A DNA stretch of 35,803 nucleotides from a virus. Below are positions 1 to 35,803 of the stretch, piece by piece (positions within the stretch are counted from its first letter, which is position 1; every line of letters starts with the position of its first letter). The DNA lies in the IMG/VR virus record IMGVR_UViG_3300021963_000359, positions 1 to 35,803 of that record, one strand, 5' to 3'. Made by a program: the position numbers and the translations under genes. Below the pieces are notes generated by a model. The model was given only the letters and a program-made list of their open reading frames with translations. It made no database searches and was not told where the DNA came from.

Positions 1-16
1 GCTTGACGAAACAAAT

Positions 17-217
17 ATGTTACTTACATTTGATGTAAGCTGGATGTTGAGCTTGTGGTTACTGATGCCTTACTTTTTATTAGGCTTTGGTTTTGGCATT
101 GCATTTTATTACATGTTTTACGACAAAAATTCATTAACTGAGTTAGATCGTAAAAAGCACGATTTAGAAGTAAAGAAAGAATGGCTTCGTATGCTTGCTG
201 AAAAAAATAAGAGGTAA
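17..217 (+). CDS. Small membrane protein, possibly truncated at its 5' end
   Basis: I do not recognise this 66-residue protein. Residues 8-35 are strongly hydrophobic (many L, F, G, Y, W) and form one or two membrane-spanning segments, followed by a charged, Lys/Glu-rich cytoplasmic-type tail. The reading frame stays open to the left edge of the window and no clear ribosome binding site precedes the first ATG, so the true start may lie outside the window. The next gene follows after only 3 bases, and its ribosome binding site overlaps this gene's end, so the two are probably co-transcribed. It could be a holin-like or accessory membrane protein, but nothing in the sequence decides this. Confidence 0.6.
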   Translation: MLLTFDVSWMLSLWLLMPYFLLGFGFGIAFYYMFYDKNSLTELDRKKHDLEVKKEWLRMLAEKNKR

Positions 218-220
218 TTT

Positions 221-403
221 ATGAGTCACTTGTCGGATACAGGTTACGGATACTTTGAACACTTGTTGAGGGCATGGAAGATAGCAGTAGTACTGCTGGT
301 ACATGGATTAGTGCCAAGTATATGGAAAACCAAAGCAAGCGAAATGCTTTGTGTAAATAAAGAAATAATTAAACCTAGTGGGAGATCCTTAAGTGAAGAT
401 TAA
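221..403 (+). CDS. DUF6356-like small conserved phage protein
   Basis: This 60-residue protein has the pattern YFEHLxRAWKxAxVLxVHGLxPSxWKTKASEM, known to me from marine T4-like phages as the DUF6356 family; its function is unknown. Residues 14-35 form an amphipathic to hydrophobic helix with His28 and Gly29 inside it, so membrane association is possible. A good Shine-Dalgarno sequence (GAGG at 211-214) sits 6 bases before the ATG. The 3' end overlaps the next small gene by 11 bases, indicating translational coupling. The family assignment is from memory of the conserved motif, not from a search. Confidence 0.7.
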   Translation: MSHLSDTGYGYFEHLLRAWKIAVVLLVHGLVPSIWKTKASEMLCVNKEIIKPSGRSLSED

Positions 404-554
404 CGAGATCATAGTTGAAACTACCAGCGGTGGTATAGCAGTAGTAGCTCAACCTTTGGGCGCAGTCATTAAACGCCCAAATCCCAGCATCTATAAAGTT
501 AAGAAAAAGAAACGTTCACCAAAAAACGAAAGTAATGCTGAGACCGCTAAGTAA
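393..554 (+). CDS. Small basic protein with GTG start
   Basis: This is a 53-residue reading frame starting with GTG, preceded by GGAG about 9 bases upstream and overlapping the end of the previous gene by 11 bases. The N-terminus reads MKINEIIVETTSGG when the GTG is translated as Met. The C-terminal half is very rich in Lys and Arg (KVKKKKR). An N-terminus of the type M-K/L-hydrophobic-x-E-I resembles the prohead-targeting peptides of T4-like phages, whose protease cuts after (L/I)xE; here that is only suggestive. It may be a small DNA-binding or internal head protein. Function unknown; the tight packing and start signal support it being real. Confidence 0.6.
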   Translation: MKINEIIVETTSGGIAVVAQPLGAVIKRPNPSIYKVKKKKRSPKNESNAETAK

Positions 555-562
555 ATAACACT

Positions 563-961
563 ATGAAACTGAGTAAAGCCAAAAAAGCTATACTAGCCAC
601 AAAGCTAACAGACCTAGCATCTAATGTTGCTCTTAAACCTGTCTTTGTTATATCTCGTGTTGACAGTAATTACGATATAATTAACTATTATACTAAAGCT
701 GTAATCATTAGCGAAATACCCAGCAAAGGTTTAGCTAATTTTCTTTGCGACTCATTGAACAAAACTAAGAAAAAATTGCCTGTTGAAGCTATCCAGTATC
801 ATATAAATGTTTATTCGAAACATTACTATGATTGTATCTTTTATAAGCATACTATTAAAACAACCAAAGACACGTTTAAAAAACACATGACTATTACAAG
901 GCTAGATTTATCCATAGAACACTTAAAGCTAGCTGTATCAAACCTTCGTAAAACGTGCTAG
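563..961 (+). CDS. Hypothetical protein, 132 residues
   Basis: I do not recognise this protein. It is Lys-rich and basic at the N-terminus (MKLSKAKKAILATK), with a mixed alpha/beta pattern and no obvious membrane segment or signal peptide. It contains scattered Tyr and His residues and two Cys near residues 81 and 91. The start lies 8 bases after the previous stop codon and lacks a strong Shine-Dalgarno sequence, so translation may depend on coupling. It is the last gene before a late promoter at 981, so it probably ends the upstream transcription unit. Confidence 0.6.
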   Translation: MKLSKAKKAILATKLTDLASNVALKPVFVISRVDSNYDIINYYTKAVIISEIPSKGLANFLCDSLNKTKKKLPVEAIQYHINVYSKHYYDCIFYKHTIKTTKDTFKKHMTITRLDLSIEHLKLAVSNLRKTC

Positions 962-980
962 ACAAAAATCCTAAAAAAGT

Positions 981-988
981 GATAAATA
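981..988 (+). promoter_or_regulatory. T4-type late promoter (GATAAATA)
   Basis: GATAAATA matches the NATAAATA -10 element used by T4-like phage late transcription (gp55-type sigma with the sliding clamp). It lies 34 bases before the ATG at 1023 and is overlapped on its 3' side by an inverted repeat at 987-1010. The same octamer with the same downstream architecture recurs at 3898, 16165, 30449 and elsewhere in this window. Confidence 0.7.
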
Positions 989-1010
989 ACTGTAATAATT
1001 AAAACAGTTA
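987..1010 (+). promoter_or_regulatory. Late-leader hairpin
   Basis: TAACTGT at 987-993 and ACAGTTA at 1004-1010 form a perfect 7-bp stem around an AT-only 10-base loop. The structure begins within the late promoter, so transcription would start inside or near the 5' arm. It ends 12 bases before the ATG at 1023. It is one of several inverted repeats placed directly after late promoters in this window. Confidence 0.55.
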
Positions 1011-1022
1011 GCGAGAACATCT

Positions 1023-2363
1023 ATGTTTTTAACAGAATTTAATCAAAAGCCAGCTACTAAGGTAGCTAAAATTAACAAAGTGCTCAGCGAGCAATTTGGT
1101 ATATCCATTAAGACTAATTTTCCTTCTAAAAAGAAGTTAGAAAAGGTTTTAGAGAATACCAACAAGGCACTTATCAAGCTACGCGGTACAAATAAAAAGT
1201 TCCAACTAGATCCAGATTACGCTAAATTTTTAGGAATCAAGGATGTTGTTGAAACAATGATCGCAGAAGGCATGTATGCTAAATCTCCTGCACATGAAGC
1301 TATGTGCGAGATGATCCGCGAAACAGTACGCAGTTTAATGGACAGCGGTTATACAATGGATGAAGCAGCATCAGAGTGTATGAATCGTTACAGAATGGAC
1401 AATCGCTTTGCATACGATGATGAGTATGTATTACCTATCGTTATCACTGCTAGTAAAGAATATATGGAGCAGTGCAGTATGGGTGAAGGTTTAGCTGGCG
1501 GTGATATGGGTGCAACTATTGGTGATAAAATTACTGGCATGCCAGCACACAATCAACTAATGTCAAAAAATGTTGCTGAACAAGTATTACGTGTTCTTGC
1601 TAAAGAAGCTGGTGTCGAATTAACAAATACATCAAGCTACAAAGCTATCGAAGAAAAATTAAATGGCTTCGCTAAGGCAAGTGGCAAGAGTCGTGATGCT
1701 GTAGTTGAATTCTTAAACAGCTTAGACGAGGCAGCATTACTATCAGGCATTCAAATGTTTGGTCGTAAGATTGCAGAGCAAAATGCATACAATCAGGCAG
1801 CAGCCGATGCAGCTCGTAGCGGTGCTAAAGAATTTGAATTCCCTCAAGGTTCAGGTAAGATGCACCCAGTAAAAATGAATAAGGACACTGCTCATAAGAT
1901 CAGCGGTGCAAAGAATGAAAGCATGTTTAACGACGTTATCGACAGTATTCTAAATGAAGAAGTTGATGTTGAACAAGCTGAAGTTGTAATGGCAGTTCGT
2001 GCTCTTGCTGATGATGTTCAAGATCAGATCGAGCGTATCGGTCGTATGATGAACGAAGATGTTCCTGCTATTGCTGATAAGATGCGCGGCGAAATGGGCG
2101 CACAGGCAGCACAGAGCTTTACTGACAGCGTTAATGGTTTACTCGCAAGTCACTTAGAAGCAACTAAGAATGTTAAGACAGGTTTGGATCAAGCAATTGG
2201 TTCAGTTACTGGCGGCGAAGTAGTTGGCGGCTTAGGTGACACTGGTGATTTAGGTGGTGGTTTAGAAGAGCCTGATATGCCAGAAGAAGAACCAGCAATG
2301 GATGTTAATGAACCAGCAGCAGCAGGTCCAGAAGAAGCACCATTAGGAAGAGCTGAAGTTTAA
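1023..2363 (+). CDS. Putative virion or prohead structural protein, 446 residues
   Basis: This acidic, mostly helical protein carries its own late promoter and leader hairpin, the expression pattern of a structural gene. The N-terminal 60 residues are Lys-rich. Residues 80-150 are rich in Met, Glu and Arg with regularly spaced Cys (CEMI, ECMN, QCSMG). A helical region follows, and the C-terminal 50 residues are a low-complexity tail of Gly, Glu, Pro and Ala (EEPAMDVNEPAAAGPEEAP type). The early sequence LSEQ near residue 21 fits the (L/I)xE pattern cut by T4-type prohead protease, but this is weak. It is followed after 2 bases by a gene with a better prohead-targeting N-terminus. Exact role unknown; scaffold, core or tail structural protein are all possible. 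Confidence 0.65.
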   Translation: MFLTEFNQKPATKVAKINKVLSEQFGISIKTNFPSKKKLEKVLENTNKALIKLRGTNKKFQLDPDYAKFLGIKDVVETMIAEGMYAKSPAHEAMCEMIRETVRSLMDSGYTMDEAASECMNRYRMDNRFAYDDEYVLPIVITASKEYMEQCSMGEGLAGGDMGATIGDKITGMPAHNQLMSKNVAEQVLRVLAKEAGVELTNTSSYKAIEEKLNGFAKASGKSRDAVVEFLNSLDEAALLSGIQMFGRKIAEQNAYNQAAADAARSGAKEFEFPQGSGKMHPVKMNKDTAHKISGAKNESMFNDVIDSILNEEVDVEQAEVVMAVRALADDVQDQIERIGRMMNEDVPAIADKMRGEMGAQAAQSFTDSVNGLLASHLEATKNVKTGLDQAIGSVTGGEVVGGLGDTGDLGGGLEEPDMPEEEPAMDVNEPAAAGPEEAPLGRAEV

Positions 2364-2365
2364 AA

Positions 2366-2698
2366 ATGTTGATTCGCGAGATTGTTCTCAGTGAAGGATA
2401 TTACGGCGAATTGATGACAGCCGTACAAGACCTGCTGACTCGTTATATGTCTAAAGACATAAAAGAAATTAACACCGAAAAATTTAAAAGTTTATTAGCA
2501 AAGCAAGGTTACGTTACGTCAACAGATGAATTAATTCAAGCTATTGATCAAAGCGGATTCGCTAGTAGTGTAGATGCACAAAAAATTGTTCCTAAAGGCG
2601 AACTACCTAGCGATATGAATACAGATGCAGAACAGACAGCAGACGTTGGCAAAATGGCCGGCAACCAAGCAATGAAAGATGTTAAGGCGGATCTGTAA
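2366..2698 (+). CDS. Small head-type protein with prohead-targeting-like N-terminus
   Basis: This 110-residue acidic protein starts MLIREIVLSEGYYGEL. In T4, proteins destined for the prohead interior carry an N-terminal peptide of about 10 residues that the gp21 protease removes after (L/I)xE; LSE followed by Gly at residues 8-11 fits this well. The rest is helical with a polar, Asp/Ala-rich C-terminus. It lies 2 bases downstream of the preceding structural-type gene, and its stop overlaps the next ATG (TAATG), so all three are likely one late operon. Packaging in the head is inference from the motif and context. Confidence 0.6.
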   Translation: MLIREIVLSEGYYGELMTAVQDLLTRYMSKDIKEINTEKFKSLLAKQGYVTSTDELIQAIDQSGFASSVDAQKIVPKGELPSDMNTDAEQTADVGKMAGNQAMKDVKADL

Positions 2699-3018
2699 TG
2701 GCAAATATTTTTGTTAATGCAACTCAAGCAAGAATAAACACTAGAAATAACAGTATTATTCATGCAGAGATTAGAAGCATTGAAAATGTTGTTCTAAGTA
2801 ATATTGATACAGGTGTACTTTACGCTAATGTTTCAACTGGAACAACAATGACAAATAGTAACACATATTATCTTGTTTATAATGGTGTTACAAGCGATCC
2901 AACTAAATTAGATCAAATTAATTTTGTTAAAAATTATTTTACTGGCTTAGGTTACGGTGTAAGTATTGTCACTAATGCAACTACCAATACCACTATACAG
3001 TGGAACATTAGTTGGTAA
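2698..3018 (+). CDS. Small beta-rich virion-type protein
   Basis: This protein of 106 residues is dominated by Asn, Thr, Val and Ile with alternating hydrophobic residues, typical of a beta-structured phage tail or head decoration protein. It lacks Cys, a signal peptide and membrane segments. The pattern MANIFVNATQARxNTRNN followed by short strands resembles small structural proteins of marine T4-like phages, although I cannot name a family. The start codon overlaps the previous stop in TAATG, showing translational coupling with the upstream late genes. Role in the virion is inferred from composition and neighbours. Confidence 0.6.
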   Translation: MANIFVNATQARINTRNNSIIHAEIRSIENVVLSNIDTGVLYANVSTGTTMTNSNTYYLVYNGVTSDPTKLDQINFVKNYFTGLGYGVSIVTNATTNTTIQWNISW

Positions 3019-3037
3019 TTTAACAAAGGATAATTAT

Positions 3038-3181
3038 ATGTTAGAAACATTATTTTGGATCGCAGTAGGCGCCTTTATTGGTTGGAATCTTCCACAACCA
3101 CAAATTGCTAAAAACTTTCAAGCAAAATATCTACAAAAGCACATTGATAAAGTAAAAGCATTTTTGCCATTTTTTAAATAA
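3038..3181 (+). CDS. Small single-pass membrane protein
   Basis: This is a 47-residue protein starting MLETLFWIAVGAFIGWNLPQP. A longer frame opens at 2966, but the ATG at 3038 is preceded by AAAGGA at 3025-3030 with normal spacing and does not run through the preceding gene, so I chose it. Residues 4-18 form a Gly-containing hydrophobic segment, followed by a basic, Lys/Gln-rich tail, giving an N-out topology. Similar tiny one-pass proteins are frequent in T4-like marine phages; function unknown. It ends 4 bases before a sigma70-type promoter. Confidence 0.65.
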   Translation: MLETLFWIAVGAFIGWNLPQPQIAKNFQAKYLQKHIDKVKAFLPFFK

Positions 3182-3184
3182 AAT

Positions 3185-3213
3185 TTGACAAACTTTGTTA
3201 AGTATGTTATATT
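3185..3213 (+). promoter_or_regulatory. Sigma70-type promoter of the nuclease gene
   Basis: TTGACA at 3185-3190 and TATATT at 3208-3213 are separated by exactly 17 bases. The expected start of transcription, about 7 bases after the -10 element, coincides with the ATG at 3219, so the mRNA would be leaderless. Such host-type promoters drive early genes in T4-like phages. Confidence 0.8.
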
Positions 3214-3218
3214 ACAAC

Positions 3219-3887
3219 ATGCTTATCAAAAAATACAATTATCCAACACTTAAAAGATTACAAACGTCAGCTGGCCGACAGTATGTTGGGGATGACGCTG
3301 AGCCTGTTCCTAGCGTTACAACTGTTCTAGACAGTACTGCTGACAAGACTCATCTCTTTGAGTGGAAGAAACGCATTGGCGAAGAAGAAGCTAACCGTCA
3401 AACTCAACAAGCCGCAGGCTTAGGTACCAAAGTTCACACTGCATTAGAAAAGTTTATCCTGGGCGAAGAATGGGATAACTTTGGCAACAACATGGTTAGT
3501 ATACTTGCTGGCAAAATGAGCCGTGTAATGATTGAACAAGGCTTAGGCAAAGTCAACGAACTTTGGGGTACAGAAGTAGGGTTAATTGCAAAAGGCTTAT
3601 ATGCAGGTACTAGTGATGCTATCGGTGTATACGAAGGCGAAGATAGTATCATTGACTTTAAGACTGCTAAAAAACTAAAGAAGCGCGAATGGATCGAAGA
3701 TTACTTTTTACAAGGTTGCGCTTATGCTCTAGCACACAATGAAATGTTTAATACAAACATTCGTAAAGTCAGTATTTTAATGGTTGATAGAGACGCACGT
3801 TTTAGTGATTATATTATTAAAGGCGATGAATTTGACCATTATTGTAACCTTTGGGCCGAACGCCTAGCACAATACTATAGTCGCTGA
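3219..3887 (+). CDS. PD-(D/E)XK nuclease, RecB-like exonuclease
   Basis: I start this at MLIKKYNYPTLKR; a frame open from 3195 would place the promoter inside the coding region. The 222-residue protein has the RecB-type nuclease signature in order: GTKVH with His73, WGTEVG with Glu119, GTSDAIG with Asp133, IDFKT with Asp146 and Lys148, and QGCAYA with Gln165. These are the metal-binding and catalytic positions of the PD-(D/E)XK superfamily. The early promoter fits a role in host DNA degradation, phage recombination or DNA end processing. No Shine-Dalgarno sequence precedes the ATG, consistent with a leaderless message. Superfamily assignment is secure; substrate is not. Confidence 0.85.
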   Translation: MLIKKYNYPTLKRLQTSAGRQYVGDDAEPVPSVTTVLDSTADKTHLFEWKKRIGEEEANRQTQQAAGLGTKVHTALEKFILGEEWDNFGNNMVSILAGKMSRVMIEQGLGKVNELWGTEVGLIAKGLYAGTSDAIGVYEGEDSIIDFKTAKKLKKREWIEDYFLQGCAYALAHNEMFNTNIRKVSILMVDRDARFSDYIIKGDEFDHYCNLWAERLAQYYSR

Positions 3888-3897
3888 ACTCAAAAGT

Positions 3898-3905
3898 GAT
3901 AAATA
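3898..3905 (+). promoter_or_regulatory. T4-type late promoter (GATAAATA)
   Basis: GATAAATA lies 25 bases before the GTG start of the large fibre-like gene. It is immediately followed by a perfect inverted repeat at 3906-3931. No sigma70-type element is visible here, so this gene appears to be purely late, as expected for a structural protein. Confidence 0.75.
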
Positions 3906-3931
3906 CTGTTAAGCGTTAGGAGACTTAACAG
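3906..3931 (+). promoter_or_regulatory. Leader hairpin presenting the Shine-Dalgarno sequence in its loop
   Basis: CTGTTAAG (3906-3913) and CTTAACAG (3924-3931) form a perfect 8-bp stem. The 10-base loop contains AGGAG at 3918-3922, and the last stem base is the G of the GTG start codon at 3931. The Shine-Dalgarno sequence would therefore be displayed in a loop while the start codon is partly paired. Confidence 0.65.
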
Positions 3932-6633
3932 TGGCTGAAGATAACAATAAAGTAATTATTTCCCGTATTCAAAACCGTAGGGGTCTAAAACAGGACCTTC
4001 CTCAACCTTTACGTCCAGGCGAAATTGGGTTTGCAACAGACACCCGACAAGTATTTATTGGTGCTGATCCTGACGATGCAATCAGTGGTGGTTATAATAA
4101 ACAAAGTATTTTTGAAACTACTGTTGGCGCTAAGGATTCTACATCAAGTATTGCTAATAACAATATTGTTGCATTTACAGTACCATTTAAAAAATTCCAT
4201 AAAGGATATTTTGACGGTATAACGAAAGTAGTTAGCTGGCTTCCAAGTGCAAATACTACATCAACTTCTAACCTAAAGATCTTTCCTTCAAATACATTAG
4301 TAACAACTACTGCCACTCCTAATGCAAATATTACTTCGTCTACTATTACGCTAACTGCAACACCTAACGCATATATTACAGTGGGCGATATTGCTTCATT
4401 AAGCAATAATTTGACTACAGTTGTGTCAATAAACTCGGCCGGAAATAGCGTTACACTAGCGGCCAACTTAACTGTAACAACTGCTAATACGCTAACATTT
4501 ATTCCTAACAATTTATTTAATGCAGAAACAAACCTAGCATTTAAGGCAGGTGATCTACTTATTAATAAAAATGGTTCTCGCTTGTTAGGAGATAGCGGTA
4601 ACACAACTCCTGCACCAGCATTTGATTTTAGTTTTGCTGCAACTACGGCTGCAAATAACACGCATATTTTAAATTTTAGAACTGCGCCATTATCAACGGA
4701 AGAAGTTACTGTTTGTTATTATAGCAACACAGCAATTATCCAAGCTATAGAAGGAATCACTACTCAGGGTTACGAAGGTAACATTTCTTTATATAATATC
4801 GGTGAAAAACGATTCGACAGTTTTTATAAAGCATACAGCGTTCCAGAATATAGAAAAATTCCAGCAAGTTTAATAACAGTAAGTCCGACCACTGGTACAG
4901 GATTCATTGGATTACAAAATAAACATATTAGTGTTAATGCTGACAGTGGTGTAATCGATTCACCAACTAGTTTGACCTTAGGTAATTTATTGGTAAGCAG
5001 AAGTGATTGGAGTGCAGTTTCAAACGTTACTGTTAATGCTTCAAATATTGTGTTTAGTGTTGGATCAGTGCCAACTTATAATGTAAGTGGTGCATACAAT
5101 TATATCTATGTTGATAACACAGTTGGATACTTGAACGGAAAAGTTTTCCGATTAATTAACGCAACACCTAGTACTGTAACTGTTAACCTACCAGCTAATA
5201 ACTTCTCAGTGGCACGTACAGTTTCGGCAAATGCAATTGCAGGCAATTCTAATGTAACAGTATCATTAAGTGGTAATGTTGACGGTGTTAGACAAGGCGC
5301 TAACGTTAAAATTATAGATGGCAGCAATACTACCGGCCTCAATGGATTAGTATTTTCAGTATCAAATGAACCCACAACTGCTGGTGTAATTGCATTCAGT
5401 ACATCGAGTGCGCCGTTCTTAGCTAATGCTAGTGTGCAATTTATTAATTACGGCAATGATCCTACAGGTAACGGAAATGTACAAATTTTCAGTGCGTTAC
5501 ACGGCTTTAATTCAACAGCCGACGATGTTACTATTGTAACATCGTCTAACACTTCTGCAATAAGCAATACAACGTTCAGTGTACAAGGCGTATCAAGTCC
5601 AAATACATTCTTTATCAATCCAACTCTTGCAGTAGTTGGCGCAGTAACCGGAGTATTTTCTCCAGATTTAAATTCTGGCACAGCTAACGTAACAGCAATT
5701 AGAAGCATAAATTTAAGTTCAAATACAACATTAACACAAGTACAGTCTACTATCAACGATTTAAATGACTGGCCCTACATGGGCTTTATTCCAGATAGCG
5801 AAAATAAAATATATATTACTCATAAACCAGAATACACAAGTGTTGGCATGAATTTTAGGTTACATGAAGATCCAGCTACGTTAACACTCAGTGTCCTAAA
5901 ATTGGAAAATAGAGAATATACTCGTAACGAAACAGTTAAGGCTAAATTAGAGAAATGGATCAATAGTTGCTTAGAAAGCGATTTAGTAGACATTTTCTCT
6001 ACAGCAGGCGTTGGAAACAAATACGCATCTGATGCAGTACTTGTAAGATCTATAGGTCAGTACTTAGCGGCTATTAACAACACCTATGACGAAATTACTT
6101 TTGCCAGCAGAGAGGAAGCAAGAGATTTTAATAAGATTGTAAATAACATTTTCTTTGAGCGTCCTGACCCAGATAACGAAAATGTCAGAGGATTAGTAAA
6201 TCTAAAAACTAACTTAGAATTGCAAGTGCGTTCCAGTGTTGCACTAGGTGACAGAACAGTTTCTTATGCAGAACTTAATTCTGCAAGTATTCCAGCAGCC
6301 GGCGGCAATATTAATGCTATGACTCAAAGCATAGACGTTTACGATACATTTATTATTGACTATTCAATAACTGACGCAAGCTCTGTTGTAGTGTCTGGTG
6401 AAAATTATCAAAGAGTTGGCACAATGTATATTTCAGGAAGATCTGATTTTAACAGCGGTTCTGGTGCAGTAATTTTCCAAGATAATTCTAGTGAAATGAT
6501 AGACACCGGATTAAGTGGTAATGTAACATTTAACGCATCGATGGTTGGTACCAATATTATATTCAACGTTACTAACGGTATCGGTAGAGACTTGTCGATG
6601 AAATATCTCGTTAGAAGATGGAGCGCATTGTAA
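3931..6633 (+). CDS. Large tail-fibre or baseplate-type structural protein with tropism-determinant-like N-terminus
   Basis: This 900-residue protein begins with a segment of the type IQNRRGLKQDLPQPLRPGEIGFATDTRQVFIG (residues 11-43). That pattern, RRG...L.PGEIG...DT...IG, is shared with the N-terminal domain of phage major tropism determinants and many tail fibres, where it anchors the fibre and forms a beta-prism. The long middle region is rich in Asn, Thr, Ser and Val with repeated short beta motifs (SNTT, NVTV). Residues 620-760 are more helical and charged, and the C-terminus is beta-rich again. Expression uses a GTG start, a late promoter and a hairpin leader. Receptor binding or baseplate role is inference; a structural role is likely. 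Confidence 0.75.
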   Translation: MAEDNNKVIISRIQNRRGLKQDLPQPLRPGEIGFATDTRQVFIGADPDDAISGGYNKQSIFETTVGAKDSTSSIANNNIVAFTVPFKKFHKGYFDGITKVVSWLPSANTTSTSNLKIFPSNTLVTTTATPNANITSSTITLTATPNAYITVGDIASLSNNLTTVVSINSAGNSVTLAANLTVTTANTLTFIPNNLFNAETNLAFKAGDLLINKNGSRLLGDSGNTTPAPAFDFSFAATTAANNTHILNFRTAPLSTEEVTVCYYSNTAIIQAIEGITTQGYEGNISLYNIGEKRFDSFYKAYSVPEYRKIPASLITVSPTTGTGFIGLQNKHISVNADSGVIDSPTSLTLGNLLVSRSDWSAVSNVTVNASNIVFSVGSVPTYNVSGAYNYIYVDNTVGYLNGKVFRLINATPSTVTVNLPANNFSVARTVSANAIAGNSNVTVSLSGNVDGVRQGANVKIIDGSNTTGLNGLVFSVSNEPTTAGVIAFSTSSAPFLANASVQFINYGNDPTGNGNVQIFSALHGFNSTADDVTIVTSSNTSAISNTTFSVQGVSSPNTFFINPTLAVVGAVTGVFSPDLNSGTANVTAIRSINLSSNTTLTQVQSTINDLNDWPYMGFIPDSENKIYITHKPEYTSVGMNFRLHEDPATLTLSVLKLENREYTRNETVKAKLEKWINSCLESDLVDIFSTAGVGNKYASDAVLVRSIGQYLAAINNTYDEITFASREEARDFNKIVNNIFFERPDPDNENVRGLVNLKTNLELQVRSSVALGDRTVSYAELNSASIPAAGGNINAMTQSIDVYDTFIIDYSITDASSVVVSGENYQRVGTMYISGRSDFNSGSGAVIFQDNSSEMIDTGLSGNVTFNASMVGTNIIFNVTNGIGRDLSMKYLVRRWSAL

Positions 6634-6642
6634 AGGTTAACA

Positions 6643-7080
6643 ATGTTTCGAAAAACACAAACAGGTTCCGAAAGGTTATCTGTCTGGAGAAAATTTAGAC
6701 AGGAATTTCCTAAAACAGGAACAGCAGAAGATGTTATTAAAGCATTTTCTACGATAAAATTAGAACGAAGAAGCATTGATTATTATACTCCGGAATCTTG
6801 GCCTTCGCCCTTTGAAATAGTAAATGAAGGGTTGCTTTGCCAATCTGGATTGACACTAATTATTGCTAGTACGCTACTAAACCTCAAACTCATAAAAAGC
6901 GATCAATATCGGTTTGATGTGGTAAGTAATCACATAACAGGAACTGATGGATTAGTTTTTGTGTTTGAAGGGTTCGTTTATAATTTCCTCCCAGATAGTA
7001 TAGTAACAGTTGAGTTTTACGAAAGTAACTCAACTAGATTTTCTAGCCACATTATAGTAGCAGATAAACTTGGCTGTTGA
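6643..7080 (+). CDS. Hypothetical protein downstream of the fibre-like gene
   Basis: I do not recognise this 145-residue protein. It starts MFRKTQTGSERLSVWRKFRQEFPKTG, a basic N-terminus, followed by a mixed alpha/beta region with a hydrophobic stretch around residues 67-84 (LCQSGLTLIIASTLLNLKLI). There is no signal peptide. It starts 9 bases after the fibre-like gene and is most likely translated from the same late mRNA, so a tail-associated or chaperone role is conceivable. The stop codon overlaps the -35 element of the nrdA promoter. Confidence 0.6.
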   Translation: MFRKTQTGSERLSVWRKFRQEFPKTGTAEDVIKAFSTIKLERRSIDYYTPESWPSPFEIVNEGLLCQSGLTLIIASTLLNLKLIKSDQYRFDVVSNHITGTDGLVFVFEGFVYNFLPDSIVTVEFYESNSTRFSSHIIVADKLGC

Positions 7081-7105
7081 CTAGATAAGTAAAGTACTGT
7101 ATAAT
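7077..7105 (+). promoter_or_regulatory. Sigma70-type promoter of the nrd operon
   Basis: TTGACT at 7077-7082 and TATAAT at 7100-7105 are separated by 17 bases. The expected transcription start is near 7112, giving a leader of about 53 bases before nrdA. The -35 element lies within the left arm of an inverted repeat. Confidence 0.8.
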
Positions 7106-7120
7106 AGACAAACTAGTCAA
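7077..7120. repeat. Inverted repeat bracketing the nrd promoter
   Basis: TTGACTAG at 7077-7084 and CTAGTCAA at 7113-7120 are perfect 8-base inverted copies, 28 bases apart. The left copy covers the -35 box and the right copy covers the expected transcription start. This is the geometry of a dimeric operator pair or a DNA loop, but no regulator is identified. Confidence 0.45.
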
Positions 7121-7164
7121 AAACAAAGACTCTAAAAACAATAACACGACAGGAAAGATAGTAG

Positions 7165-9465
7165 ATGTCCAAGCCTATTCTTATTTCGAAAAGAGATGGT
7201 AACAAAGAGGAACTCAACCTCGATAAAATTCACAAAGTAGTATTTCACGCATGTGAGGGTATTAGTGGCGTAAGTCCTAGCGAAGTTGAAATTAAAAGTC
7301 ATATTCAATTTTATAACGGCATTAATAGTAGCGATATCCAAGAGACATTAATTAAATCAGCTGCCGATCTTATCACAGAAGAAACACCTAATTATCAATA
7401 TGTAGCCGGACGTTTAATTGTGTATCATCTACGCAAACATGTTTATGGTGACTTTGAACCTCCTCATCTACTAAAAATTATTAACAACAATATCAAGAAG
7501 GGTTTTTACGATTCTGAAATCCTAGAGCTATATTCTGAAGATGACATTAATCAACTTAACGAGTATATTCAACACAGCCGTGACAATATGCTTACCTATG
7601 CCGCGATGGAACAATTCCGCGGGAAGTATCTAGTGCAAAATCGTGCAACAGGACAAATTTTTGAAACACCGCAAGTTGCATACATGATGATTAGTGCAAC
7701 ACTATTCAGCAAGTACCCTAAAGAAACACGTTTACAATTTGTTAAAGACTACTACGATGCTATCAGCACTTTTGACATCAGCTTACCTACTCCTGTTATG
7801 GCCGGTGTACGTACACCACAGCGCCAATTTAGTAGTTGTGTGCTAATTGAATCAGGTGATAGCTTAGACAGCATTAACGCAACATCTAGTGCGGTTGTTA
7901 AGTATGTTAGTCAGAAAGCTGGTATTGGTGTAGGCGCCGGCAGTATTCGTGCTATTGGTTCGCCTATTCGTAATGGCGACGCAACGCACACAGGTGTTAT
8001 TCCTTTCTTTAAACTATTCCAAGCGGCAGTTAAGAGTTGCAGTCAAGGCGGCGTTCGAGGCGGAGCCGCTACACTATACTATCCTATTTGGCATCTTGAA
8101 ATCGAGGATATGTTAGTTCTTAAGAACAACAAAGGTACAGAAGATAATCGTGTACGTCAAATGGACTATGGTGTACAGTTTAACAAGCTAATGTATGAGC
8201 GCCTAATTACCGGTGGTGACATTACACTTTTCTCTCCACACGATGTTCCAGAAATGTATAATGCATTCTTTAATGATCAAGACAAGTTTAGAGAACTTTA
8301 TGAAACAGCTGAACGCAATACACGTCTACGTAAAAAGACTGTAAAAGCAATTGATTTATTCAGTGCATTCGTAACAGAGCGTAAAGACACAGGACGTATC
8401 TACTTAATGAATGTTGACCACGCTAATACACATGGCGCATTTAAGGAAGACGTTGCACCTATTAAACAAAGTAACCTTTGCTGTGAAATTAACTTACCTA
8501 CTAAACCTCTAAATGACATTAATGACAGAGAAGGTGAAATCAGTCTTTGCACATTAAGTGCAATCAACTGGGGTAATATTAAGAGCCCAACAGATTTTGA
8601 AAAGCCATGTGAATTAGCAGTACGTGCTTTGGACGAACTACTTGATTATCAAAGCTATCCTGTAATCGCCGCCGAACTAAGCACAATGAATCGCAGACCA
8701 TTAGGCATTGGCATTATTAATTTTGCATATTGGCTAGCTAAGAATGATTCTAATTATCAAAATCCTAAATTAGATTTAGTTGATGAATGGGCAGAAGCAT
8801 GGAGTTATTATCTAATTAAGGCTAGCGTGAAGCTAGCTCAAGAAAAGGGCGCATGTCCTAAGAGTAACGAAACTAAGTACAGCGATGGTGTTACTCCTAA
8901 CATGACTTATAAGCGTGAACTAGACGAACTAGTTAAGCACAAAGAGCGCATGGACTGGAAGTCATTACGCAAAGACCTTAAGCAGTACGGTGTACGCAAT
9001 AGTACGCTAATGGCACTAATGCCAGCAGAAACGTCTGCACAGATTAGTAACAGTACCAATGGCATTGAACCTCCGCGTAGTTATGTTAGTATCAAAGGCA
9101 GTAAGCACGGACAATTAAAGCAAGTTGTACCAGGTTATCCGCGTCTTAAGAACAAGTATGATTTACTATGGAATCAAAAGAGTCCGGAAGGGTATTTAAA
9201 GATTTGTGCAGTTTTGCAGAAATACATAGATCAAGGTATTAGTGTAAACACAAGTTATAATCCTCAGCACTTTGAGGATGAAAAAATCCCAATGAGCGTA
9301 TTGTTACAACATATCGTTATGTTTTACAAATATGGTGGAAAGCAATTATACTACAATAACACATTCGATGGCCAAGGTGAAGTAGATGTTGAAAAGCTAT
9401 CTACTCCCGTTGCTCTTGACAACGCTGTTGTCGAAGAAGATGATTGCGATAGTTGCAAAATTTAA
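7165..9465 (+). CDS. nrdA: Class Ia ribonucleoside-diphosphate reductase, alpha subunit
   Basis: The enzyme reduces ribonucleoside diphosphates to deoxy forms for phage DNA synthesis. At 766 residues it is collinear with E. coli NrdA: an N-terminal ATP-cone (residues 1-95) for allosteric activity control, the redox pair Cys225 (SSCVLIE) and Cys462 (SLCTLSA), and the radical site Asn437-Cys439-Glu441 (NLCCEI). The C-terminal tail DDCDSCKI carries the mobile Cys pair that hands electrons from glutaredoxin to the active site. All key residues are present. It is preceded by AGGAAAG and starts an operon of nrdA, nrdB and glutaredoxin driven by a sigma70-type promoter, fitting early expression. Confidence 0.97.
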   Translation: MSKPILISKRDGNKEELNLDKIHKVVFHACEGISGVSPSEVEIKSHIQFYNGINSSDIQETLIKSAADLITEETPNYQYVAGRLIVYHLRKHVYGDFEPPHLLKIINNNIKKGFYDSEILELYSEDDINQLNEYIQHSRDNMLTYAAMEQFRGKYLVQNRATGQIFETPQVAYMMISATLFSKYPKETRLQFVKDYYDAISTFDISLPTPVMAGVRTPQRQFSSCVLIESGDSLDSINATSSAVVKYVSQKAGIGVGAGSIRAIGSPIRNGDATHTGVIPFFKLFQAAVKSCSQGGVRGGAATLYYPIWHLEIEDMLVLKNNKGTEDNRVRQMDYGVQFNKLMYERLITGGDITLFSPHDVPEMYNAFFNDQDKFRELYETAERNTRLRKKTVKAIDLFSAFVTERKDTGRIYLMNVDHANTHGAFKEDVAPIKQSNLCCEINLPTKPLNDINDREGEISLCTLSAINWGNIKSPTDFEKPCELAVRALDELLDYQSYPVIAAELSTMNRRPLGIGIINFAYWLAKNDSNYQNPKLDLVDEWAEAWSYYLIKASVKLAQEKGACPKSNETKYSDGVTPNMTYKRELDELVKHKERMDWKSLRKDLKQYGVRNSTLMALMPAETSAQISNSTNGIEPPRSYVSIKGSKHGQLKQVVPGYPRLKNKYDLLWNQKSPEGYLKICAVLQKYIDQGISVNTSYNPQHFEDEKIPMSVLLQHIVMFYKYGGKQLYYNNTFDGQGEVDVEKLSTPVALDNAVVEEDDCDSCKI

Positions 9466-9486
9466 ATTAAGTAGGAAAAATTAAGT

Positions 9487-10623
9487 ATGAGTATTTCTGT
9501 CTATAACTCTAAAAACACAAGGAATCACACAGACGCTAAAATGTTTCTAGATGACTCGGGTGGAGTCACTATGCAACGCTACGATGTTTTAAAATATCGT
9601 CAATTTGATAAAATTACTGAAAAACAGTTGGGCTTTTTTTGGAGGCCTGAAGAAGTTGATATTATTCGTGATGCTAAAGATTTTAAAGACTTAACTGATC
9701 ACGAACAGCATATTTTTACAAGTAATTTGAAGCGTCAGATTTTACTAGACAGTGTGCAGGGCCGTAGTCCTAACTTGGCTTTTCTTCCTCTAGTTAGTAT
9801 TCCTGAACTAGAAACATGGATTGAAACTTGGTCATTTAGCGAAACTATCCATAGTCGTAGCTATACACATATCATTCGTAATATCTATTCTGATCCTAGC
9901 AAGGTATTTGATGAAATGTCATCAATGCCAGAAATTATCAATTGTGCAGATAGCATTAGTAGAAATTATGACAAGCTAATTGAAATGTCATCTTGGTATA
10001 ATCTTCTTGGCGCAGGTACACACACTGTTAATGGTAAGAAGGTTGTTGTTGATTTATATGAACTAAAGAAGCAACTATGGTTATGCCTAATGAGTGTTAA
10101 CATTTTAGAAGGTGTACGTTTTTACGTTAGCTTTGCATGTAGTTGGGCGTTTGCTGAACTAAAGAAGATGGAAGGCAATGCTAAGATTATTAAGCTAATT
10201 GCTCGAGATGAAAACGTACACTTAGCAAGCACTCAACAATTACTAAAGTTACTGCCGCAAGATGATGCAGATTTTGTTAAAATTGCTAAAGAGTGCGAAG
10301 GACACGCACTAGAAATGTTCATGGAAGCTGTTGAACAAGAAAAGGCTTGGGCCGAGTATTTGTTTAAAGATGGTAGCATGATCGGGCTTAATGCAGAACT
10401 ACTAAAGCAATATGTAGAATGGATCGCCGCACGTAGAATGCGTTCAGTTGGTCTTACTGCACCTTACAGCACAAGTGCTAGCAATCCTCTACCTTGGACA
10501 CAAAAGTGGATCAGTGGCGGCGAAGTGCAAGTTGCACCGCAAGAAACAGAAATCACCAGTTATGTTATTGGTGGTACAAAACAAGACGTAACAGAAGACA
10601 CATTCAAAGGATTCAGCTTATAA
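9487..10623 (+). CDS. nrdB: Class Ia ribonucleoside-diphosphate reductase, beta subunit
   Basis: This 378-residue protein houses the diiron-tyrosyl radical cofactor that starts catalysis in NrdA. Visible ligand motifs are [15 protein letters not shown] (the ExxH pair followed by the radical Tyr), [12 protein letters not shown], and ARDENVHL (the second ExxH). The length and motif order match class Ia NrdB. It follows nrdA by 21 bases, with AGTAGGA as ribosome binding site, and the glutaredoxin gene follows after 1 base. The C-terminal end, which docks onto NrdA, is present ([10 protein letters not shown]). Nothing appears damaged. Confidence 0.96.
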
Positions 10624-10624
10624 T

Positions 10625-10891
10625 ATGCTTACATTATATTCAAAAAACAATTGCGCTTATTGCTTACAAGCAAAGGCCTTATTAAAAAATAATGATATCC
10701 CTTTTGAAGAAGTGAATATCGAAACAAACACATCAGCAAGAGATTTCATTTTATCTGAAGGACATAGAACTATGCCACAGGTATATAAAGCTGGTAAACT
10801 TTTTGTAGAAGGCGGTTTCACCGGACTTCAAAAATTAGGGGTCGACGATATCAAAACAAAATTAGGATTGGGTAGTTTAGGCTCACTATAA
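10625..10891 (+). CDS. grx: Glutaredoxin
   Basis: This 88-residue protein has a thioredoxin fold with the dithiol active site C10-A-Y-C13 near the N-terminus, after the first beta strand (MLTLYSKNN), and the conserved cis-proline motif TMPQV around residue 58. A GG pair at residues 69-70 (VEGGFTGL) matches the glutathione-binding region. It most likely reduces the C-terminal Cys pair of the phage ribonucleotide reductase, the role of the corresponding small thiol protein in T4. It starts 1 base after nrdB, so it is translationally coupled. Confidence 0.93.
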   Translation: MLTLYSKNNCAYCLQAKALLKNNDIPFEEVNIETNTSARDFILSEGHRTMPQVYKAGKLFVEGGFTGLQKLGVDDIKTKLGLGSLGSL

Positions 10892-10907
10892 AATAGGAAA
10901 CACACAT

Positions 10908-11225
10908 ATGTACAACACAATAGAATTATTAAGCAAAGTAGTTACTTTAAAAACAATCAAAGGCGATGAAATTATTGCCCGCCTTATAGGTGTTGATGAA
11001 GAAACAAATACGTTAACATTAGAGTATCCTAAGATTGTTGTTGTCGCTGGCGACACTGTTGTTCTAGCACCCTTTGCACTAACTGCTAGAGCTGATATAG
11101 TTATTTCTGAAGCAAAACAATATCTAGCAGTAATGGAATCGATTGAAAGCACTGTTAACGATTATAACGATCTTATCAAAGAGCAAAAACAGCTAGAAAA
11201 AGAAGATGCTGAAGAAACGGCATAA
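10908..11225 (+). CDS. Conserved phage protein, possibly Sm-like
   Basis: This 105-residue protein has an N-terminal beta-rich half in which LKTIKGDEIIARLIGVDEETNTLTL resembles an Sm/Hfq strand pattern: a strand, a Gly-Asp turn, a long bent strand, then D-x-x-T-N-x-L. The C-terminal third is an acidic, charged helix (EQKQLEKEDAEE). It is the fourth gene of the nrd operon, preceded by AGGAAA. An RNA-binding, Hfq-like role would be attractive but rests only on this pattern; it could equally be an unrelated beta-barrel. Its 3' end carries a late promoter for the PAAR gene. Confidence 0.65.
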   Translation: MYNTIELLSKVVTLKTIKGDEIIARLIGVDEETNTLTLEYPKIVVVAGDTVVLAPFALTARADIVISEAKQYLAVMESIESTVNDYNDLIKEQKQLEKEDAEETA

Positions 11226-11228
11226 ATA
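11221..11228 (+). promoter_or_regulatory. T4-type late promoter (CATAAATA) of the PAAR gene
   Basis: CATAAATA overlaps the end of the preceding gene and is followed by only 5 bases before the ATG at 11234. That places the transcription start at or next to the A of the ATG. No Shine-Dalgarno sequence is visible, so a leaderless late mRNA is likely. The same 5-base spacing occurs at 30436 on the other strand. Confidence 0.65.
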
Positions 11229-11233
11229 AGAAT

Positions 11234-11509
11234 ATGCCAGCACTAGGTTTAGTAACAAAAAGTTTAGTAGGACCAGGTACCGATCTGGGTCCTGGCGCAC
11301 CTACAGTATTCGCAGAAGGCCTGAATGTTAGTGTTGTCGACGATACCGTGAGCCCTCACGGTGCAGCACCGCACACAAAATCTATTATCAAAACCGGCAG
11401 CGGTACAGTATATGCAAACGGTAAGCGTGTGGTAGTAGCACAAATAAGTGTAGCGTCTTGCGGACACATTGTAAATACCGGTGCAGGAACAGTATTTGTA
11501 GGTTCATAA
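11234..11509 (+). CDS. PAAR-domain baseplate spike-tip protein
   Basis: This 91-residue protein has the repetitive Gly-rich beta pattern of PAAR proteins (TGSGTVYANGK, NTGAGTVFVGS), which form the sharp, metal-bound tip of the T4 central spike (gp5.4) and of type VI secretion spikes. Putative metal ligands His42, His47, Cys76 and His78 give the typical three-His, one-Cys set. The protein is a bare PAAR domain with no effector extension, as expected for a phage tip. It has its own late promoter and is followed after 9 bases by a radical SAM gene. Confidence 0.88.
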   Translation: MPALGLVTKSLVGPGTDLGPGAPTVFAEGLNVSVVDDTVSPHGAAPHTKSIIKTGSGTVYANGKRVVVAQISVASCGHIVNTGAGTVFVGS

Positions 11510-11518
11510 GGTTTTATT

Positions 11519-12532
11519 GTGGTTCAACTGATATCAGTTAAAGGTCCCCACGCAAGACAACCTCATAGCCCAATCCGTGTACAATGGAACATGGGCAATC
11601 AATGCAACTTTACATGTGAATATTGTCCTCCCGTTTTACATGACGGGACAAAACCATGGTTGCCTTTAGAATCATATATAACTGCGGTTGACCGTATATG
11701 CAGTCATTACGCTGATATAGGTAAAAGTGTACACTTTGAACTTATTGGTGGCGAAGTAACAGTCATGGCTGGCTTCGAAGATATTATACGCAAAATTAAT
11801 GAATATGGGTGTAGTAGTGTAGCATTTACTAATGCTAGCCGTACAATTAATTGGTGGAGCAAAGCAAAACATTATCTCAATGGTGTAGTTATAACATGGC
11901 ATCCACAGAGCATGGATAAACAGCATTTAATTGATGTTATTAACGAAATCAAAGATTATGTCAACATAGATATTAATATTGCTGGCATTGGAGGCAGAGT
12001 TGATGAGCTTGGTAACACAGTTGAGGAATTACGTGAACTGTTTAAAGACTGCCAAAAAAATAACTATAATAATGTAAGTATCTGCGTAAAGACTATGTAT
12101 AAAAAGTTACTTGGTCGCGATAGTAAACAAGAAACATATTGGCCTTATACTGACTACGAACTAGAAATTATTAAGAGACCAGGCATTAAACCTATACCAA
12201 TGCCAATGCCAAATCCAGATCAACCTGTGTTTGAGCCAGACCCAAGAGATTGGATGACAGAATTTTTATATGATAACGGCGAAGCAAAATATGTACAAAG
12301 CCATCAAATTATAAATGAGGGCTTGAATAAGTTTAAAGGTATGAGTTGTTATTTAGGATTCGAAAGTCTTACTATTGATGCAAGCGGCGACATCTATAGT
12401 AGTTGGTGCGGTGCCAAACATTTTGGTAATATAGCTAAATTAGAAAGCTGGGAGTTACCAAAGAGCTTAACAGTATGTCCTTATGACTTTTGTAATAATA
12501 TATCAGATATCGCTATTAGTAAGATTGGCTAA
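11519..12532 (+). CDS. Radical SAM protein with SPASM-like C-terminal cysteines
   Basis: A GTG-started protein of 337 residues. Cys29, Cys33 and Cys36 (CNFTCEYC) form the CxxxCxxC motif that binds the [4Fe-4S] cluster used to cleave S-adenosylmethionine. The motif IGGEVT at about residues 76-81 corresponds to the GGE SAM-binding motif. The C-terminal region has further Cys (MSCYLGF, SSWCGAK, TVCPYDFCNN) in a SPASM/twitch-like spacing that probably binds an auxiliary cluster, typical of enzymes that modify peptides or proteins. It is adjacent to the PAAR gene and ends 30 bases inside a convergent gene. Substrate unknown; modification of a phage or host protein is a plausible inference. Confidence 0.85.
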   Translation: MVQLISVKGPHARQPHSPIRVQWNMGNQCNFTCEYCPPVLHDGTKPWLPLESYITAVDRICSHYADIGKSVHFELIGGEVTVMAGFEDIIRKINEYGCSSVAFTNASRTINWWSKAKHYLNGVVITWHPQSMDKQHLIDVINEIKDYVNIDINIAGIGGRVDELGNTVEELRELFKDCQKNNYNNVSICVKTMYKKLLGRDSKQETYWPYTDYELEIIKRPGIKPIPMPMPNPDQPVFEPDPRDWMTEFLYDNGEAKYVQSHQIINEGLNKFKGMSCYLGFESLTIDASGDIYSSWCGAKHFGNIAKLESWELPKSLTVCPYDFCNNISDIAISKIG

Positions 12533-13489
12533 GATATCTAAAATATCTTTATTGTAAATATTATTTTTTTCATCAAGATATAAAAGAATTTTATTTATAG
12601 CTGAAAGTACATATTTAAATTCTTCTCGTATTGATCCTCTGTCTGTAATGTTAGTAATAGATAGATTCCAATCTGTGCATAATGCATTAGAAAAAATCTG
12701 ATGTAATGCAAACGAAGGAAATACATCACCCGTTACACTTATACTGATATCATTATCATAAGTGTGCTTTTCTACAAGTTTATAAACTGTTGGATTGTTT
12801 AATATATTTCTACCTTCTATAGGTTTTACAAATTGTACTAAACTGTTGTATCCAAGCACAGTTTTATGTAAACTATTTGTTTGGTTACTGATATTTTCTT
12901 TATTAGCATACACGTCATATAACCACTTTCCTTTACTATCTACAATAGGCGAAAATCCGTCAGGATGGATAGATACACCGTTATTAATTTTTAAATTACA
13001 ATTTATAGAGTTACAAAAATCTGTTATTTCAGCTAATTGATGTAGATTGTGGTTGTATGTATAAAACTCTATTTGCACACCACACGATAATTTTTTTAAA
13101 TTGCTACTAATTAAATCCCAATCAGAATCTAACACAATTTTATCACATAATTCGTTTATTCCAAATAGAGGTACTACAACGAATGATTTTTTATTGTTTA
13201 AGGTATCGATAATACTATCATTATTAAAATTTAGATTTGTATTTACAATACTTTTGCCTGTTTCTATTTTATATAAAATTTCTATAAAATTACTATGTAA
13301 GCAAGGATCGCCGAAAATGGATATAAAGTTAGTGGTCTCTGTTAACTTACTTATGGTACTTAAAACAGTATCTGTATCTAATTCTAAATCAGGATAATTT
13401 CTTCTTCCAAATCGATGTTGTATCCACTGTGCTTGTGGGCCTACAGCATTGTATATATTGTTTTTAGTTGTGAGATCTATATTAATCAT
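12503..13489 (-). CDS. Radical-SAM-like protein lacking the cluster cysteines
   Basis: This 328-residue, very AT-rich and Asn/Ile/Lys-rich protein has the layout of a small radical SAM/SPASM protein: an N-terminal strand region, then FISIFGDPCLHSNFIEIL at about residues 54-71, which resembles the GGEP...H..F.EIL segment of radical SAM enzymes. However, it has no CxxxCxxC motif at the N-terminus, so it should not bind the catalytic cluster. It may be a degenerate partner or substrate-binding subunit. Its 3' end overlaps the preceding radical SAM gene by 30 bases, tail to tail, and its start codon directly abuts a terminator hairpin. No Shine-Dalgarno sequence is visible. Fold assignment is tentative. 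Confidence 0.65.
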   Translation of the reverse strand: MINIDLTTKNNIYNAVGPQAQWIQHRFGRRNYPDLELDTDTVLSTISKLTETTNFISIFGDPCLHSNFIEILYKIETGKSIVNTNLNFNNDSIIDTLNNKKSFVVVPLFGINELCDKIVLDSDWDLISSNLKKLSCGVQIEFYTYNHNLHQLAEITDFCNSINCNLKINNGVSIHPDGFSPIVDSKGKWLYDVYANKENISNQTNSLHKTVLGYNSLVQFVKPIEGRNILNNPTVYKLVEKHTYDNDISISVTGDVFPSFALHQIFSNALCTDWNLSITNITDRGSIREEFKYVLSAINKILLYLDEKNNIYNKDILDILANLTNSDI

Positions 13490-13525
13490 AAAAAAACCGT
13501 GCTAAGTATTTAACACGGTTTTTTT
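13490..13525 (-). terminator. Bidirectional Rho-independent terminator
   Basis: On the plus strand, A-run plus CCGTG at 13490-13501 pairs with CACGG plus T-run at 13514-13525, with a 12-base loop. On the minus strand it lies 22 bases after the subtilisin stop and ends in seven T immediately before the ATG of the next minus-strand gene at 13489. It should stop subtilisin transcripts, leaving the downstream gene dependent on read-through or on a weak late-like element (TTAAATAC) in the loop. Confidence 0.8.
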
Positions 13526-13547
13526 AATTTGAAACAAAAAAATGATA

Positions 13548-15071
13548 TTATTTTTGTTGAGAGGATGGAGCTACCTGGAAAGAAACAACTTCATCATACA
13601 AATTGTTTTCTGCATCATAGTAATATTGAATAGCTTCTTCTAACTCTGAATCGGCACTATTATATAATCCAATCGAGTATTCTTCTACTACTGTTTTACC
13701 CGATACAGTACCAGCAATACCAAACAAGTATATGCCTGGCGCTAACGATTCATCAACCGCAGAAGTATTAACAGTTAAAATACCTGTTGTAAAATCAAGT
13801 GTTGCCCAAGTTGGTAATGGTGCGAAATCTAGAGTTCTAAAATCTTCGCCTAACTCTAAATTAAGCTCTAAGTCTTTAGTTGCAGTCTGGCCTCTTTGAA
13901 TGTTTAAAATTCTTCCGGAAGGTAAATTACCTAGTGAAGCCTGACCAATTAATGAAACTGTTACAAGTGATTTATATACATTTGCTGATGAAGTAGGTGC
14001 ATTTGGATCAAACGTTAAAAGATTTGCACCTACAAGATGGCCTTCTTGCAGAATAATTTCTTTAATTTGACTTGAAGTCTTAGTTGGTTGTAAGTTAGCC
14101 CATTGGATTGCAGCCCCGGCAGCGATTGCTGATGCTACACTTGTTCCTGATATTTCATTATAAGTATCCACACCACCGATTCCCGCACACGATACACTAA
14201 CACCTAAGGCGAAAATATCTAGAGCAGCACCATAGTTATTAAAATATGCTGTTGTTGGATTAGACCAAGGTACGTTTGTGAACGAAGTAACTACATAATC
14301 AGAATCCATAGCGCCAACTGTGATAACAGAATTTACCCCAGCTGGAGAATAATTATCAACATCGGATCCGTCATTACCAGCAGCGGCAACAACAACTAGA
14401 TTGCTAGCATTCATTTCTGTAATCTTGTTGTCTAAGAAATTGTTTTTTGGTGTTACCCAAGGCAAGCAAACAACTTTTACTTTAGTTGAATCGTTTGCAA
14501 TATGATGAGATAGAACAGCATCTAATGCATTTAAAATTTCGCCAATTGTTATACTTCCAGAACTAGTGTCAAATAATTTAATTACGTGTAAGACAGCGTT
14601 TTTAGAAATACCCTGTGTATTACCGATAATTAAACTAGACATAGCTGTTCCGTGACCGGAATTATCATCAAAGTTTCCAGCAAAGTTACTGTATAATAAG
14701 TTAACGTTTCTTCCATCAAATTGTTCATGCTCGCTGTAGATACCAGTATCAACAATATATACATGACCTGTGGCACCATTATCTAAAGGCTGATATACAG
14801 CATTCTGTGCACCTGGTGTGCTTGTGGATGCTAGGTGCCCTAAGTGGTTTTGGTTCAAATTTTGTAATGTTACTACAGTGGTAGCGTTTGTTTCAATTGA
14901 TTCATCGATCCCGCTAATACTAGCAAGTTGTTCGGAAGTTGCTTCAACATCAAAAGTCAGTGAAAAAGTATATGCTTTAACTATAGCAGCACCAGACGAT
15001 TCTATAGCCGCTTGTGCGGCCGCCTGGTTGGCGTATACTCCTGAATTTAGTGCGATTAAATATCTAGCCAT
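13548..15071 (-). CDS. Subtilisin-family (S8) serine protease with C-terminal Ig-like domain
   Basis: This 507-residue protein has an N-terminal inhibitor-I9-like propeptide (about residues 1-70) and a proteinase-K-type catalytic domain. The catalytic triad is complete: Asp108 (VDTGI), His140 (SGHGTAM) and Ser311 (GTSVASA), with oxyanion Asn233 (AAAGNDG). Residues 385-470 contain LPTWATLDFTTGILTV, typical of the cadherin-like putative Ig fold (He_PIG). There is no signal peptide, so it probably acts in the cell, on the virion, or after lysis. A late promoter precedes it, arguing for a virion component or late processing enzyme. It sits between two radical-SAM-type genes and a PP-loop gene. 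The protease assignment is secure; the target is unknown. Confidence 0.93.
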   Translation of the reverse strand: MARYLIALNSGVYANQAAAQAAIESSGAAIVKAYTFSLTFDVEATSEQLASISGIDESIETNATTVVTLQNLNQNHLGHLASTSTPGAQNAVYQPLDNGATGHVYIVDTGIYSEHEQFDGRNVNLLYSNFAGNFDDNSGHGTAMSSLIIGNTQGISKNAVLHVIKLFDTSSGSITIGEILNALDAVLSHHIANDSTKVKVVCLPWVTPKNNFLDNKITEMNASNLVVVAAAGNDGSDVDNYSPAGVNSVITVGAMDSDYVVTSFTNVPWSNPTTAYFNNYGAALDIFALGVSVSCAGIGGVDTYNEISGTSVASAIAAGAAIQWANLQPTKTSSQIKEIILQEGHLVGANLLTFDPNAPTSSANVYKSLVTVSLIGQASLGNLPSGRILNIQRGQTATKDLELNLELGEDFRTLDFAPLPTWATLDFTTGILTVNTSAVDESLAPGIYLFGIAGTVSGKTVVEEYSIGLYNSADSELEEAIQYYYDAENNLYDEVVSFQVAPSSQQK

Positions 15072-15109
15072 TTGTGCTCCATAATATGGTTATTTTACCA
15101 ACAAATTTA

Positions 15110-15123
15110 TATAAGTATTTATC
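15110..15123. promoter_or_regulatory. Overlapping divergent late promoters
   Basis: On the minus strand GATAAATA (complement of 15116-15123) lies 44 bases before the subtilisin ATG, whose Shine-Dalgarno is TATGGAG. On the plus strand TATAAGTA (15110-15117), one base off the late consensus, lies 23 bases before the GTG of the PP-loop gene. The two elements overlap, so use in one direction should compete with the other. Confidence 0.55.
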
Positions 15124-15134
15124 ATACTTAGGAG
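15113..15134 (+). promoter_or_regulatory. Leader hairpin and Shine-Dalgarno of the PP-loop gene
   Basis: AAGTAT (15113-15118) and ATACTT (15124-15129) form a perfect 6-bp stem with a 5-base loop, directly followed by AGGAG at 15130-15134. The GTG start follows after 6 bases. This is the same order (late-type promoter, short hairpin, Shine-Dalgarno) as at other late genes here. Confidence 0.5.
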
Positions 15135-15140
15135 TTTTAA

Positions 15141-16166
15141 GTGATAGAAAAGAGCGCGAAGCATTATTATAGCGGATTTGAGTTAGATTACAACAATAAG
15201 ACATTTGAAATATTGTTTGACGAACAAGACAATGCAACATTAATGTCCGTATGGGAAGAAGAATTTAAGCAATTTACTGATGTAAATCTGTGTTTAAGTG
15301 GCGGTATAGACAGTCAGTTTTTACTTTACGTGCTGACAACTTTAAAAAAGAATGTAAAGATTTATATTTTTTCATGGCTTTGGGAAGATTGTGTTTTTAA
15401 CAGCCCTGACGTGCTACATGCTATTAGGTTTTGTAAAAAGCATAATCTAGATTACACTAATATAGATATTGATTATAAAAAATTCGTAAATACCGCCCAG
15501 CTGTTAGGTACGTGTAAGAAATACAAAACTAATAGTCCCCAGATCGCACTGCAATTGCATATGCTTGATTTTATTGAAAACAACAATACTACATTTTTAG
15601 GTGCAGATACATCTTTGATGCAGTTTGATTTTAAGAATAATAAAGGTTCTGTGACGGGCATAAATTATCAATTTTTTGCTACCATGCCTTTTTTAAATTA
15701 TTGCAATATTAATAACAGACTTGTAATTAAAGATATTTTTAAAATGACGCCGCTAACACACTACCTGTCTTACAAACAATTTATAGAAACCACTAAAAAA
15801 TATAAGCTCGTATACCCATGTGATTCAGCAAGTGAAACAGTAATGTCAATACAACCTATAAAAAAACTACAGTATGATGATTTAGGTGCTGACAATTACA
15901 TCATGGAACCTTTGTTAAAGAACACTGGATTTGAAATTTTAAAAATGCACTTAGCTAAGGAGTCGGGGATATATAATCAGTATGATATGCTTTATAGATT
16001 TCCTTTACTCGTATCACTAAATTCTGAAGATTGGTACACAGATCTGCGAAAGTTTAAAGTAAAAATTAGACACCCTGCAATGAAGTCATTTTTAACAGAG
16101 TACGAAGAGTTTTGTATGTCGGCTACTGATTTAAAGCAAGTGAACATATATAACTTTATTTTATGA
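15141..16166 (+). CDS. PP-loop ATPase (asparagine-synthetase/QueC-like superfamily)
   Basis: A GTG-started protein of 341 residues. The P-loop-like motif LSGGIDSQFLL with SGGIDS at residues 53-58 is the pyrophosphate-binding signature of N-type ATP pyrophosphatases, which adenylate a carbonyl or carboxyl group before amide or thiol transfer. The following segment IYIFSWLWEDC and the helix with HAIRFCKKHNLDY fit the Rossmann-like core. It lacks an N-terminal glutaminase domain, so it is not a full asparagine synthetase, and it lacks the Cys cluster typical of QueC. Similar stand-alone PP-loop proteins occur in marine phages, function unknown. It faces away from the subtilisin gene and could share its promoter region. 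Substrate (tRNA, base, peptide or glycan) is open. Confidence 0.8.
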   Translation: MIEKSAKHYYSGFELDYNNKTFEILFDEQDNATLMSVWEEEFKQFTDVNLCLSGGIDSQFLLYVLTTLKKNVKIYIFSWLWEDCVFNSPDVLHAIRFCKKHNLDYTNIDIDYKKFVNTAQLLGTCKKYKTNSPQIALQLHMLDFIENNNTTFLGADTSLMQFDFKNNKGSVTGINYQFFATMPFLNYCNINNRLVIKDIFKMTPLTHYLSYKQFIETTKKYKLVYPCDSASETVMSIQPIKKLQYDDLGADNYIMEPLLKNTGFEILKMHLAKESGIYNQYDMLYRFPLLVSLNSEDWYTDLRKFKVKIRHPAMKSFLTEYEEFCMSATDLKQVNIYNFIL

Positions 16167-16172
16167 TAAATA
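16165..16172 (+). promoter_or_regulatory. T4-type late promoter (GATAAATA) for a non-coding transcript
   Basis: GATAAATA overlaps the stop codon of the PP-loop gene. The next open reading frame on this strand starts only at 16359, and a second late promoter lies just before that frame. This promoter would therefore mainly transcribe the structured segment at 16179-16272. Confidence 0.65.
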
Positions 16173-16178
16173 TTATTA

Positions 16179-16290
16179 ACGCCTTAGGACCGTGGTAGTT
16201 TCTACCTCGCAGGCGTCAACAGCGGGAACTGCTGGGCAACAAATGATTCGCTACCATTTGGGTCAGAGTGCCATTAATCATTAATCATTA
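16179..16290 (+). ncRNA. Structured RNA candidate downstream of a late promoter
   Basis: No protein is encoded here, yet the segment is more GC-rich than its surroundings and holds consecutive helices. ACGCC (16179-16183) pairs with GGCGT (16212-16216), enclosing GGTAG-TTT-CTACC (16194-16206) extended by CG/CG. CAGCGG-GAA-CTGCTG (16220-16234, one G-U pair) follows. CAAATG (16240-16245) pairs with CATTTG (16255-16260), and GGCA (16235-16238) with TGCC (16269-16272) closes that arm. It ends in tandem ATTAATC copies (about 16274-16289). I do not recognise the RNA family. A small phage RNA or a structured 5' leader of the gene at 16359 are both possible. Confidence 0.5.
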
Positions 16291-16320
16291 AATATGTAGA
16301 TTACTATACTGCCCAAAACG

Positions 16321-16349
16321 TATAAATATTACATAAGTAATTTTGGGAG
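16321..16349 (+). promoter_or_regulatory. Late promoter, leader hairpin and Shine-Dalgarno of the 55-residue gene
   Basis: TATAAATA (16321-16328) is a perfect late promoter. ATTAC (16328-16332) and GTAAT (16337-16341) form a 5-bp stem with loop ATAA directly after it, and GGGAG (16345-16349) is the ribosome binding site for the ATG at 16359. Confidence 0.65.
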
Positions 16350-16358
16350 TAACAAAAA

Positions 16359-16526
16359 ATGTCGAATAAGACCCCATATGAGATAAGATTGGACCTGGTT
16401 AAAGAAGCCAGAGAAATCTTGCAGGCTAAAGCTAAGAACAACGAAGATATGCCAAGCACCGAAGATATTCTAGCAGAAGCCGAAAAACTCAATGAGTTCG
16501 TTAGTAAAAAACCTAGCGAAAGATAA
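16359..16526 (+). CDS. Small conserved acidic phage protein, 55 residues
   Basis: The frame starts MSNKTPYEIRLDLVKEAREIL and is predicted to be almost entirely helical and acidic. The opening K-T-P-Y-E-x-R-L is a pattern I know from small uncharacterised proteins of T4-like marine phages. It has its own late promoter, a hairpin leader, GGGAG with normal spacing, and a strong terminator 20 bases after its stop codon, so it is a monocistronic late gene. Such compact signals imply an abundant product, perhaps a virion or assembly protein. Function unknown. Confidence 0.75.
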   Translation: MSNKTPYEIRLDLVKEAREILQAKAKNNEDMPSTEDILAEAEKLNEFVSKKPSER

Positions 16527-16546
16527 TAAAAAATAAACTTCTTTTT

Positions 16547-16574
16547 AAATAGGCACAGTGTGCCTATTTTTTTT
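16547..16574 (+). terminator. Rho-independent terminator
   Basis: AAATAGGCAC (16547-16556) and GTGCCTATTT (16560-16569) form a perfect 10-bp stem with a 3-base loop, followed by a T tract reaching 16574. This is the strongest terminator in the window. It ends the transcript of the 55-residue gene and isolates the following tRNA-Thr. Confidence 0.93.
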
Positions 16575-16592
16575 GTCTTTTAAAACCTGTGT

Positions 16593-16600
16593 TATAAATA
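16593..16600 (+). promoter_or_regulatory. T4-type late promoter (TATAAATA) of tRNA-Thr
   Basis: A perfect TATAAATA lies 7 bases before the first base of the tRNA. Transcription should start at or within one or two bases of the mature tRNA 5' end, so little or no RNase P trimming would be needed. Confidence 0.65.
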
Positions 16601-16607
16601 TTTTCAC

Positions 16608-16682
16608 GCCCACTTAGCACAGCGGTAGTGCAACTGATTTGTAATCAGTAGGTCGGGAGTTCAAATCTCTCAGTGGGCACCA
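16608..16682 (+). tRNA. tRNA-Thr (anticodon TGT)
   Basis: The cloverleaf is complete. The acceptor stem is GCCCACT/AGTGGGC, the D stem GCAC/GTGC, and the anticodon stem ACTGA/TCAGT with loop TTTGTAA, reading TGT (decodes ACA). The T arm contains GTTCAAATC, and CCA is encoded at 16680-16682. ACA is a favoured codon in AT-rich phage genes. The tRNA stands between a terminator with a late promoter and the EF-hand gene, whose start lies 20 bases after the CCA. Confidence 0.96.
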
Positions 16683-16702
16683 TGATCATGAGGTATAAAA
16701 TA

Positions 16703-16942
16703 ATGAAGATCTTAGCAATGGTAGCAGTACTAGCCATAAGTTCTGCCACTGCATATGCAGTCGATAGAGTGGCAAGATTTGATCTAAATGCAGACGGAAA
16801 AGTGTCTTATGAAGAATTGACAAGTTTCTGTAAAGTTAGAAAAAGTCTGTTTGAAGTAGCTGATAAGAACAATGACGGATATCTATCAAATAAAGAAATG
16901 AGAGATTCTAAATCCTATCTTTTTAATAGCTGTCAGATCTAA
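16703..16942 (+). CDS. Secreted EF-hand calcium-binding protein
   Basis: I start this at the ATG at 16703, with GAGG about 10 bases upstream; a longer frame would begin inside the tRNA-Thr gene. The 79-residue protein begins with a signal peptide (MKILAMVAVLAISSATAYA) with an A-Y-A type cleavage site after residue 19. Two complete EF-hand loops follow: D27-L-N-A-D-G-K-V-S-Y-E-E38 and D54-K-N-N-D-G-Y-L-S-N-K-E65, each with the D-x-N-x-D-G-x-x-S-x-x-E ligand pattern. Cys43 and Cys77 could form a disulfide. It should be exported and bind two calcium ions. Its role in infection is unknown; envelope modification or calcium handling are guesses. Confidence 0.85.
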   Translation: MKILAMVAVLAISSATAYAVDRVARFDLNADGKVSYEELTSFCKVRKSLFEVADKNNDGYLSNKEMRDSKSYLFNSCQI

Positions 16943-17045
16943 TTATTGTAGAAATACAATTGGGGGTTATTTTATACCAATAAGAACAATGTTCTTTGAT
17001 CTAATAAAATAAGTAGATATAACATACACAGGAAATACACTACAC
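16943..17045 (+). other. Intergenic segment with a short hairpin
   Basis: The 103 bases hold TTGTA-GAAA-TACAA near 16946-16959, a 5-bp stem with a GAAA tetraloop, but no T tract, so it is not a convincing terminator. A Shine-Dalgarno (AGGAAA) lies just before the ATG at 17046. I see no clear promoter. Confidence 0.4.
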
Positions 17046-18005
17046 ATGTCAACAAATCGTAATCAGCGTCGTCAAGCTGCCAAAGCAGAAAAGAACGCTA
17101 ACCCAGTTCAAGAAACAACACAGAATAATCCACCATCTACCGACGATATTATGTATCGATTGTTAGATGCAAAGATCGAGATACCAGTAGGCTTACTGAG
17201 ACAGAAGCACATTTTCATTGCTACACCTTGTTATGGAGGTCAAATCGGTGAACCGTACTTCCGTAGCATGATGCGTCTAGCAATTTTGTGCAATAAATAT
17301 GAAATCAAATATACAATTAGCACACTAGCTAACGAAAGTTTGATTACTCGTGGACGTAATACGCTGGTTAGTTTCTTTATGGAAAATCAAGAAGCTACTC
17401 ACTTGTTCTTTATTGATGCTGATATTGAATTCCAACCAGAAGACTTGTTACGAATGGTAGCATATGATAAGCCTATTACAGTCGGTGCTTATCCTAAGAA
17501 AGCTGTTAACTGGGATAGTATTTTAGCTGCCGCTAGAAATCCTGATCTAGACGAAGATGCCAACAGTATCGAAGGACACAGTTCAAATTATGTTGTTAAC
17601 TTTGATTTCCTAACCGATGAAAACGGTAACCGCACACCACAGGTACAGATTGTCGACAATCTTGTACGCCTGAAAGATGCAGGTACAGGCTTTATGTGTA
17701 TTAGAAAAGATGTAATTCAGCAAATGATGGATGCACATCCGGAGCTCAAATACAACAATGACATTAATGTTGATAAGAAGTTTGAACCCTTTATGTACGC
17801 ATTGTTTGATACAATGATTGATCCAGAATCACGTAGATACCTAAGCGAGGATTACACATTCTGTCGCTTGTGGCAAATGATGGGCGGACAGGTATATTTA
17901 GATCCACGTACAGCACTTAACCACGTTGGTCACTACACATTCCGAGGCAACATTCGTAAGTTGTTTACCGGAGAAAACAAGCACAATAGGAAACCAGCAG
18001 TATAA
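17046..18005 (+). CDS. Glycosyltransferase, GT-A fold
   Basis: This 319-residue protein has a basic, disordered N-terminus (residues 1-30) and then a nucleotide-sugar transferase core: HIFIATPCYGG at 55-65, the helix LITRGRNTLVSFF, and FFIDADIEF with the metal-binding D124-A-D126. The later segment DAGTGFMCIRKDV and the ending with DYTFCRLW are typical of GT-A enzymes that transfer a hexose. Probable donor is a UDP or GDP sugar, which the sequence does not settle. It is followed by a second glycosyltransferase with a TAATG overlap, so the pair probably acts together on phage DNA, virion glycans or host surface glycans. Confidence 0.82.
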   Translation: MSTNRNQRRQAAKAEKNANPVQETTQNNPPSTDDIMYRLLDAKIEIPVGLLRQKHIFIATPCYGGQIGEPYFRSMMRLAILCNKYEIKYTISTLANESLITRGRNTLVSFFMENQEATHLFFIDADIEFQPEDLLRMVAYDKPITVGAYPKKAVNWDSILAAARNPDLDEDANSIEGHSSNYVVNFDFLTDENGNRTPQVQIVDNLVRLKDAGTGFMCIRKDVIQQMMDAHPELKYNNDINVDKKFEPFMYALFDTMIDPESRRYLSEDYTFCRLWQMMGGQVYLDPRTALNHVGHYTFRGNIRKLFTGENKHNRKPAV

Positions 18006-18859
18006 TGACTAAGTCAACTATTTCTGTATTACTACCAACTCGTGGTAGAAGAGAAGTTTTAAAGAGCAGTTTAGAGTCACTAATCTCTAAAGCAAGTGAT
18101 CCAGAGCATGTTGAATTACTGCTTGGTATCGACGATGATGACGAAGGTGTAAAAGAGTACATCGAAAAAGAAATCGCCCCAATGTTGCGAGAGCATCGGG
18201 TAGAGTGTAGAGCTAATATTTTTAAACCACTAGGTTATGAAAATCTTCATGTGTATGTTAATACACTTGCAGGCAGTGCAACAGGCGAATGGCTTTTCTT
18301 TTGGAACGATGACGGGGTAATGGTAACTGAAGGTTGGGACGATGTGATTCGTAGCTATACCGGACAGTTTAAACTCTTGGCACCACACGATAATCACGAC
18401 GGACATCCTTATGCGATCTTTCCTATTGTGCCAAGAGATTGGTTTACACTAATTGATCACCTAAGTCAGAATGCACAGAATGATGCATGGCTAAGTCATA
18501 TTGCTTATATGCTCGATATTTTCGAGCGTATTGATGTTGAATTTATTCATGACCGAGCAGATATCACTGGTAACAATAACGATCCCACTTTCCAAAATCG
18601 TAAGTATATGGAAGGTAATCCAACCGATCCCAAAGACTTCGGACATCCTAGTATGCAACAAGCTCGCGTAGCAACTGCATATAAGATTGCTTGGTTCTTG
18701 AATAAAATCGGACAACATAGCGATTGGTGGGACAACGTTGTTGCCGGCAAGCAGGATCCATTTGAAAAAATGAAATGGACAGCAAATGTCAAAGGTGCTG
18801 GCCAGTTAAACGCTGTTAATAAAAATAAGATTTCTGACGAAGAAACTATCACTTTGTAA
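18005..18859 (+). CDS. Glycosyltransferase family 2-like protein
   Basis: The N-terminus STISVLLPTRGRREVLKSSLESLI is the hallmark of family 2 glycosyltransferases, followed by ELLLGIDDDDEG and, at about residues 97-103, LFFWNDDGVMV with an NDD metal motif in place of DxD. A Trp-rich C-terminal region (KIAWFLNKIGQHSDWWDNVV) follows. At 284 residues it is a compact, soluble transferase without membrane segments. The start overlaps the previous stop (TAATG), so it is coupled to the upstream transferase. Donor and acceptor are unknown. Confidence 0.82.
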   Translation: MTKSTISVLLPTRGRREVLKSSLESLISKASDPEHVELLLGIDDDDEGVKEYIEKEIAPMLREHRVECRANIFKPLGYENLHVYVNTLAGSATGEWLFFWNDDGVMVTEGWDDVIRSYTGQFKLLAPHDNHDGHPYAIFPIVPRDWFTLIDHLSQNAQNDAWLSHIAYMLDIFERIDVEFIHDRADITGNNNDPTFQNRKYMEGNPTDPKDFGHPSMQQARVATAYKIAWFLNKIGQHSDWWDNVVAGKQDPFEKMKWTANVKGAGQLNAVNKNKISDEETITL

Positions 18860-18860
18860 C

Positions 18861-18889
18861 TTGACATTGCATTAATCGTATGCTATTAT
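18861..18889 (+). promoter_or_regulatory. Sigma70-type promoter of the 2OG oxygenase gene
   Basis: TTGACA (18861-18866) and TATTAT (18884-18889) are 17 bases apart. The expected transcription start, 7 bases after the -10 element, is 18896, exactly the A of the second in-frame ATG. There is no Shine-Dalgarno sequence. Confidence 0.78.
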
Positions 18890-18895
18890 ATGCAT

Positions 18896-19444
18896 ATGAT
18901 TAATGCAAATGTCTATCCCATTACAGTTAACAAGGAAGCAAATATATTTGTTTTCAACTTAACTTCTGAAATTGACAGCAACAAGATTGCTAACGATGTA
19001 TTAACATTTAAAGATCAATTTCCAGAAAGAAATAAATCAAACATAATAGGCTGGCACAGTGGGTATTTTGCTCACAAGCAAAGTCACGTCTTTGACGAAT
19101 TAATCAAACTAGTAGAGAGTAAAGCTACTAGTGTAGTTAATGATCAAGATTTCAACATTTCTGTTGTGCAGAGTTGGGCTGTTGTTTATGAAAAGGGGGA
19201 CGGAGCCGCTAAACATTCTCATTCAGACACGCTTATATCAGCGGTCTTTTATGCAGATGTAGAAGCAAATGCAAGTCCTTTAAAGTTTGAGAATGGTTTA
19301 ACTATTTTACCTGAAAAAGGTATGTTGGTTATTTTTCCGGGTTGGGTCAAGCACGAAGTACCTCCAATGAGATTTAATAGTAAGCGCATAGCAATTGCGT
19401 TTAATTTGAACTGTACACTTAAAACATTTGAGGAAAGAATGTAA
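18896..19444 (+). CDS. 2-oxoglutarate/Fe(II)-dependent oxygenase, phage type
   Basis: I place the start at MINANVYPITVNK (18896) rather than the ATG at 18890, because the latter abuts the -10 box and would lie upstream of the transcript start. The 182-residue protein has the double-stranded beta-helix pattern of the 2OG-FeII_Oxy_5 type: KHSHSDTLISAVFY carries the first iron ligands, and KGMLVIFPGWVKHEVPP carries the distal His, followed by RIAIAFN with the 2OG-binding Arg. Such proteins are widespread in marine T4-like phages; their substrates are unknown. The stop overlaps the next ATG (TAATG). The leaderless start is inference from promoter position. Confidence 0.82.
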   Translation: MINANVYPITVNKEANIFVFNLTSEIDSNKIANDVLTFKDQFPERNKSNIIGWHSGYFAHKQSHVFDELIKLVESKATSVVNDQDFNISVVQSWAVVYEKGDGAAKHSHSDTLISAVFYADVEANASPLKFENGLTILPEKGMLVIFPGWVKHEVPPMRFNSKRIAIAFNLNCTLKTFEERM

Positions 19445-19983
19445 TGACTACACATGCAATGATTGATATTGAAACATTAGGCACTAATACTGATTGTGTA
19501 GTTCTTAGTGTTGGTGCAGTAAAATTTGATCCATATACTCTAGCAGAACCACATTCTAAAACACTCTGGCGTCCAGGTGTTGACGAGCAGTTAAAAGCTG
19601 ACCGTAGTGTTGACCAAGGCACACTAGAGTGGTGGAGCAAGCAAGCTGAACACATTCGTGAAGAAGCATTCAGCGAATTTGGGCGTGTTGACCTAGACAT
19701 GTTCTTTAAAGACATTAATCGCTACCTAGTTGGTGTAGATAAGATTTGGTGCCAAGGTCCACAGTTTGATATGGTTATTCTTGAGGATTTGTTTCGACAG
19801 TTTGACCATCATCGTAACTGGGCGTACTGGCAAGTTTGTGATTGTCGCACAATCTTTAACATGATGCCTATAGATCCACGTAAAGCAATTCAGCAAAACC
19901 TACACAGTGCAGACGAAGACTCATACTGGCAGGCAGTATGCGTTCAACGAACCTTTAAACATTTTGGAGTGCAATCACGATGA
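19444..19983 (+). CDS. DnaQ/RNase T-type 3'-5' exonuclease, DexA-like
   Basis: This 179-residue protein starts with MIDIETLGTNTDCVVLSVGAVKFDP, the Exo I motif D8-x-E10 of DEDD exonucleases in the form seen in T4 exonuclease A (DexA) and the Rv2179c family. The Exo II region (KIWCQGPQFDMVILEDLFRQ) and an Exo III-like segment near the C-terminus (HSADEDSYWQAV) complete the metal-binding set. It would degrade single-stranded DNA or RNA from the 3' end. It is coupled to the upstream oxygenase through TAATG and its 3' end overlaps the next gene by 4 bases, so it shares the early transcript. Confidence 0.85.
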   Translation: MTTHAMIDIETLGTNTDCVVLSVGAVKFDPYTLAEPHSKTLWRPGVDEQLKADRSVDQGTLEWWSKQAEHIREEAFSEFGRVDLDMFFKDINRYLVGVDKIWCQGPQFDMVILEDLFRQFDHHRNWAYWQVCDCRTIFNMMPIDPRKAIQQNLHSADEDSYWQAVCVQRTFKHFGVQSR

Positions 19984-20834
19984 ATGACGATGATGATAAT
20001 ATGACATTTGCTATTGGTCACGGCGCAGCCGCCAGTGATACTATTACAATTACCGCAGATGATAACAGCACAATTGATTTGAGTGATATTAAAATTAATG
20101 CTAGTCCTTTTCCAAATAAATTCCAGTGGAACGGATTAGGCGGCGGCCCCGGATGGGCCAGTGTTATTGATTCTTTTAAGTCTACTACTGAGACTAAAAA
20201 CTCTGTAGTATACGATTTAGACATTGATCCTTTAGCGGCCATTATTGAAATCAAAGCTGAAGGACGCTTCCCTGATATCGAACTTATTAAGCGTCACATT
20301 CCTTCTAAAGAAACTAACGAATATGCACAGACAATTCGTGAATACTTCCTCGACAAGGTTGTAACTCAGAAATTAAGCAGTACATATCGCGATACAGATT
20401 TCAAACGCGATATGGTTAAAGCACTTAAACTAAGTGGTAAGCAAGTTTTAGAAGAACATCATATTAAGTTGTTGTACCGGATGCCTGATTTTTACAAAGA
20501 AGACATTTTCTTAGATACTATTGTAGAAAATAACCGTTCATATCCAACTAACAGCAGAGAAACACTTAAAAATGTTTCGCTTACTTATATTGGTAGCCTT
20601 AATTTTTATCGAAGAGGATATCGTGCTAAGAACTTCTACTTTAAGAATTCAGAAGGTTTTGTGTTTTTGATTAGCTCGTCTAATTCCACTAACCTACTTC
20701 CTATCACTAAGATTTTTAATCAGATTAAAACTATGGTAGTATCAGGTACAGCGAATTCTTCAAAGCTCAAAGGACACGATTTTAACATAATTACGCTAGA
20801 ACATAAATATAATGTAGAGGAGTTTACATTTTGA
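19980..20834 (+). CDS. Hypothetical protein, 284 residues
   Basis: I do not recognise this protein. It begins with an acidic segment (MNDDDDN), has Gly-rich WNGLGGGPGWASV around residues 49-61, a helical central region, and a basic, Tyr/Phe-rich C-terminal half (YRRGYRAKNFYFKNSEG). No membrane segment, signal peptide or catalytic motif stands out. It overlaps the exonuclease gene by 4 bases (ATGA) and is followed after one base by another small unknown, so these are co-translated. Its expression with an exonuclease suggests a nucleic-acid-related role, but this is only context. Confidence 0.65.
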   Translation: MNDDDDNMTFAIGHGAAASDTITITADDNSTIDLSDIKINASPFPNKFQWNGLGGGPGWASVIDSFKSTTETKNSVVYDLDIDPLAAIIEIKAEGRFPDIELIKRHIPSKETNEYAQTIREYFLDKVVTQKLSSTYRDTDFKRDMVKALKLSGKQVLEEHHIKLLYRMPDFYKEDIFLDTIVENNRSYPTNSRETLKNVSLTYIGSLNFYRRGYRAKNFYFKNSEGFVFLISSSNSTNLLPITKIFNQIKTMVVSGTANSSKLKGHDFNIITLEHKYNVEEFTF

Positions 20835-20835
20835 C

Positions 20836-21120
20836 ATGGACGAGCAAACAGGCAAAGAACTTCAAGAAGATTTTGCATATATTATCAATGCAGAAAAAAA
20901 CTTAGGATTAGAAACTGGCAACAGTAAGATGACTTTTCTCTTTCAACATGGTGGCACAGTATCTAGGTTTTATTCAGACGATAGAATTGAAGCTACACTA
21001 CCAAAAGATAAAAAATATTTAAAGTTAAAAGCTAAGTATTTTGGAAGTGTTGAAAACAAAGTATGGTTATTTTATCCTTTAGAGTATAAAAAATACCTTG
21101 ACAAAAGTACAAAATCTTAA
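20836..21120 (+). CDS. Hypothetical protein, 94 residues
   Basis: I do not recognise this small protein. The N-terminal third is helical and acidic, the middle (MTFLFQHGGTVSRFYSDDRIEATL) is beta-like, and the C-terminus is Lys/Tyr-rich. No Cys, signal peptide or membrane segment is present. It starts one base after the preceding gene's stop, showing tight operon structure. Confidence 0.55.
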   Translation: MDEQTGKELQEDFAYIINAEKNLGLETGNSKMTFLFQHGGTVSRFYSDDRIEATLPKDKKYLKLKAKYFGSVENKVWLFYPLEYKKYLDKSTKS

Positions 21121-21133
21121 TGTGTGGTAAATT

Positions 21134-21892
21134 TTGACAGACTACGAAAAAGACGTTGCAACTGAGTTGAACGATGCTTTAAATTTCTCGGCATATCCTA
21201 ATCTAAAAGGACAAACAGTCCAGTGGATTAGTGATGATAATGAGGAGAAGTTTAACTATAACCTAACTAATCACCGTAGTAAGTTATTAGAAACAGGAAT
21301 TTCTAACACTGATATCACATACTCTATTAACTCAAACGGATTTAGATCTCCAGAATTTGAACCGGGTGAGTGGATTGCAGTAGCAGGCTGTAGTTTTACT
21401 TTTGGAGTAGGTGTTCCTTTAGAACATACGTGGTCTAAAATTGTTGCAAATCATTTAGGCTTACAATGTGCTAATCTAGGCAAACCTGGCGCCGGACCAG
21501 ATACATGCTTTCGTATGTGCTATCATTGGCTACCTAAGTTACAACCAAAAGCATTAATTTATTTTGAGCCTCCCCCAGGTAGGTTTGAAATACTCAATTC
21601 AACTGTTAAAACAACCAAAGATTCAGGTTTGCACTACGCTAATATACGAACAGTTAGCGAAAAGAAATTTTCAATTTATGCATACTGGTCTAGAAATTTT
21701 TTAAATTTTGAATTGAACTATATTAAAAATAAACTAGCTATACAATATATCTGCGAAAATCTAAATATCCCTATGTATTCGTATAAAGTATACAAGGACA
21801 TTCAGTTTGATAATATGTCTAGAGATTTGCAACACTCGGGCATCTTGGCTAATAAAGATTTTGCAGAAAAAATTTGTCGAGAACATTTTTAA
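21134..21892 (+). CDS. SGNH/GDSL-like hydrolase-fold protein with TTG start
   Basis: This 252-residue protein has, after about 80 residues, [16 protein letters not shown], matching the nucleophile block of SGNH hydrolases with Ser in the G-C-S position, and then [11 protein letters not shown], matching the Gly and Asn oxyanion block. [17 protein letters not shown] strand follows. The catalytic Asp/His near the C-terminus is not obvious; the family ending might be DLQHSG. Similar proteins are frequent in marine phages and could deacetylate or esterify glycans. The TTG start follows the previous gene by 13 bases and has only a weak ribosome binding site. Confidence 0.65.
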
Positions 21893-21900
21893 ATAATTTC

Positions 21901-21928
21901 TTGACAAAAATATAAAACAGTGTATAAT
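21901..21928 (+). promoter_or_regulatory. Sigma70-type promoter of the tRNA/RNA cluster
   Basis: TTGACA (21901-21906) and TATAAT (21923-21928) are 16 bases apart, with TG directly before the -10 box. Transcription would start near 21935, about 20 bases before tRNA-Arg, and probably continues through the structured RNA and tRNA-Leu. Confidence 0.85.
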
Positions 21929-21955
21929 GAAACAATAAATAAAGCGTTACAAAAT

Positions 21956-22032
<77 letters not shown>

Positions 22033-22058
22033 GACAACCGAGGGAAAGACGAGGGCAA

Positions 22059-22163
22059 GGACTAGACGGGGCCAGAGATGTGTTGAAAACCTTGAAAGAG
22101 GTGGCTTCGTGAGGTGCAGTATCAGTAGATACAACTCGACAAAACGAGTGCGGGGTTTAGTCC
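22059..22163 (+). ncRNA. Structured RNA candidate between two tRNAs
   Basis: The 175 bases between tRNA-Arg and tRNA-Leu contain no credible gene but a closed RNA fold. GGACTAGAC (22059-22067) pairs with GTTTAGTCC (22155-22163) over 9 bp including one G-U. Inside lie ACCT-TGAAAG-AGGT (22089-22102), supported by GCCA/TGGC (22071-22074 with 22102-22105), the hairpin GTATC-AGTA-GATAC (22119-22132) and ACTCG-ACAAAA-CGAGT (22134-22149). It resembles the situation in T4, whose tRNA cluster encodes two stable RNAs of unknown function. Its ends also recall the P7 pairing of group I introns, but the rest of that core is absent. The family is unknown to me. Confidence 0.55.
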
Positions 22164-22207
22164 ATTTAATTGCGTAGAATGTATGTTTTAGTATTAAATA
22201 GTTTTAT

Positions 22208-22290
22208 GTCCGCGTGGTGAAATAGGTAGACACAAGAGACTTAAAATCTCTCGCGAAAGCGTCCCGGTTCGAGTCCGGGCGCGGACACCA
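22208..22290 (+). tRNA. tRNA-Leu (anticodon TAA)
   Basis: The type II tRNA has acceptor stem GTCCGCG/CGCGGAC, anticodon stem AGAGA/TCTCT with loop CTTAAAA (anticodon TAA, decoding TTA), a long variable arm (CGCGAAAGCG), T arm CCCGG-TTCGAGT-CCGGG and an encoded CCA at 22288-22290. It is complete. A small membrane-protein gene starts 15 bases downstream. Confidence 0.96.
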
Positions 22291-22305
22291 GTTTAAGGAA
22301 TAGAA

Positions 22306-22494
22306 ATGTCAGCTGAAGTTGCATTAATAATTGGTTATGTTGTTGGGTCGATTGTTACAGGTCTAATGGCATACAAGCACGGCGTTATTCGTGGCTCGGG
22401 TGTTACTATAGACATTCTAGTTTCTAAAAACTTTGTTAAGTGGCGTAAAGTAAATGGAGAAATCGAAATCCAACCCCTAGATAGTAAAGATTAG
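22306..22494 (+). CDS. Small single-pass membrane protein
   Basis: This 62-residue protein has a hydrophobic, Gly-containing helix at residues 4-23 (VALIIGYVVGSIVTGLMAY), then a basic and polar tail. AAGGAA about 8 bases upstream supports the start. The C-terminal segment FVKWRKVNGEIEIQPLD looks like a small beta hairpin. It lies between tRNA-Leu and speD. Function unknown. Confidence 0.65.
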   Translation: MSAEVALIIGYVVGSIVTGLMAYKHGVIRGSGVTIDILVSKNFVKWRKVNGEIEIQPLDSKD

Positions 22495-22505
22495 AGGATA
22501 CCCTA

Positions 22506-22895
22506 TTGGCACAGTTTCACAAGCACCTTATTATTCGTGCAGAAGTAAATAAACCAGCAGTTGATGCAGACTACATTTCACAAACATGGATGCCTAAACT
22601 AATTGACAGAATTGGCATGAAAACATTAATGGGACCATATGCTACTTATTGTGATGTTCCCGGAAACCGCGGTTTAACCGCGGTTACTATTATCGAAACA
22701 AGTCATATTGCTATGCATATTTGGGACGAACAAGAACCCGCTATGCTACAACTAGATGTATATACATGTGGTCCATTAGACCCGTATGACGTTGTTAACT
22801 CGTTACAAGAAATGGGTCCCGATTGTATTGAAATGAAGTACCTAGATAGAGAACACAATCTAGTTGAAATTCCTTTACCAAATGAAGATAGTTAA
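22506..22895 (+). CDS. speD: S-adenosylmethionine decarboxylase-like protein (SpeD)
   Basis: SpeD makes decarboxylated SAM, the aminopropyl donor for spermidine, a DNA-condensing polyamine. The 129-residue protein has the hallmark ETSHIAMHIWDE, where Ser66 of the TSH motif would be the self-cleavage site that becomes the pyruvoyl group, and LQLDVYTCG, the conserved segment with the catalytic Cys (about residue 88). The length matches bacterial class 1B enzymes. It uses a TTG start preceded by GAGG with good spacing. speD is a known auxiliary gene in cyanophages. An 8-bp GC-rich hairpin lies in the coding sequence just before the cleavage-site codons. Confidence 0.85.
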   Translation: MAQFHKHLIIRAEVNKPAVDADYISQTWMPKLIDRIGMKTLMGPYATYCDVPGNRGLTAVTIIETSHIAMHIWDEQEPAMLQLDVYTCGPLDPYDVVNSLQEMGPDCIEMKYLDREHNLVEIPLPNEDS

Positions 22896-23535
22896 AAAAG
22901 TACTAACCCTTGGATCGCTGTTTACATATCCAAAAGTTGAAGGCACAATAATTCCTGATACTTTAAAAGAGATTACAGATGAAATTATAGACAGACGCGA
23001 AGAAATATATCCGGGTTCTAAGTCTGTTGCTGATGATAGCGATTATAATTATATAAAAACTGACTGGAATACCTACCACGATTATGTGTGTATGGATCTT
23101 TTTCCTAAGCTAAGATTTTTATTTCCTTATATAGCAGAATCTTTAGATATGGTAGGTGACAGTTACAAGGATTATTACTTTAAAAGTTGGATCAATATCT
23201 GGCCTAACAAGCAGAGTATAAATCCTCATATTCATTACGGTCAGTGGCACGGCTATTATGTATTACGTGATACTGGTACAGAAACTTATTATACTGATGG
23301 TATTCACCCTACTAATAGAACTGTTGTACCTTTATCTAATTATGATGGGCATTATGTTTTTATGCCGGCAAATGTATTACATTGGGCACAAAAAAATCCC
23401 AAGAAAGAACTGCGTCTAAGTATGGGCTTTAACTTGTCTAGCTGGGACGAAGTTCTACGGGAAGAAAAAGAAAACGCAGAAAACAGAGGAAGTAAAATTA
23501 GAAAAGTTGTACTACCACTCAAAGATTACATTTAG
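22882..23535 (+). CDS. 2-oxoglutarate/Fe(II)-type oxygenase
   Basis: I start this at the ATG at 22882, which overlaps the end of speD by 14 bases. The 217-residue protein has NPHIHYGQWHGYYVLRDTG (first His ligands) and YVFMPANVLHWAQ (distal His), then RLSMGFNLSSW with the 2OG-binding Arg, the order of the phage 2OG-Fe oxygenase group. An upstream segment FKSWINIWPNKQSI precedes the jelly-roll. It is the second of three such enzymes in the window. The substrate is unknown. Translation is probably coupled to speD. Confidence 0.78.
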   Translation: MKIVKKVLTLGSLFTYPKVEGTIIPDTLKEITDEIIDRREEIYPGSKSVADDSDYNYIKTDWNTYHDYVCMDLFPKLRFLFPYIAESLDMVGDSYKDYYFKSWINIWPNKQSINPHIHYGQWHGYYVLRDTGTETYYTDGIHPTNRTVVPLSNYDGHYVFMPANVLHWAQKNPKKELRLSMGFNLSSWDEVLREEKENAENRGSKIRKVVLPLKDYI

Positions 23536-23571
23536 ATTAAAAACACTCGTTTTAATAAAAAACTAATAAAT

Positions 23572-24066
23572 ATGTGTACAGGACCTATACAGGTCATCTA
23601 CCCCGAGACTACACATATGATCAAAGAAGCTGACGCCAGCATTTTGCCTTTCCTTTCAGACGACCCTGTTCGTCCTAATATCCCACACCACATTAGACTA
23701 GCTGACAAAAACAAAGTTTTTTGTTACTATGAATCTGAAGAAGATACACAACCTAAAGCAATAGTATGTACTGCTTTTAGGGACTATGTTCCTACAGACG
23801 AAAATGATATATTAGAAACCAAGGAATCAGAAAAAGGCACAATTTTAACTCTTTATACTATTTGGTCGTATGCTGCCGGCACAGGGCGTAAGTTAGTCTT
23901 TGAACTTATGGATCATGTTAAAAATTCGTTTACTGAGATTGAACGCATTGTTACCCTAAGTCCTAAAACAGAAATGGCTAGAAAATTTCATACTAACAAC
24001 GGCGCTGTTCAAATACAGGAAAACGATACCACAATTAACTACGAATACACTATCAATAAAAAATAA
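23572..24066 (+). CDS. GNAT-type acetyltransferase-like protein
   Basis: This 164-residue protein has the GNAT-like layout: a strand followed by LTLYTIWSYAAGTGRKLVFELMDHVK (about residues 92-117), where AAGTGRKL corresponds to the acetyl-CoA pyrophosphate-binding loop (Q/RxxGxG/A), and later EIERIVTLSPKTEMARKFHTNNGA, matching the last helix of GNAT enzymes. The substrate is unknown. A late-type AATAAATA (23565-23572) overlaps the ATG, which is too close for this start; the ATG at 23617 is an alternative if that promoter is used. A 7-bp inverted repeat lies at 23536-23556. Confidence 0.72.
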   Translation: MCTGPIQVIYPETTHMIKEADASILPFLSDDPVRPNIPHHIRLADKNKVFCYYESEEDTQPKAIVCTAFRDYVPTDENDILETKESEKGTILTLYTIWSYAAGTGRKLVFELMDHVKNSFTEIERIVTLSPKTEMARKFHTNNGAVQIQENDTTINYEYTINKK

Positions 24067-24078
24067 AAGCGTATTTAA

Positions 24079-25425
24079 ATGTCGGTAAATAGTAGTATGA
24101 GCGAAATCCATACTAAACATTATAAACACTGGAACGAATTACCTATAAACAAAGATACTGCATGTCAGTTCAAATGGACATGGAGTACTTTGTTTTTAAA
24201 TTTTGGCACTACTAGTAGCTGCCATCGCTGTAAACATTGGCCTGTAACAGTTGATACAATCGAGGATTTCCATAACGTCCCTGGTAAACTGCAAGATCGA
24301 GAAAAGATGTTGCAAGGCCAGTGGCCTGGCAATGGTTGCGAATATTGTAAAGTAGTAGAAGACGTAGGTGGTATAAGTGAGCGCAAGGCTTACATCAAAG
24401 ACTTACCTATGCTGCCTCCAGAAATGCAGTTTGAGCCTAAATCTACATCTGTAACACCTAGACTGTTAGAAGTCTATTTTAGTAATCTGTGTAATCAAGC
24501 CTGCACCTATTGCAGTGCTAAGTTTAGCAGTGTTATTCAAGCAGAAAACGAACGCCACGGTGAAATTCTAAAAGATGATTTGGAAGTATTTAAATGGCCT
24601 AATAATCCAGACTACGAAATCATGCGTGAGAAGTTTTGGAACTGGATGGATAAGTACGGTAAGGAATTATACAAATTCCAGATACTTGGCGGCGAGCCTC
24701 TATACCAACCTGAGTTTGATCGTTGCATTGAATGGTTCGATAAAAATCCATGCCCTAATTTAGAGTGGCACATCTTTAGTAATCTAAAACATAAAACTGA
24801 ACGATTAGAAAAACAGCTAGATCAAATCGAACGACTTATTGCTGACAAGAAGTTAAAGAGCTTCCAAGTAGTTGCTAGTATGGATTGCTGGGGCGATGAA
24901 GCTGAATATGCACGTTACGGCATGGACTTAGAGCAATGGGAAAGAAACTTCCTTCTATTACACAACAAGCGTTGGGTCAAGCTACAGGTTCATAGTACTA
25001 TTACTTCCTTAACTACACCCACTATGTGGAAGCTATACGATAATATTATTAAGTGGGAAGACAATCAAATTATGCCTTGGGGTAAGCCTAAACCAATCTT
25101 TTATAGTTGGAACACTATTCAAGATCCCAAATGGATGAATCCTAGTATTTTTGGCGACTATTGTGTACCCGAGATTGATCAACTTTTAAGAACTTTAGAA
25201 AACCGAGATAAAACATTTAATAGAGATATTTCTTATTTAGAAGGAATACGAACTCAATTAGTAACTGCAAAACCAAACAAGTACGAAATGTATCGTTTTA
25301 GGTCTCACTTAGATGAATTAGATAAACGACGTAAGTTGGATTGGAAAGCCATATACCCAAGATTAGCGGAATATATTAATCTTCAGTTACACGATTACGT
25401 TTTTGAGAGTAAGAAAGGGCAGTGA
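24079..25425 (+). CDS. Twitch-domain radical SAM protein
   Basis: At 448 residues this matches the layout of the phage-associated twitch-domain radical SAM family. Four Cys in the N-terminal region, C48-x-x-C51 and C87-x-x-C90, form a probable auxiliary Fe-S cluster placed before the core. C138, C142 and C145 (CNQACTYC) bind the SAM-cleaving [4Fe-4S] cluster. FQILGGEPL supplies the GGE motif. The C-terminal third is charged and helical. Such proteins are common in marine T4-like phages, yet no substrate is known. It is followed by a strong hairpin and the promoter of the ligase operon that also encodes ferredoxin, a possible electron donor. Confidence 0.87.
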   Translation: MSVNSSMSEIHTKHYKHWNELPINKDTACQFKWTWSTLFLNFGTTSSCHRCKHWPVTVDTIEDFHNVPGKLQDREKMLQGQWPGNGCEYCKVVEDVGGISERKAYIKDLPMLPPEMQFEPKSTSVTPRLLEVYFSNLCNQACTYCSAKFSSVIQAENERHGEILKDDLEVFKWPNNPDYEIMREKFWNWMDKYGKELYKFQILGGEPLYQPEFDRCIEWFDKNPCPNLEWHIFSNLKHKTERLEKQLDQIERLIADKKLKSFQVVASMDCWGDEAEYARYGMDLEQWERNFLLLHNKRWVKLQVHSTITSLTTPTMWKLYDNIIKWEDNQIMPWGKPKPIFYSWNTIQDPKWMNPSIFGDYCVPEIDQLLRTLENRDKTFNRDISYLEGIRTQLVTAKPNKYEMYRFRSHLDELDKRRKLDWKAIYPRLAEYINLQLHDYVFESKKGQ

Positions 25426-25440
25426 TGCCCAATTCTTACT
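25408..25440 (+). terminator. Long hairpin overlapping the radical SAM stop codon
   Basis: AGTAAGAA (25408-25415) pairs with TTCTTACT (25433-25440), and inside it GGGC (25417-25420) pairs with GCCC (25427-25430). The hairpin spans the TGA stop at 25423-25425 and ends on the first base of the next -35 box. It lacks a T tract, so it may be an mRNA 3' stabiliser rather than a true intrinsic terminator. Confidence 0.5.
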
Positions 25441-25468
25441 TGACATCTTTAAATTCATTTGCTATAAT
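25440..25468 (+). promoter_or_regulatory. Sigma70-type promoter of the ligase operon
   Basis: TTGACA (25440-25445) and TATAAT (25463-25468) are 17 bases apart, matching consensus at every position. The transcript should start near 25475, leaving a short leader that contains AAGGTGG before the ATG at 25499. Confidence 0.9.
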
Positions 25469-25498
25469 AAGATATAATTTAACTGTTTAAGGTGGCAA

Positions 25499-26800
25499 AT
25501 GACCAATCCCTGGCAAATTATTAAAGATTTGGAAACACATAATCTGCGTACCAACAAGGAGCAGATTATTGATGCTAATCGAGATAATGTAGTATTTTTA
25601 GAAGGTTGCCGATTGGCATTAGACCCAATGATTACATTTGGTCTTAAACAAATTCCGGAGAAAACAAATGAAGATGGTCCTGGGTTGGATTGGGATAGTT
25701 TTACTCTCGCTCTTACTGGTTTCGTTACTCGCAACGTCACCGGCAATACAGCTCGCGATATGGTAACAACAATGATGAACTCTGCTACACAAGAGCAGTG
25801 GAATCATTGGTATCGTCGTATCCTTATCAAGGATCTACGCTGTGGCGTAAGTGAAAAGACTATTAACAAAGTAGTTAAGGGTGCTATCCCTATTTTTGAA
25901 TGTCAGTTAAGTCATGACAGTGCTAACCATGAAAGCAAAGTATGCGGCAAGAAAATGATCGAAGTAAAACTGGATGGTGTGCGAGTCTTGACCGTAGTAT
26001 ATCCAGATGGGCGAGTGGACCAGTTCAGTCGCAATGGCAAGGAGTTGTTAAACTTTGGACACATCAAAGAGCAGTTCGCAACAGTAGCGAACAAGTTGAG
26101 CTCACCGACTGTTTTCGACGGGGAGATTATGTCCAGCAGTTTCCAGGACCTGATGAAACAGGTTCACCGCAAGGAAAATGTAACAGCCGGTGATGCTGTG
26201 TTGCACTTGTTTGACATCATCCCACTTGATAAGTTTCAAGAGGGTAAGTTTGCAGTTAAGCAAAGTGGCCGTACAGCATGGCTCAAGCAATGGTACGAAG
26301 AAAACATGACCAAGTTGCCTAACGTAACTGTACTTGATCATGCAGTAGTTGACCTTGATACTGACTATGGACAGAAGTTGTTTTCTATGTATAACAAGAG
26401 TGCAGTAGAAAATGGTTACGAAGGTATCATGATTAAGGACTTGAATGCAGCCTATGAGTGCAAGCGTAGTACAGCATGGCTCAAGCTCAAGCCCTTCATT
26501 GAAGTTTCATTGGAGGTAATTGAAATTGAAGAAGGCACTGGAAGAAACGTTGGAAGACTTGGTGCATTTGTATGCTCCGGCGACGACGACGGAAAACGTA
26601 TTAAAGTTAACGTTGGGTCTGGCTTTAGTGATTCTAATAGAGATAGCTTTTGGGCTAGCCATGTTGAGAATGATAATATTGTAGGACAAATTGTTGAAGT
26701 CCGAGCAGATGCTGTTACACAAAATCAAGACGGCTCATATAGTTTGCGCTTTCCTCGCTTCCTACGTTTCCGTGGCTTTGAGGCTGGAGAGAAACTGTAA
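25499..26800 (+). CDS. lig: ATP-dependent DNA ligase, T4 gp30-like
   Basis: The enzyme seals nicks in phage DNA. The 433-residue protein has an N-terminal helical domain and then the nucleotidyltransferase core with K157-L-D-G160 (motif I, the adenylated Lys), [10 protein letters not shown] (Ia), DGEIMSSSF (III), YEGIMIKDL (IV) and AWLKLKPF (V), followed by an OB-fold domain ending [11 protein letters not shown]. The motif spacing fits T4 ligase, slightly shorter overall (T4: 487 residues). It has its own sigma70-type promoter, consistent with early expression, and its stop overlaps the ferredoxin start. Confidence 0.96.
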
Positions 26801-27126
26801 TGACATATGTTGTAACAGAGGCTTGTATTAAATGCAAGTACACTGATTGTGTTAGTGTATGTCCTGTTGATTGTTTTTACGAAGGTGAAAACATGCTGGT
26901 CATTGACCCGGACAGTTGTATCGATTGTGCGCTATGCCAACCTGAATGTCCTGTTGATGCTATATACTCTGATCATGACATTCCAGGAGATCAGAGATTT
27001 ATGATTGAACTCAACAGTGATTTAAGCAGAGCGTGGAAAGATCGTAATATAACAACGAAAAAAGATCCTCTACCAGATGCAGAACATTGGGCTAAGATCA
27101 CAAACAAAAAAGATTATATGAGGTAA
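26800..27126 (+). CDS. fdxA: 7Fe-type ferredoxin (FdxA-like)
   Basis: This 108-residue protein has two Fe-S binding motifs. The first, [17 protein letters not shown], has the C-x7-C-x3-CP layout of a [3Fe-4S] site with an extra Cys, and the second, [14 protein letters not shown], is a classical CxxCxxCxxxCP [4Fe-4S] site. The length and the C-terminal extension match Azotobacter ferredoxin I/FdxA proteins. It transfers electrons at low potential. The start overlaps the ligase stop (TAATG). Likely partners are the two radical SAM enzymes or host redox enzymes; that link is inference. Confidence 0.9.
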
Positions 27127-27129
27127 TAT

Positions 27130-27645
27130 ATGTTAGATGTAGTTGATGCAAAAGATTCCGTACTTAACAGCGTAGCAAACGTTGATCCTTTTAGTACAGA
27201 TATTGTATGGAAAGATCGCGAAAGCGAAATGTTTGAACTTATGGAACGTCGATTTGGACTCGGCCTTGCCGCGCCACAAATTGGTGATCCTTATCGAATG
27301 TTTGTTATGAAACACAGTCAACATGGTCTTATTGGTGTTTATAACCCTGCTATTGTAGAAACTATCGGATCAGTTTCTATGGAAGAAGGCTGTCTTACGT
27401 TTCCTTTACTTTACATGGTTATGACGCGGCCCGAAACAATTAAGGTTCGTTACACTAAAACTGATGGTGTAACTGTAGTAGAAGAAACACTAAGCGGCAT
27501 TGATGCACGTTGTTTCTTGCATGAATACGATCATCTACAAGGTGTACTGTTTGTTAACCTAGTCAGCGATTTAAAACTTAAGATGGCTATAAATAAACGT
27601 AATAAGCGTTACGACAAGTTATCGCGAGCATTAGCTAAACGATGA
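27130..27645 (+). CDS. def: Peptide deformylase
   Basis: Deformylase removes the formyl group from nascent proteins. All three signature motifs are present: GLGLAAPQIG (residues 43-52), EEGCLTFP with metal ligand Cys88, and HEYDHLQG with His131, Glu132 and His135. At 171 residues it is normal length, unlike the very short cyanophage forms. It follows ferredoxin by 3 bases with an AGG-type ribosome binding site. Phage deformylases are thought to support high translation load late in infection. Confidence 0.94.
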   Translation: MLDVVDAKDSVLNSVANVDPFSTDIVWKDRESEMFELMERRFGLGLAAPQIGDPYRMFVMKHSQHGLIGVYNPAIVETIGSVSMEEGCLTFPLLYMVMTRPETIKVRYTKTDGVTVVEETLSGIDARCFLHEYDHLQGVLFVNLVSDLKLKMAINKRNKRYDKLSRALAKR

Positions 27646-27652
27646 GATAAGG

Positions 27653-28504
27653 ATGGACTATCCGTTCTATGTTAATAACTTTGACCGTGTTCAAGATCAT
27701 GCTGTAAAATATCCTCTGGTAACAAAGATATTTGAGCATCCGGTTTCATTCTGGTACGGTCAAAGAAACGGCAAACCAGTAAAACATTTAGAAAAGAGCT
27801 TGGCAAGATTGTTCCGTAGAACACTGCCGGCTCTTCCTGTGTTTGTACTGTACAACTTACCTAATCGCGACATGGGGCACTATAGCAAAGGTGGTGCCGG
27901 CAGTGCTGCCAGCTACTTAGAGTTCATTGAAAGTTTTGCGTTAGGTGTTGGTGAACTAGCACCTATTGTTATATTTGAACCTGATGCACTGCCGCATAGT
28001 ACGCAAATGGAATCAAGTGATGCACATTGGCGTAAGAATCTAATGCGCGAAGCATTAACCATTATTACATCTAAGACTAACGCAATAGTGTATGTAGACA
28101 TCGGCCATAGCAATTGGCTCAGTCCAGAAGAAGCAGGCAAACTACTTAACAGCGTATGTGTACAGGGTGTAAGGGGCTTTAGCGTCAATGTAAGTAACTT
28201 CCGTACTACAGCAGAGTCTGTTAGTTGGGCAGAACGTGTAGGCGAGTACACTCAGTACAATCACTACGTAGTCGATACTAGTCGCAATGGTAATGGACCA
28301 TATGGCAATGAATGGTGTAATCCACCTGGACGAGCAATTGGACAAGCACCCACAACTAACACTGGGGAACCATTATGCGATGCATACCTATGGATTAAAA
28401 TTCCTGGTGAAAGTGACGGGACAAAAAATAACGGGCCAAGAGCTGGTCGCTTCTGGCCCGTTTATGCAGAACAGTTAGTTCTTAATACTAGTTGGATTAG
28501 CTAA
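27653..28504 (+). CDS. Glycoside hydrolase family 6 (cellulase/cellobiohydrolase) protein
   Basis: The 283-residue protein is a full GH6 catalytic domain: VFVLYNLPNRDMGHYSKGG with Asp73, IVIFEPDALPH with the acid catalyst Asp111, VYVDIGHSNWL, GFSVNVSNF, YVVDTSRNGNGP, EWCNPPGRAIG, TTNTGEPLCDAYLWIK and PGESDG with Asp255. GH6 enzymes invert and cleave beta-1,4-glucan. There is no signal peptide, linker or carbohydrate-binding module, so it must reach its substrate in the virion or after lysis, unless it acts on an intracellular or capsule glucan. It follows the deformylase gene by 7 bases and its 3' end overlaps a convergent gene by 8 bases. Family assignment is firm; the role is unusual for a phage. 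Confidence 0.93.
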   Translation: MDYPFYVNNFDRVQDHAVKYPLVTKIFEHPVSFWYGQRNGKPVKHLEKSLARLFRRTLPALPVFVLYNLPNRDMGHYSKGGAGSAASYLEFIESFALGVGELAPIVIFEPDALPHSTQMESSDAHWRKNLMREALTIITSKTNAIVYVDIGHSNWLSPEEAGKLLNSVCVQGVRGFSVNVSNFRTTAESVSWAERVGEYTQYNHYVVDTSRNGNGPYGNEWCNPPGRAIGQAPTTNTGEPLCDAYLWIKIPGESDGTKNNGPRAGRFWPVYAEQLVLNTSWIS

Positions 28505-28841
28505 CACCGCTTGGATCGGTATTGTCTTGTACGTTTGGAGTAACAGATACTTCATCGCCAGGATTGTTTAATTCAGCTTCTAAGTAATGCTTTGCTGTGC
28601 TGATATAGTCACCAGCACGAACAATTTTAGATGTCCACCACTGTGGAAGATCACCGTTCGGTACTTCTTTTAGCATCTTGTGCAGTTCAACAGCATACTT
28701 ACCAATCTTATAAAGCTCTTGACGTAGCATGTCTGGTTCGTCATCTACATGACCAACCACAGTCTTTACAACTTCATCACCTGTTTCAGGTTCTTCTTTT
28801 AAGATACCTGCTAGTTGTTGTAGTCTTGTTAAATCGTTCAT
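28497..28841 (-). CDS. Small acidic virion-type protein with LAG motif N-terminus
   Basis: This 114-residue acidic protein starts MNDLTRLQQLAGILKEEPETG. The LTRLQQLAG core resembles LRKLAG segments in the upstream gene, and LKE followed by Glu fits the (L/I)xE cleavage pattern of the T4-type prohead protease. A helical middle (LRQELYKIGKYAVELHKML) and a polar C-terminus follow. Similar LxxLAG N-termini recur in small structural proteins of marine T4-like phages. It begins at the last base of the upstream gene, so it shares its late transcript. Head localisation is inference. Confidence 0.6.
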   Translation of the reverse strand: MNDLTRLQQLAGILKEEPETGDEVVKTVVGHVDDEPDMLRQELYKIGKYAVELHKMLKEVPNGDLPQWWTSKIVRAGDYISTAKHYLEAELNNPGDEVSVTPNVQDNTDPSGVS

Positions 28842-30430
28842 TATCTTAAACCTGCTAGTTTGCGTAGTTCTGCTAAGGCAGCTTCCATTGCATTGACTGA
28901 TGTTGACTCAACTGCTTCATTCTTAGAAACAGCATATGGATTAACTGCTTCGCGTGTATCAGCATCGCTGTTACCGTAGTCGTTGTCTAATTGATCAGCA
29001 ACAATGTCTAGGATCTTTTCAAAGTCATCGTCTGGATGTAAGTGATGATCGATTGCTACGTCATCGTACATTTGCTGAATAATTTTAGCAGCGGTAGCTT
29101 CTGCCGGAGTCTTTGGATTAGTCATTACATCGTAGCAATCTAGTTCACCGGAACCGCACTGTGCTAGTACTTGCTCAGCTTCCGTGCTAAAGCCTTCTTT
29201 AACATCATCATCTTCCGCATCTTCGGCTGCGTCTTTCATTGATTCTTCTTCGTCACCGTCCTTATCTAGGTCTAAGAAGTCTGGCTTTGATTCTTCAATG
29301 CCATAGTCATTGCGGATGCTGGCTAAGTCTACTGATTCACGCTTGAACTCATCTTCTTCGTCATCGATGTCCATATCTTTATAAGCTGGACTATCATCAC
29401 CTGCTTTAAGGGCCATGTTCTTAACAGCATTGACTGTTAAATCTAGAACAAACTGCTTTAGGTCTTTTGGAAGACTTGCAATACCAATATCCTTTTGGTT
29501 CATGATCTGCATAATATCACTTAGCTTTTGACCAACTGCTAGACTGTTATCATCTTTAGGATCTAGTCTTTCACTGAATTCAGACATCAGTGCTTCAGGA
29601 GAGCGTAGTAGTGCCTGGATAAACTGTTCTTGCTTTACTGTAGGATCGTTAACGTCTGCACCCTTAGGGAAACGATTAGCAATACTCATTTTAGCACTTG
29701 AATCGTTTGGTGGTAGGAACTTAGCTGTTTTAGCCTCTGCCCCACTAAATTCTACTGGTGCTGCTTCTTGCATTGGTAATCCTGCTAGCTTTCTTAGGAT
29801 GTTAATTTGTTCGCTCATATTTGCACTCGCTATCTTGTTATAAATTAAGTTAAAAACTTTTTCGTTATATGTACCAAATTGTTTAGTATAGATTTGTTTG
29901 GCTGCTTCAATGTCCGGAGCAGATTTTAACGCATCTCTAAACGCACTAGCACTAGCAACTTCATCGCCGATTTTAATAGTAGGCGCTAGTGTGATATAAC
30001 CACGCTCACTCATCGACTTTGGATTCGCTGATATTGTATTTATCTTCTGGTAGTACTTAGGCTTTGATTCACCCTTTACGGTCATATCTAAACCGGTTTT
30101 TGGATCCACATTATTGAATGGAAAACGGTCTAGATCCTTTTCGCCCACAGCAAAAATAATAACTGTTTCTGCTGGGTTAAAGTACTTTGCATAGTCCTCT
30201 TGGTGATAAGGACGAGTTACTGCTAGTACACGATTAGATGGGACACCGTGAGCGGCAGCAATTAACTGCTTTTCCTTAAAGTTAAAAGGGCTTTTGGGCG
30301 GTTCTACTTTATCGCTAGTACCAACAAAAACTTCAGCATCAGGGAATTGTGCTTGAAGCTGTTTAAATACTTCAGCATGGTGACTCAGCATGGGCTGGAA
30401 TCTACCTGGGTATATAACGACTTTGTTCAT
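28841..30430 (-). CDS. Nucleotidyltransferase-domain protein fused to an acidic structural-type region
   Basis: I start at MNKVVIYPGRFQPML (30430); the frame's earlier ATG lies inside the late promoter. The first 200 residues form a cytidylyltransferase/NMN adenylyltransferase-like domain: GRFQPMLSHHAEVF in place of GRFQPFHxGH, then FVGTSDK, and ASASAFRDAL near residue 165 as the C-terminal nucleotide-binding segment. The second His of HxGH is shifted, so activity is uncertain. The remaining 325 residues are acidic and helical (DDEEDEF, EEESMKDAAEDAEDDD), with LRKLAGL both at the junction (about residue 215) and at the very C-terminus. Late promoter and absence of a Shine-Dalgarno suggest a leaderless late mRNA. 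Structural plus enzymatic roles are possible. Confidence 0.75.
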   Translation of the reverse strand: MNKVVIYPGRFQPMLSHHAEVFKQLQAQFPDAEVFVGTSDKVEPPKSPFNFKEKQLIAAAHGVPSNRVLAVTRPYHQEDYAKYFNPAETVIIFAVGEKDLDRFPFNNVDPKTGLDMTVKGESKPKYYQKINTISANPKSMSERGYITLAPTIKIGDEVASASAFRDALKSAPDIEAAKQIYTKQFGTYNEKVFNLIYNKIASANMSEQINILRKLAGLPMQEAAPVEFSGAEAKTAKFLPPNDSSAKMSIANRFPKGADVNDPTVKQEQFIQALLRSPEALMSEFSERLDPKDDNSLAVGQKLSDIMQIMNQKDIGIASLPKDLKQFVLDLTVNAVKNMALKAGDDSPAYKDMDIDDEEDEFKRESVDLASIRNDYGIEESKPDFLDLDKDGDEEESMKDAAEDAEDDDVKEGFSTEAEQVLAQCGSGELDCYDVMTNPKTPAEATAAKIIQQMYDDVAIDHHLHPDDDFEKILDIVADQLDNDYGNSDADTREAVNPYAVSKNEAVESTSVNAMEAALAELRKLAGLR

Positions 30431-30435
30431 ACTAG

Positions 30436-30456
30436 TATTTATCATTGTGATAAATA
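30436..30456. promoter_or_regulatory. Back-to-back divergent late promoters
   Basis: GATAAATA on the minus strand (complement of 30436-30443) drives the nucleotidyltransferase-fusion gene, with only 5 bases to its ATG. GATAAATA on the plus strand (30449-30456) drives iscU. Only 5 bases separate the two elements. Confidence 0.75.
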
Positions 30457-30476
30457 TTTGTATATTCTAGAAAGGA
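30453..30476 (+). promoter_or_regulatory. Leader hairpin of iscU
   Basis: AATAT (30453-30457) and ATATT (30462-30466) form a short perfect stem with loop TTGT, overlapping the 3' end of the late promoter. AAAGGAAGG follows at about 30470-30478 as a strong Shine-Dalgarno for the ATG at 30482. The stem is AT-only and weak. Confidence 0.4.
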
Positions 30477-30481
30477 AGGTT

Positions 30482-30871
30482 ATGGCTTACTCAAATCAAG
30501 TCATTGACCACTACGAAAATCCACGAAATGTCGGTAGTTTTGACAAGGCGGATCCGTCAGTGGGAACCGGGATGGTTGGCGCACCAGCATGTGGTGACGT
30601 CATGAAACTTCAAATTAAGGTAGATGAAAATGGCATTATACAAGATGCCCGCTTTAAGACATATGGATGTGGTTCGGCAATCGCGAGTAGTTCATTGGTT
30701 ACCGAGTGGGTTAAGGGCAAAAGTATTGAAGAAGCTGGCCAACTTAAAAACTCTCAAATAGCAGAGGAACTTGCGCTACCGCCTGTAAAGATACACTGTA
30801 GTATTTTAGCCGAAGATGCAATTAAAGCGGCTATACATGATTATCAGTTAAAGTGCAGTTGCGCTAGTTAA
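30482..30871 (+). CDS. iscU: IscU/NifU-type iron-sulfur cluster scaffold
   Basis: The 129-residue protein assembles Fe-S clusters from cysteine-derived sulfur and passes them to apoproteins. The cluster ligands Cys37, Asp39 (ACGD), Cys63 (YGCGSA) and Cys106 (KIHCSIL) with His105 are present. L99-P-P-V-K103 is the exact motif that binds the HscA chaperone in proteobacterial IscU. The frame is open further upstream but the ATG at 30482 has an excellent Shine-Dalgarno, and earlier starts would contain the promoter. It has its own late promoter and is the only plus-strand gene in this block; its 3' end overlaps the convergent dehydrogenase gene by 8 bases. Confidence 0.95.
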   Translation: MAYSNQVIDHYENPRNVGSFDKADPSVGTGMVGAPACGDVMKLQIKVDENGIIQDARFKTYGCGSAIASSSLVTEWVKGKSIEEAGQLKNSQIAEELALPPVKIHCSILAEDAIKAAIHDYQLKCSCAS

Positions 30872-31403
30872 GTGTAGTACACCACACGCTTAGTTCACCA
30901 ATCTCAACTCCTTGGGGTTGGTCTACGCACCACTTAACCATATTTGCTAATTGTTCTGTGGTCAACATTTTTACATCTACGTGAGCTACCATATCTGTTT
31001 TCACGTATCCAGGATTGATGTTAATGATACGGCAACGTTTATCTGAAAACATCATTTTTTTAGCTTTAGTATAAAGCTCCATTTTTGTTTGACCATAGAA
31101 CTTTGCTTTACCCCGGCCATATTTGGCTCTACTTATAATATTAACAATTGTTTTGTTAGGATCATCTTTCCATTTATCGAAGATGCCTTCTAATAAATCG
31201 CACTGTGCAAAGTCGTGATATGCATTGTTAATAAAAACATCGCAATCAATGCTTTGAGTAATAATATTTTTAATTGTTTCGGCCGATGAGATGTCGTATC
31301 CGTTACTTCTACTAAAGCCAATAACTGTTGTTTCTTGATTATTGTATAAATCTGCTATTGCTTTACCGATACCTTTAGTATGGCCAGTTACAGCTATTTT
31401 CAT
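30864..31403 (-). CDS. Short-chain dehydrogenase/reductase
   Basis: This 179-residue protein is a compact SDR: MKIAVTGHTKGIG with the TGxxxGIG nucleotide-binding motif (residues 6-13), FINNA (58-61 region), the catalytic Ser91 and Y103-x-x-x-K107 (YGQTK), and NPGYVKTDM. It is shorter than the usual 240-280 residues, mostly by trimming of loops, but keeps all catalytic residues. Substrate unknown. The start overlaps the upstream oxygenase stop by 4 bases (ATGA), so the two are co-translated. Confidence 0.87.
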   Translation of the reverse strand: MKIAVTGHTKGIGKAIADLYNNQETTVIGFSRSNGYDISSAETIKNIITQSIDCDVFINNAYHDFAQCDLLEGIFDKWKDDPNKTIVNIISRAKYGRGKAKFYGQTKMELYTKAKKMMFSDKRCRIININPGYVKTDMVAHVDVKMLTTEQLANMVKWCVDQPQGVEIGELSVWCTTLN

Positions 31404-31963
31404 TTAACACCTCTTAGAGTTTCTTTAATGTATTTTACACCTACCATATGATACCTATCATGCATACCATAATTAACAGCCGTATGTAGTCCTGTAGTAT
31501 TGACTTCATATGAATGACCAACTTTTAGATTAGCATGATGTACAGTAACAGTTGTGTCATCTTGTGGTGCTAGATCATAAAAGGTTAAAAATGCTTGCGG
31601 ATTAGTAATAATAGGAATGTGTAATCGGATATTTTCTCTAAAAGGTAATCCGTCATGGTGTATACTGTATGTAGCTCTAGGAATTACTTTCATAATTCTC
31701 CAACGATAGAATTCAGGATACCTATTAATACAATTTTCTATGTATGAACCTTTGAGATATTCGTTTACTTTATTAAAATATCTTTCTGGGTACTTGAGCA
31801 AATTACGTTTGCCTGTACTATTGATCCAATTGTTTTCACCTGCTAAACTAGTAAGACTTATCTGAGGATGTTCTTGCAGATTAAATTCATCAATCATCGA
31901 AAACATCTCGCTAGCGAGACGTTCATTATCAATGTCAGAATGTATGAGTTTTATAAAGTCCAT
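31400..31963 (-). CDS. Aspartyl/asparaginyl beta-hydroxylase-like 2OG oxygenase
   Basis: I prefer the ATG at 31963 (MDFIKLIHSDI) over a TTG four codons upstream. The 187-residue protein has YSIHHDGLPFRENIRLHIPI, with the His-x-Asp iron ligands and the following Arg-x-His, and SYEVNTTGLHTAVNYGMHDRYHMVGVKY with the distal His and the 2OG-binding Arg. This is the pattern of the Asp_Arg_Hydrox family, which hydroxylates Asp or Asn side chains. It precedes the SDR with a 4-base overlap, suggesting consecutive steps on one substrate, though that is speculation. Confidence 0.8.
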   Translation of the reverse strand: MDFIKLIHSDIDNERLASEMFSMIDEFNLQEHPQISLTSLAGENNWINSTGKRNLLKYPERYFNKVNEYLKGSYIENCINRYPEFYRWRIMKVIPRATYSIHHDGLPFRENIRLHIPIITNPQAFLTFYDLAPQDDTTVTVHHANLKVGHSYEVNTTGLHTAVNYGMHDRYHMVGVKYIKETLRGVK

Positions 31964-32021
31964 ATATGCTACCAAAAATATTTAATACTAGTTGTGTAAA
32001 TAAATTTCGTTTCTTGGTAAC

Positions 32022-32567
32022 TTATTCGACTCTCCACGATTTGGTATTCAATTTAATATTAGTCGGCCAGTCGCCTTCGGTATAAGACTTGTCGTGGAAC
32101 CTTAACTCATTGGTTGGCATTATAGATAATCTACCGTTTTCTAGTTGAATAAACATAAACTCTTTAGACTGTGATGGTTCCATAGTAAAGCCATCGTTCA
32201 TTGGAATAGCAGTAAACAAATAATGACCGAACAACTTATTGCTTCGAATTTCTGCTCGTTGCCCTTTTAGATAGTCGTATTGTACAACTGAAAATTGATC
32301 TCCGTAACAATCCCATATCTGTGACTCTAGCAATGTCCAGTTTTCTTCTGGTGTTGCAGAAAATGCTAGTTTGTGTGGAGGTACTCCTCTCCAAACTGCA
32401 CCGCATTCGAGCATGACATGACAGCCCCAGGCTAGTCCAGGTTTTGAATGTAAACCAAACCAAATGCATGGTTCAAATGTATTTTCTTTTCCGTCTCTAC
32501 GAACAACTGAGGAATCAACCCAGCAATATATATGATATGGAATATTTCCAGATCCTGTGTATAACAT
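32022..32567 (-). CDS. Hypothetical protein, 181 residues
   Basis: I do not recognise this protein. It is rich in Trp, Tyr and Cys and looks beta-structured (IPYHIYCWVDSSVV, FEPCIWFGLHSKPG, WGCHVMLECGAVWRG), with no signal peptide or membrane helix. Conserved-looking His and Cys residues (GCHVMLEC) could bind a metal but no known motif fits. AAGG about 9 bases before the ATG supports the start. It lies 18 bases after the DUF5872-like gene and probably shares its late transcript. Confidence 0.6.
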   Translation of the reverse strand: MLYTGSGNIPYHIYCWVDSSVVRRDGKENTFEPCIWFGLHSKPGLAWGCHVMLECGAVWRGVPPHKLAFSATPEENWTLLESQIWDCYGDQFSVVQYDYLKGQRAEIRSNKLFGHYLFTAIPMNDGFTMEPSQSKEFMFIQLENGRLSIMPTNELRFHDKSYTEGDWPTNIKLNTKSWRVE

Positions 32568-32585
32568 ACTAAACCTTATAAAAAA

Positions 32586-32984
32586 TTACCACTTACGGCA
32601 AGACCAGTAACGTGCTTTTGTTCGTGGCCCTGGATTATCGCAATTGTGTCTTGCTCGGAAACTTTTACGTCTAGCCGGATTTGACTTTTTAATACGCATG
32701 TTAGGATCACCAAAGTTAACTTTAACTACATTACCTTTAGGATTCTTAACGTATACCTTAAACTTTTTAACATCGCCCTGCATAGGTTTGCCTAGAGGAA
32801 CATCGCGTCCTTGATACTCCGCTTCTGTTAGAGCATTAAATAAATTTTCGTCGGCATGTAATACAATGCCATCGGCAGTTACTGACTCTACCCAAGTAGA
32901 CAACATTTCTGATTCTGACAGTTCAATATCAAAGTAGTCACCTATTGCGGGTGATTCAACAATAACAATATCTGCAATTTTCAT
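32586..32984 (-). CDS. DUF5872-like conserved phage protein
   Basis: The C-terminal half of this 132-residue protein reads KKFKVYVKNPKGNVVKVNFG, then MRIKKSNPARRKSFRARHNC and DNPGPRTKARYWSCRKW, a motif I recognise from the widespread phage DUF5872 family. It is very basic, with two Cys that may bind metal. The N-terminal half is acidic and begins MKIADIVIVESPAIGDYF, where VES and the K-I-x-x-I pattern resemble a prohead-targeting peptide. A late promoter (33011-33018) and AAGGA precede it. A DNA-binding or head-interior role is inferred. Confidence 0.78.
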   Translation of the reverse strand: MKIADIVIVESPAIGDYFDIELSESEMLSTWVESVTADGIVLHADENLFNALTEAEYQGRDVPLGKPMQGDVKKFKVYVKNPKGNVVKVNFGDPNMRIKKSNPARRKSFRARHNCDNPGPRTKARYWSCRKW

Positions 32985-33010
32985 CGGAATATCCTTTTAT
33001 GCTATATAGC

Positions 33011-33018
33011 TATTTATC
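33011..33018 (-). promoter_or_regulatory. T4-type late promoter (GATAAATA) of the DUF5872-like gene
   Basis: On the minus strand GATAAATA is followed immediately by the palindrome GCTATATAGC (complement of 33001-33010) and then AAGGA before the ATG at 32984. This again places a short dyad directly after a late promoter, although this palindrome alone would not make a stable hairpin. Confidence 0.7.
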
Positions 33019-33026
33019 AATAACTA

Positions 33027-33176
33027 TTAGCCTTGACCTCTGTACTTCTTATAGCTTTTGCGTCTATGTTTATTCATACTGCTAGTTTTAATACGTCCAC
33101 GCCCGATGCTTGTACCTTTTACAGCATTTGCATTTAATACAGTTTTTGCGTTGCCGCCTTTAATTTGTCTTGCCAT
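33027..33176 (-). CDS. Very small, highly basic protein, 49 residues
   Basis: The frame begins MARQIKGGNAKTVLNANAVKG and ends HRRKSYKKYRGQG. About a third of the residues are Lys or Arg and there is no acidic residue, a composition expected of a nucleic-acid-binding or DNA-packaging-associated protein. The start has AGGAG 10 bases upstream, and a late promoter with an elaborate leader precedes it. Stop and next late promoter are close, so it is probably expressed alone. Family unknown to me; it may be an internal head protein. Confidence 0.72.
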   Translation of the reverse strand: MARQIKGGNAKTVLNANAVKGTSIGRGRIKTSSMNKHRRKSYKKYRGQG

Positions 33177-33227
33177 TAGTGTGTTACTCCTATGTAAACT
33201 TTAATACTAAAGTACACACTATTTATT
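33177..33227 (-). promoter_or_regulatory. Late promoter with nested leader structure around the Shine-Dalgarno
   Basis: Read on the minus strand: AATAAATA (complement of 33220-33227) is the late promoter. TAGTGTGT (33221-33214) pairs perfectly with ACACACTA (33184-33177), which ends directly at the ATG. Inside, ACTTTA-GTAT-TAAAGT (33213-33198) forms its own perfect 6-bp hairpin, and AGGAG (33191-33187) lies in the remaining loop. The promoter overlaps the end of the upstream gene. Confidence 0.6.
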
Positions 33228-34478
33228 AAAACTTTTGTTTAACGTCTCAATAAGGTTATTTGTATATTTTTCATCCTCTTTCATAGATGCATACAATTTA
33301 AAGTTATGCATAAGGATATCGGTCATCTCATACATCATATCAGCTAGTGTTTTATGTGAGTAACTGTTAATTTCTTCATATAGTTTTAATAGTGTAGAAA
33401 ATCTTTCGTTCGGATCTAAAATATCATCGTAGCTTTCGTCCCACCAACCATGGAATGTTTTAAAGCCCATGCTTCGCAAGTGCTTTAAGATACCCGGCTG
33501 ACCCATAATAATAAACGGGTGCAACATAGCAATAGGCTTAAATGTTTTTTCGCTGATATCAAGTTCGTATTCTAGAGGAGCATTAACTAAGTTGTAATCA
33601 CTATGACAAAAGAACGTTTCTAAAACAAAGCTAACGTAACCTTCTTGATAGAATCTTCTACTAGATGGAAGGGTATGATTAACTGGATTTATATCATTAA
33701 TTGTTCTAATATCATAATACCATGGTAATGTTTTAAATAAACTGTCTGGAATTGGTTTATGTATAAACTTTTGATACTCGATAATATAATCATTAACTAC
33801 AGGCATAGTGTAAATGTTTTCAGCCAATAGTTGTTTTACATACAATTCTCTTGCAAATTGTAAACGATGCTGTCTAACAGTTCTAGTGAGGGAAATTAAT
33901 TTCTTTGGCCTTCTTGTTCTAGTTTTTATTAATCTTAAGTTTTCCCACCATTCCTGAGATTGATCTGCATCATTCCAAAACATTGGGCCATTAAAAATTA
34001 TTACGTTGTACGGAACATTTGTATAACATTTTAAGTTAGCTGAACCTAGAAAAATATTTTTAGGATTAATACCATATACTTCTGAAGTATTACAAATCAT
34101 GTCGTTTGTAAGGTCATCAAAACCTTTCATATGATATGTGACATCATACCCTTCCGAACTGTGATCAATATAAAGTTTGCATTTGCCGTTATCTATATCT
34201 TTTAAAACTTTTGTTGGCACATCAAAAAATTCTAAACGAACATTTTCCTTTATTGAAGCAATAACAGGATCAAAAAAGATAGGATAAATGTAGTTGTCGG
34301 TGTTCTGTTTATCGACAGTAGGCTTTAATTTATCACTGTTAAAAAAATGTGCAGGCATAAACTGCTGATGTTCCCAGTGCTTCAACCAAGAACGAGGTTT
34401 TTTGTCTTTAATTTTTTGTAGATAGTCTGATGTGAAGCCGTTGGCTTCTATTAAAGGGTTTTTAAAAACTTTAAACAT
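33219..34478 (-). CDS. Putative glycosyltransferase-like protein, paralog 1
   Basis: This 419-residue protein is soluble and Lys/Phe-rich. Near residues 309-350 it has ELDISEKTFKPIAMLHPFII, then GQPGILKHLRSMGFKTFHGW and WDESYD. The SEKTFKPI...HPFI..G..G.L..L...GF.TF pattern resembles the donor-binding region of fucosyltransferase/GT-B-type proteins found repeatedly in marine phages. The gene directly upstream has the corresponding SEKSITPI...HPWLVFGE...L.S.GF, so the two are paralogs and overlap by 8 bases. The enzyme class is tentative and no donor can be named. Confidence 0.65.
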   Translation of the reverse strand: MFKVFKNPLIEANGFTSDYLQKIKDKKPRSWLKHWEHQQFMPAHFFNSDKLKPTVDKQNTDNYIYPIFFDPVIASIKENVRLEFFDVPTKVLKDIDNGKCKLYIDHSSEGYDVTYHMKGFDDLTNDMICNTSEVYGINPKNIFLGSANLKCYTNVPYNVIIFNGPMFWNDADQSQEWWENLRLIKTRTRRPKKLISLTRTVRQHRLQFARELYVKQLLAENIYTMPVVNDYIIEYQKFIHKPIPDSLFKTLPWYYDIRTINDINPVNHTLPSSRRFYQEGYVSFVLETFFCHSDYNLVNAPLEYELDISEKTFKPIAMLHPFIIMGQPGILKHLRSMGFKTFHGWWDESYDDILDPNERFSTLLKLYEEINSYSHKTLADMMYEMTDILMHNFKLYASMKEDEKYTNNLIETLNKSFNK

Positions 34479-35796
34479 TTAAATCTCTTACTCTATCGAA
34501 AATATTTTTTATATTTGAGCGTAGCATATTCCACATTCTACTTTGAGTATGGAATAAGTTATGTCTGTTATGCCTAATTTTTTTGTTAGTGTCTGAATGC
34601 TGATTCCAAAGTATCTCTGTTAAATCATTCATATCTAAACTTAGCATATTATTTTTTATTGCTTCAATTCTATTCCCATGATTCACATCTCTATCAAAAC
34701 TAAAATCAAACAGCTCATCGTGTACAATAAAGCCATATGATTCTAGTGTAGTGTTGAACCCTGCTTCACCGAACACAAGCCAAGGATGCCCATTTAGTAT
34801 CGGTGTTATACTTTTTTCTGATATACAGGATCTTGCATTAATAGGTTCAAATAAACCATCTTTGTCTTGTCCTAGCATTACACCAGAAAAACTTTCACAA
34901 ATCAAACTAAAACATGATTCCTCAAATAGAAATTTTGGCTGCGCCCTTAATGATGGGTCAAACCATTTAATTGGAGGTCTATCTGATATTGTGTTGTTAA
35001 ACTGTGCTTCGTCAATAAAAACATCATGGTCTAAAATAATAGGTTCAAAGTTTCTAATACCATCGTTTGTAAAATCTTTAAAACTTTGATCAGCATAAGG
35101 CATTAAAATATTAACTGTATCTTTAAAGTTTTCTATTCTAGTTTGATTGTCTTGTTCAGTTAATAAGAATTCTGCTTCGCTTGGGTTTAACAAAGGATTA
35201 AATGTAACATAGCCTTTGTCTAACAAATTGTTATAAGCTAACATCGAAAATAACAAATGTTTTTCTGGTCGCCATCTAGCTAATAAGCATGAGTACAGCT
35301 TTTTGTAATCTTTCCTATAGGATAAATCATCGCCGCATACCATAGTTACATGTAATCTTGGGGTAAACATTCTGCATAAAAATGATGGAAAATTTCCGTA
35401 CCTCTCGTGATACACGTTATTGTTAGGTAACGGTGTACCCGCATCAAATAAAAATAGATTGTTAAATTTGTTTAGTATTTTTTCAACATGAGGCCATTGC
35501 CACGGTTCTTGTATAGAAAAAATAATAGCTTTTTGATACTCATCTGATGCTGTACTGCATATATTAAAAAATTCGTTAGATGATGGATGTAAACTTCCTA
35601 CATCTATTAAAGCTATGGAATCTTTATCCTGTGAAAAACTGTAATCTATGCCTAGTAAATCAAGTATAGGAAATAAACTACTCTTATAGTCTTCATTTAG
35701 TGAACGTATATTTCTAGTCCATACCTTAGCACCATCTTTACTGGATATAAGATTATGTCCGGGAACGTCTTTATAATATATCTTGATTGGAGTCAT
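34471..35796 (-). CDS. Putative glycosyltransferase-like protein, paralog 2
   Basis: This 441-residue protein carries CISEKSITPILNGHPWLVFGEAGF-type sequence around residues 320-345, aligning with the paralogous gene just downstream. An N-terminal region with LARWRPEKHLLFSMLAYNNLL (about residues 172-192) is the segment that in this protein group precedes the donor site. No signal peptide or membrane helix is present. The start lies 7 bases from the window edge, and its promoter and ribosome binding site are mostly outside it. The 8-base overlap with the next gene implies coupled translation. Function is inferred only from the paralog pattern. Confidence 0.65.
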   Translation of the reverse strand: MTPIKIYYKDVPGHNLISSKDGAKVWTRNIRSLNEDYKSSLFPILDLLGIDYSFSQDKDSIALIDVGSLHPSSNEFFNICSTASDEYQKAIIFSIQEPWQWPHVEKILNKFNNLFLFDAGTPLPNNNVYHERYGNFPSFLCRMFTPRLHVTMVCGDDLSYRKDYKKLYSCLLARWRPEKHLLFSMLAYNNLLDKGYVTFNPLLNPSEAEFLLTEQDNQTRIENFKDTVNILMPYADQSFKDFTNDGIRNFEPIILDHDVFIDEAQFNNTISDRPPIKWFDPSLRAQPKFLFEESCFSLICESFSGVMLGQDKDGLFEPINARSCISEKSITPILNGHPWLVFGEAGFNTTLESYGFIVHDELFDFSFDRDVNHGNRIEAIKNNMLSLDMNDLTEILWNQHSDTNKKIRHNRHNLFHTQSRMWNMLRSNIKNIFDRVRDLNV

Positions 35797-35803
35797 CAGT
35801 TAA

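What the first reader, a model, noticed from the sequence alone, without database searches (positions are those of the whole stretch)
981..33227. Recurrent short inverted repeats placed directly after late promoters
At least six NATAAATA-type late promoters are followed at once, or overlapped, by a short perfect inverted repeat and then a Shine-Dalgarno: 987-1010 (7 bp), 3906-3931 (8 bp), 15113-15129 (6 bp), 16328-16341 (5 bp), 30453-30466 (5 bp), and minus-strand 33177-33221 (8 bp outer, 6 bp inner). A palindrome also follows the promoter at 33011. The stem sequences differ between sites while their position is constant, which suggests a conserved structural feature such as a 5'-end stabilising hairpin or a late-translation signal. 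I know of no described class of such leaders in this phage group.
Basis: partly seen in the sequence, partly recalled or inferred. Interest (0 to 1): 0.75.

Follow-up and report, generated by a model that had tools for sequence, protein, structure and literature searches.

The report
Late-promoter hairpins that block early translation
In an uncultured T4-like phage group, short hairpins beside late promoters look like locks that keep early transcripts from making late proteins, as in a few T4 genes, and a second set of late genes seems to start its messenger RNA exactly at the start codon.

Summary
The inverted repeats are real and exceed chance: stems of at least 7 bp at 5 of 19 octamers, against a mean of 0.9 in shuffles and 37 of 467 decoy motifs. 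Only read-through RNA forms the whole hairpin, over the Shine-Dalgarno/start codon: the T4 gene e/soc/49/I-Tev/segB device.

Window locks: 3898, 20802 and 23565 best; 16321 and 33227(-) moderate; 981 weak. Sites 15113, 30453 and 33011 are not locks. In relatives, 22 of 83 gene clusters with a late leader are masked by >=4 kcal/mol, against 16 of 299 decoy clusters. The strongest family is a putative metalloprotease gene beside DNA ligase: 20 of 21 leaders masked at p<=0.02. All evidence is computational.

A second class emerged: octamer exactly 5 nt before ATG in 44 of 303 cases (decoys 41 of 11,559), suggesting leaderless late mRNAs. Both classes would confine translation to RNAs begun at the late promoter.

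The parts
981..988 (+). late-promoter octamer GATAAATA before gene 1023
987..1010 (+). 7-bp inverted repeat (987-993/1004-1010); weak lock candidate, pairing not kept in all relatives
   Evidence: diff 2.2 kcal/mol, p=0.16
3185..3213 (+). sigma-70-type early promoter (11 of 12), heads the unit that runs into 3898
   Evidence: consensus match only
3898..3905 (+). late-promoter octamer GATAAATA
3905..3932 (+). 9-bp hairpin (3905-3913/3924-3932), SD AGGAG 3918-3922 in the loop, GTG start 3931 at the 3' arm: read-through lock of gene 3931-6633
   Evidence: diff 4.9, p=0.07; L021 has two double compensatory changes, one broken pair and one gap
16312..16347 (+). extended hairpin around octamer 16321-16328: outer 16312-16318/16341-16347, inner 16328-16332/16337-16341, reaches the SD of gene 16359
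   Evidence: diff 4.4, p=0.075
18861..18889 (+). sigma-70-type early promoter (11 of 12), heads the unit that runs into 20802
   Evidence: consensus match only
20802..20809 (+). late-promoter octamer CATAAATA
20811..20830 (+). 6-bp hairpin (20811-20816/20825-20830), SD in the loop: read-through lock of gene 20836
   Evidence: diff 7.3-7.6, p=0.025-0.03
21901..21928 (+). sigma-70-type early promoter (12 of 12), heads the tRNA and 2OG-oxygenase unit that runs into 23565
   Evidence: consensus match only
23565..23572 (+). late-promoter octamer AATAAATA
23570..23618 (+). 9-bp outer hairpin (23570-23578/23610-23618) with 5-bp inner (23582-23586/23591-23595), covers part of ATG 23617
   Evidence: diff 6.5, p=0.028
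33220..33227 (-). late-promoter octamer AATAAATA
33177..33221 (-). 8-bp outer hairpin (33214-33221/33177-33184) abutting ATG 33176
   Evidence: diff 4.5, p=0.19
15113..15129 (.). palindrome overlapping a minus-strand octamer (15116-15123) between divergent genes; no RBS masking for gene 15071(-)
   Evidence: diff 1.3, p=0.75
30436..30466 (.). two divergent octamers (30436-30443 minus, 30449-30456 plus) and the palindrome they make; no masking
   Evidence: diff 0.0, p=1.0
33001..33018 (-). octamer 33011-33018 plus palindrome; no masking of gene 32984(-)
   Evidence: diff 0.7, p=0.57
11221..11236 (+). octamer exactly 5 nt before ATG 11234 of the PAAR-like gene: predicted leaderless late mRNA
30428..30443 (-). 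octamer exactly 5 nt before ATG 30430 (gene 28841-30430): predicted leaderless late mRNA

Best explanation
A subset of late genes in this T4-like phage group sits inside or just behind early-type transcription units. Each carries a T4-type late promoter whose own DNA encodes the 5' arm of a hairpin. RNA that reads through from an early promoter contains both arms, so the Shine-Dalgarno sequence and/or start codon is folded away and the late gene is not translated early. RNA begun at the late promoter starts in or after the 5' arm, cannot form the whole hairpin and is translated. In this window the locks are at 3898, 20802 and 23565 (best supported), 16321 and 33227(-) (moderate) and perhaps 981. 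Shown by computation: the repeats, their excess over chance, the predicted read-through-only masking, preserved pairing in some relatives, and consensus early promoters upstream of three of them. Inferred: the exact start site, actual read-through transcription, and repression in the cell.
For: Geometry: in read-through RNA the arms cover SD/start; RNA from 5 nt past the octamer is open; for the window and G021 leaders the result is stable for assumed starts from +3 to +8.
Calibration: in T4 1-100 kb the score gives I-TevII 14.5, e 13.8 and 12.6 (two octamers), 49 11.2 and segB 9.4 kcal/mol, the five highest of 15 sites; soc, 4.2, is ninth.
Controls: masking >=4 kcal/mol in 33 of 123 octamer leaders against 25 of 401 decoy-motif leaders; >=10 in 7 of 123 against 0 of 401. 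By homologous gene cluster 22 of 83 against 16 of 299, p=2.8e-7.
Strongest family: putative metalloprotease gene next to DNA ligase. 20 of 21 leaders at p<=0.02, differences 6.5-18.8 kcal/mol (L040 is the exception). 58 distinct octamer leaders fold a median of 18.7 kcal/mol more stably as read-through than as late RNA, part of it due to length. In 32 of them pairs are kept in 92% of cells against <=52% for slid pairs; covariation score matched by 1 of 500 shuffles. Diverged members (L073, L106, L087, L167) pair with other sequences.
Window 3898: the same hairpin in 7 of 8 aligned rows (window included); the eighth, L021 (49% aa), has two double compensatory changes, one break, one gap.
Context: consensus early promoter, co-directional, within 2.5 kb upstream of 17 of 37 masked against 21 of 100 unmasked leaders, p=0.004; cluster level 11 of 22 against 18 of 70, p=0.032. 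In the window 3185, 18861 and 21901 head the units that enter 3898, 20802 and 23565, with one terminator-like site between (20145). Late sigma gp55 family in 5 of 6 related records over 200 kb.
Against: The window alone is modest: per-site p 0.028-0.19 for the six candidates; Fisher 0.0016 for those six (chosen after inspection), 0.015 for all nine leaders tested. A first statistic, the number of pairs, showed no excess in the window (93 of 200 swaps and 139 of 200 shuffles as high) and a slight one in close relatives (11 of 200, 4 of 200). Read-through opening cost itself is not higher than in decoys (median 3.94 against 4.88, p=0.81); the excess lies in the difference and in a subset. Shuffle p is not small for some known T4 locks either (segB 0.17). 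The 981 stem has mismatches in L208 and L221; both 20836 homologues found lack the exact octamer; of two homologues of gene 23617 one lacks it and one (37% aa) is not masked; leaders in the same place as 33227 in L006/L007, not shown to be homologous, carry a GTGTGTT arm before the octamer but are not masked. Masked leaders are not significantly commoner behind co-directional genes (25 of 82 against 4 of 30, p=0.052; rank test p=0.34). The early-promoter excess is absent within 1 kb (6 of 37 against 10 of 100) and early-type promoters are also commoner downstream. No start site, read-through RNA or protein timing was measured. Syn9, P-SSM2 and pelagiphage HTVC008M have no leader with >=4 kcal/mol and p<=0.05 (0 of 7, 0 of 8, 0 of 13), so it is not a general T4-like trait.
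Confidence: 0.75

Rival explanations
1. 5'-end hairpins of the late mRNA: the stem forms in the late transcript and stabilises it or aids ribosome loading.
For: Inner stems at 33227(-) and 23565 lie past the expected start and could stay in late RNA. T4 genes 25 and 38 have helpful intramolecular structures (PMC3014915 passage).
Against: The main 5' arms begin in or right after the octamer, or before it in many relatives; late RNA would lack most of them. Late RNAs are more open than decoys.
Confidence: 0.08
2. DNA-level operators: palindromes that bind a repressor or activator over the late promoter, as I-TevI does on its own promoter.
For: I-TevI autorepression at an overlapping operator is known (PMC2988022 passage); palindromes at 15113 and 30453 are DNA-symmetric.
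Against: Arm sequences differ between sites, register shifts, and some pairs change with compensation between relatives; 3' arms reach the SD or start codon.
Confidence: 0.07
3. Chance repeats in AT-rich leaders plus octamer-octamer symmetry at divergent promoters.
For: Fits 15113, 30453 and 33011, and perhaps 981; window-only tests are weak.
Against: Stem excess over shuffles and decoys; masking 22 of 83 against 16 of 299 clusters; the ligase-neighbour gene family.
Confidence: 0.1

Closest known systems
T4 gene e, soc, 49, I-TevI/II/III and segB, and Aeh1 mobE read-through hairpins
   Same: T4-type late promoter in or beside the 5' arm, SD/start covered only in early or middle RNA, late RNA lacks the arm. 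Window scores (4.1-7.6) overlap the range of T4 soc to segB (4.2-9.4) and the ligase-neighbour genes reach that of e and I-TevII. HNH endonuclease genes are masked here too (L052, L224).
   Different: In an uncultured phage group without a close cultured relative in the collection searched; masked genes include predicted portal, tail sheath, head-tail adaptor, nuclease, SNase and a metalloprotease-like gene. Function not shown.
T4 gene 25 / 38 intramolecular mRNA structures
   Same: Hairpin in the translation initiation region of a late gene.
   Different: Those help initiation across a long SD-AUG spacing (PMC3014915 passage); here the arm lies before the late start and covers the RBS.
Leaderless phage mRNAs
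   Same: A start codon at the RNA 5' end; phage transcripts are said to be often leaderless (PMC5312081 passage; lambda cI is recalled).
   Different: Here it would be tied to the T4-type octamer at exactly 5 nt, in many genes; 0 of 65, 35 and 38 octamers in T4, KVP40 and Syn9 and 1 of 66 in P-SSM2.

Membership tests
T4-type read-through RBS-sequestering late leader | T4-type late promoter at the leader | tested here: met
   Octamers at all named sites; gp55 family in 5 of 6 related records over 200 kb, no match in the 7 shorter ligase- or leader-relatives G001-G005, G007, G013 and not searched in the window
T4-type read-through RBS-sequestering late leader | SD and/or start codon paired in read-through RNA and free in late RNA | tested here: met
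   Predicted: opening-cost difference 4.4-7.3 kcal/mol at five window leaders, 2.2 at 981; five known T4 cases 4.2-14.5
T4-type read-through RBS-sequestering late leader | 5' arm lies upstream of or across the late start site | tested here: inconclusive
   Holds for assumed starts +3 to +8 after the octamer and fits the ATG-at-5 class, but the start is not mapped in this group
T4-type read-through RBS-sequestering late leader | Early or middle RNA reads into the gene | tested here: inconclusive
   Consensus early promoters upstream of three window leaders and in excess in the group; no RNA data
T4-type read-through RBS-sequestering late leader | Translation repressed from long RNA, normal from late RNA | not testable with these tools
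   needs reporters or ribosome profiling
5'-end stabilising hairpin of the late mRNA | Both arms lie within the late transcript | tested here: not met
   with the start inferred at 5-6 nt after the octamer; inner stems at 23565 and 33227 may remain
Leaderless mRNA | Start codon at the RNA 5' end, no SD | tested here: inconclusive
   ATG at exactly 5 nt in 44 of 303 octamers; SD-like motif before 5 of 61 such starts against 147 of 205 starts at 17-35 nt; 5' end not mapped

The most novel reading that the evidence does not exclude
This phage group confines translation of its late genes to RNAs that begin at the late promoter by two separate designs: read-through locks for genes with a leader, and leaderless starts (octamer, 5 nt, ATG, no SD) that ribosomes cannot use inside a longer RNA. 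The leaderless design also occurs in pelagiphage HTVC008M, at annotated structural genes.
Probability: 0.5. Interest if true: 0.8.

Novelty: new variant of a known kind. Interest (0 to 1): 0.6.

Why it matters
T4 work found a handful of late genes locked against early translation. Here the same logic appears across an uncultured lineage of large T4-like phages and reaches predicted structural genes, which suggests that read-through is a general problem for genomes that mix early and late genes. The leaderless class, if confirmed, gives a precise marker of late starts in phages where others could not predict late promoters (pelagimyophages, PMC7029224 passages), and makes timing of translation testable from sequence.

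Tried and rejected
Counting base pairs between the promoter side and the RBS was too blunt: any 33-nt stretch pairs weakly; replaced by opening cost of the RBS. The co-directional against divergent test gave only a trend. The T4 sliding-clamp family rang nowhere, controls included, so it says nothing. Rfam found only three tRNAs. Terminators as an account of the hairpins were rejected: terminator-like sites in the window are at shuffle level (10 and 11 found against means of 9.9 and 9.1) and none coincides with a lock. No protein structure was predicted. The label 'metalloprotease-like' rests on a conserved HExxH motif in alignment A1 and recall; no Pfam cut-off was passed and no PHROG matched.
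Full report
What the window is. The window is a 35,803-base virus record. Its closest fetched relatives are other uncultured phage contigs; in the phages collection DNA search gave four short matches and protein searches with three window genes only matches below 60% identity. It holds predicted ribonucleotide reductase, DNA ligase, GH6, NifU and subtilase genes, PAAR-like and Mtd_N-like genes just under their curated cut-offs, and three tRNAs. Nineteen NATAAATA octamers occur on the two strands. The T4 and cyanophage late promoter is TATAAATA/NATAAATA (PMC2984593 passage), and the late sigma factor family (phrog_234) is found in 6 of 20 related records searched, among them five of the six over 200 kb.

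Noticed in passing
window 11221-11236 (+), 30428-30443 (-); L203-L268; HTVC008M (L288-L295): Octamer exactly 5 nt before ATG, mostly with no SD, a strong excess over decoys: predicted leaderless late mRNAs in this group and in pelagiphage HTVC008M.
   Followed up: partly
window about 16180-16280 (+), between octamer 16165 and octamer 16321: Conserved noncoding structured element (26 predicted pairs, 5 with double changes in 7 aligned rows, A3), no Rfam match up to E=1; candidate small RNA or leader element.
   Followed up: partly
window 16593-16608 and 21901-21956 (+): Octamers lie directly before tRNA-Thr and tRNA-Arg genes; a 12-of-12 early-type promoter (21901-21928) lies just before the second octamer (21934), so these tRNAs may be made early and late.
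   Followed up: no
L203:4547(-), L205:2109(-): SNase-like gene with a 13-14 bp perfect hairpin around the octamer; predicted masking 16.0 and 14.1 kcal/mol in read-through RNA.
   Followed up: partly
HTVC008M 7562-9557 (L352): Curli secretion genes (CsgF, CsgG, CsgB-like) as annotated in the phage record; the first has a predicted leaderless start.
   Followed up: no
L269-L274: gp55-like matches lie in open frames of 280-300 codons, longer than T4 gp55 (185 aa).
   Followed up: no

Follow-up and report, generated by a model that had tools for sequence, protein, structure and literature searches.

The window analysed here, an IMG/VR viral contig taken at its full length of 35,803 bp, encodes a real and complete GH6 catalytic domain with an apparently intact active site. 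Within a clade of jumbo phages the gene belongs to the core set and is not a stray acquisition. The chances are about even that its product is an active, soluble GH6 endo-β-1,4-glucanase of a phage-owned lineage, which would be made in the cytosol, freed at lysis and directed at the surrounding β-1,4-glucan.

The GH6 catalytic domain and its conserved residues

The gene and the codons of three catalytic-site aspartates are located as follows:

27653..28504, + strand: GH6 endo-β-1,4-glucanase-like protein, ATG start, 283 aa, the catalytic domain being the whole protein
27869..27871, + strand: codon of D73 (D79 in T. fusca Cel6A), conserved in 63/63 viral GH6 proteins
27983..27985, + strand: codon of D111 (D117, the general acid), conserved in 63/63 viral GH6 proteins
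28415..28417, + strand: codon of D255 (D265, the proposed base), conserved in 63/63 viral GH6 proteins

A search of the contig itself placed GH6 at these coordinates, uninterrupted by any stop codon, and the open reading frame matched the Pfam model PF01341 with 177 bits (8e-52; profile positions 16-300 of 305; cut-off 27 bits). Matches in the PDB reached 3e-58, the best being Cel6 of M. tuberculosis (200 bits), a compost GH6 and T. fusca Cel6A, while the PHROGs and NCBIfam models gave no match. The AlphaFold model inferred from a 47-sequence alignment (pLDDT 89.3, pTM 0.90) has the distorted β/α barrel fold of GH6 and superimposes on the M. tuberculosis Cel6-cellobiose complex 1up0 over 276 residues with a Z-score of 33.6 and an rmsd of 2.1 Å. 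It replaced a first model from 21 sequences (pLDDT 77), which was dropped since the active-site loops were poor. The 50 best structure matches listed for the model are all GH6 structures or GH6-derived scaffolds, and a search of the viral structure library gave no GH6 match. The assignment to GH6 in the first-pass annotation is thus confirmed by profile, PDB and fold matches, and the modelling proposed there as a check for a broken active site revealed none, with the GH6 fold and the residues checked being intact.

In exo-type GH6 cellobiohydrolases, the cleft is turned into a tunnel by long loops, and the catalytic domain has about 350-430 aa. The window protein, with its 283 aa, has neither the length nor the tunnel-closing loops of this type. 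The viral proteins range from 270 to 316 aa (63 sequences), and the best structural matches of the window protein are endo enzymes of 286-300 aa. Since the proteins are short and the model scores higher against bacterial endo-type structures (mostly Z 31-34) than against exo-type structures (about 26-28), the viral GH6 is taken to be of the endo type.

In GH6 enzymes, D117 of T. fusca Cel6A is the acid, D265 the proposed base, and D79 and Y73 are helpers. In the alignment, W41, Y73, R78, D79 and D117 of this enzyme correspond to W34, Y67, R72, D73 and D111 in the window protein, D156, H159, W162, S189 and N190 to D149, H152, W155, S181 and N182, and W231, K259, E263 and D265 to W221, K249, E253 and D255. 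These cleft residues are kept in 62-63 of the 63 viral proteins, except W231, which is kept in 58; the five proteins that lack it are members of a second viral group described below. The first-pass annotation had credited the protein with essentially every GH6 signature. This is correct for the three aspartates D73, D111 and D255, but not for the first motif, where the cysteine that follows RD is a methionine (RDM) in the window protein and is missing from every one of the 63 viral relatives.

Residue 79, which adjoins the catalytic center and corresponds to the loop position of Ser85 in T. fusca, is a lysine in 62/63 viral proteins. Cellular GH6 proteins vary at this position (A in 26, G in 8, S in 8 and K in 2 of 48, with E and Q also present), and the lysine is therefore no mark of a dead enzyme, an interpretation that we considered and rejected. 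Judging from the alignment, it may instead reflect a tuned or different specificity.

The features associated with secretion are lost. A hydrophobic N-terminus is found in none of the 63 viral proteins as compared to 50 of 52 cellular relatives. Of the first disulfide, Cys80 is present in 0/63 viral and 48/48 cellular proteins, and Cys125 in 0/63 and 47/48, respectively. Both cysteines of the second disulfide are present in 11/63 viral proteins versus 48/48 cellular ones. This bond is incomplete in the window protein, in which M74, Q118 and K258 occupy three of the four cysteine sites. The window protein thus has neither the signal peptide nor the two disulfides of the classical secreted bacterial GH6 enzymes. 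It also has no carbohydrate-binding module and no linker, the domain filling the whole protein, as had been noted from the sequence at first sight. The absence of the signal peptide and of the first disulfide from all 63 viral proteins suggests that the family is built for the cytosol and adapted to folding and resting there.

Distribution, phylogeny and carriers of the viral GH6 gene

A scan of IMG/VR with the window protein identified 37 loci with 59-93% identity, nearly all of full length. The search of viral metagenomes that had been recommended was extended with a profile-based scan, which found at least 83 viral GH6 relatives on IMG/VR contigs, 80 of which were kept. The surroundings are conserved: a member of the deformylase family adjoins GH6 or lies near it in 32/38 loci, and a convergent neighbor of 114 aa is located on the GH6-downstream side in 38/38. 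To avoid counting only loci that had been found by searching for GH6, IMG/VR was also searched with the neighboring 534-aa protein as an anchor. Among the best 80 of 411 anchor matches, 59 loci were orthologous, 12 of which run out after at most about 2.5 kb on the side of GH6, before GH6 is reached. GH6 is present in all 47 anchor loci with enough flank, taken from the best 80 of 411 matches to a profile built from GH6-bearing loci, several of the contigs being near-copies. It lies within 6 kb of the anchor in 45 of these, and farther out on the same contig in two (L291 and L295, which share contigs with L017 and L021). The best 80 of 411 matches also include 21 distant anchor homologs (about 36%, N-terminal part only), and GH6 is absent within the flank of these. 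The dN/dS values between pairs of viral GH6 genes are 0.04-0.11, indicating strong purifying selection.

These results bear on two points raised in the first-pass annotation. GH6 had been called unexpected in a T4-like aquatic phage; the carrier is indeed a T4-related tailed phage, but the gene is no isolated oddity, being present in 47/47 anchor loci. An assembly chimera or a lack of viral homologs had been named as grounds for doubt, and neither holds. The conserved synteny and the anchor test rule out a chimeric contig or bacterial DNA in a viral bin, and with more than 80 viral contigs from many samples and a clade of their own, the probability of an artifact is negligible.

In a maximum-likelihood phylogeny of 113 sequences, the 63 distinct viral GH6 proteins are placed on one side of a branch with 100/100 support and a long stem, apart from 48 cellular GH6 proteins. 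The viral clade is thus separate and, subject to the long-branch warning that the tree carries, probably old. In the same tree, gp72 of Streptomyces phage Gilgamesh and a protein from the fecal phage record MT836874 branch among the cellular GH6 proteins, which indicates that phage GH6 arose more than once. The latter record (L193, MT836874.1) is marked UNVERIFIED; its GH6 is placed near that of Caballeronia and represents either a separate acquisition or mislabelled bacterial DNA.

A second viral group (L108 and L111-L117) shows about 43% identity and has T4-type neighbors. In L108, GH6 is accompanied by gp32 and a UvsX/RecA-like gene, and in L114 by the gp25 baseplate gene, about 3 kb away, and by thymidylate synthase-like and asparagine synthase genes.

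The long stem that parts the viral from the cellular GH6 proteins, together with Lys79 as a viral hallmark beside the catalytic center, would be consistent with a GH6 scaffold that acts on another β-1,4-linked polymer, such as peptidoglycan or O-antigen, and serves as an auxiliary lysin. We consider such a change of substrate quite improbable, given that every cleft residue checked is retained and that the phages have canonical lysozymes. To our knowledge, no GH6 enzyme cuts peptidoglycan. The lysozymes are encoded separately from GH6: G001, the largest GH6 contig, has one of 150 aa and a lysozyme domain in a 900-aa protein, G005 has one of 162 aa, and G003 has a GH19 enzyme.

G001 (L012) is 339,794 bp long and has a direct repeat of 210 bp (98.6%) at both ends. 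With these matching ends and no large internal duplication, it resembles a complete circularly mapping genome. A contig of 216,820 bp from a second metagenome is colinear with it at more than 99.9%. Many window genes have homologs in G001, including that for RNR (78%). The terminase (TerL) of G001 is closest to those of Pseudomonas phage PA5oct (55.6%), Sinorhizobium phage Phosso and Agrobacterium phage Atu_ph07, and the window RNR to those of a Stenotrophomonas phage and of 350-kb jumbo phages of Gammaproteobacteria. By these gene relationships, the GH6 carriers belong to the T4-related jumbo phages. GH6 is not detectable in any cultured jumbo phage of a 50,697-record collection, and as far as could be found the clade has no cultured member. 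Most of the phages related by terminase and RNR have gammaproteobacterial hosts, and the IscU and ferredoxin DNA of the window shows about 70% identity to contigs that were deposited under the name “Acinetobacter phage MD-2021a” and themselves look bacterial. From these similarities our guess is that the host is proteobacterial, perhaps gammaproteobacterial. A plasmid search with a host-like G001 protein gave no match.

Another region of G001, at about 249-260 kb (L137:9449-19715, - strand; also in L208/L209 (G002) and L219-L221), contains secreted host-like genes between the tail sheath and tail fiber genes. It encodes a CsgG curli secretion channel (155.7 bits), two similar repeat proteins with signal peptides, one of them with curlin repeats, and also FecR, a CHASE2-adenylate cyclase and two cytochrome-c-like proteins. 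The region is present in two separately assembled metagenomes. In the marine phages HTVC008M and Melnitz, the curli genes comprise csgF/csgG only (PMC7029224, PMC9004378), and possible fiber subunits beside a phage csgG would be new. At least 31 IMG/VR contigs (L219-L249) encode a relative of the G001 CsgG, while none was found in the other GH6 phage records tested, most of which are fragments. Two further G001 products, a TonB-plug-domain protein and an FG-GAP-repeat protein (L135:17982-19637 and L139:2350-4029, both - strand), are unusual for a phage.

The GH6 transcription unit and the possible role of the enzyme

The gene neighborhood in the window contains the following features:

25417..25430, + strand: terminator-like hairpin directly before the promoter, a consensus match only
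25440..25468, + strand: sigma-70-type promoter TTGACA-17-TATAAT (12/12, extended -10 TG), heading the unit that ends in GH6
25499..26800, + strand: ATP-dependent DNA ligase, first gene of the GH6 unit
26800..27126, + strand: 7Fe-type ferredoxin (Fer4 + DUF3470), its ATG overlapping the ligase stop
27130..27645, + strand: peptide deformylase, 7 bp upstream of GH6
28497..28841, - strand: 114-aa protein with no assigned function, convergent with GH6 and overlapping it by 8 bp
28841..30445, - strand: 534-aa nucleotidyltransferase-like protein, anchor gene of the conservation test

GH6 is the last gene of a packed unit, in which the ligase and ferredoxin genes overlap and are followed by gaps of 3 and 7 bp. 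A promoter of the same type is located at the equivalent place in L002, L003, L005, L006 and L008, and most other GH6 loci have a sigma-70-type site one to four kb upstream of GH6. Early genes in T4-like phages are marked by host sigma-70-type promoters, while genes for lysis and release are usually late. By analogy, the GH6 unit would be expressed early from its sigma-70-type promoter. The T4-type late promoter TATAAATA is not enriched near GH6 (3 and 1 sites versus about 3.6 expected per strand), and a late-gene call is therefore impossible. The promoter map of G001 was considered as a divider between early and late genes and rejected as not clean, with sigma-70-type sites also in structural-gene stretches.

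In the window, near-perfect sigma-70-type promoters number five on the + strand (3185, 7077, 18861, 21901 and 25440) and none on the - strand, with about 1.1 per strand expected by chance, and transcription of the two strands may rely on different classes of promoter. A recurring LxxLAG(I/L) motif (RLQQLAGIL, ILRKLAGL, ELRKLAGL), perhaps a sorting or assembly tag, is common to the 114-aa and 534-aa proteins (28497-30445, - strand) and is also present at the C-terminus of the 534-aa protein. The ferredoxin (26800-27126) occurs in the same window as a NifU/IscU scaffold gene (30482-30871), and the two suggest a supply of iron-sulfur clusters for the radical SAM proteins (11519-12532 and 24079-25425).

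An early promoter would fit an enzyme that is made soon after infection and cuts β-1,4-glucan within the cell or on its inner face. The target could be cellulose as it leaves the synthase, or else a glucan that serves for storage or as an envelope precursor, and the effect could be to save UDP-glucose, remodel the surface or stop matrix production. This early role is less likely than release at lysis but a serious rival to it. It agrees with the position of GH6 at the end of a tight ligase/ferredoxin/deformylase operon with a 12/12 promoter, arranged in the same way in the nearest relatives and outside the structural-gene clusters, and with the loss of the signal peptide and first disulfide in 63/63 viral proteins. 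However, an intracellular pool of β-1,4-glucan is not established in the likely hosts, and promoter class alone does not set the timing, as such sites occur among the structural genes of G001. In its broader form, a cytosolic core GH6 owned by the phage and acting on intracellular or envelope glucan of the bacterium would be an intracellular cellulase in phage takeover, which we consider unlikely.

In a further reading, GH6 would sit on the tail or capsid and digest β-1,4-glucan at entry. The Gilgamesh GH6 has an extra N-terminal part and is encoded among the tail genes, two genes past a minor tail protein, and the GH6 of the second viral group lies about 3 kb from the gp25 baseplate gene in L114. 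But all 63 viral proteins (270-316 aa) are bare catalytic domains with no part for binding to a fiber or particle, and in the jumbo clade the gene is located with metabolic genes, on the opposite strand to its downstream neighbors and away from tail genes. As the window protein is neither fused to a tail part nor encoded in a tail cluster, a virion-borne depolymerase is improbable.

Release at lysis is the reading that we prefer. The predicted product is an inverting, open-cleft endo-β-1,4-glucanase, vertically inherited in jumbo T4-related phages, which would be synthesized in the infected cell's cytosol and fold there in the absence of the usual disulfides. The separate phage lysis system, a lysozyme-type endolysin, would burst the cell and release the stored enzyme, which could then cut the cellulose, or an exopolysaccharide related to it, that surrounds this cell and those nearby. 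The presumed benefit of cutting the matrix is that the progeny may leave aggregates and reach new hosts. The first-pass annotation had likewise proposed that the enzyme may degrade a β-1,4-glucan capsule or matrix of the host or help to release progeny, and its interpretation is supported in part. The counter-points are that the promoter of the GH6 unit appears to be of the early, host sigma-70 type, whereas release genes are usually late, that Lys79 may alter the specificity, and that the protein has no carbohydrate-binding module.

GH6 as standing phage equipment points to β-1,4-glucan as a barrier or target in every infection. The viral enzyme is a concrete candidate for work on bacterial cellulose and biofilm matrix, and a GH6 fold long kept in the absence of disulfides should be useful for enzyme work in reducing conditions.

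Comparison with known GH6 enzymes and phages

GH6 has already been reported in viral data, namely in Mariana Trench sediments and in phage Gilgamesh. Our search of the literature on GH6 in phages found one relevant report, which counts a GH6 gene on a viral scaffold from Mariana Trench sediments among the auxiliary genes for degrading polysaccharides (PMC8725595). The accessible part of that report does not describe a conserved lineage, core status or the loss of secretion features. A dedicated GH6 lineage that is adapted to the cytosol and has become fixed in a clade of jumbo phages appears to be undescribed in the searchable literature.

The gp72 protein of Streptomyces phage Gilgamesh is similar to the window protein in being a phage-encoded GH6 with no signal peptide and no Cys80 or Cys125. 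It differs in its length of 444 aa, its extra N-terminal part, its location in a tail gene cluster and its position within the cellular GH6 proteins rather than in the jumbo clade. In their terminase (55.6% to PA5oct), the GH6 carriers are nearest to jumbo phages of the PA5oct/Phosso/Atu_ph07/121Q type, to which their RNR is also close (about 58-61%), but GH6 was not detectable among the cultured jumbo phages of the 50,697-record collection.

The window protein resembles Cel6/CelA1 of M. tuberculosis (1up0, 1uoz) and Cel6A of T. fusca (1tml) in its fold, which matches from end to end (Z 33.6 and 31.8), in all catalytic and cleft residues checked and in its endo-type length. The identity to these GH6 endoglucanases of Actinomycetota is about 35-41%. 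Cellular GH6 enzymes are secreted and have a signal peptide and a pair of disulfides, whereas the signal and the first disulfide are missing from all 63 phage proteins, and usually the second disulfide as well. Cellulases in viral data are usually treated as stray auxiliary genes that would help the host to digest polymers; the GH6 described here is, in contrast, a standing phage gene that has been stripped of its secretion features.
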